Positions 1 through 30,189 of a DNA stretch of 30,189 nucleotides are shown one piece after another (position 1 is the first letter of the stretch; each line of letters starts with the position of its first letter). This DNA is from a virus. The notes beneath the pieces are model-generated. The model had not been told where the DNA came from. It did not search any database and worked only from the letters and a program-made list of their open reading frames with translations. The stretch spans positions 1 to 30,189 of the IMG/VR virus record IMGVR_UViG_3300021375_000112. One strand, written 5' to 3'. The position numbers were made by a program, and so were the translations under genes.

Positions 1-522
1 TGCCGCAATCATCATATATGCAACTTGTGGAGTTTCAAAAATTTGTCCTGTTGATCTATTTTGTACCAGATACTTGCCACGGAATTGTTCCATAGCCGCA
101 TAAGTGAGATACTCGTCTCTGTTATGGTCTATAAAACTTTGTAATTCGTTGATTTCATCTTTTGTGTATAGATCTAAAAATTCTGCATCATACATTCCAT
201 CATCAACATTCTTTTGAATAATATCACACAGACATGGAGGTTCAAACTCACCATATACCATTTTACGCAAATGATAACTGATTAGTCTACCAGCAACATA
301 CTGATAGTTAGGTGCTTCTTCAGAAATAAGATCAGCGGCACTTTTAATAAGTGTCTCTTGAATATCTTCTGTTTTGATTGACTCGAAAAATTGAATTTGA
401 GAATTGATTTCTACTTCACTAGCACTTACGCCAGTGATACCTTCACATGCATAAGCAACTACTTTATGCAACTTGTCTATGTTTATGTCTTCTAGTTTGC
501 CGTCTCTTTTTTCTACTTGCAT
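1..522 (-). CDS. nrdA: Ribonucleoside-diphosphate reductase alpha subunit, N-terminal part (runs off the window)
   Basis: This gene supplies deoxyribonucleotides by reducing ribonucleoside diphosphates together with a beta subunit. Only the first 174 codons are present; the frame is open to base 1. Residues 3-95 form an ATP-cone that follows E. coli NrdA closely: VEKRDGKLEDINIDKLHKVV, then IQFFESIKTEDIQETLIK, AADLISEEAPNYQYVAGRL and HLRK, and later FIDHNRD, SYAA-like TYAAMEQF and GKYLVQNR. The ATG at 522 lies about 20 nt downstream of the expected start of the consensus sigma70-type promoter at 549-577, with a weak GGAT ribosome site. Class Ia RNR is standard in T4-like marine phages. The catalytic cysteines lie outside the window, so activity cannot be judged. 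Confidence 0.96.
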   Translation of the reverse strand, partial: MQVEKRDGKLEDINIDKLHKVVAYACEGITGVSASEVEINSQIQFFESIKTEDIQETLIKSAADLISEEAPNYQYVAGRLISYHLRKMVYGEFEPPCLCDIIQKNVDDGMYDAEFLDLYTKDEINELQSFIDHNRDEYLTYAAMEQFRGKYLVQNRSTGQIFETPQVAYMMIAA

Positions 523-548
523 GTGTTTTTATCCAAAGTGTGTTCTAC

Positions 549-577
549 ATTATAACACTAACGTATTACAATGTCAA
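549..577 (-). promoter_or_regulatory. Consensus sigma70-type promoter of nrdA
   Basis: Read on the minus strand this is TTGACA (577-572), a 17-nt spacer, then TATAAT (554-549): both hexamers and the spacing match the bacterial housekeeping consensus exactly. The expected start site, about 542, is 20 nt before the nrdA ATG. It implies early expression by unmodified host RNA polymerase, in contrast to the late octamers used elsewhere in the window. Confidence 0.85.
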
Positions 578-580
578 TAA

Positions 581-1006
581 TTAAATTATTGGTATATATA
601 AATTTTTAAAAGTGGTCAATTCTACATAGTAATCTTTTGCTATGTCAATTGGTACTGGCTTTGAGGTATCTAGATTATACATATTTTCATTATGTACAAA
701 GACTGCACCGTCAAATCCATTCATGCTATTACTTATCACTTTCCATTCTGTTTCATATGGATTTAGGTAATCTAAATGGCCGAGTAATTGGTACAATAAT
801 ATGGATATGCCCGTAGTACAAAAATAGCCATGCTCTAAGATTTCAAACGGCTTTGGCCAGGACTTAGGAGTCCAATAATCTATGTATCTAGAACGTGGTT
901 TTATCTCGCCGAAGTGCTCGAGTATTTTGGATTTTGAAAGTTTGCTTGTTCGTAACTCTCGGTATTGTTCTAATCTAGTCGCAACTGTAGTGTGTTTTTC
1001 AAACAT
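581..1006 (-). CDS. Hypothetical protein, 141 aa
   Basis: I do not recognise a family. The protein is soluble-looking, with aromatic-rich stretches (YIDYWTPKSWPKPFEILEHG, then YYVELTTFKNLYIPII at the C-terminus) and no signal peptide or membrane segment. It lies between the tail-fibre gene and the nrdA promoter. Its ATG follows the fibre stop codon by 13 nt with an AGGA ribosome site, so it is probably translated from the fibre transcript. The AGGA sits in the arm of a small hairpin (1010-1031). A role in tail-fibre folding or attachment is possible from position alone, but nothing in the sequence shows it. Confidence 0.75.
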   Translation of the reverse strand: MFEKHTTVATRLEQYRELRTSKLSKSKILEHFGEIKPRSRYIDYWTPKSWPKPFEILEHGYFCTTGISILLYQLLGHLDYLNPYETEWKVISNSMNGFDGAVFVHNENMYNLDTSKPVPIDIAKDYYVELTTFKNLYIPII

Positions 1007-1009
1007 TTA

Positions 1010-1031
1010 AAATCCTGTTTTAGTAGGATTT
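1010..1031 (-). other. Small hairpin spanning fibre stop codon and next ribosome site
   Basis: A 7-bp perfect inverted repeat (AAATCCT ... AGGATTT, 8-nt loop). The fibre-gene stop codon is in the loop and the AGGA ribosome site of the 141-aa gene is in the 3' arm. There is no U-tract, so it is not a good terminator; translational coupling or modest masking of the ribosome site is more likely. It could also be chance. Confidence 0.3.
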
Positions 1032-3635
1032 CCATCTTCTAGTAATATACTTCATTGTAACATTACTAGGAGTAGGAGATAATGATATGTTAGAACTAAT
1101 TGCTACAGTACCACTTGATATAGAACCAGTAAACTTAATACCGTCATTTATATCTACGCCAGTGTCTGCAAATTCAGTACCAATATCATTTATAACAACT
1201 GAACCATTACCACCATCTGCCAATGGATTAGCAACATATTGTAATGTGCCTACTTTATTGTAAAAGTCGCCTCCTGGCATTCTTGCGTCTAGTACATAGT
1301 CAAACATCATGGTATCTATAATACTTGAATCTGTACCTAGTGAAGATACAACAATTTCTGTATTTGGTGATGAAGTGTCTAATAGCAATTCATTTGGTTC
1401 ACTGTATTCAATTGTGCTTGAACGAGCCTCTTGAGCTTCTGTAGTCAATAACTCGATATTTGTTTTGATTGTTGCAAGTCCTTTGATATTAGAATCTGAT
1501 TTATCAAAGTATAACTTGTTTACTATTTCTGAGAAGTTACCTGATTCCTCGTGACCGTCAAAATCAATCTCTCCGGTTGTACTGTTTACATCTAAATCGT
1601 AAGTACCAAACTGTGTACTAACAAAAGGAGAGTTTACAAACACATTACTTAAAATATTATGTCTATCAGATGCCTCATTAAATAAAGACTCTAACCATTC
1701 TTCTAATTTTGCTTTTACAGTAGTATTCTGTTTTAAGTATTTGTTATTAGTTGATGTATTTAAGTTTATACCTATATTGCCCCATGAACTAATTCCATCT
1801 GCTGGGTCATTAAACAATAAGTATTCTTTTTGATCTGAACTTCTCACATAAGTTTTATCTGTGCTATTGGGTATCAAACTCATCTTAATCCAATCACCAT
1901 CTGCGTTTACTTTTTGGATAGCACCATTAAGTGTTGTTTCGCCACTTAAACTAATGTATCTACCTGGAGACACTACCATGTTATCACTTGTTGTAATACT
2001 TGATGGAATTTCTGGAGATACATTACCAAGTACACTAGTACCAGCAACATTAGGTGTGATGTTACCAGTTCGTTGAATAACAAACGTATTTGGTTGACTA
2101 TCAGAGATTGTGAAAGTTGTATTGTTTATTTCTGCGGTGTCATCTGAACCACTAACTGTTATTACATCACCATTTGCAAATCCATGATTTTGACTGTAAA
2201 GTTGGACTTCATCTGTGTTAGTTTTTAAATTTATAAACGTAACACCTGCTGTGATGTTGGCACTTAAACCTGGATCTGTTACAGTAAATGATGTACCACT
2301 TGCATTTTCTACCGTATATTCACTTGTACCAATTTCTGTATTACCATTAAATTTAACTTTATCGCCATTTACAACAGAACCTGATAAACCAGTAATGTCT
2401 ATTACTAAATTACCACTACTAATGGTTACATTGTTTACAGTTTGTCCTGTAACAAAAGCATTAGCAGGAACATCTACTGTGAATGTTGTACTTGCATTTG
2501 CACTTGAAATAGGTAATAATTTTTGGTTTAACCAACCGATTGCTGTATTACTACTTGCACTAGTACCTTCTACCCATATAAAAGAATTAGTACCTGTTGT
2601 TTTTGTACCGCTTAAATCTAATACAGTTGAACCTGTATTAAATGTAATTGTTGTAGCATTTGATGTAGCACTTGCAACTGTGCCTGTGTATGTAGATGCA
2701 TTGTAAGTTGCACTACCACCAAACAATGCTTGGTCTAAAGGATTCTTTACACCAATAACACCACCTGCTGAAATTAAACTTACATTACTTACTGCATCAC
2801 TACCTAAACCAGCAACAACATCTAAATGTTTTGTATCTAAACCTAACCAGCCAGTTCCTGTTTCGTTGTTTACTAAAATATATTCATGGTTTAGTTTTTG
2901 CCAATCTTCAATACCTTTTGCAGTATAAAAACCTTGTGTGCTTGAACCGTTAGTAACAATACCACTTGCTGTAAGTAAATGTATTACTTGTGCATTACCA
3001 TAATATGTAATACTAACATCTTGACTATTAGTTGGTGCTGTTCTCATGTACAACGTGTGACTGTCATTTAATGCATTACCACTTACAAAGTTGTAATCAA
3101 ATGCGGCATTTACGTTTGCATTAGTTCCGTCATTATCACCTATTTGAGTAACACCGTCAATGATAACTGTGATATCATTGGATTGAAATTTTTGATTGGA
3201 GATATTTTGATTTATAATAGAATTTGCATTTCCAGTTATTTCGCTACCAAATGTTTCTCTGGTTATTGAATCACCAGTTGAAATAGTATATGTAGAACTT
3301 GTATTTGCTTTCCAACTAACCGACTTGCTTACACCGTCAAAAGTGTTAGAGCCTTTAGGAAATCTAATATGAGGAACTTCAAATTTCAGTATTTGACTGT
3401 TAGCCAATGCTATAGTAGAGTCTTGAGCATTTTGTGTTGTCTCAAATACTACTGTTTTGTTATAATTATTACTTACAGGATCGCTTGTATCAGCACCAAT
3501 ATAAATTTGTCTGCTGTCTGTAGCAAAACCAATTTCTCCAGGTCGTAAAGGTTGAGGAAGATCTTGCTTAAGACCTCGCCTTTGCTGGATTCTACTTATT
3601 ATAACTTTTAAATTTGCATCGTCTTGGTGTGACAC
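1020..3635 (-). CDS. Tail fibre / receptor-binding-type virion protein, 871 aa
   Basis: A probable fibre protein at the tail. Residues 10-48 carry the IQQRRG...LRPGEIGFATDSRQIYIG pattern found at the N-terminus of phage tropism determinants and many marine phage fibres. The rest is long, Ser/Thr/Asn/Gly-rich and beta-predicted. The middle (about 400-540) has repeats such as VNGDKVKFNGNTEIG and FANGDVITVSGSDDTAEINN that look like the FCCH-type beta modules common in phage fibres. The start is GTG at 3635: the frame has no nearer ATG, and a GGAG ribosome site lies just upstream, behind the late promoter at 3666-3673. Receptor specificity cannot be read. The many plus-strand open frames across it are shadows caused by its low-complexity codon pattern. 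Confidence 0.82.
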   Translation of the reverse strand: MSHQDDANLKVIISRIQQRRGLKQDLPQPLRPGEIGFATDSRQIYIGADTSDPVSNNYNKTVVFETTQNAQDSTIALANSQILKFEVPHIRFPKGSNTFDGVSKSVSWKANTSSTYTISTGDSITRETFGSEITGNANSIINQNISNQKFQSNDITVIIDGVTQIGDNDGTNANVNAAFDYNFVSGNALNDSHTLYMRTAPTNSQDVSITYYGNAQVIHLLTASGIVTNGSSTQGFYTAKGIEDWQKLNHEYILVNNETGTGWLGLDTKHLDVVAGLGSDAVSNVSLISAGGVIGVKNPLDQALFGGSATYNASTYTGTVASATSNATTITFNTGSTVLDLSGTKTTGTNSFIWVEGTSASSNTAIGWLNQKLLPISSANASTTFTVDVPANAFVTGQTVNNVTISSGNLVIDITGLSGSVVNGDKVKFNGNTEIGTSEYTVENASGTSFTVTDPGLSANITAGVTFINLKTNTDEVQLYSQNHGFANGDVITVSGSDDTAEINNTTFTISDSQPNTFVIQRTGNITPNVAGTSVLGNVSPEIPSSITTSDNMVVSPGRYISLSGETTLNGAIQKVNADGDWIKMSLIPNSTDKTYVRSSDQKEYLLFNDPADGISSWGNIGINLNTSTNNKYLKQNTTVKAKLEEWLESLFNEASDRHNILSNVFVNSPFVSTQFGTYDLDVNSTTGEIDFDGHEESGNFSEIVNKLYFDKSDSNIKGLATIKTNIELLTTEAQEARSSTIEYSEPNELLLDTSSPNTEIVVSSLGTDSSIIDTMMFDYVLDARMPGGDFYNKVGTLQYVANPLADGGNGSVVINDIGTEFADTGVDINDGIKFTGSISSGTVAISSNISLSPTPSNVTMKYITRRWKSY

Positions 3636-3665
3636 TATGTAATCTCCAAATACTTTTTATAAATG

Positions 3666-3673
3666 TATTTATC
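3666..3673 (-). promoter_or_regulatory. Late promoter of the tail-fibre gene
   Basis: GATAAATA on the minus strand, in the context AAAGTGATAAATACATTT. It lies 30 nt before the GTG start, leaving room for a leader with a GGAG ribosome site. The octamer is the recurrent late-promoter form of this window and matches the T4 late type TATAAATA. Confidence 0.75.
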
Positions 3674-3692
3674 ACTTTAAGCAAATTAGGGA

Positions 3693-4709
3693 TTATATCT
3701 TACATAGCCTTTTGCCAATATTACCTTCAAATCCTTTAAAATGACCTACAAATTGTGCTGGCATACTTTCTAAACCATGTGTTAGTGTACTTAAACATTT
3801 AATTTTAGTTTTGTTAAAGAAACTTTGTAGTTCTTGATTCCACTCATTACTAAAGGTAGTGTTTTTTGCTGAAAAATTACAACCACGTATTGTTGCATCA
3901 TTGTAGATCACCGCACCTAGATTTGGACCAGGACCATGAGAAGCATCATTGTAATGTTTCATTGCTCCACATAATACAAGAGTTCCGCCGTATGCTAGAT
4001 TTTGTAATCCTGCTAATGTATAATCATTGCCAACATTAGCATGGTAATAATCAAACTTTTCACCTATATCATTGTATGCTTTTAATTTTTTTTGCAGTGG
4101 CCAATCGGGTAAAACTTTAATACCAATACCACCAAGGTTATTTATTGTTGATACTTTTTCATCAGTACTAGTAATACCATAAACTTTTGCACCTTTAGAT
4201 ACTGCTATCTGTACTGCTAGGTGTCCTACACCTCCAGTTGCTCCATCTATTCCTAATACATCTCCTTGTTGGATGTTACATACATTAGCAATGCTGTAGT
4301 ATGATGTCCTACCAACTAAACTAAATGCTGTTGCAAAACGTATAAGTGATTCATCTAAATTATCTAAGTCTGGATCAACTTTAAGTACTGCTGTAGTATC
4401 TTTACATATACCATATTCTCTCCAACCTTTATTATGCCATACATAGGTTCCAACTGGGTAATCAGCACATTTACTTTCTACAACTATGCCAATAGATTCT
4501 CCATATAAAGGAGCATCAGGCTCCATTCTGAAAAAACCACCCTCAAAGCCCATATTTGATCTCATAAAAGGATCAGTGCTACAATATAAATTTTTAACTA
4601 AAAATTCACCTAATTCTATTTCAGGCAATTCTACATCAACAATGTTAAAATCATTTTCTGATACATGTTGGGATAGTTTATATTTTAAATGTATTTCTTT
4701 TGAAATCAT
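3693..4709 (-). CDS. NADP-dependent MDR oxidoreductase (2-alkenal/curcumin reductase-like)
   Basis: A medium-chain dehydrogenase/reductase of the zinc-free NADP-dependent branch (YncB/CurA, leukotriene-B4 12-hydroxydehydrogenase-like). These enzymes reduce the double bond of alpha,beta-unsaturated aldehydes and ketones. Family marks in order: LYCSTDPFMRSNM (42-54), LYGESIGIVVES (68-79), GWREYGI, the nucleotide-binding GATGGVGHLAVQIAVSKGAK (about 155-174), a YHANVGNDYTLAGL block like the family NVGG motif, and a C-terminal FKGFEGNIGKRLCKI. At 338 aa it is full length. No catalytic zinc ligands are visible, as expected for this branch. The start overlaps the exonuclease stop (ATGA), so the two are co-translated behind the sigma70-type promoter at 5400-5428. 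Substrate unknown; a detoxifying metabolic gene is my inference. Confidence 0.9.
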   Translation of the reverse strand: MISKEIHLKYKLSQHVSENDFNIVDVELPEIELGEFLVKNLYCSTDPFMRSNMGFEGGFFRMEPDAPLYGESIGIVVESKCADYPVGTYVWHNKGWREYGICKDTTAVLKVDPDLDNLDESLIRFATAFSLVGRTSYYSIANVCNIQQGDVLGIDGATGGVGHLAVQIAVSKGAKVYGITSTDEKVSTINNLGGIGIKVLPDWPLQKKLKAYNDIGEKFDYYHANVGNDYTLAGLQNLAYGGTLVLCGAMKHYNDASHGPGPNLGAVIYNDATIRGCNFSAKNTTFSNEWNQELQSFFNKTKIKCLSTLTHGLESMPAQFVGHFKGFEGNIGKRLCKI

Positions 4710-5380
4710 ATTTTATTGTAATATTGAGCTAGACGGTCTGCCCATTTCCCACAATATTGTTCAAACTCATCGCCTTCTATAACAAAGTCAGCATACTTGC
4801 CTTCTCTGTCTACCATTAAGATAGCAACTTGTTTAATTTGTGTACCAAACATTTCATTATGTGCTAGTGCGTATGCACAACCTTGCAAAAAGTAATCTTC
4901 GATCCACTCTCTTTTTTTAATCTTCTTAGCAGTTTTAAAATCAATTATGCTGTCAACACCATTAAACTTACCTACTGCATCACTTGTACCTGCATATAAT
5001 CCTTTTGCAATCAAGGCTACTTCTACACCCCATACTTCATCAACTTGGCTTAAACCTTTTGCTATCATTTCTTCTAACATTGATTTAGCCATTATGCTGA
5101 TATGGTTAGTACCTGATATTTTATACTCTTCTTGTAACACATATTTTTCTAAAGCATTATGTACTTTAGTACCAAGTCCTGCGGCTTCTCTACTTACACG
5201 GTTTGCTTCTTCTTCGCCTACACGTTTACGCCAATTCATTAGTGCTGTTTTATCACCAGTATCGCCTAATACAGTGGTTACACTTGGCACTGGTTGATCA
5301 TCATCACCAGTATATTGCCTTTGACCATTTTTGGCTGTAACCCTTTTAAGTGTTGGGTATTCAAACTTTTCTACTAACAT
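4706..5380 (-). CDS. PD-(D/E)XK exonuclease, MGME1/RecB-type
   Basis: A 224-aa nuclease of the PD-(D/E)XK superfamily, in the group that includes mitochondrial MGME1 and RecB/Cas4-type exonucleases; it likely processes single-stranded DNA ends during replication or recombination. Marks in order: PSVTTVLGDTGDKTALMNWR (32-51), GTKVHNALE with His74, VWGVEVAL with Glu120, GTSDAVG with Asp134, the core IIDFKTAKK with Asp147 and Lys149, and YFLQGCAYA with Gln166. All residues expected for two-metal cleavage are present. The ATG at 5380 follows GAGGA, and a consensus sigma70-type promoter stands about 20 nt upstream. It overlaps the downstream oxidoreductase by 4 nt. Confidence 0.93.
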   Translation of the reverse strand: MLVEKFEYPTLKRVTAKNGQRQYTGDDDQPVPSVTTVLGDTGDKTALMNWRKRVGEEEANRVSREAAGLGTKVHNALEKYVLQEEYKISGTNHISIMAKSMLEEMIAKGLSQVDEVWGVEVALIAKGLYAGTSDAVGKFNGVDSIIDFKTAKKIKKREWIEDYFLQGCAYALAHNEMFGTQIKQVAILMVDREGKYADFVIEGDEFEQYCGKWADRLAQYYNKI

Positions 5381-5399
5381 TTATTTGTCCTCAATTTAT

Positions 5400-5428
5400 A
5401 TTATACACTATATTGCTTTAGTTGTCAA
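5400..5428 (-). promoter_or_regulatory. Consensus sigma70-type promoter of the exonuclease-oxidoreductase pair
   Basis: On the minus strand: TTGACA (5428-5423), 17-nt spacer, TATAAT (5405-5400), again a perfect match. It lies over the 3' end of the upstream SGNH gene (stop at 5408) and is followed by a GAGGA ribosome site and the ATG at 5380. It should allow early expression of these two genes inside an otherwise late-looking region. Confidence 0.85.
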
Positions 5429-6520
5429 CATGTATTCTGCTATTTTATCATGCCATAATATGCCAAAGTGTTGATGGTCTCTAGCAATATGTTTAGGCCA
5501 TTCTGTTATATCAGCATTGCATTCATTTACTATTTTAACGCCTTTAATCATATTTTTGAATACAAACATCCAGTTAGGAACATATAATTCATTTTCTGTA
5601 CACCAAGTAACAGTAGCAAAAGTATTTTTATCAAATAAACGTACTTCAATATTGTTTAATAAACAAAAATTTATAATGCTTTGTACTGCTACCCATCTAT
5701 ACATCTGTCTTGTATTATTATTTAAAACAATGTCAGAATGTTCAAACTGCTTTAGAAACCAATGTTTTGCCGGAGTTAAGCCTTCAACCATACCTTTATC
5801 TGAAACTGCTGTAAATCTTTCTGAATGTGGAATGCAAATATATGTTTTCTTAAACTTTTTAGTTTTGTACATAGATACTAAAAGCATATATACATCCATT
5901 AAACTTCCACATATAGTACCAGCATTATAAATTGGTAATTCTTCTTTTAATTTACTGTGCCAAAGTTCACTTACAGGCAAACCCATGCCAACAGTATTGC
6001 TGTCTCCAAACACAGGTATAAATTCATTTTCTGTTAAATCGTCAAAATCAAAATCATTACGATTGCCTTGCTTGTTTAATTTGTATGTAATTTTAGGGAA
6101 TTGATCATACCAGCCTTGTTTATCAATGTTAAGTAAATCTTTATACTTGTATGTTTGTTCATGTACACGTTTATACAAACGTTTGGTTATAGGATCAAGT
6201 GTATTTTCATCAAAGTCTTTAGTAAATGCTGGACTACTTAGTGACATTTTTAAATCTTCTATTTGCTCATTTGCAACATCTAAACTTAAATAAGGAACTT
6301 CGGTTGGTAATTTTTCTACTTGTACAGTATACTCGTTATTTTGTTCTCTACGCATCTGTAGTGTAGTTTCTAAAAATTCCTCGTCTTTGTAATTATCAGG
6401 ATCTCCGCCTCTAGTAATAGCCTTGTTAAATTTAAGTGCCATTTCAGAATAAGTTACATTGAATTGTTCAAAGTATTCTTTATCGAGGTGCTGAGCCGCA
6501 CGAAGTAATCTATCATCCAT
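5408..6520 (-). CDS. SGNH/GDSL-type hydrolase domain protein, 370 aa
   Basis: Probably an esterase or acetyl hydrolase of the SGNH fold. With the start used here the catalytic blocks are FGDSNTVG (171-178, nucleophile Ser174), NAGTICGS (199-206) and a C-terminal RDHQHFG with the Asp348/His351 pair. The N-terminal 165 residues are a helical extension I do not recognise. The open frame reaches 6604, but the extra 28 residues (MMLVLWPATRRC...) overlap the preceding gene. The ATG at 6520 is preferred because it lies exactly 5 nt after the late-type octamer at 6526-6533 and 19 nt after the upstream stop. Two further SGNH-type proteins lie at 25031-26550 but are of a different subtype (GCSF in place of GDSN). 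Substrate unknown; surface-glycan deacetylation is a guess. Confidence 0.78.
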   Translation of the reverse strand: MDDRLLRAAQHLDKEYFEQFNVTYSEMALKFNKAITRGGDPDNYKDEEFLETTLQMRREQNNEYTVQVEKLPTEVPYLSLDVANEQIEDLKMSLSSPAFTKDFDENTLDPITKRLYKRVHEQTYKYKDLLNIDKQGWYDQFPKITYKLNKQGNRNDFDFDDLTENEFIPVFGDSNTVGMGLPVSELWHSKLKEELPIYNAGTICGSLMDVYMLLVSMYKTKKFKKTYICIPHSERFTAVSDKGMVEGLTPAKHWFLKQFEHSDIVLNNNTRQMYRWVAVQSIINFCLLNNIEVRLFDKNTFATVTWCTENELYVPNWMFVFKNMIKGVKIVNECNADITEWPKHIARDHQHFGILWHDKIAEYMLTTKAI

Positions 6521-6525
6521 GTCTA

Positions 6526-6533
6526 TATTTATT
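6526..6533 (-). promoter_or_regulatory. Late-type octamer 5 nt before a start codon
   Basis: AATAAATA on the minus strand, then TAGAC and ATG. If initiation follows the T4 late geometry (octamer at about -13 to -6), the transcript would begin at the A of the ATG, giving a leaderless mRNA. No purine-rich ribosome site is visible. Confidence 0.5.
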
Positions 6534-6539
6534 GGAGTA

Positions 6540-6884
6540 TTATTGTGGGAGGTCGTCTTTAACGGCAGACATCGCCTGGTCGCCGGCCATAGCACCAACA
6601 TCAACTTGGTCTAATTCTTGCTCTGGGTCAACCATATCATTTGGTATTTTGCCTTTAGGTGTAATAGTATCAACAGTTGCACTTTGTACTACGTCCATTT
6701 GCTCTAAAGCCTTGACTAATTCTTCGGCACTCATTAGGAAACCGTCACTTGCTAGAGCGTCTCTAAATTCTTCTGTGGATATTTCGTTTTTGTCTGAACC
6801 TACAAACTGTGCTAATCTATCAAGTACTGCTACTTTAAGATCATCAAAGTATGCTTCAAATAGCAATACTTCAAATATTTTCAT
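6540..6884 (-). CDS. Hypothetical late protein with capsid-targeting-like N-terminus, 114 aa
   Basis: Family not recognised. The N-terminus MKIFEVLLFEAYFDD has L-F-E followed by Ala at residues 8-11, resembling the cleavable targeting peptide of T4 internal head proteins. The middle (ISTEEFRDALASDGFLMSAEELVKALEQ) looks like paired helices of EF-hand-like length, but no clear calcium loop can be made out. The C-terminus is acidic (MVDPEQELDQVDVGAMAGDQ). It follows the 425-aa gene after 1 nt and is probably translationally coupled to it. A minor virion or head-core protein is likely from context only. Confidence 0.72.
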   Translation of the reverse strand: MKIFEVLLFEAYFDDLKVAVLDRLAQFVGSDKNEISTEEFRDALASDGFLMSAEELVKALEQMDVVQSATVDTITPKGKIPNDMVDPEQELDQVDVGAMAGDQAMSAVKDDLPQ

Positions 6885-6885
6885 G

Positions 6886-8163
6886 TTACACCTCTACTGG
6901 TGCTCTACCTAATGGCTCTTCCTCTGGTCCTGCCGCGGCTGGTAGATTATCTACTGGTTCATCCATTGGCATGTCATCTGCTGGCATATCCATTGGTGCT
7001 TCAGAATTGCCTAACCCCATATCACCTGCTGGAGCACTTGCAGGTGCTTCGCCTGTTATAGTTCCAATAGCATTGTCCATCTCTGCTTTAGTAGATTTAG
7101 AATTACCTAAGTGTGCCTCTAGAGCGGCGTTCATGGCATTACCAAAACTTTGAGCCGCCTCTGCACCAAACTCTGCTCTCATTTGATCAGCAATAGCAGG
7201 AATATCTTCATTTTGCATTCTACCAAGTCTTTCAATTTGATCTTGAATATCATCACTTAATGCTCTTGCCGCCATCACAACTTCTGCTTCTTCAACTGTT
7301 GATTCTGAAATCATATCATCAATGATATCATCAAACATGCTTTCTTTTGCTTGTTTCTTTTCGTCTTTAGTATCGCCTGTTATTTTGTAAGTTTCGCCGT
7401 CTACTTCAAACTCCTCTTTACCTTGTGCAATCGCGTCTTTTCTTGCACCTGTAAATTTGTTTTGCTCTGATACTTTCTTGCCAAACATTTGAATACCATT
7501 GCCTACAGCATCTTCTTCTAAACCGTTTAGGAAGCCAACGACTGCATCTCTGCTTTTGCCACTTACTTCTGCAAACATACCTAGTTTTTCTTCAATTGCT
7601 TTTAATGTATCTACACTGTCTAATTCCATTCCAACTTCTCTAGCCATTTCTTTAAATAAAAATTCGCCAATATCAGTTGATGGGAATGTAGGTACGTCTT
7701 CAGTTTTCATACCACAGGCTTCCATATAATCTTTAGCCGCTTTAAGTACGATTGGTAAAACAAATTCATCATCATGTGCAAATCGGGAATCTTGTCTGAA
7801 TCTGTTCATGCATTCTGCACTTGCTTCGTCTACTGTATAGCCACTATCCATAAGTTGTTGAATACCATCATTGATCATTTGTTTCATTTCTTGCATTGCA
7901 GGACTTTCAACATACATGCCTTCTTCAAGCATAACATCAATAACGTCTTTAACACCTAAGTACTTTGCATACTCTGGATCTAAGTTAAACTTCTTGTTAG
8001 TATTTCTCAATCTAACAACATGGGCTTCAGCCTGTTCTCTTACGTTTTCTAGTTTATTTCTAGAATGAAACCCAGTGATTTTAACACCGTGATTTTCTTT
8101 GAGGTATCCATTAAGTTCTTTAAACTTAGCACTACCTGTTTTTTTGAAATTTGTAATTCTCAT
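6886..8163 (-). CDS. Probable virion-associated protein with acidic Pro/Met/Ala-rich tail, 425 aa
   Basis: I do not recognise a named family; conserved-looking N-terminal segments (KFKELNGYLKENHGVKI, GVKDVIDVMLEEGMYVESPA) recall uncharacterised structural proteins of marine T4-like phages. The first 360 residues are mostly helical. The last 60 are low complexity, with repeats of the M-D-M-P-A-D-D type (for example EAPMDMPADDMPMDEPVDN), Gly and Ala. The acidic, helical make-up would suit a scaffold or head-core protein, but no direct motif supports this. The ATG at 8163 lies about 33 nt after a late octamer, with CGGGA as a weak ribosome site. It heads a two-gene unit with the 114-aa gene. Confidence 0.75.
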   Translation of the reverse strand: MRITNFKKTGSAKFKELNGYLKENHGVKITGFHSRNKLENVREQAEAHVVRLRNTNKKFNLDPEYAKYLGVKDVIDVMLEEGMYVESPAMQEMKQMINDGIQQLMDSGYTVDEASAECMNRFRQDSRFAHDDEFVLPIVLKAAKDYMEACGMKTEDVPTFPSTDIGEFLFKEMAREVGMELDSVDTLKAIEEKLGMFAEVSGKSRDAVVGFLNGLEEDAVGNGIQMFGKKVSEQNKFTGARKDAIAQGKEEFEVDGETYKITGDTKDEKKQAKESMFDDIIDDMISESTVEEAEVVMAARALSDDIQDQIERLGRMQNEDIPAIADQMRAEFGAEAAQSFGNAMNAALEAHLGNSKSTKAEMDNAIGTITGEAPASAPAGDMGLGNSEAPMDMPADDMPMDEPVDNLPAAAGPEEEPLGRAPVEV

Positions 8164-8196
8164 AATTATTCCCGATAAAATTATAATTGTTAAATG

Positions 8197-8204
8197 TATT
8201 TATC
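8197..8204 (-). promoter_or_regulatory. Late promoter of the 425-aa gene
   Basis: GATAAATA on the minus strand in the context TTTTTGATAAATACATTTAA. It sits between the gene ending at 8221 and the ATG at 8163. The upstream TTTTT run is shared with the promoters at 19383 and 19851. Confidence 0.75.
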
Positions 8205-8213
8205 AAAAACATC

Positions 8214-8237
8214 AAAAAAATTACATCTTTTTGTAAT
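8214..8237 (-). terminator. AT-rich intrinsic terminator candidate
   Basis: On the minus strand ATTACA, a 6-nt loop, TGTAAT, then a run of T. The stem overlaps the stop codon of the 166-aa gene. The stem is weak (one G-C pair per arm), but the T run and its position just before a new late promoter fit a terminator. Confidence 0.4.
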
Positions 8238-8721
8238 CGATTACTTCTGTGAACTGGTTTTGAATTTGGCACATCATGTCATCCTTTACTTTATAGTAGT
8301 AATTTAGTGACATATCCTTTCTTGCTTCTGTGATAATTAGTTTATCTATGTCTTTGGTTGTTCTAATTGTGTAGTTGTAAAAAAATAAATCATTTATATG
8401 TTTGTTTAGTTCTCTACCATTCTTAGTTAAGACATTTTCTATAGTGCCTTTTACTTTATTGATTTTTGTTTTAGATGTAGTATTGCAAAGTTTAACAATC
8501 ATTTGGGCCGCTTCTGATATAGGTATCTCTTTAAAGATTGGCTTTTTAGTTGTGCTGTCAACTACAGAAAAATATTTTTCTTTATTACCACTAACAAAAT
8601 AAAGGTTGCGTTTGCTTATACTCTTAACAGCATTATCAAGTTTATTGACTAATTCTGCTTTTTTCTTTTTAGAGAGTTTCTTGTTGAGGGTAGATTTTGT
8701 ATTTTGTTTTACCATTGTCAT
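8221..8721 (-). CDS. Hypothetical lysine-rich protein, 166 aa
   Basis: Family not recognised. The N-terminus is strongly basic (TLNKKLSKKKKAELVNKL), followed by a mixed alpha/beta stretch (LYFVSGNKEKYFSVVDS, then EIPISEAAQMIVKLC) and a C-terminal helical part. The start at 8721 (or the second ATG at 8715) overlaps the preceding 72-aa frame by about 50 nt and has no evident ribosome site. The next in-frame Met is 74 codons later and would remove the conserved-looking middle. The gene ends in a possible terminator. Confidence 0.7.
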   Translation of the reverse strand: MTMVKQNTKSTLNKKLSKKKKAELVNKLDNAVKSISKRNLYFVSGNKEKYFSVVDSTTKKPIFKEIPISEAAQMIVKLCNTTSKTKINKVKGTIENVLTKNGRELNKHINDLFFYNYTIRTTKDIDKLIITEARKDMSLNYYYKVKDDMMCQIQNQFTEVIDYKKM

Positions 8722-8887
8722 TTACTTTAAGTACCAATCCACGTTGTCTGAGATTGCTTGCCATATGCAATTCTTTTTCTTGCAGGTCTACTTCATATAT
8801 ACCTTTTTCGTGCTTTAATTTATCAAAAAAGCGGAATTCATTTGAACTGACAACCGTTAGACCATGTTTGTTTTTAAGCATTTTCAT
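8669..8887 (-). CDS. Small protein, possible winged-helix fold, 72 aa
   Basis: The C-terminal half, KELHMASNLRQRGLVLKVNDNGKTKYKIYP, has the pattern of a winged helix: a recognition-like helix with L..RGLV, then a beta hairpin turning at NDNG and ending Y.I.P. No family can be named. The start has an AGAGA ribosome-site-like stretch 5 nt upstream. It overlaps the next gene by 53 nt in another frame, which is long for this tightly packed but otherwise barely overlapping region; one of the two starts may be misplaced. Confidence 0.55.
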   Translation of the reverse strand: MKMLKNKHGLTVVSSNEFRFFDKLKHEKGIYEVDLQEKELHMASNLRQRGLVLKVNDNGKTKYKIYPQQETL

Positions 8888-8888
8888 G

Positions 8889-9074
8889 TTATCTCTTTAT
8901 GATTGTGCTTTCTTTTTTAGACTTTGGTCCAGGTTTTTTGTGAGCCCATTTAGTTTTTTTAGGCTTTTTAGGACGTTGGACCACACGTTGTACATCACTT
9001 TGAAGTGGCTTAACCACTGTGGCAACTGAGCCGGCTGTCATTGTTTCTGATAATATAATGTCGTTGATCTTCAT
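8889..9074 (-). CDS. Small basic protein with capsid-targeting-like N-terminus, 61 aa
   Basis: MKINDIILSETMTAG carries L-S-E at residues 8-10, like the cleavable leader of T4 internal head proteins. The second half is Lys/Arg/Pro-rich (QRPKKPKKTKWAHKKPGPKS) and would bind nucleic acid. The open frame extends to 9140, but those 22 residues overlap the glycosyltransferase-like gene. The ATG at 9074 is chosen because a late octamer ends exactly 5 nt before it and because the N-terminus then matches those of its late neighbours. A packaged DNA-binding protein is my inference; the sequence alone does not prove it. Confidence 0.7.
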   Translation of the reverse strand: MKINDIILSETMTAGSVATVVKPLQSDVQRVVQRPKKPKKTKWAHKKPGPKSKKESTIIKR

Positions 9075-9078
9075 ACTG

Positions 9079-10401
9079 TTATTTATCTTCTTTGTTCTGT
9101 AATGGTAACTTATACCCGGGCCTAATTTCAAAAAATTCATGTAAACCTAAGGCTGAATTTTCTTTTATGGTATTTAAATTACTAACAAATAGATTATAAT
9201 TATGAATAACATCAATAGAAATCTTGTCTTGTAAGTTCTTCCACTCTATTGGGTTGGATTTAATTTCTTTTAATTGCTGTATTGCATCACACACCATAAT
9301 AATTTTGCTAATATTATTCATTGTGGTATCTAATTTGTGTGTATCTATCAAATAATCAAAAGTATTATAACCTAATTCTTGTAAATGCTTATATGTTTTA
9401 TTACTGCCTAGTACAATAAATGGTTGACACATAACTATAGGCTTGAATACTTTTTCAGAAACAAATAAATTATTATTAGAAAACGTTTCTGTGATAACTT
9501 GCACATCACAATTTAACATATTTTGTATAAAACTGTCATCACCAAACTCTTTCATATGTATACTGTCTTCCGTTCTTTTGTCCGCAACTATAGGATAATG
9601 TGTTTTTAGTTTATCAAGCCATTCAACTGCTATTTCAAAGTCTTCTTTTTCTATAATTAAGTTTGTTAAATCCTCTGATAATTGTGTAATAGTTTTACTG
9701 TATAACTTATTATATTCTAAATCAGAACTACTTACATAACCGTCTTGTAATAGGTCTAATTTGCTCATACAGCCTAGTAAAAGTGTTCTGTGATGTTTGG
9801 GTGCGTTATTTAAACAACTGAATACAGACGGTCTGTGTAAGTCTGTGTCTATGTCAACTAATTGGTCGTCTTCTTTAAAATCATACTCAATTATTTCGTA
9901 TAATTCTGCCATGCTATCTTCCATAAAATTGTTTGCACAAAAAGTTTGAAAGTTATTATAACCTAATTGTTGTTGTATGTCTTGTATGTTTATACTGCTA
10001 TTACAATAATAGGTATTATCAGGATTTAAATTGTAATGATTTACAACTTGAGATATAAAACTAAACATATATTCATCACTAAAACCTTCAGCACTATTAT
10101 CAAATAGTATTACAGGTTCTGCAAAGTCTTTTACATATTCAGGAATAATTGGTTTGCAACTGTACTTGTTGTCTTTCCACAAATTAAATAATTCTTTAGA
10201 ACCTATGCCGTCTAAACTTATTACTATTATTGTTTTTAAAGATTTGTGTGCTTTATCTAATTCTCTCCAGTATATATCTAAATGCCTACATTGTCCATAT
10301 ATACTATCTCTAGTATGTGCTGGAACATGTTCTAAAAGGTCTTTCTTTCCACAACTGGATAGAAAACTAACAAAAGGATTGTTTATATCGAGAATCTGCA
10401 T
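9079..10401 (-). CDS. Glycosyltransferase-like protein, 440 aa
   Basis: The best clue is the segment VITETFSNNNLFVSEKVFKP (302-321) followed by IVMCQPFIVLGS. This is the donor-site pattern seen in GT-B enzymes such as the fucosyltransferase (GT10) group, where a Ser/Thr-Glu-Lys motif precedes a helix and a PF-hydrophobic strand. Upstream, FSCLNNAPKHHRTLLLG (194-210) also fits uncharacterised marine-phage glycosyltransferases as I remember them. The N-terminal 180 residues are less typical. Assignment to an exact family is uncertain. A late-type octamer lies 6 nt before the ATG. A role in modifying virion or host surface glycans is inferred. Confidence 0.6.
   Translation of the reverse strand: MQILDINNPFVSFLSSCGKKDLLEHVPAHTRDSIYGQCRHLDIYWRELDKAHKSLKTIIVISLDGIGSKELFNLWKDNKYSCKPIIPEYVKDFAEPVILFDNSAEGFSDEYMFSFISQVVNHYNLNPDNTYYCNSSINIQDIQQQLGYNNFQTFCANNFMEDSMAELYEIIEYDFKEDDQLVDIDTDLHRPSVFSCLNNAPKHHRTLLLGCMSKLDLLQDGYVSSSDLEYNKLYSKTITQLSEDLTNLIIEKEDFEIAVEWLDKLKTHYPIVADKRTEDSIHMKEFGDDSFIQNMLNCDVQVITETFSNNNLFVSEKVFKPIVMCQPFIVLGSNKTYKHLQELGYNTFDYLIDTHKLDTTMNNISKIIMVCDAIQQLKEIKSNPIEWKNLQDKISIDVIHNYNLFVSNLNTIKENSALGLHEFFEIRPGYKLPLQNKEDK
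9080..9087 (-). promoter_or_regulatory. Late octamer 5 nt before the 61-aa gene
   Basis: GATAAATA on the minus strand, then ACAGT and ATG. The octamer overlaps the stop region of the upstream gene. With T4-like geometry the RNA would start at the ATG (leaderless). Confidence 0.6.
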
Positions 10402-10407
10402 TAGCAG

Positions 10408-10415
10408 TATTTATT
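10408..10415 (-). promoter_or_regulatory. Late-type octamer 6 nt before the glycosyltransferase-like gene
   Basis: AATAAATA on the minus strand, then CTGCTA and ATG. It overlaps the stop codon of the superoxide dismutase fusion gene. It is AT-rich enough that chance occurrence cannot be ruled out, but the spacing agrees with the other near-leaderless starts. Confidence 0.45.
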
Positions 10416-11542
10416 TAGGATTTTTTCTTGCCGCCTTTCATGTTGGCACACCAGTGATACATTTTACCCTTCTCACCACTGTACTTTTTTGCTTTTGCAC
10501 GGAGACTACTCACTGAGCCTTTGCAACTGGCTCCTGCCTTCTTTACTCGGCCTGGTCTACTCTTGCCTTTCTTCTTGCCGTCAGCAAAGTTTTCGTCCAT
10601 CTTAGAACGTAATAAATCCTTAAAGTAATTTTCTGCCATTACTGCTCTGTCACTTGTAGTGTGGTCAAATGCTTTCATTACGTCTTCAATGTCTGCATCA
10701 ATAATTATTGCTGGTACTCTTTTAATACCTAATATATGTGCGGCATCGTATCTGTGATGTCCGTTTATGAGATATCCTTTCCTATCTACAATAAATGGCC
10801 TGTCTGCATTTTTTAAAAATACGTCTTCTGCTTTTTTACTTAATCCATCTACACGTTGGCTTTGTACTGGTTTAATTTTATCTATACTGATTTTACCTTC
10901 CTTATAATCAAAATCTGAGTTTTTGATATGACTTCTTCTAATTTGAGGTAATTCATTTCTGTTAAAATGTTTATCGCTTAATGCTCTGTTGTAATCTTCT
11001 TCTATTGAACCTTTTAATCTTATTACACCACAAGCAACTCTATCACCTGCATTGCCTGTTTTTGTGCTTTCTTCGTCTCCACCTTGACCTAAATCATCTG
11101 TATCAGCATGTATTACTATTGCTCTGCCTACTACATCATGTAATTGTACCCTCGGTGCTTTGAATTGGAACCTTGCAATACCTTGATCGTCTGCTTTGAT
11201 GTTTCCTAAGTCACCCACATGTCCGTGTTCTAATCCACCGTGTTCTACGCCTTCTGGATTATAATGTCCTCCGGCACTAGCACAACCGTCACTTAGATCG
11301 CCAAACTCATGTATGTGGAAACCATGTAATCCAGGAGTTAAACCTTTTACTATTCCTTTGATTATTGTTTCTTCGCCAAATTTTTGTTTGAATTTTACAA
11401 ATCCTGTAACATCTTCTGGTGAATGTTCCAATTGACATATTGCTTTTATGGTTTCATTAGACTCTGTGATAGATTCTAACTTAGAGCACTCACAAGTTTT
11501 TGCTTTTGTCTTAGGACAACTTTGAAAATCTACTGCTCTCAT
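10415..11542 (-). CDS. Cu/Zn superoxide dismutase fused to a ParB-like domain and basic tail, 375 aa
   Basis: Residues 30-178 are a Cu/Zn superoxide dismutase (superoxide to peroxide and oxygen). By alignment to human SOD1 every key residue is present: metal ligands His76, His78, His93 (bridging), His101, His108, Asp111 and His145, the disulfide cysteines Cys87 and Cys171, and active-site Arg168 in GDRVACGVI. Residues 196-290 resemble the ParB/Srx N-terminal fold (FIVDRKGYLINGHHRYDAA). Residues 321-375 are a Lys/Gly/Ser-rich tail with AGASCKGSV and MYHWCANM. There is no signal peptide, unlike periplasmic bacterial SodC. A Cys-containing leader (C9, C17, C19) precedes an I-T-E site at 25-27. 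The start overlaps the stop of the giant gene (TAATG), so it belongs to the phage late operon and is not contamination. Confidence 0.93.
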   Translation of the reverse strand: MRAVDFQSCPKTKAKTCECSKLESITESNETIKAICQLEHSPEDVTGFVKFKQKFGEETIIKGIVKGLTPGLHGFHIHEFGDLSDGCASAGGHYNPEGVEHGGLEHGHVGDLGNIKADDQGIARFQFKAPRVQLHDVVGRAIVIHADTDDLGQGGDEESTKTGNAGDRVACGVIRLKGSIEEDYNRALSDKHFNRNELPQIRRSHIKNSDFDYKEGKISIDKIKPVQSQRVDGLSKKAEDVFLKNADRPFIVDRKGYLINGHHRYDAAHILGIKRVPAIIIDADIEDVMKAFDHTTSDRAVMAENYFKDLLRSKMDENFADGKKKGKSRPGRVKKAGASCKGSVSSLRAKAKKYSGEKGKMYHWCANMKGGKKKS

Positions 11543-14500
11543 TACTTAAATCCAAAGGCAAATTTGCCACCTATTCTTGAACTGTAGTAATTTTTACTGC
11601 CGTCTATTTCTACTGTACCTTGGAAGTTTGGCGGATATACAGCCTCCCATCCTGTTACTCTAGCATCATCTCCTTGTTTACCCATTTTACAATATAACTG
11701 TACAATACTGGATTGGTTAAGAAATGCTACACAACCTTGTCCAAACTCTGGACCCGATTCATTTATAAGTCTAGTAACCTTTTTAGCAAGTAAGGCCAAC
11801 AATGCATAACCTGTATTAAACCCTGCAACATCTTGTCTCGGTGTACCATAATTAAATAGTTCTGTTGCGGCTTGACTTAATCCTGCATAGTCTTGTTTGC
11901 CTTGTTGTATATAACCATTGATTTCTTCTTCTAGCCCTTGTGGTAATGCTTTGTATAATTCTGCTAATCTAAAAGGACCATCTTTAGCACTATTGCTTTG
12001 TACAATGTTTATGATTTTTACAGTTGTAGGATATTGTGCTTTTAATTCTTCTGATGCTTTTAATATAGCATCTTGTATATTCTTAACACTTGCTTTAGCA
12101 CCTTTACCACCCTTACTGCTGATACCTACTCTAGTACCGTCTGGTGCTGTAAAGTAACTGTCAACTAGTGGGGCATTCATTGCCATAGGCCAAAATATAC
12201 TACAACTTGCCCATGGTTGACCTTTTAATAAATCATTTTTGGCATCATCTGCCTGACCACCTACCATTTCACTCATTAGTGCAACCGGACCCATTATCTC
12301 ACCAAAGTAATCTCTTAATGCTGGTAAGTTTTTGATCTGTCCTGGAAACACAGGATGTTCCTGTGTATGAATTGTTTCTAATGCATTTACTAATGCTTCT
12401 GATAAGTCGTTACCTGCAGAATTTTTCTTTACTGTTTGTATAACATCCATTACACCATTAAATTCATCATCTGTTTTAATTAAATGTTGTGGATCTATGC
12501 CAATGTCTAATTTCATTGCTCCAGCAGTTTGTAATTTCCAACCAAGTGGTACTTGACCGTTGCTCCATTTACCCATCATATCTGCTGTTTTTTGTTTAAA
12601 GTATCTTCCCCAATATGTTGGTTTATCATTTAATTCTGGATCTGTAAGTGTAGCAATACCAAATGCTAAACTACCATTATTAGGAGTATTAGTCCATTCT
12701 ATTTGACTATTGATTTCTTGTTCTGTTGCTCTAATAAATTCATCTCTGCTTTCTGGATCAGGGAATTGCATTTCTTCTTGTGGGTATAAATCTACACGTT
12801 GAAACTCTAATTGATCGTTTCCTTTTTGAAATCTATCGCCAACAACTCTTCCCATTATACCTTTTGCTTCTAAAAGAGATTTAACGTGTTGCTTACTCCA
12901 CTCATTGATATTGAGTTTTGCTTTTACTTCCGGTCCTAGTGTTTCTGCATAACCTCTAACAATACCTCTTGCACATGCATCATCACCGGCTTCTGCTCTT
13001 AAACGTTTAAAATCATTTAACATTCCTGGAACAGGTATTGCTGTAAAGGCTAACATTTGTTTTTTAAGATCGCTTACTGGAAAATGATCTGCTAATAATT
13101 TGTTTATAACTACAATAGTATCATTGTTTGGCGTGGCATCTTCTTTAACTTTTTTCTTTTTCTTTTTCTCTTTAGGTAAATCTTTAAGCAATGCCGCCAT
13201 GTCTTGGCCTGCTTCTATTGTTTCATATAACTTATCAATTTTAGTTTTATTTACTTTTGATATAATATCTAATTGTTCTTGTAAAGGTAATGCATCAAAT
13301 TTATTAAACACACTTTCTAATTCTGGGTTACTAGGTGAATTGCTGAGTCTATTTCTAACTATTTCTCGTGCTTGAGCTATGGTCATAGGTTCGCCGCCAC
13401 CTGATTTATTACTTACAAGTGCTTGTAATATCATATTCTTAGTGCCGCCTGGAGTAACATCTCCATTTAGTATAGCAACAAGTTTATTTACTTCGGCTTG
13501 AGGCATGTAGTTTTGTATGCCATCTTGCATCATTCTATCAAAAAGTTGATATGCATCTCTGGCAGATTGATAACCGCTATCACTACCATACATACCACTT
13601 ACATCATCACCATCACTGCCGTCTGGATTCTTTCTGAAATAGTTTCCACCACTAACATTATAGTTCTTTTTGATGTAATCTTCTGCGGCTAAAACTGCGG
13701 CGGCCCATCTACTGCCACTAACTACATTTCCACCATCTGGTGCATATTCTTTTTCTGGTCTCCAATCATGGTTACCGTCAAATTGTTTGTATGCTTTCTT
13801 TAAAAGTTCTGCACCTTGGTCATTTACACCACGTGTTATGCCTAAGTGGTCTGCCAAGTTGCCCCAATTTGTTTTACTTGCTATGCCATTAGAAGATTCT
13901 CGATCATAGTCTTCTACACCACCTGCTCTTAATAATGATTCTACTTTGGTATTAAATGCTGTTGCTTTGCTGTCTATTGCTTTTGCTTTTTTAGATAATT
14001 TTGGATTGTTTACATGCCATGCCGCGGCACTTGAAAACTCAAATGGTTCGCCTAAATCACTGTTGAGTTCTTTTCTTGGCAATAGAGGTTCGTGCCCTAA
14101 CCCATTCATTCCCTCTCTTCCGTCGCCGAGAGAACCATTGTCAAAAACAACTCCTCGTAATTTTAACTTTTGTTTGATGTTATGATCGTTGCCACTAACA
14201 TATCTATTCAAGAAATTATCTATACTAACTCTATACTTGTCTCTAAATGCATTGTAGATCTTTTCGATTTTTTCTTCTCTCCAAGTATCTTTAATTTTTC
14301 TGTACATGTGATTTCGTTGCTTATAGGCTTCTCTGGCTATAGATTCATGACTTGTTGGCATTTGTATACAGAAGTCATATGAGCTGTTTTGATTATTCCT
14401 AGCCCAATCTAAATAACCATATAAACTACGATCGGAATAAGAGTCTAATTCATCAATCATTTCTTTTCTATAATATAAGTCGCCGCCAAAATCAAATGTT

Positions 14501-17500
14501 TTTACAGTTGCCAATACTTTACTGTTCTTTTTAGTAAACTCTCGATCTTTTTTATCTACTTTGAGTTTATTATCTATTTGATCTTGTTGAGAGTCAAACC
14601 CTAGTTTTTGTGTAACTTTATCAAATGAAACCATAAACTGTTTAATTGCGTCTAAACGTTTTCTAATTAAGTCAGGTACAGGACCCATTTTATAAACACT
14701 TGGCTTTGTATCTTTTAATCTATAGTATTTGTCAAATGAACCTCTAAAGAAATCTTGTAGCAAATTTTTATAATCTTCTGCTACTGTATCTCCAATTGAT
14801 CTAGGAGTGAATCTCCCGCCGTCTATTTCATCAATGATATCTTTTAACCTTTCTGCTGTATATCCAGTTAGACCAAAAAAGGCTTGACCATCTCTTTGGG
14901 TACCTGCATCAGTACCATCTAGTTCACTGTATTTGTCAAGCATCATGTCATCGGATGTTTCAATAACGTCATACATACTTTTTACAGATTTGTTTATTTC
15001 TTTTAAACTATCTATATATAATTGTAAATCTTCATCTTTAATTCTATCTAATTCTTCCCAACGAGTTCTATACTTAATCATAAACTTGCTCAGCCAATTA
15101 TCTGTATAATTGTCGCCGCCTTGCACTTTTAGATTTACACCTTTACCAACTGGTTGAGTGTAAGGTTTGTATGATTTTAAATGATCAATAAATTTATTGT
15201 ATCCTTCTTTAGATATTGGATCGCCAGGGCTAACCCAATGGCCGTCAACTGGCCCGTATCCAAAAGAGCCACGTGTTATACCACCAAAGAACTCTTTGTA
15301 TTCCGTTTTAAAAGAAGGTTGCTCTATTTGTGTTTTCCAAGCATCTGCTACTACTTTTTTACTTCTAGTTGGTAATACATCTGCTAATTTAGAAATAAAT
15401 TCATCATATTTTTTGCCTTTGAGATCATCACTGTTTATAGCACTCCAGATACCTGATGCTATTTTTTCTACTTGTGGACCTGATGCAAATGATGGTAATT
15501 CCACAAACTCCTTTTTAAATAATCTTTCTACACCATTTTGAGCTCTTTCCAATGTTGTTTGTGGGGAAACTGTTTTATTTGTAAAAATTTCTCTATAAGA
15601 TTTAGTAATCATTTTGCCTAATTCATCGAGAGTAAGTTCAAAATCTTTAACAGTATTTCTCAATATCCCAATACCTTTTGCACTTATGACATCTCTGTTT
15701 AAATTTTGGTTTAAGTCATAACCTGCCTGTGCTACACCTAGTGCAAATTTTTCTTGAGCTTTTTTAAGTAAACCTTCTTTTTGTAATCTATCAGTCTCTA
15801 CATCTTCTTTTAATCCAGGTTTTCTTGCTTTTAGTGTTTTATATCTATGTAAATTGTTAAATGCACTAGCAAGGATAAACATAGATTCTACATAATTTTG
15901 TTTGTTAAAAAATCCTTTCAACACATTTACTGCTGGATGTTCTGCACCATCATCAAATCGGCCTTTTGTTCTTTCATCATCACGATCACTAATTGAATCT
16001 AACTGATTTATAAAGCGGAATAATGCTTTTGCATAATCTTTATTATATGCGTCGTCACCTTCAGTAGTATATCCTGCTGTCATAGTTGTAGCATAACGGA
16101 TTACTGCTTTTGCAACCTTGTTAAAATCTAAATGGTAATCGTCGCCGCCGCCTATTCTAAATTCTACAAGTTGTTTTCCGGTATCTGGATCTGTTTGATC
16201 TTTAAAGTTTATAGAACTAAATTTGGCACTATCAATGCCTTTGCTTAAAATACTTTCTATACCTTTAATAGTTTTTGTATTTTCTGGATTTGCTTTGAGC
16301 TCTGCCGCTTTTCTTTTTAGGCTATCTATTTGGCTTTTTGCATAACTGTTATTTTGTCTGCCAAACGTACTTAATAAATATTTGTCGCCAAGTAGCATTG
16401 CTATTTTTAACTTGTTTGGGCTATTCTCCACCCTGTTATTTGAGGTTCCTTTGCCTTGGTAACTCATAGTAACATGTAACCCTGTTGAATGGTTTGTTTC
16501 TACCCCCATGTCACTAAAAAAATTAAAAAGACTTTTCATCTCTTCAAGCATTTTACCGGGTGAACTGTAAACTGGACTGATAATTTCTGCACCAGTACCT
16601 GAGTAAATATCTATACTACTATCATCTTCTACTGCCCATGTGTCATACCCACTAGTACTACCATACTCTCCATATTCTGCACGATTGGTAAAATCACTAT
16701 ATTGCTCTGACCAGTTATTTAAATAGTCTGCTACTTCTTCTAATCCGCCGCCGCCCTCTGGATTACTTATATAATAATCTCCAAGCTCGGCTAAACAATT
16801 ACCCCAACCACCATATTCTCTATTTGCCCATACATCTATGTCGTATTCGGTCTCTATTTCGTCAACGGCTTCATCCATTGCTTCACCAGACTCACGTATT
16901 GCTTCTTCTATCCATTCGATTAAATCATCTTCTCTTTCTTCTTCTGCGTACTGTCTTCCCCAAGCAATAAAATCCCAATCTTCGTATTCTTCTCGTTCTT
17001 CTTCTGGCAAGTCATCTAGTATGCGTTCTTTGTATTCTTCTATGTCGTCTTCGTCTAGTTGATCTTCAACAAAATCATTTATATAATCTTCATCTTCTTT
17101 TCTATCTTGTGTCATACGGGAAATAATTTCGCCTTCCAAATCAAATGCCATTTCGTAGACCCATTCTCTGTATGCTTCTTCTATTTCATTTACAGCACGT
17201 CTGCCAATTTGATCATAAAGTGCATCTTGTATCTCATACCATGTATTTTCATCAGCCCAGTTTTCGTCTTCACCGCCGCCATATACTTCAGTCCAAACAG
17301 TTTCTGCTTCAAAACCACATTTAATTGGTGCTGTTAGAGCCGCTTGTCCTATTTCTTTTTTATTAAAATTGATTTCAAATATTTGCTCTCGGCCTTGTTC
17401 GCTGAGTTTATGCTTTCTTGCTAATTTTTTAACACCTTGATTATCTTTGCTTCTAAATTTTATTCCAGATTGTGTTTTCTTAACAAGTGTGCCCAACTTA

Positions 17501-17904
17501 CCTTCATCAACTAAAGCATGTACTTCATCTTTGGGATCTAGTAATTGGTATTCACCTTTTTTGTCTTGTACTACAACTTTATCAGGATTTGGTTTATCAC
17601 CTACTTTACTTACAACTTTACCCAATGGGTTTCCATCTTTGTCATTGTACTCTGAATCTACATCTAAATCACCTGCTTTGATAGGTGTATATTTAGGTAG
17701 TTCCTCTGGTGTAGTGTCTACACCTTGTGTTGTTGGACTGCCTTTATCTGGTTTTGCTGTAGTTTTTTGTGTGGTGGGACTTGCTACAGCATTTGCTTTT
17801 GCATTTGCACCAATTTGTTGTCCACCTACTGCGGTAGGTGTGCCTGGCTTTAATCCATATTCATTTAGTAATGATTGAAAAGTTCTTACATCCTTAAACT
17901 TCAT
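11542..17904 (-). CDS. Giant late protein with amidoligase domain, 2120 aa
   Basis: A 6.4-kb gene. The N-terminus MKFKDVRTFQSLLNEYG has a capsid-targeting-like L-N-E (13-15), followed by a low-complexity Thr/Ala/Pro linker. Residues about 193-612 match the putative amidoligase family (COOH-NH2 ligases related to glutamine synthetase): GFEAE (197-201), TWAVEDDSS, GAEIISP (438-444), STGLHVTM (473-480), SSINFK, and VEFRIGGG (580-587). An acidic Glu/Asp-rich insertion occupies about 210-360. Residues 613-1650 are mostly helical and unassigned, with a KEKKKKKKVKE linker. SLLEAKG near 1677 is another (L)-x-E site. The last 441 residues form a separate domain with VDSYF...GISSKGGKGAK, possibly nuclease-like, though this is weak. 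It may ligate peptides or amines on virion or host targets; substrate unknown. Confidence 0.85.
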   Translation of the reverse strand: MKFKDVRTFQSLLNEYGLKPGTPTAVGGQQIGANAKANAVASPTTQKTTAKPDKGSPTTQGVDTTPEELPKYTPIKAGDLDVDSEYNDKDGNPLGKVVSKVGDKPNPDKVVVQDKKGEYQLLDPKDEVHALVDEGKLGTLVKKTQSGIKFRSKDNQGVKKLARKHKLSEQGREQIFEINFNKKEIGQAALTAPIKCGFEAETVWTEVYGGGEDENWADENTWYEIQDALYDQIGRRAVNEIEEAYREWVYEMAFDLEGEIISRMTQDRKEDEDYINDFVEDQLDEDDIEEYKERILDDLPEEEREEYEDWDFIAWGRQYAEEEREDDLIEWIEEAIRESGEAMDEAVDEIETEYDIDVWANREYGGWGNCLAELGDYYISNPEGGGGLEEVADYLNNWSEQYSDFTNRAEYGEYGSTSGYDTWAVEDDSSIDIYSGTGAEIISPVYSSPGKMLEEMKSLFNFFSDMGVETNHSTGLHVTMSYQGKGTSNNRVENSPNKLKIAMLLGDKYLLSTFGRQNNSYAKSQIDSLKRKAAELKANPENTKTIKGIESILSKGIDSAKFSSINFKDQTDPDTGKQLVEFRIGGGDDYHLDFNKVAKAVIRYATTMTAGYTTEGDDAYNKDYAKALFRFINQLDSISDRDDERTKGRFDDGAEHPAVNVLKGFFNKQNYVESMFILASAFNNLHRYKTLKARKPGLKEDVETDRLQKEGLLKKAQEKFALGVAQAGYDLNQNLNRDVISAKGIGILRNTVKDFELTLDELGKMITKSYREIFTNKTVSPQTTLERAQNGVERLFKKEFVELPSFASGPQVEKIASGIWSAINSDDLKGKKYDEFISKLADVLPTRSKKVVADAWKTQIEQPSFKTEYKEFFGGITRGSFGYGPVDGHWVSPGDPISKEGYNKFIDHLKSYKPYTQPVGKGVNLKVQGGDNYTDNWLSKFMIKYRTRWEELDRIKDEDLQLYIDSLKEINKSVKSMYDVIETSDDMMLDKYSELDGTDAGTQRDGQAFFGLTGYTAERLKDIIDEIDGGRFTPRSIGDTVAEDYKNLLQDFFRGSFDKYYRLKDTKPSVYKMGPVPDLIRKRLDAIKQFMVSFDKVTQKLGFDSQQDQIDNKLKVDKKDREFTKKNSKVLATVKTFDFGGDLYYRKEMIDELDSYSDRSLYGYLDWARNNQNSSYDFCIQMPTSHESIAREAYKQRNHMYRKIKDTWREEKIEKIYNAFRDKYRVSIDNFLNRYVSGNDHNIKQKLKLRGVVFDNGSLGDGREGMNGLGHEPLLPRKELNSDLGEPFEFSSAAAWHVNNPKLSKKAKAIDSKATAFNTKVESLLRAGGVEDYDRESSNGIASKTNWGNLADHLGITRGVNDQGAELLKKAYKQFDGNHDWRPEKEYAPDGGNVVSGSRWAAAVLAAEDYIKKNYNVSGGNYFRKNPDGSDGDDVSGMYGSDSGYQSARDAYQLFDRMMQDGIQNYMPQAEVNKLVAILNGDVTPGGTKNMILQALVSNKSGGGEPMTIAQAREIVRNRLSNSPSNPELESVFNKFDALPLQEQLDIISKVNKTKIDKLYETIEAGQDMAALLKDLPKEKKKKKKVKEDATPNNDTIVVINKLLADHFPVSDLKKQMLAFTAIPVPGMLNDFKRLRAEAGDDACARGIVRGYAETLGPEVKAKLNINEWSKQHVKSLLEAKGIMGRVVGDRFQKGNDQLEFQRVDLYPQEEMQFPDPESRDEFIRATEQEINSQIEWTNTPNNGSLAFGIATLTDPELNDKPTYWGRYFKQKTADMMGKWSNGQVPLGWKLQTAGAMKLDIGIDPQHLIKTDDEFNGVMDVIQTVKKNSAGNDLSEALVNALETIHTQEHPVFPGQIKNLPALRDYFGEIMGPVALMSEMVGGQADDAKNDLLKGQPWASCSIFWPMAMNAPLVDSYFTAPDGTRVGISSKGGKGAKASVKNIQDAILKASEELKAQYPTTVKIINIVQSNSAKDGPFRLAELYKALPQGLEEEINGYIQQGKQDYAGLSQAATELFNYGTPRQDVAGFNTGYALLALLAKKVTRLINESGPEFGQGCVAFLNQSSIVQLYCKMGKQGDDARVTGWEAVYPPNFQGTVEIDGSKNYYSSRIGGKFAFGFK

Positions 17905-17905
17905 C

Positions 17906-18202
17906 TTATCGCCTGTTTGTTGCTCTATTTAAAGAACGTAATCTTTTTGATGCTGGATTCATTCTTTTTGTTCTTTGTGATTTTCTTGACATTCTAGCAC
18001 CCATTCGTGCTTTAGTTTTTCTCAATGTCATTCTCTTTTTCATGTCAATTGGTTTATGACATTGACTTGGGTTACTTACTACCCTGCCTTTTCTACGGCC
18101 ACTAGTACAACGGACAGCACGTTTTACTTTGTTGCCCATTTTACGCCAAACCATTCTTGCTTCTATGATTGTGGCTTCCTCGCCTAGTTCTAATAATTTC
18201 AT
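17906..18202 (-). CDS. Very basic protein with capsid-targeting-like N-terminus, 98 aa
   Basis: More than a third of residues are Lys or Arg, with almost no acid after residue 20. It starts MKLLELGEEATIIEARMVW with I-I-E followed by Ala at 12-15. The body is built of basic blocks: GNKVKRAVRCTSGRRKGRVV, MKKRMTLRKTKARMGARM, RKSQRTKRMNPASKRL. Two Cys (about 34 and 48) and one His may be structural. I recall similar uncharacterised proteins in T4-like cyanophages. A packaged nucleic-acid-binding protein is likely. An AGGAT ribosome site precedes the ATG, and the gene is 1 nt from its neighbours on both sides, in the same operon as the amidoligase giant. Confidence 0.85.
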   Translation of the reverse strand: MKLLELGEEATIIEARMVWRKMGNKVKRAVRCTSGRRKGRVVSNPSQCHKPIDMKKRMTLRKTKARMGARMSRKSQRTKRMNPASKRLRSLNRATNRR

Positions 18203-18203
18203 A

Positions 18204-18452
18204 TTATCCTAAAAAATTTACTAAAAGTCCAATTACCAATGCAACTAATGTTGTAAAACTTGTACCAACTATTGCAACTAGCCAATTTTCTAATTTATTT
18301 AATCTTACTTTAGTATCTTCTTTGAATTCCCTGAGTTCGGTAGTTATGCTTTCTATACGCAACATATCCGCAATGATATGTGCCTCCATATTATGAGACT
18401 CTGCGTATATTTGTTTTTCTTCTGGCAGTTGCTCTGGTAATTTCTTTTTCAT
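18204..18452 (-). CDS. Small C-terminally anchored membrane protein, XhlA-like, 82 aa
   Basis: The layout is a charged N-terminus, an amphipathic coiled-coil-like helix (about 22-57, ITTELREFKEDTKVRLNKLE) and one C-terminal membrane segment (58-81, WLVAIVGTSFTTLVALVIGL). This is the architecture of XhlA-type lysis accessory proteins and some small phage membrane proteins, but the sequence alone does not settle the family. The open frame reaches 18518; the extra 22 residues would overlap the upstream gene, while the ATG at 18452 follows an AGGA ribosome site. A role in lysis or membrane attachment is inferred. Confidence 0.65.
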   Translation of the reverse strand: MKKKLPEQLPEEKQIYAESHNMEAHIIADMLRIESITTELREFKEDTKVRLNKLENWLVAIVGTSFTTLVALVIGLLVNFLG

Positions 18453-18453
18453 T

Positions 18454-18858
18454 TTATAATAAATCCTGTTTTGTAAATTCCATATTCTTAGAATTTTTAG
18501 TATCAACGGTACCTCCATTTAATACTATATTGTCAAACTCGTTTACTAGTGTCTCAACTGTATGTGCTCCTGGTCTTTCAGTTGCAAATTTAAAAATCCA
18601 TCCTGCACCTGTCATACTTGGTGCTCCATAATTTTCTAATAAATTGTTACCTGTACCGTCTAACTCAACTGGATTGTTCATAACAATAGGCATTGCTCTC
18701 ATTCCTATTACTTGTACAACACTTTCAAAATCTTTTTGACTGTTGTCACCAAAATCATCAGTGTTAGTAATGTCAATAGTAGTGTACAAAGTGAAAAATT
18801 CTATATCACCTGTAACAACTTCCATGGAAGTCATTGCCCCGCTTCTTTGTCCAACCAT
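18454..18858 (-). CDS. Probable virion protein, 134 aa
   Basis: Family not recognised. Predicted beta-rich, with NSQKDFESVVQVIGMRAMPI (55-75 region), APSMTGAGWIFKFATERPGA and a C-terminal VLNGGTVDTKNSKNMEF. I chose the start at 18858 because it has AGGAG 6 nt upstream and lies downstream of the late promoter at 18882-18889. The open frame reaches 18891, but that earlier ATG would be upstream of the transcript start. It is the third of three compact genes with their own late promoters, the first two separated by strong terminators, which suggests abundant, separately dosed structural proteins. Confidence 0.75.
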   Translation of the reverse strand: MVGQRSGAMTSMEVVTGDIEFFTLYTTIDITNTDDFGDNSQKDFESVVQVIGMRAMPIVMNNPVELDGTGNNLLENYGAPSMTGAGWIFKFATERPGAHTVETLVNEFDNIVLNGGTVDTKNSKNMEFTKQDLL

Positions 18859-18881
18859 TGTGTCTCCTGTGTCTTTAGTTG

Positions 18882-18889
18882 TATTTATC
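18882..18889 (-). promoter_or_regulatory. Late promoter of the 134-aa gene
   Basis: GATAAATA on the minus strand in the context TTGTGATAAATACAAC. It is followed by a 23-nt stretch containing AGGAG and then the ATG at 18858. It lies downstream of the terminator at 18926-18953, so this is a fresh transcription unit. Confidence 0.8.
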
Positions 18890-18925
18890 ACAATTTAAAA
18901 ATTTATCCTAAGAACTAGAAGTCAT

Positions 18926-18953
18926 AAAAAAAGCAGGCCTAAACCTGCTTTTT
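18926..18953 (-). terminator. Strong intrinsic terminator after the 109-aa gene
   Basis: On the minus strand AAAAAGCAGG, loop TTTAGG, CCTGCTTTTTTT. A 10-bp stem with a G-C core is followed by a T run, 22 nt past the stop codon. The loop is the same as in the terminator at 19401-19426. Confidence 0.88.
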
Positions 18954-18975
18954 AAAAAGTTGTTAAGTATTAAAC

Positions 18976-19305
18976 TTAGACTACTCTGTACTCACCTGCT
19001 GTTACAGTTGCGTTTGCACCTGAACCAGTAAGAACTGGTTGGATAGCCGCTAGTAAGTCAGCCGCACTTGGTTGACCTTCTACTGCTACATGCATTACTG
19101 TTGCAGAAATGCTGTTGATGATTACTGGTGTACATCTTGTTGCTAATGCTGATAAAACTAATTCACCTTTGTTAGCCGCACCTGCTGTGAAACCAAATGA
19201 ACTAATGTCATCTGTTCCGTCTACTTCGTCTATGATGAAGTGACTTAAAGAACCTACTAATAGTTGTCCTTCTGCCGCCGCACCGTTTACTCTTGTTAAA
19301 GCCAT
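18976..19305 (-). CDS. Small virion/decoration-type protein, 109 aa
   Basis: An Ala/Gly/Val-rich beta-type protein (VNGAAAEGQLLVGSLSHFII, FTAGAANKGELVLSALATR, LLAAIQPVLTGSGANATVTA). No named family can be given. The AGGAG ribosome site, a private late promoter, a structured leader and a strong terminator together point to a heavily expressed small structural protein, such as a head decoration or tail component. Its upstream neighbour (122 aa) has a similar composition and the same genetic set-up, though I see no clear alignment between them. Confidence 0.8.
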   Translation of the reverse strand: MALTRVNGAAAEGQLLVGSLSHFIIDEVDGTDDISSFGFTAGAANKGELVLSALATRCTPVIINSISATVMHVAVEGQPSAADLLAAIQPVLTGSGANATVTAGEYRVV

Positions 19306-19324
19306 TTGCTTCTCCTAATTTGTT

Positions 19325-19370
19325 GTACATTCGTGGTCTTAAACCACCGCCGTTGTTACTATGAATGTAC
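19325..19370 (-). promoter_or_regulatory. Structured 5' leader of the 109-aa virion gene
   Basis: On the minus strand the leader RNA contains GUACAUUC (19370-19363) and its exact complement GAAUGUAC (19332-19325), an 8-bp outer helix. Stacked directly on the 3' arm is an inner hairpin, GUGGU-5 nt-ACCAC (19347-19333), with a 15-nt one-sided bulge. The fold lies wholly inside the transcribed leader of about 70 nt, upstream of the AGGAG. It may stabilise an abundant mRNA or bind a regulator; no known riboswitch is recognised. Confidence 0.6.
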
Positions 19371-19382
19371 TTTGGTTACTTT

Positions 19383-19390
19383 TATTTATC
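19383..19390 (-). promoter_or_regulatory. Late promoter of the 109-aa virion gene
   Basis: GATAAATA on the minus strand in the context TTTTTGATAAATAAAAGTAA. The same sequence, TTTTTGATAAATAAAAGTAAC, is repeated (21 nt with its final C) at the promoter of the 122-aa gene, so identity extends well past the octamer on both sides. Confidence 0.85.
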
Positions 19391-19400
19391 AAAAATCCAC

Positions 19401-19426
19401 AAAAAAAGGGAGCCTAAACTCCCTTT
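19401..19426 (-). terminator. Strong intrinsic terminator after the 122-aa gene
   Basis: On the minus strand AAAGGGAG, loop TTTAGG, CTCCCTTTTTTT: an 8-bp stem with five G-C pairs and a T run. The loop is identical to that of the terminator at 18926-18953. It lies just before the next late promoter. Confidence 0.88.
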
Positions 19427-19448
19427 AAATTTGTTTTAATGCTATATC

Positions 19449-19817
19449 TTATAGATCAAAAGCCGCAACTGTTACTGCTGACCATGTTACGCCATCAGCA
19501 TCAGTAAGAGCTTGTACAACGTCTTCTAAGTGAGCCGCTAAAGTTTCACTGTTTGTTCCGTCATATGTATCTGTACCGTGTTCGCCTTCAAATAAAACTT
19601 TAAGACCTTGTCCTGTTCCACCTGTTGCGTCTACTGTACCGATTGCTAAAGGTGTTAAACCTTCATTTGCTACTGCTTTCATAAAGATGTCTAATGCACC
19701 GCCGACTGCTGTCTTGGCTGATACGTCAACACCGAAATCTACCTGGATACCTGCTAGTACTTTACCACCTAAGTGACCTGCACTAACAACTGCACCTGTA
19801 TTTTGTGATTGTGCCAT
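19449..19817 (-). CDS. Small virion/decoration-type protein, 122 aa
   Basis: An Ala/Gly/Val/Thr-rich protein (QNTGAVVSAGHLGGKVLAGI, TPLAIGTVDATGGTGQGLKV, LADADGV-like end VQALTDADGVTWSAVTVAAF). No family can be named. It has a private late promoter 33 nt upstream, GGAGA as ribosome site and a strong terminator, so it should be highly expressed. Together with the next gene it forms a pair of single-gene late units, as expected for copy-number-rich virion components. Confidence 0.8.
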   Translation of the reverse strand: MAQSQNTGAVVSAGHLGGKVLAGIQVDFGVDVSAKTAVGGALDIFMKAVANEGLTPLAIGTVDATGGTGQGLKVLFEGEHGTDTYDGTNSETLAAHLEDVVQALTDADGVTWSAVTVAAFDL

Positions 19818-19850
19818 TTTAATTCTCCAATGAATTTATTAAGTTACTTT

Positions 19851-19858
19851 TATTTATC
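19851..19858 (-). promoter_or_regulatory. Late promoter of the 122-aa virion gene
   Basis: GATAAATA on the minus strand, preceded by TTTTTT and followed by AAAGTAAC, as at 19383-19390. The ATG at 19817 is 33 nt downstream with a GGAGA ribosome site. Confidence 0.85.
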
Positions 19859-19869
19859 AAAAAAATGAT

Positions 19870-20364
19870 TTATTTAGGTGTTCTAGCACGATACTTTTTA
19901 CCAATATCCATTAAACCTTGCAATTTTCCGGATAATCTATCGCCTAGTGTTTTACCTGTTGACAAAGATTTAGCCATTGTTGATGTATCTACATCTTGGA
20001 AAGGATTGGCCGGTCCGCCTTTGTATGCATTCTTATTACCTGCTTGACCACCTCGTTTTCTTTTTGGTTCTGCTTCTATCTCATCTCTACCGTATGTCAT
20101 TTTGGTATTTGTCTTTTGATCTCTTGATTGTTTTTTGTCTTGATTTTTTCGCTTTTTAGCAGAATATTCTTCAGCGGCATTGGATATTGCATCCATTGGG
20201 CTCATTCCGCCGGCGCCAAATATTGCTTTTGCTCTAGCAACAATATAACTTCTAGCATCTGAACTATAATATGGACCTGATGTTTTAATCCACAACTGCA
20301 TAGCACTATCGAAACGTTTAATTTCTTCGCCATCAGCCTCTACTATAATATCTTTAATAAGCAT
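19870..20364 (-). CDS. Basic late protein with capsid-targeting-like N-terminus, 164 aa
   Basis: Begins MLIKDIIVEADGEE, with I-V-E followed by Ala at 7-10, one of the cleanest matches in the window to a T4-type prohead-protease site. Residues 20-70 are helical (FDSAMQLWIKTSGPYYSSDA, ARAKAIFGAGGMSP). The middle is strongly basic and disordered-looking (AKKRKNQDKKQSRDQKTN, EPKRKRGGQAGNKNAYKGG), and a basic C-terminus follows. A nucleic-acid-binding head-internal protein is plausible. A late octamer stands exactly 5 nt before the ATG, with no ribosome site, so the mRNA may be leaderless. Confidence 0.78.
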   Translation of the reverse strand: MLIKDIIVEADGEEIKRFDSAMQLWIKTSGPYYSSDARSYIVARAKAIFGAGGMSPMDAISNAAEEYSAKKRKNQDKKQSRDQKTNTKMTYGRDEIEAEPKRKRGGQAGNKNAYKGGPANPFQDVDTSTMAKSLSTGKTLGDRLSGKLQGLMDIGKKYRARTPK

Positions 20365-20369
20365 ATCTG

Positions 20370-20377
20370 TATTTATC
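20370..20377 (-). promoter_or_regulatory. Late octamer 5 nt before the 164-aa gene
   Basis: GATAAATA on the minus strand, then CAGAT and ATG. It has the same 5-nt spacing as at 9080 and 6526. Initiation with T4 late geometry would fall on the start codon itself. Confidence 0.65.
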
Positions 20378-20409
20378 TAAATGCATTTAAAAAAAGACTG
20401 ATCAATAAA

Positions 20410-21177
20410 TTATACTTTTTTTCTGCCACTTGCCCAATACCCTGCTATTGCACCAATACCTGCTCCAGTCTTACCGCCTAATTTATTTTTGGTAAGTTTA
20501 GGTATTGCTTTACTTCCAACGTAGGCTCCAACTGCTGTAGCCGCCGCTCGTTTTAATGTATTTGATTTTTGAGGTACTGGTTTTAACTCGCGTCTAAGTT
20601 GCATTGAACTAGCATGTCTAAATACTTCACTTCCTGTTCCTTTAACTCTTAATTGCTGGACCATTTTACTAATAACTGCCTGACGTTGAGAAAATTTTAA
20701 TTGTGGCCATTGACAAATTAAACGTCTCATTTGTTTGTAAATAGGATTACTAATTTTTAATTGTGATTCTAATCTAAATAAAAATGTTGTAGCATCACTA
20801 ATTGATACATTGTCTTTTGATAGTCTTGTAATAAATTGATAGTATTTTCTATTTTGAAAAGATAGTGTTTTTAAAAACTTTCTATCTGCATTTTTAATTT
20901 TAATCTGTGGATAATCTGATTGGTTTACAGCAAAAGCCAACATATATAAATCTGTTGCCGCTGTTCTAAACACTGCAAAAGGTCCGTATTGTATTGTTTT
21001 ATATGCGTATGCTAACCCATAATCACGTTGCTTACTGTCTTGTGTAAACATAAATGTTGCTAACGTTTGCAAGTAAAATAAGTCTGCAATTTCTCTGCCA
21101 GACAATCGTGAAAAACTTCCTGTAAATCTAAACAATTTACTTTCGGCGAGTTCTTGATTTATAAGTTGTAGTTCCAT
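20410..21177 (-). CDS. Hypothetical late protein with glycine-zipper C-terminus, 255 aa
   Basis: Family not recognised. A helical body (FTGSFSRLSGREIADLFYLQ, AYKTIQYGPFAVFRTAATDL) is rich in basic and aromatic residues. The C-terminal 50 residues contain AVGAYVGSKAIPKL and GGKTGAGIGAIAGYWASGRK, a glycine-zipper-like stretch that could insert in a membrane, followed by a basic end. Near the N-terminus, QELAES gives L-A-E at 10-12. The open frame starts at 21204, but the first 9 residues overlap the ligase-like gene; ATG 21177 sits 1 nt past that stop. A membrane-active injected protein is a possibility, not shown. Confidence 0.72.
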   Translation of the reverse strand: MELQLINQELAESKLFRFTGSFSRLSGREIADLFYLQTLATFMFTQDSKQRDYGLAYAYKTIQYGPFAVFRTAATDLYMLAFAVNQSDYPQIKIKNADRKFLKTLSFQNRKYYQFITRLSKDNVSISDATTFLFRLESQLKISNPIYKQMRRLICQWPQLKFSQRQAVISKMVQQLRVKGTGSEVFRHASSMQLRRELKPVPQKSNTLKRAAATAVGAYVGSKAIPKLTKNKLGGKTGAGIGAIAGYWASGRKKV

Positions 21178-21178
21178 T

Positions 21179-22474
21179 CTATGAACCTGGTTTGCCTGAA
21201 CCAAAATTTAGTTTACTGAATTCTAATCTATCTACTAATTTTAATGCGTTGCCTAATCTATCTACAGCAACAAATCCTTCTTCACCAGTTATCTCATAAC
21301 CTTTTTCTGTTTGTTTAAATGTTGGCATTTGTCTTATCTGCTCTAGTTTTCTAACAATAATAATTTTTGCTTCTATGAGTTTTAAGTACAAATCATATAC
21401 TGCAATAATACTCTGTAAATTTTCTTTAATAAATTTTACACCTTGTACCATTGTTTGTGTTTTAGCATCAATAGTTTTTTGTTGTTTAACTTTATCTATC
21501 TCTTTTGTCCAATAATTTACAAATTTTGTGATAAAGTCTTGTGCAAATTTAGTAGGTTCATCAAAGTGTCCTTGACGTACTTGATTATTTGCATGAGCTT
21601 TTAACTGTTCTAAAAATGTTTTACCAACTAAGTCAGTTCCTTTTTGCAACCAACTAAAAGTATTTGCATCAATACTTTTTAAATAATTGTCTGCTTCTTG
21701 TATAGCACTAAGCATTTTATGACCTTCAGCATCACTTAGGGTTACTGTACCACTTAAATCTTTAATGGTTGCATCTCTTTGCCATACACCAGCATTTGCC
21801 CCATTACCTAACACACTAGCATCAAAACCAAATTTTGCTTGAGTATCTGCTAGTGTTGGACCACCTACATATTCTGTGTGCCATACAATACCAAATCCAG
21901 CACTTAATATTTCTTTTGCTAGATCACTATCTTTAGGTATAGCATAAACAATAGTATTTGGTTTGAAAACTATATATTGCTCACCGTCAATAACTTCTTC
22001 TTTTATATCTTCTGATCCGGCAAAAAGCATATCACCTTGTGCAACTGTGTCCCAATTTAATCTGCTTAAATATTTCAATGCAAGTTTAAGTTTATCTCTC
22101 AAACCACTGGCATCTTTTTCGCCTTGATCGGCATGATATTTTTCTATATCCGAATTTGTAAAATTCATTTTAGGCTTTTTAGCAAAAACACCTTTGGTTC
22201 CTACAAAGAATTTTCCAGTTTGTGGGTCTTTACCTGCTACAATGGCTGGTGCTCCATCCCATTTAGTTGTCATTGATACTGGAGTTTTTGTATTACCTTC
22301 TAGCATTTGATGTAAACTGTATAGATAGTCTACTGCTTCTTTGGCACCTTCATGTCCTTTATTAAAGATATTATCTTCTAAATGTTCTAAGTGAGTATTT
22401 TTACCATCTGCTTCAAGTAAAGATTCTGTGAGGATTGTTGTTACTAGAGGTTTAGAAATTTCTAAAAATTTCAT
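21179..22474 (-). CDS. Nucleotidyltransferase / RNA-ligase-like protein with capsid-targeting-like N-terminus, 431 aa
   Basis: Carries the signature motifs of the covalent nucleotidyltransferase superfamily (ATP-dependent DNA/RNA ligases, capping enzymes). Motif I is TKWDGAPA (70-77) with candidate adenylated Lys71. A motif-III-like AQGDMLFAG is at 145-153. Motif IV is EGFVAVD (399-405) and motif V is LKLVDR (411-416). About 200 residues, largely helical, are inserted between the third and fourth motifs. From memory, similar proteins occur in T4-like cyanophages as uncharacterised families. The N-terminus MKFLEISKPLVTTILTESLL continues to an L-L-E-Ala site (19-22) with L-T-E at 15-17. The start has AGGAG upstream. 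A nucleic-acid end-joining role is inferred; the acceptor is unknown. Confidence 0.78.
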   Translation of the reverse strand: MKFLEISKPLVTTILTESLLEADGKNTHLEHLEDNIFNKGHEGAKEAVDYLYSLHQMLEGNTKTPVSMTTKWDGAPAIVAGKDPQTGKFFVGTKGVFAKKPKMNFTNSDIEKYHADQGEKDASGLRDKLKLALKYLSRLNWDTVAQGDMLFAGSEDIKEEVIDGEQYIVFKPNTIVYAIPKDSDLAKEILSAGFGIVWHTEYVGGPTLADTQAKFGFDASVLGNGANAGVWQRDATIKDLSGTVTLSDAEGHKMLSAIQEADNYLKSIDANTFSWLQKGTDLVGKTFLEQLKAHANNQVRQGHFDEPTKFAQDFITKFVNYWTKEIDKVKQQKTIDAKTQTMVQGVKFIKENLQSIIAVYDLYLKLIEAKIIIVRKLEQIRQMPTFKQTEKGYEITGEEGFVAVDRLGNALKLVDRLEFSKLNFGSGKPGS

Positions 22475-22475
22475 A

Positions 22476-23381
22476 CTAAACTCCTGCTAATATTTTTGTT
22501 TCAAATAAATCTAAATCTTTTTGAGGAATTAAAACAACATCTGATTGTGATTCTGATAATAAAACTTTATAACCTAATTGTTCCCATGTAATACCAGCAT
22601 ATTCTAATACACGATTTACATGTTCATATGATTCTCTGCTCATATTTCTTGCTACTTTAACAAGTTCTTGGTAAGCAGGACTTGTTTTATCCATTTGTGT
22701 TCTCTTTAACATGGCAGGCAATGTTGCGGCATAGTTGCTAATATCAATATTTTGAGATTTCATCCTGGATAATTCATCCACAAATTTTTGTGCGGCTTGT
22801 TCATTACCACCTATAACTTGTTTTTGTAAATATCCCAAATCTGTTTTTGCAATATTTGGTACTGCTTTCTTATCAGGTGCTACTGGATCAAGTTTAGGTT
22901 TACTTCTAATCAAGTTACCTAAGCCTCTTCCTATTCCTGCACCTGCAACTGCACCCATTCTTTTACCTAAGTTTGCATCAGGATCTGCTAACGTTTTTGT
23001 TGCAAGTTGCCCACCCATTGCTTTTGTCAATCTGTCTTTCATTTTAGACATAAAGCCTTGTGGTTGCTTGCCTTTGTTTTGATAGATTTTGTTTAATTCT
23101 TTTGCTTGAGCAGATGTCGGGGAGATTGGTTGTGTCCCAGGTACTGGATTACCTTTTTTATCTACTTCTTGCCAACCCTGTGCAGAATTATTGAATTGTC
23201 TACCATCTGGCAGTTTAACTGATGCTGATTGATAATCTCTAGTGGCCGCTTTTTGTCTAGCCTGTTGAGAATATTTTCCGTCTGCTGTTGCACCTTGTTG
23301 AAAGTTTCTTTTTTGTTTGTTTTTTAAAAACTGTTGTTTAGCCCTACTTTGAGGTGCTTCGAAAATATCACTTAATTTCAT
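22476..23381 (-). CDS. Hypothetical late protein with capsid-targeting-like N-terminus, 301 aa
   Basis: Begins MKLSDIFEAPQSRAKQQ, with I-F-E followed by Ala at 6-9. Residues 10-60 are Gln/Lys/Arg-rich and disordered-looking. The centre has a small glycine-rich stretch (GAVAGAGIGRGLGNLI). The C-terminal third is helical (LGYLQKQVIGGNEQAAQKF, VARNMSRESYEHVNRVLEYA) and ends in a short hydrophobic tail. No family is recognised. The start overlaps the end of the 86-aa gene by 14 nt and has GAGAG as ribosome site. The basic leader and cleavage-like site fit an internal head protein; nothing indicates an enzyme. Confidence 0.75.
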   Translation of the reverse strand: MKLSDIFEAPQSRAKQQFLKNKQKRNFQQGATADGKYSQQARQKAATRDYQSASVKLPDGRQFNNSAQGWQEVDKKGNPVPGTQPISPTSAQAKELNKIYQNKGKQPQGFMSKMKDRLTKAMGGQLATKTLADPDANLGKRMGAVAGAGIGRGLGNLIRSKPKLDPVAPDKKAVPNIAKTDLGYLQKQVIGGNEQAAQKFVDELSRMKSQNIDISNYAATLPAMLKRTQMDKTSPAYQELVKVARNMSRESYEHVNRVLEYAGITWEQLGYKVLLSESQSDVVLIPQKDLDLFETKILAGV

Positions 23382-23628
23382 CGGTGCTCTCTTTAACTAT
23401 TTTCTTGATACCTCGTGAAAATTTCTTAAAGTCACCGCTCTTAAGACTGTTGATAAGTCTTCTTTCTAAATCTAATGCTACATCATCTTCATACAATTCA
23501 TATAATGTTTTTTTAATATTTTCTGCACTAGATACTAAATGCTCAACTCTATTCTCAAGAACATGGTGTTTACTCCTATCAATGCTGATGGAGTTTAATT
23601 CTTCTAATATACTTCTTGTTTTTTTCAC
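23368..23628 (-). CDS. Conserved small helical phage protein, 86 aa
   Basis: The opening TRSILEELNSI...KHHVLENR and the later LERRLINSLKSGDFKKFSRGIKK are familiar to me as a conserved, uncharacterised family next to the helicase gene of T4-like cyanophages. The protein looks all-helical, with charged faces and no cysteines. The start is GTG at 23628, 21 nt downstream of a late octamer, with AGGGA as ribosome site. It is the first gene of the late block right behind the helicase. Role unknown. Confidence 0.82.
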   Translation of the reverse strand: MKKTRSILEELNSISIDRSKHHVLENRVEHLVSSAENIKKTLYELYEDDVALDLERRLINSLKSGDFKKFSRGIKKIVKESTDEIK

Positions 23629-23649
23629 TTTAGTATTCCCTAATACACA

Positions 23650-23657
23650 TATTTATC
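23650..23657 (-). promoter_or_regulatory. Late promoter opening the long late block
   Basis: GATAAATA on the minus strand in the context TAATGATAAATATGTG, located 2 nt beyond the helicase stop codon. It marks the switch from the replication block to the late operon that starts with the 86-aa gene. Confidence 0.75.
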
Positions 23658-23658
23658 A

Positions 23659-25038
23659 TTATATGTCATTTTTCTTAATAAACTCTCTGATGTTTAATGC
23701 CTGGTTTACTGTACTTTGTGCTTTTTCCTCGTCTGCCGCCATTGTATTAGTACGTCTTACTGTTTCTAATACAGAAGAAGTAGTGAGTGTCATTGCATCT
23801 TCATCATCTTCATCTAAATCACTTACTCTAAGTGTATCTGGACAAAACTTCAAGTCTACTTTACTACCAACACCACTACTAGAACGTGTTTTCATAAACT
23901 GTATTTGATATCTACCACGTTCTCTCATAGCATTACTTGTAAAAATACCCACAACATTATCTGCTGTTTGTATTTTACTGATACCACCTGCAATATGATG
24001 GTGGTCAAACTCTATTTCTTCTACTGCACCTCTGTTTAACTGAGATGCTGTTACCATTAAGATACCTTTTTCTACTGCTAAGTTACGCAATTCCTCAGAT
24101 ACATACTTGTCTTTAATAAACAAATCACCCGGACTTACTCTAGCACTAATAGGCATCATCAAATCTAAATAGTCAACCAGTAAGCAATCCACTTTTACAT
24201 CAGTGTTTATTTCATATTCTCTAACAAATGCCCTAATATCGTTTGTTGTAACACCATTACTCATTTGTTTTACTCTAAACTTACCAGCACTCTTAGACTT
24301 CATCTTAACTTTTAAGTGTACATCATCCATATTACGCATAATTTCTTTAGTGCCATATTCACTAACCATTGCATCTAGACGCATACTAATAAGTTGTTCA
24401 CTTAACTCTAAACTAATATAAACAACGTTAAGTCCTGCTAATGCCCAATTGACACCTAAGTTCTGTAAGAACAAACTTTTACCTGCGCCTGAGCCTCCTG
24501 CGAATATTGTGATTTCTCCTCTGTTCAGACCACCGTAAAGTTTCTGATCGAACATTTTCCACCCTGTTGGTGTTGCTCCTGCTTGGTCTTTTATCCACTG
24601 TAATCTCTCTTTTGGATTGTCAAAGTAATCTAGTCCTAAATCTTTTACAAGCCCTACTTGACTTGCGTCTTTAATTTTAGTTTCTACGGCACCGTAATCA
24701 CCTTTTTCTAAATCATCTGTGCTATCAAGTATTGCTTTTTCCAATGCTTTGTGTCTACAAAAAGTTTCTAGGCTATCTAAAAACCATTCAATATGATTAT
24801 CGGTAATGTTTTCTACACGTTCTAAGTCTACATTAGTTGTTGCACTGATTTGATCAATAGTAGGTATACTATTATATTCTGTTGTGTGATCTTTTAAGAA
24901 CTTCACTGCATCTTGAAACTTCTTATTAAACATGTAAGGTTCAACAATATTGTTTACCCTCACAAAAAGTTCAGGATCGCTTACTAAAAAACGTAAAAAT
25001 AGTTCTTGTACTTCTTCTGTGTATTCTTGTCTATCCAT
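23659..25038 (-). CDS. Replicative DNA helicase, DnaB/T4 gp41 family
   Basis: The hexameric helicase that unwinds DNA ahead of the phage replisome. The N-terminal helical domain (1-150) is followed by a RecA-type ATPase core: GWKMFDQKLYGGLNRGEITI (159-178), Walker A GGSGAGKS (181-188), a YISLELSEQ block (207-215), Walker B VDCLLVDYLDLM (283-294), and TASQLNRGAVEEIEFDHHHI with the H4-type Gln. The length of 459 aa is normal for gp41. The expected partner, primase, is encoded three genes upstream, separated by two SGNH genes. The ATG overlaps the end of nothing upstream but shares 8 nt with the SGNH stop at 25031. Confidence 0.95.
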   Translation of the reverse strand: MDRQEYTEEVQELFLRFLVSDPELFVRVNNIVEPYMFNKKFQDAVKFLKDHTTEYNSIPTIDQISATTNVDLERVENITDNHIEWFLDSLETFCRHKALEKAILDSTDDLEKGDYGAVETKIKDASQVGLVKDLGLDYFDNPKERLQWIKDQAGATPTGWKMFDQKLYGGLNRGEITIFAGGSGAGKSLFLQNLGVNWALAGLNVVYISLELSEQLISMRLDAMVSEYGTKEIMRNMDDVHLKVKMKSKSAGKFRVKQMSNGVTTNDIRAFVREYEINTDVKVDCLLVDYLDLMMPISARVSPGDLFIKDKYVSEELRNLAVEKGILMVTASQLNRGAVEEIEFDHHHIAGGISKIQTADNVVGIFTSNAMRERGRYQIQFMKTRSSSGVGSKVDLKFCPDTLRVSDLDEDDEDAMTLTTSSVLETVRRTNTMAADEEKAQSTVNQALNIREFIKKNDI

Positions 25039-25753
25039 ATATTTTACCTATTTGTTGCCAAAAGGATTGTGCTAATAATTTATGACCTTTTTCATTAGGA
25101 TGTGTGTCATCTTGGCTAATTATATATTCCAAATTGTTGTTTAACATATTTGCAATTGATAGTTTTGTCCAGTTATTTTTATTTACTGCACTTTCTAAAA
25201 TATGTATAATTGGTTGTTTTTGCGGACTATACATATGAGTAAACATATTACCTGCTATATGACTATCTGGACCCATACTAGTAAACAAATATTTAATGTT
25301 ATGTTGTTCAAAGTAGTTTTGTAATATCAGTATGTTCTTCAAAGTACTTAGTCTGTAATCAGTGATAGATTGCAAGTACATCATATCTTCAGTTGCCGCA
25401 TTAGAAATATGTACTAAATCTTTATCACGTGTTGTTGAACCTTTTTCAACAATAATATTCATTGATAAGTCTTCTGCAGAATTGTTATTTAAAACTGTAG
25501 TACCACCAATCCATTCTTTTAAGTTTGCATTATAATATTCCTTGCGGAACAAACTAGTCCATTGTATTACCGCCATGTAATTGCTCATGTCATTTTTACT
25601 GCAAAAATCTAGAGTAGTTCTCACTATCCTGTCATTACTACCTCCGGCCATTGATAAATTATGTACTTCTACAAACATGCCATTTTCTACTAGTTGCTGT
25701 GGCCATGTATTATCACCGTCAGTAAAACTACAACCATTTGCTAATAACTTCAT
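25031..25753 (-). CDS. SGNH-hydrolase-like protein A of a tandem pair, 240 aa
   Basis: An SGNH-fold hydrolase candidate. Block I is NGCSFTDG (6-13), where GCS replaces the usual GDS and Ser9 is the likely nucleophile. Block II is AGGSNDRI (36-43). IQWTSLFR stands where block III normally has an Asn. The C-terminal DDTHPNEKGH (215-224) supplies the Asp and His. It is a clear paralog of the next gene upstream, sharing GGSNDRI.RTT, IQWTS..R.E.YN, TSM and HPN..GH. The end of the helicase start overlaps its stop by 8 nt. It probably acts on an ester; substrate unknown. Confidence 0.8.
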   Translation of the reverse strand: MKLLANGCSFTDGDNTWPQQLVENGMFVEVHNLSMAGGSNDRIVRTTLDFCSKNDMSNYMAVIQWTSLFRKEYYNANLKEWIGGTTVLNNNSAEDLSMNIIVEKGSTTRDKDLVHISNAATEDMMYLQSITDYRLSTLKNILILQNYFEQHNIKYLFTSMGPDSHIAGNMFTHMYSPQKQPIIHILESAVNKNNWTKLSIANMLNNNLEYIISQDDTHPNEKGHKLLAQSFWQQIGKIYG

Positions 25754-26550
25754 ATGTAGTTCCTCTTAGACAGTTCACTTACTATTGCTTCACTTATTAG
25801 TCTATGACCCTCTTGGTTAGGATGGTGATCATTTTCACTGACGTAATTAGCACCCATATATCCTGTAAAAGGCTGTGCTGTCCAACTAGATTTATCTAAA
25901 ATATTTTTTAAATCTATTTCTAATTTTGAAGGCGGTGTTTCTATAATGTCAATACTCATATAATCTTGGGCATTTACAATATGATTGTAAAAAGACATTG
26001 ATGTAAATAAAAATGGAATATTATTGCTTTTAAAATATTGCTCTAACACATATACATTTTTATAAAATTGTATTTGATAATCATTGAGAGATTTTAAAAA
26101 CATAAGTTGTTGCTGTGAAGCATTTGATATTTTACTGTATGCTTTATGATTTCTAAATTTTTCTAATGCTAATCCATCGTCCATGTGTATGTTTACTGTT
26201 AGGTCTTCATCTTTAATACCTCTAGACAAAGATGAATGTATAGATGTAGTTGTATTGTTGCATATTCCTAACCATGTTTTAAATAGTTCGTTGTATACTT
26301 CAAATCTTATTGGCGATGTCCATTGAATAATAGCAATGGTGTCTACTGGACCTTTACTAAAATATTCCATTGTTGTTCTAAGTATTCTATCATTACTGCC
26401 ACCAGCAAGAGCATAGTTTGTAACTTTATCAAACTTATCTGCTATCTGATTTGACCAAACATAATCAAGTGGAGGCGTAAGATTTCCTTGCTCGTCATGT
26501 ACTTCACCATGCCCAGCACTAAAACTACAGCCGTTTACAAATAAATTCAT
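25750..26550 (-). CDS. SGNH-hydrolase-like protein B of a tandem pair, 266 aa
   Basis: Paralog of the 240-aa protein just downstream. Block I is NGCSFSAG (6-13, Ser9), block II AGGSNDRIL, then IQWTSPIRFEVYN, LFTSMSF and the C-terminal NDHHPNQEGH (240-249). It has an extra loop of about 15 residues after block I (HGEVHDEQGNLTPPLDYVW). It shares 4-nt overlaps with both the primase upstream and paralog A downstream, so all four genes from primase to helicase are translated as one coupled set. Function in a replication block is unexplained. Confidence 0.8.
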   Translation of the reverse strand: MNLFVNGCSFSAGHGEVHDEQGNLTPPLDYVWSNQIADKFDKVTNYALAGGSNDRILRTTMEYFSKGPVDTIAIIQWTSPIRFEVYNELFKTWLGICNNTTTSIHSSLSRGIKDEDLTVNIHMDDGLALEKFRNHKAYSKISNASQQQLMFLKSLNDYQIQFYKNVYVLEQYFKSNNIPFLFTSMSFYNHIVNAQDYMSIDIIETPPSKLEIDLKNILDKSSWTAQPFTGYMGANYVSENDHHPNQEGHRLISEAIVSELSKRNYI

Positions 26551-27527
26551 AACATTTTTGCCTGTACTTGAATTTTAATTTTATTATCTGTTGCATTATC
26601 AACAATACTCTTTACTGTAAGTAATCTACCATACATATCAACAGCATCAGCGGCATCTTTAATACTAGGTGCCCAACTTGGGAAACTAACTTCCCAACCC
26701 AGTTCAACTGCTTGATCAATAAGTTCTTTACCAGCACTATCTCTGTCAGGACAAAGTATAACACGTTTGTTTAGTTTGTCAATTAAATGTGCTTGTTCAC
26801 TAGTAACACCATTACCTAGCACACTAATACCATCGACAAGGATTGCATCAAACACACCTTCAGTTACTATTACAAAATCTCTATTGCTTTGCACAAATTG
26901 ATCAAGGTTAAATACATAACCACTTTGCATGTTAAGTAAATATTTAGGGGTTTCCTTGTCCGGTGGATTTACATGTCTACCAGTCCAGCCTACTAATTGA
27001 TTATTGTACATAAAAGGCACAACTAATCTTGAATTGTAAAGTTTGTTATCAATAAACAATAATGGATAGTTTCCTAACAATCCTCGTTCAATAGCATATT
27101 GTTTTACCTTATGTGTATCATCTAAATTTTCTACTAGTTGTACTGTGTCTGGTAAAGACACTATATCAAAATTAGATGCACTATAAACATAACTGTCAAT
27201 GTTTTCATCTATGTCTAATTCATCACCATGCTTCATTAAAGCCAATACAACTTCATGTATATCTTTAGTTGATGCACCTAATGTTTCACATAACTTTTTG
27301 TACTTGCCTCCAAGTCTTGGACTTGGGCTCCAGCCTGTTGTGAAATTACAATTAAAACAATGAAAACTTACTTTGCTATTGTTTTGTATTACACCACCAC
27401 GTTTACGTTTATCACTACACATAGGGCAATTAAACGTAACCCAACCACTGGGCGTTTTGCCAGAGTTCAACGGAATTCTATCTAATAGAAGTCTATGTAC
27501 TAATTCTACAAGGTCGTGATGATGCAT
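26547..27527 (-). CDS. DNA primase, T4 gp61 type
   Basis: Makes RNA primers for lagging-strand synthesis with the helicase. An N-terminal zinc ribbon has Cys34, Cys37, Cys57 and Cys60 (FNCPMCSDK ... HCFNCNF). The catalytic TOPRIM region has FVIVTEGVFDAILVDG (Glu223) and CPDRDSAGK (Asp261, Asp263). A middle segment SRLVVPFMYNNQLVGWTGRH is typical of DnaG/gp61 RNA-polymerase domains. 326 aa is normal for the phage type. The ATG at 27527 is only 6 nt past the -10 of a sigma70-type promoter, so the message is probably leaderless; no in-frame Met occurs until residue 36. Confidence 0.93.
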   Translation of the reverse strand: MHHHDLVELVHRLLLDRIPLNSGKTPSGWVTFNCPMCSDKRKRGGVIQNNSKVSFHCFNCNFTTGWSPSPRLGGKYKKLCETLGASTKDIHEVVLALMKHGDELDIDENIDSYVYSASNFDIVSLPDTVQLVENLDDTHKVKQYAIERGLLGNYPLLFIDNKLYNSRLVVPFMYNNQLVGWTGRHVNPPDKETPKYLLNMQSGYVFNLDQFVQSNRDFVIVTEGVFDAILVDGISVLGNGVTSEQAHLIDKLNKRVILCPDRDSAGKELIDQAVELGWEVSFPSWAPSIKDAADAVDMYGRLLTVKSIVDNATDNKIKIQVQAKML

Positions 27528-27533
27528 AGTAGT

Positions 27534-27561
27534 ATTATAGCATCTTTACTGTAAAAGTCAA
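27534..27561 (-). promoter_or_regulatory. Sigma70-type promoter of the primase-helicase operon
   Basis: On the minus strand TTGACT (27561-27556), 16-nt spacer, TATAAT (27539-27534). It begins directly after the stop codon of the upstream virion gene. The -10 box ends 6 nt before the primase ATG, which places the transcript start at or next to the start codon. Confidence 0.75.
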
Positions 27562-28392
27562 CTAGTTTCTAAGTAAAACTTTGTTGATTGTTCCGGCTGT
27601 TGGTTCTGCTTTTATTCTGATCCAATTAGTGTTTACAGTAAAGTTAAACGGGTCAACTCCATTGTATGCATCTGTGTACGGTACAAATGGTTGTCCGGCA
27701 TCACCTTGAACATTTATATTGTACCAATCTGATTCTTGTGTAGGTGCTGTTTCTAATGCACTACCTTGAACAAAAACGTTGCCAACAAAATTAGTTAAAT
27801 AAAGTGCTAATGTATGCCTACTATGTTGATAATTGCTATCTTGATTTCCATACATTGCTGAACTAACAAATACATTAGAAGCATCACCTTGATCAGTGTT
27901 GCCTGTTTGAGTAAATGTTTTTTCTTGAGTGGGGATTGGTTCATATTCCAAACTACTCAAAACTTCCAAGTCAGTAATTATCCTATCGTTTTGATTTGCA
28001 TATAAAGGATATTCTGTTACACCATCTGAGCTCTCACTAATAGCAATTTGGTATAAGCCTTTATTTAGATTCTTAAGATCACCAATTACTAAATCCAGTG
28101 TTGCTTCTCCGCTACTGCCACCACTAACCAAAGTAAGTTGCTTATGCAATACTCTACGTTTTGTATTAGGGTTTATGACACTTGCATACAATGTTTTACC
28201 ACTAAGGCTTTGTAATACTCTATCTCTATTTCTTACAAAGAAACTTAATGTGTTATTAAATCCTTTATGTACTACTAATTTTTTCTGATTCATAGGTCTA
28301 TTATCCACTTTTATGCCTTCACTGGTAAGTACCAAATCAATATTTTGCATATCATTTAGTATATATAATGTGTGACTACTTGCGTGAGACAT
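27562..28392 (-). CDS. Baseplate/fibre-type virion protein, 276 aa
   Basis: Residues about 30-135 look like the N-terminal beta domain of baseplate upper proteins (BppU type): KLVVHKGFNNTLSFFVRNRD, LYASVINPNTKRRVLHKQLT, ATLDLVIGDLKNLNKGLYQI. The second half is another beta-rich domain (ALYLTNFVGNVFVQGSAL, WYNINVQGDAGQPFVPYTDA, NWIRIKAEPTAGTINKVLLR) with the make-up of a fibre or carbohydrate-binding module. A late octamer lies 24 nt before the ATG. It stands alone between early-type genes, which is unusual for a structural gene. The exact position in the virion cannot be told. Confidence 0.68.
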   Translation of the reverse strand: MSHASSHTLYILNDMQNIDLVLTSEGIKVDNRPMNQKKLVVHKGFNNTLSFFVRNRDRVLQSLSGKTLYASVINPNTKRRVLHKQLTLVSGGSSGEATLDLVIGDLKNLNKGLYQIAISESSDGVTEYPLYANQNDRIITDLEVLSSLEYEPIPTQEKTFTQTGNTDQGDASNVFVSSAMYGNQDSNYQHSRHTLALYLTNFVGNVFVQGSALETAPTQESDWYNINVQGDAGQPFVPYTDAYNGVDPFNFTVNTNWIRIKAEPTAGTINKVLLRN

Positions 28393-28416
28393 AATTTTTT
28401 ATCCATTCATTTATTG

Positions 28417-28424
28417 TATTTATC
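28417..28424 (-). promoter_or_regulatory. Late promoter of the baseplate-type gene
   Basis: GATAAATA on the minus strand in the context TCTAGATAAATACAAT. It faces away from the plus-strand octamer at 28434-28441, so the 55-nt intergenic stretch is a divergent late promoter pair. Confidence 0.75.
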
Positions 28425-28433
28425 TAGAATCCG

Positions 28434-28441
28434 TATAAATA
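28434..28441 (+). promoter_or_regulatory. Late promoter of the only plus-strand gene
   Basis: TATAAATA, identical to the T4 late consensus, then TCTACG and ATG. The 6-nt spacing again implies a leaderless transcript. Confidence 0.7.
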
Positions 28442-28447
28442 TCTACG

Positions 28448-28819
28448 ATGACTAATGAGAATAAACTACAAAAAAAATTTCCATTTCTAACAGGCATCCA
28501 ATACAACACAATAGAATATGTTGGTATAGTACAAAATACTGACAACCAAATCATTAGTTTTTATGATATTGACATGTGTCGTAATGATGTTGAAAAGAAA
28601 CTAATGCTTGAATACGGTGATTTATGGTGGTGGGAATCAAACAGACAATTACCTATAGACGTATTTTTATTTCAAGAAATGCAAAATTTTAGGCATTGTG
28701 TTAAAACTTTTATACTAAAAGAAACGGAAATTTTATTTGGACCTACAATAAGTATGCAAAACATACTTAAAAAACGAATAAAAAGACGAAGTATTCAATT
28801 AGTTAAGAAAACTGATTAG
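28448..28819 (+). CDS. Hypothetical protein on the opposite strand, 123 aa
   Basis: The sole gene read rightward. No named family; the block YGDLWWWESNRQLPIDVFLF (about 56-75) and the end KKRIKRRSIQLVKK look like a recurring uncharacterised family of marine T4-like phages, from memory. It is soluble-looking, aromatic-rich in the middle and basic at the C-terminus. A TATAAATA octamer stands 6 nt before the ATG. Its 3' end overlaps the convergent DnaE-like gene by 17 nt with no terminator visible between them, so transcripts from the two strands could run into each other. Confidence 0.8.
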   Translation: MTNENKLQKKFPFLTGIQYNTIEYVGIVQNTDNQIISFYDIDMCRNDVEKKLMLEYGDLWWWESNRQLPIDVFLFQEMQNFRHCVKTFILKETEILFGPTISMQNILKKRIKRRSIQLVKKTD

Positions 28820-29381
28820 CCTGCTCACAAATTAAATTTAACTGAACAATAATAGCAACTGCATAACCTACGGCATGACTTTTCTTGAAAAAGTATTCAT
28901 CTGTCTTTTCCCATACTTCTTTTTCAATTACTTCCCATGTGTTTCCTACCAGATACCGTTTACCTGGCCTAATCATTGCAAGTATCATTGCTAATTGTTC
29001 AATGCTAGTAGGCATGTGTTGTTTAACAATATCATAATGTTTGTTTATATGGAATAGTTGATCTACTATTTCTTTATGACCAAATAGTTCCCATAAAGGT
29101 TCAGTGTCTATCAATCTATCTAAGTGTGCTTCACTCTCAACACTTTCATATACATGGTTGTTAAGTACATCAAGTTTAAAATAACCCAACTTTTCTGCTT
29201 CTTTATGATCTATTGTGCTGAAGCCTTCTAGTGGAAAATGTGGTATAGGCTGTAAATATACACCTGTATTATGTTTATCAAATGATTCTTCTCTTTTAAT
29301 ACTTGCAGGTATATGATCGATGAACTTTAACAGTTCATCTCTGTTTGCCATATCTATATCTACATCAAAATCTATTTTCAT
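28803..29381 (-). CDS. Miniature DNA polymerase III alpha (DnaE)-like protein, 192 aa
   Basis: Aligns in order with separated blocks of E. coli DnaE. IDFDVDIDMANRD (3-15) corresponds to PDFDVDFCMEKRD with catalytic Asp401/403. KHNTGVYLQP (36-45) corresponds to KHAGGVVIAP. DHKEAEKLGYFKLDVLN (58-74) corresponds to the segment with FDFLG, so Asp71 matches Asp555. SIEQLAMILAMIRPGK (126-141) corresponds to the ALFRPGP block, and YFFKKSHAVGYA (163-174) to YGFNKSHSAAYA. All three palm carboxylates are therefore kept, while PHP, thumb, beta-binding and OB parts and long inter-block stretches are missing. The function of so small a version is unknown. The gene overlaps its upstream neighbour by 4 nt. 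Confidence 0.78.
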   Translation of the reverse strand: MKIDFDVDIDMANRDELLKFIDHIPASIKREESFDKHNTGVYLQPIPHFPLEGFSTIDHKEAEKLGYFKLDVLNNHVYESVESEAHLDRLIDTEPLWELFGHKEIVDQLFHINKHYDIVKQHMPTSIEQLAMILAMIRPGKRYLVGNTWEVIEKEVWEKTDEYFFKKSHAVGYAVAIIVQLNLICEQANQFS

Positions 29382-29695
29382 TTCATTTTATCAAACATCT
29401 GTTGTGCATTATAACATTCTTTTAGAGGATTGTCATCCTCTAAATCTTCAATCACTTTAAGTAATGCATTTAACTTTCTTAATTTTTCTTCTGTAATTAC
29501 TTCATTGCCAACAGTAATAGAAGTATCTACTTTATATCCATCATAATCTAATGTAATATTTTTTGATGTATCTAAAGTATATGTTGTTGCAATGTTATCA
29601 TAATCATTTAAAGTAACAGTAATATTATCAACATCGCAATCATTATTCATAGTAGTGTAAATTGGACCATTGTAAATATCATCTAGACTTTTCAT
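29378..29695 (-). CDS. Hypothetical acidic protein, 105 aa
   Basis: Family not recognised. Residues 15-60 are a run of short beta strands rich in Asp, Asn and Thr (NNDCDVDNITVTLNDYDN, ATTYTLDTSKNITLDYDG). The last 40 residues are helical and acidic (EEKLRKLNALLKVIEDLED). It overlaps thyX upstream and the DnaE-like gene downstream by 4 nt each (ATGA), so the three are translated together. No membrane segment or metal-binding motif is visible. Confidence 0.75.
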   Translation of the reverse strand: MKSLDDIYNGPIYTTMNNDCDVDNITVTLNDYDNIATTYTLDTSKNITLDYDGYKVDTSITVGNEVITEEKLRKLNALLKVIEDLEDDNPLKECYNAQQMFDKMK

Positions 29696-30189
29696 AATTC
29701 TTTGCCTTTGAACTCTTCTGCAAGTGGAAATATGTTTGCTATAACATCTGCTACTGCATGAGCAATATCAATATGTTCTTTTTGTGTACCATTAGCACCA
29801 CGTAATTCAATGTAATGAATCCAACTACGCAACGTACCATTTACATACAACCTGCTTAACGTGTTTCCTTCAGGCAGTACTGCTCTGGCCTGCTCTTTGG
29901 CAATACCGTTGCTTATAGCCCACGTGTATGCGTCTGTGGCGGCTTTAATTACCTCTCTTTGGCGTTTATGCCATTCAATTTCTAAACCATCATTGTCTGC
30001 TTCTATGCTGTTCTGCCTGTTCTTAGGATCTTGCAGTCTTGCTTGTCTAGTTTCAAAACTTAAATCCTGTGTAGGGTCAGCATAACGTTGACTGAACTCT
30101 TGGAAACTAAAACTTCTATGCCTTAGTATTTGACGTGCAATGTCTCTGGTTGTTTCTATTTCCAAACATGCTGATACCATTTCAAGTGG
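29692..30189 (-). CDS. thyX: FAD-dependent thymidylate synthase ThyX, C-terminal part (runs off the window)
   Basis: Makes dTMP from dUMP using flavin and methylene-tetrahydrofolate. The ThyX signature RHRSFSFQEFSQRY is present (RHRxxSxxxxSxRY pattern), preceded by PLEMVSACLEIETTRDIARQ and followed by EQARAVLPEGNTLSRLYVNG and LRSWIHYIELR, all family landmarks. The frame stays open to the window edge (Pro-Leu-Glu before Met at 30180), and ThyX enzymes have further N-terminal residues, so the true start lies outside. With nrdA it indicates phage control of deoxynucleotide supply. Confidence 0.95.
   Translation of the reverse strand, partial: PLEMVSACLEIETTRDIARQILRHRSFSFQEFSQRYADPTQDLSFETRQARLQDPKNRQNSIEADNDGLEIEWHKRQREVIKAATDAYTWAISNGIAKEQARAVLPEGNTLSRLYVNGTLRSWIHYIELRGANGTQKEHIDIAHAVADVIANIFPLAEEFKGKEL

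Follow-up and report, generated by a model that had tools for sequence, protein, structure and literature searches.

Do similar short N-termini on a set of proteins from a marine bacterial virus known from a metagenome mark cargo for the phage head, as such leaders do in T4, and what would that cargo be? The question is raised by a virus record of 30,189 bases (the window, by which we mean the whole stretch of DNA that was analysed). The record is complete as a record and is probably a piece of a larger genome. The minus strand carries 29 of the 30 called genes of the window, and the leader-bearing block occupies positions 6540-23381. On one side, it is flanked by a gene which we take, from its translation, to encode a DnaB-type helicase (23659-25038); on the other side and further off lies what is presumably, again from the translation, the start of a ribonucleotide reductase gene (1-522). 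Two adjoining genes at 25031-26550 have similar starts (NGCSFxxG), and one of them gave a weak DUF6071 match below the cut-off.

The original prediction listed eight proteins with N-termini of the T4 type, and all of them were found on the minus strand where it had placed them. With the addition of a superoxide dismutase (SOD) missing from that list, nine proteins of the window begin with a short leader whose last three residues are [LI]xE (Table 1). The start at 9074 is an internal ATG within a longer listed open reading frame (8889-9140), and all five distinct family members begin alike. The start at 21177 is also an internal ATG; in the list, its frame opens with a TTG at 21204, and the gene caller chooses 21177. 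The leaders are 8 to 27 residues long. T4 spacing (hydrophobic residues at 4, 7, and 8; E at 10) is displayed by MKIFEVLLFE, while most other leaders of the window are shorter or longer. The proteins had also been labelled late. This label was not borne out: TATAAATA, which we take to be the T4 late promoter motif, has a single match in the whole window against 5.9 expected, and this match lies outside the block, with none within it.

Table 1. Leader-bearing proteins of the block. The slash marks the predicted cut; positions of the leader are given in brackets.
Protein	Position	Strand	Leader	Remarks
114-aa protein	6540..6884	-	MKIFEVLLFE/A (6855-6884), T4 spacing	Motif in 5/5 distinct family N-termini
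61-aa basic protein	8889..9074	-	MKINDIILSE/T (9045-9074)	Motif in 5/5 distinct family N-termini
Predicted Cu/Zn superoxide dismutase + ParB-like region + basic C-terminal module	10415..11542	-	27 residues, SITE/S (11462-11542)	
Giant 2120-aa protein	11542..17904	-	MKFKDVRTFQSLLNE/Y (17860-17904)	Weak Amidoligase_2 region
98-aa basic protein	17906..18202	-	MKLLELGEEATIIE/A (18161-18202)	
164-aa protein	19870..20364	-	MLIKDIIVE/A (20338-20364)	Motif in 20/26 distinct family N-termini
255-aa protein	20410..21177	-	MELQLINQELAE/S (21142-21177)	
DUF6267 protein	21179..22474	-	Two possible sites, LTE/S (E17) and LLE/A (E21)	
301-aa protein	22476..23381	-	MKLSDIFE/A (23358-23381)	

The frequency of the pattern was compared with chance using a strict form of the motif (M, K or R, a hydrophobic residue, 2-9 residues, [LIF]xE) and 1000 rounds of permuting residues 2-26 of the N-termini with their composition kept. 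The motif was present in 4 of the 30 called window genes versus 0.19 expected, a number reached in 0/1000 shuffles. In a 339-kb relative (the contig of locus L023), it occurred in 9/369 genes versus 1.31 expected (0/1000 shuffles), and seven of these nine genes are located inside the homologous 16-kb block. With the 9074 reading frame added, 5/16 genes of the block bear the strict motif versus 0/15 of the other window genes; for this motif, the earlier statement that the pattern is absent from the rest of the window is true. A bare [LI]xE at residues 6-18 gives a weaker signal (9/30 window genes versus 4.4, p 0.02). The strict motif was worded once the leaders had been viewed, which makes its p-values optimistic; better evidence comes from conservation among relatives. 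A leader-like start outside the block, MRELKDIINE/S, was seen in a gene at G001:230491-231186 (L096:9491-10186); all four distinct N-termini of its family obey a loose leader rule.

Families were assembled from 80 loci related to the DUF6267 protein, the best 80 of 194 (68-100% identity), and from pieces of five longer contigs, in which genes were called and clustered. All 22 distinct N-termini of the 98-aa basic family place E immediately ahead of xRMVWR, with I, V or L two residues before the E; the residue that follows it is A in 16 of them, S in 4, and otherwise T or G. The leaders of this family are 11 to 15 residues long, and their mean pairwise identity is 29%, compared with 79% over the first 30 residues of the mature part. 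For the giant protein, [LI]xE/YG is present in 18/18 full N-termini, three members with other starts being set aside. In the DUF6267 family, a site at 14-19 occurs in 36/36 distinct N-termini and the second site in 30/36; in the family of the 255-aa protein, [LIV]xE/[SAG][RK][LI] is retained in 29/32. Thus, alignment across relatives agreed with the original prediction in that [LI]xE is kept in most families; it did so partly for the 164-aa and 301-aa proteins, the latter keeping the site in part only of 42 distinct N-termini. With the E junction fixed and both sequence and length drifting ahead of it, the leaders in relatives appear to behave as cleavable propeptides. Separately, a like leader with a zinc-finger start precedes different proteins at L092:7646-8161 (MKIYEITE/AEGD) and L017:8614-9990 (MRIFQVTE/AEGD). 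Such a common start ahead of unlike proteins may be read as a sign of module swapping.

The gene at 10415-11542 gave a Sod_Cu match (2.1e-44) over residues 45-174, as well as ParB-like matches. Solved SODs align with the product from residue 32, and the histidines and aspartate which we take to be the metal ligands are retained. It is thus a predicted Cu/Zn SOD with a capsid-type leader. Unlike parts are thus joined in a single chain: the SOD, the ParB-like region, and the basic module. Of 594 viral-contig matches, 80 loci were kept, and the 66 reaching the SOD part (L136-L201) were examined. The Cu/Zn SOD core was present in 66/66, and a CxC...[LIVM]xE leader was found on the same locus in 62/66. 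Among 50 distinct leader strings, 46 have I or L two residues before E; E is followed by A in 27 strings and by S in 8. Many unlike proteins carry the basic C-terminal module (KKAGASC...MYHWCANM) as a fusion; in one relative (L094:8301-8498), it directly follows a leader, as a 65-aa protein. E stands immediately before the NxADG start of this module in 57/63 distinct proteins and may be a further cut site or an ordinary conserved residue; the module may be set free as a basic peptide of its own.

Some relatives encode an Fe/Mn SOD instead of the Cu/Zn enzyme (Sod_Fe_C, 5e-23). The two are unrelated, and both families bear leaders. In 35 distinct Fe/Mn SOD N-termini, obtained from 38 of a further set of 80 loci, [LIVMF]xE ends at residues 7-16 in 32, as in MYNFIKHITLNE/G; the remaining three look like misplaced starts. 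The loci contain 24 giant genes, 13 of them with a following gene, a few of these loci being overlapping views of one contig. The following gene encodes an Fe/Mn SOD in six cases, the basic module in three, ParB with the module in two, Cu/Zn SOD with ParB and the module in one, and another protein in one. In the three basic-module cases, the gene after that belongs to the Fe/Mn SOD family. Two unrelated SOD folds thus appear each to have been given a capsid leader, and either can adjoin the same giant gene. A homologue of the Fe/Mn SOD in the Pseudomonas jumbo phage PA5oct (EST35_0261, L296:7983-8531), annotated as hypothetical, starts with MNDSIKKYISIAE/A. The record notes its detection by ESI-MS/MS, which lends weak support since untagged enzymes nearby were detected too. 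The Vibrio phage Fe/Mn SOD N-terminus that was checked has no leader. One relative (L050:20000-20983) encodes an ADP-ribosyltransferase (ART-PolyVal, 7.7e-13) whose start is of the MKITEVV type and which shares its basic tail with the product of 10415-11542; it is a possible counterpart of T4 Alt. Another tagged protein in relatives gave a weak DnaJ zinc-finger match below the cut-off.

A protease of the gp21 type, which would be expected alongside the leaders, was found in relatives; the 30-kb window record, a fragment, shows no such gene. Peptidase_S77, the T4 gp21 family, was detected in 2 of 12 relative contigs searched, namely the two longest of 339 kb (5.8e-25) and 83 kb (8.3e-28); the other ten are shorter. 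Among the SOD-bearing contigs, 4/19 of those searched encode an S77 protease, which corresponds to 4/5 of those longer than 190 kb. In the 339-kb and 83-kb relatives, the S77 gene adjoins candidate gp20, gp22, and gp23 genes, named by position and by reading of the translation. Near their start, the gp23 candidates carry the leader-type sites HLQE/S (residue 41) and QLSE/A. The T4 record shows sites of this kind in MKTYQEFIAE/A (IPII and IPIII), TITE/A (IPI), and FLTE/A (gp23). According to the available text of one review, the IPIII leader relies chiefly on residues 4 and 7 for targeting and on residues 8 and 10 for processing (PMC9026906).

Proteins listed in the virions of cultured cyanophages allow a comparison. 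The virion-listed nucleotidyltransferases of S-CREM2, S-SZBM1, and S-SCSM1 have a T4-like leader in all three cases examined; the enzyme is present in the table of 30 virion proteins for S-SZBM1 (PMC9146016, available part) and is listed in the S-SCSM1 virion (PMC9602691, available part). The respective starts of these two are MRFRQFIIE/A and MKSFLQFLKE/A. In contigs close to the Syn33 enzyme, the site occurs by residue 16 in 20/21 distinct N-termini. The nucleotidyltransferase of phage CBB was checked and has no leader. For S-CREM2, the available text gives a table of 52 virion proteins (PMC10665884). The T4-spaced motif is found in 5/52 of these (two unknown proteins, a nucleotidyltransferase, a SAM hydrolase, and a kinase) versus 1/167 other proteins (p 0.003); other wordings of the motif gave p 0.013, 0.04, and 0.82, and all wordings were picked after some sequences had been viewed. 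The last of these, R2, was dropped as uninformative. A virion-listed Cas9-like nuclease of S-CREM2 (L128:7704-10313) has a leader-like FASFMAE/A that lies 25 residues behind the annotated start; this start may have been placed too far upstream, or the leader may be long. DUF6267 proteins with a leader occur in Methylophilales phage Melnitz, Stenotrophomonas phage DLP_6, and Pelagibacter phage HTVC008M. Those of cyanophages Syn1, S-8S53, S-SZBM1, and Syn33 were checked and have no leader; the S-SZBM1 protein is absent from the virion table (PMC9146016).

Of the functions originally proposed along with the T4-type leaders, which stood, the amidoligase is a tentative label for the giant protein, its Amidoligase_2 match (20.3 bits) being below the Pfam cut-off of 22. 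The label of ligase-like enzyme for the DUF6267 protein (DUF6267 profile, 1.6e-98) is likewise tentative: only a KxDG motif lies behind it, and fold and profile searches gave no usable match. KWDG is invariant in 32 DUF6267 sequences. The model built from the 32-row alignment is weak (mean pLDDT 67.7), and Foldseek returned nothing for it at E 0.001 or better. The top rows from VIA-align were helical look-alikes (Z 7.3, Hsp70), and no fold is claimed. The last 521 residues of the giant protein were modelled with a pLDDT of 42.9. Profile searches of both proteins against solved structures revealed nothing significant. An NCBIfam search with eight proteins gave no match for either; for the SOD gene, it gave SOD names and one match in the ParB region only. 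Ahead of its amidoligase-like region, the giant protein has a second conserved [LI]xE (residue 169, 13/13 homologues), which may be a further cut site or an ordinary conserved residue.

Leaders, conserved sites, SOD domains, and the protease gene in relatives, all read from sequence, point to a T4-type capsid-targeting system. Counting against it are the leaderless DUF6267 proteins of four cyanophages and the leaderless CBB nucleotidyltransferase, the partial keeping of the site in the 164-aa and 301-aa families, the lack of a protease gene in the window record and of a T4-type late promoter in the block, and the dependence of the S-CREM2 p-value on the wording of the motif. With good confidence, we regard the block as encoding such a system in a T4-superfamily jumbo phage, with internal head proteins and an enzyme cargo that is packaged and in part probably injected. 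Core binding, cutting, packaging, and injection of the window's proteins, as well as SOD activity in the host, are inferred, with T4 as the model for targeting, cutting, and ejection. The amphipathic capsid-targeting leader of each tagged protein would bind the prohead core, and a gp21-type protease would cut after [LI]xE and so free the mature protein within the head. DNA would then be packaged around the mature proteins, and at least part of the cargo would probably be ejected into the host along with it. The predicted enzymatic cargo comprises the Cu/Zn SOD with its ParB-like region and basic module here, and an Fe/Mn SOD or ADP-ribosyltransferase in relatives; the DUF6267 protein, the giant protein, and small basic proteins would also be included. 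The likely role of the SOD would be removal of superoxide in the newly infected cell, similar to a proposal made for chlorovirus PBCV-1. We lean slightly towards the broader view that aquatic T4-superfamily phages package and inject active SODs, disarming host superoxide before phage gene expression.

It is unlikely, in our estimate, that the leaders are true capsid-targeting propeptides of proteins that mostly serve the core or DNA condensation and stay in the head or act in assembly only, and are not injected effectors. Several of the proteins are indeed small and basic (8889-9074 and 17906-18202), and T4 core proteins cut by the same protease mostly leave the head, as stated in the available text of PMC9026906; yet the SODs, the ADP-ribosyltransferase, and the nucleotidyltransferases are enzymes without an evident structural role. 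A different reading concerns the Cu/Zn SOD, whose N-terminal CPKT...CxC stretch could be a metal-binding or copper-loading arm in which the E is incidental. The recurrence of the Cys pattern through the leader in 62/66 loci, needless for a mere targeting peptide, speaks for such an arm. We nevertheless consider it somewhat unlikely, given the I or L two residues before E in 46/50 distinct strings, the A or S next to it in 35/50, the position of the gene amid leader-bearing genes, and the Cys-free leader of the Fe/Mn SOD.

That the N-termini resemble one another by accident, through AT-rich starts (ATG AAA ATT...) and shared ancestry, appears highly improbable. A looser leader rule, dropped as uninformative, does match 46/369 genes of the 339-kb relative, but composition-keeping shuffles fail to give the strict motif, and the E junction is constant even though the leader ahead of it varies in both sequence and length. 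The T4-type targeting system remains our preferred reading.

If this reading is true, capsid leaders would turn from a T4 speciality into a rule predicting packaged or injected proteins of abundant aquatic phages from sequence alone, and would be a ready explanation for the enzymes recurrent in cyanophage virions. The tagged proteins, including SOD, suggest that the virus delivers ready-made enzymes into the infected cell. If SOD is injected, superoxide in the newly infected cell would be an early hurdle to these phages. In the open-licence literature, we found no paper applying capsid leaders to marine phages and no report of SOD in phage virions.

Capsid leaders as such have been described in T4, and T4-like phages may load various proteins by means of them, according to a suggestion in the available part of a review (PMC9026906). 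The T4 proteins IPI, IPII, IPIII, and Alt, whose leaders are cut by gp21 (PMC9026906), share with the block the short leaders and the [LI]xE end. A protease of the same family is encoded in the block's relatives, and one relative has an ADP-ribosyltransferase cargo like T4 Alt. The mature proteins are unrelated: the block has SODs, DUF6267, and the giant protein, behind leaders of 8 to 27 residues. S-CREM2, S-SZBM1, and S-SCSM1 also have enzymes in T4-like virions, several with T4-like leaders; these belong mostly to other enzyme families, and the available text of the papers names no targeting leader (PMC10665884, PMC9146016, PMC9602691). Polyvalent proteins of phages and conjugative elements, as described in the available part of PMC5512222, are likewise multidomain, combine unlike activities, and are predicted to be injected. 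The ADP-ribosyltransferase domain is common to them and the block's relatives, and the word superoxide is absent from the main text of that paper. The chlorovirus PBCV-1 has a Cu/Zn SOD in its virion, proposed to clear superoxide in the newly infected cell, whereas packaging of the virus-encoded Cu/Zn SOD of the block is predicted; PBCV-1 is a eukaryotic algal virus, and the available text mentions no leader or protease (PMC7019647). Ejection proteins of the SPN3US type have propeptides that a prohead protease removes; by the available text, these differ from the block's leaders in their length, 111-130 residues in the abundant proteins, and in the cleavage site, AXE (PMC7411985).

Follow-up and report, generated by a model that had tools for sequence, protein, structure and literature searches.

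SodC enzymes of the Gifsy/Fels type are secreted periplasmic enzymes of lysogens, and phrog_1975 is presumably the prophage-borne periplasmic SodC of this type. A viral Cu/Zn superoxide dismutase (SOD) that ends up in the virion is also described: A245R of the chlorovirus PBCV-1 is late, active and packaged (PMC7019647), and the original prediction for the present locus had pointed to a Cu/Zn-SOD in the PBCV-1 virion. In phage T4, a capsid-targeting sequence (CTS) packs foreign proteins, which are then processed and delivered (PMC9026906, PMC9958956), and we have taken the cleavage logo of gp21 from the same sources. According to Wright 2021 (PMC8382915), the Group 2 "eukaryotic-like bacterial" CuZnSODs from marine metagenome-assembled genomes (MAGs) carry a CxRTxAxxCxC leader. 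A copper or disulfide role was proposed there for the CXC of this leader, and the group was assigned to proteobacterial MAGs of matching GC and its members were proposed as possible proteobacterial forerunners of eukaryotic SOD1. Our literature search found nothing direct on SODs of marine phages.

We have analyzed a stretch of viral DNA of 30,189 nucleotides (IMG/VR record IMGVR_UViG_3300021375_000112, positions 1 to 30,189), called the window below. With a probability of roughly two in three, we propose that a CTS-like leader would pack the SOD encoded there into the phage head and that the prohead protease would trim it, the SOD then sitting with the DNA and probably being delivered.

A SOD domain in a three-part protein

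The ORF at 10415-11542(-) starts with ATG and encodes a 375-aa protein made of a leader, a Cu/Zn-SOD domain, a ParB-like domain and a basic tail (Table 1). Pfam matched Sod_Cu (PF00080) over aa 45-174 with an E-value of 2.1e-44, human SOD1 was a PDB phmmer match of the domain (2e-40), and the modelled domain compares with SOD1 at a TM-score of 0.91 for about 50% identity. All metal ligands are in place (H76, H78, H93, H101, H108, D111, H145), as are R168 of the active site and the disulfide pair C87/C171; Arg175 (in CGVIRL) replaces human Gly150. In the AlphaFold model, built with 48 sequences, the SOD reaches a pLDDT near 90, the tail helices and the ParB-like part reach about 85, and the leader stays at about 50. 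No signal peptide is present; the N-terminus is MRAVDFQSCPKTKAKTCECSKLESITE, which sets the protein apart from the periplasmic bacterial SodC. The original prediction had described a SOD with intact ligands, cysteines and arginine, close to eukaryotic SOD1, devoid of signal peptide and fused to a ParB-like domain, and had called for a structure prediction; each of these features was recovered and the model supports the SOD fold. Judged from sequence and model, the protein is a eukaryote-type Cu/Zn-SOD and the phage enzyme is predicted to be active.

The ParB-like domain, which contains NGHHRYDAA (aa 260-268), calls for a more qualified statement. The match is real, with PHROG ParB-like families reaching 5e-8, but PF02195 scored 15.8 bits, under the Pfam cut-off of 26.3, and the match to SerK NF053625 (2e-5) was also under cut-off. 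Foldseek retrieved 5k5d, 1xw4 and 7ol9, the fold being similar to those of ParB-N, sulfiredoxin and SerK. We thus rejected an identity as a partition ParB, since ParB-N stays under the family cut-off, the Pfam search gave no HTH match in the 375-aa protein and the fold merely resembles ParB, sulfiredoxin and SerK. Sulfiredoxin carries a GCHR-type Cys; NGHHR stands in its place here, and we therefore do not claim a sulfiredoxin activity.

Table 1. Features of the SOD locus in the window (the limits of the ParB-like domain and of the tail are approximate; protease sites and CTS-like character are predicted)
Feature	Position	Strand	Basis or remark
Protein matching phrog_14154, PHROG "virion structural protein"	6886..8163	(-)	downstream of SOD
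Basic C-terminal tail, aa 317-375 (ENFADGKKKGKSRPGRVKKAGASCKGS...KMYHWCANMKGGKKKS)	10418..10594	(-)	near-invariant in otherwise different proteins
ParB/sulfiredoxin/SerK-fold domain, aa 191-300	10643..10972	(-)	PHROG ParB-like families, SerK NF053625, Foldseek
I-E-E (aa 180-182) following the SOD, candidate for a second protease site	10997..11005	(-)	[LIVM]xE excess in fusions
Cu/Zn superoxide dismutase domain, aa 32-176	11015..11449	(-)	PF00080, PDB phmmer, TM-score to SOD1
I-T-E, aa 25-27, predicted site of cleavage by the prohead protease (behind aa 27)	11462..11470	(-)	family pattern
Leader, aa 1-27 (MRAVDFQSCPKTKAKTCECSKLESITE), CTS-like propeptide with I-T-E end	11462..11542	(-)	family conservation; disordered in AlphaFold model
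C-x-[RK]-T-x4-C-x-C motif, aa 9-19 (CPKTKAKTCEC)	11486..11518	(-)	family conservation; Wright 2021 Group 2 motif
2120-aa giant protein, CTS-like start MKFKDVRTFQSLLNE	11542..17904	(-)	upstream of SOD
Basic 98-aa protein, CTS-like start MKLLELGEEATIIE then A	17906..18202	(-)	
phrog_455 protein, CTS-like start	21179..22474	(-)	relatives in T4-like marine phages

A first scan of IMG/VR returned over 590 sequences related to one part or another of the protein, and the SOD domain alone as query gave 248 matches. Isolate phages yielded only a sodC of 35% identity and a ParB-like stretch. The modules vary: the SOD stands alone, the ParB-like domain and tail stand alone, or all three occur together, and the ParB-like domain with tail but without SOD is found with a 5'-3' deoxyribonucleotidase. 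The tail is a separate, strongly conserved module, without any match in 50,697 phage records; across 90 loci it is fused to the SOD in 21 and encoded by a nearby separate ORF on the same strand in 18. One 66-aa ORF (L279) is hardly more than the basic tail after a short start (MTVFEVVENFADGKKKG). An assembly artefact, which the original prediction had asked to be checked, was rejected because the identical 375-aa protein is encoded on an independent contig of 59.7 kb (L261) and another locus (L262) carries a 512-aa variant. The suggested search of viral metagenomes recovered the three-part fusion in many contigs, so that the fusion is no longer to be called unusual in this group. The features listed in that prediction stand; it had missed the Cys-rich motif, the separate occurrence of the modules and the Group 2 relatives.

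The basic tail, the ParB-like fold and the fusion to a giant protein described below would fit a head protein with a structural or DNA-condensing role, its SOD domain being mainly a scaffold and the tail or the ParB-like part the functional element. However, the catalytic residues are retained across the viral SOD family, and ORFs of no more than 215 aa that encode the SOD alone account for 66 of the 120 complete forms, which makes this explanation very unlikely in our opinion.

The leader and the predicted protease sites

The leader was found in 119 of the 122 distinct viral SODs fetched; 118 fit the pattern C-x-[RK]-T-x4-C-x-C-...-[LIV]xE followed by A/S, and L278 departs from it at one position. 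C9, T12, C17 and C19 are nearly invariant across the family, and leaders end with [LIVM]xE, then mostly A or S. Among the 93 leaders with a nearby Met, 69 begin with M[KRH]-x-x-[EDQN]-hydrophobic, which resembles the CTS-like starts of other proteins in the SOD phages. Three SODs without the Cys leader (L061, L062 and L063) display a poly-lysine stretch and VYEAQ ahead of the SOD.

A scan of IMG/VR with the exact leader pattern matched 96 contigs, 95 of them in frame and 94 with a visible SOD; the remaining match, in L171, is cut off by the end of the locus, and the SOD lies on the same contig in L309. Every in-frame match thus precedes a SOD and none another protein. For this reason we rejected the Cys motif as a general phage CTS and kept only the [LI]xE part as general. 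The leader match in L233 is out of frame, and a gp21-like match on the corresponding contig, G038, was therefore left out.

A second candidate site lies behind the SOD. In 32 of 33 distinct fusions, the SOD core is followed by [LIVM]xE at a distance of at most 14 aa, for 5.9 expected, counts that are inflated because related sequences are not independent. The control patterns were not enriched at this place ([LIVM]xD, 3 for 8.4 expected; [LIVM]xK, 12 for 10.3). The bias extends to other proteins of these phages, since 74 of 642 non-SOD proteins in SOD loci have an N-terminal [LI]xE[ASG] (27.6 expected, p 2e-13, a figure that kinship inflates as well). In the same proteins, [LI]xD, [FVM]xE and [LI]xK showed no N-terminal excess, nor was any seen in cellular loci (15 sites for 22 expected). 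CTS-like starts were no commoner in genes beside the SOD than in genes further off, a result that does not support a special cluster of CTS genes around it.

These patterns bear on a competing idea, that of an ordinary auxiliary metabolic gene whose SOD acts unpackaged in the infected cytoplasm, the leader being only an extension that loads copper or forms the disulfide, in line with the proposal of Wright. The CXC triad of the leader is like that of the copper chaperone CCS, and the leader is kept even where the SOD is internal to a larger protein. Moreover, the leader-bearing Group 2 member RbCuZnSOD was active when expressed from the MAG gene (PMC8382915), and the mass expected for it, 19.7 kDa, is compatible with a leader that is retained. 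On the other hand, the same study reports that purified zinc-only RbCuZnSOD formed its disulfide slowly despite the CXC. Such a gene would also leave unexplained the [LIVM]xE-A/S end of the leader, the second site behind the SOD and the N-terminal bias throughout these phages. We consider this idea rather unlikely.

Phage context and origin of the family

The window encodes a DnaB helicase, a primase, part of a DNA polymerase, ThyX and the start of the large subunit of RNR, which is complete on the 59.7-kb twin contig. The phrog_455 protein matches proteins of T4-like marine phages (Synechococcus, Methylophilales, HTVC008M) at about 40%. The gene of the giant protein shares its last base with the SOD gene, whose start codon begins with that A (TAATG overlap). 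A homologue of this protein is upstream of or fused to the SOD in 27 of the 68 loci with enough flank, mostly fusion loci, and in L186 and L226 the homologue (34-35% identity) and the leader-SOD form one in-frame ORF. The giant protein has a weak amidoligase match, and its internal YETIEAGQDMAALLK linker recurs in several fusion proteins. The genes downstream of the SOD, including that of the phrog_14154 protein, are conserved in related loci. The late-operon position put forward in the original prediction is consistent with such neighbours, a giant CTS-like protein upstream and a "virion structural protein" downstream.

Other genes of these loci deserve mention. The protein encoded at 3693-4709(-) is like an NADPH-dependent enone/alkenal reductase of the MDR family (TIGR02825, 3e-41, under cut-off) and could be a second redox or detox gene. 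Two tandem, paralogue-looking genes at 25031-25753 and 25750-26550 (-), whose products start with MKLLANGCSFTDG and MNLFVNGCSFSAG, are possibly SGNH-hydrolase-like. Cytidyltransferase-like proteins with CTS-like starts near the SOD in L083, L084 and L359 are maybe further packaged enzymes.

Three SOD-bearing contigs (G010, G036 and G041) encode a T4-type portal, a gp21 protease and gp23, and gp23 of G041 reads KKYLAE then AAST. A portal also lies at the extreme end of G017, a contig reached via a ParB/tail locus. These three head genes are absent from the contig of the window and from the 59.7-kb twin, which is a fragment, and T4-type forms of them were found on none of the other large SOD contigs, including those of 180, 172 and 130 kb. 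Because chance truncation hardly explains 172- and 180-kb contigs without head genes, these two may use a diverged head.

The N-termini of cellular relatives were inspected for the genome hits L083-L121. The nearest cellular SODs listed (L085-L121) have, as judged by eye, signal-peptide-like or lipoprotein-like N-termini. Two MAG copies among the best genome hits (L083 and L084) carry the leader, and both adjoin phage genes. In both, the cytidyltransferase-like protein is fused to a 5'-3' deoxyribonucleotidase, and the L084 contig also encodes a T4-type clamp loader, a split DNA polymerase and a baseplate connector. In addition, when compared with 39 cellular SODs and human SOD1, the viral SODs group in a single clade (99/96). 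One could argue that Group 2 is a bacterial chromosomal family occasionally acquired by phages, in line with its assignment to proteobacterial MAGs and the matching GC reported in PMC8382915. The single viral clade and the phage genes beside both leader-bearing MAG copies speak against it, and we hold it to be more improbable still than the scaffold explanation above. As both MAG copies adjoin phage genes and the viral SODs are one separate clade, Wright Group 2 most likely consists of phage genes that ended up in bacterial MAGs through binning, and the SOD described here most likely belongs to a large phage family earlier reported as bacterial. By its place in the family, RbCuZnSOD (TMED131) would be of phage origin too. 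If true, a phage origin of Group 2 would correct the published bacterial assignment of possible forerunners of SOD1.

A proposed packaged SOD and its known counterparts

Altogether, we propose that the Cu/Zn-SOD encoded by this marine T4-like phage is a cargo of the head. Its N-terminal leader would be a CTS that loads the SOD into the prohead, where a gp21-type protease would cut after I-T-E and remove the leader. A probable second cut at I-E-E behind the SOD would release the ParB-like/tail part. The trimmed SOD would stay beside the DNA inside the capsid and would probably be injected into the cell, presumably protecting against superoxide, which it would remove either in the surroundings of the packaged DNA or when infection begins. 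We infer cleavage, packaging, injection and biological benefit alike from the patterns described above. The interpretation in the original prediction is thus supported in part: the packaged enzyme and the importance of I-T-E, both put forward there, receive strong comparative support from the family-wide site, the sites on both sides of the SOD in fusions, the N-terminal bias and the presence of gp21 in relatives.

The Cys motif may bind copper for loading before the leader is removed. An extension of this idea, which we offer as tentative and rather doubtful, is that the leader is a two-in-one propeptide, serving copper loading through its CxC and also capsid targeting until the prohead protease removes it, which would couple metal loading to packaging and maturation. 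The CxC would then resemble the C-terminal domain of CCS, and the cytoplasmic phage SOD may have no chaperone. In any case, the leader is a concrete, testable propeptide that may join copper loading with capsid targeting.

A parallel can be drawn with several known systems. Like the Gifsy/Fels-type SodC, the protein of the window is a phage-borne Cu/Zn-SOD, from which it differs by the absence of a signal peptide. With Wright Group 2, as far as the available text of that study describes it, it shares the leader motif (with K for R), the E-class disulfide Cys, the absence of a signal peptide and a large or polar residue at the position of human Gly150, here Arg; Group 2 was published as bacterial, and a protease site, a phage context and fusions are absent from that description. 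The internal proteins IPI-IPIII and Alt of T4 likewise have a short N-terminal peptide ending with hydrophobic-x-E, and relatives of the SOD phage encode a T4-type gp21; the cargo is here a metalloenzyme, and the leader is 27 aa long and contains Cys, whereas the CTS of T4 has 10 aa. Finally, A245R of PBCV-1 is a late and active viral Cu/Zn-SOD that virions contain, although it belongs to a eukaryotic virus, and the review (PMC7019647) mentions neither a leader with a protease site nor a fusion. Our analysis suggests that the heads of many marine T4-like phages may contain an antioxidant enzyme, as the phage counterpart of the packaged SOD of chloroviruses.
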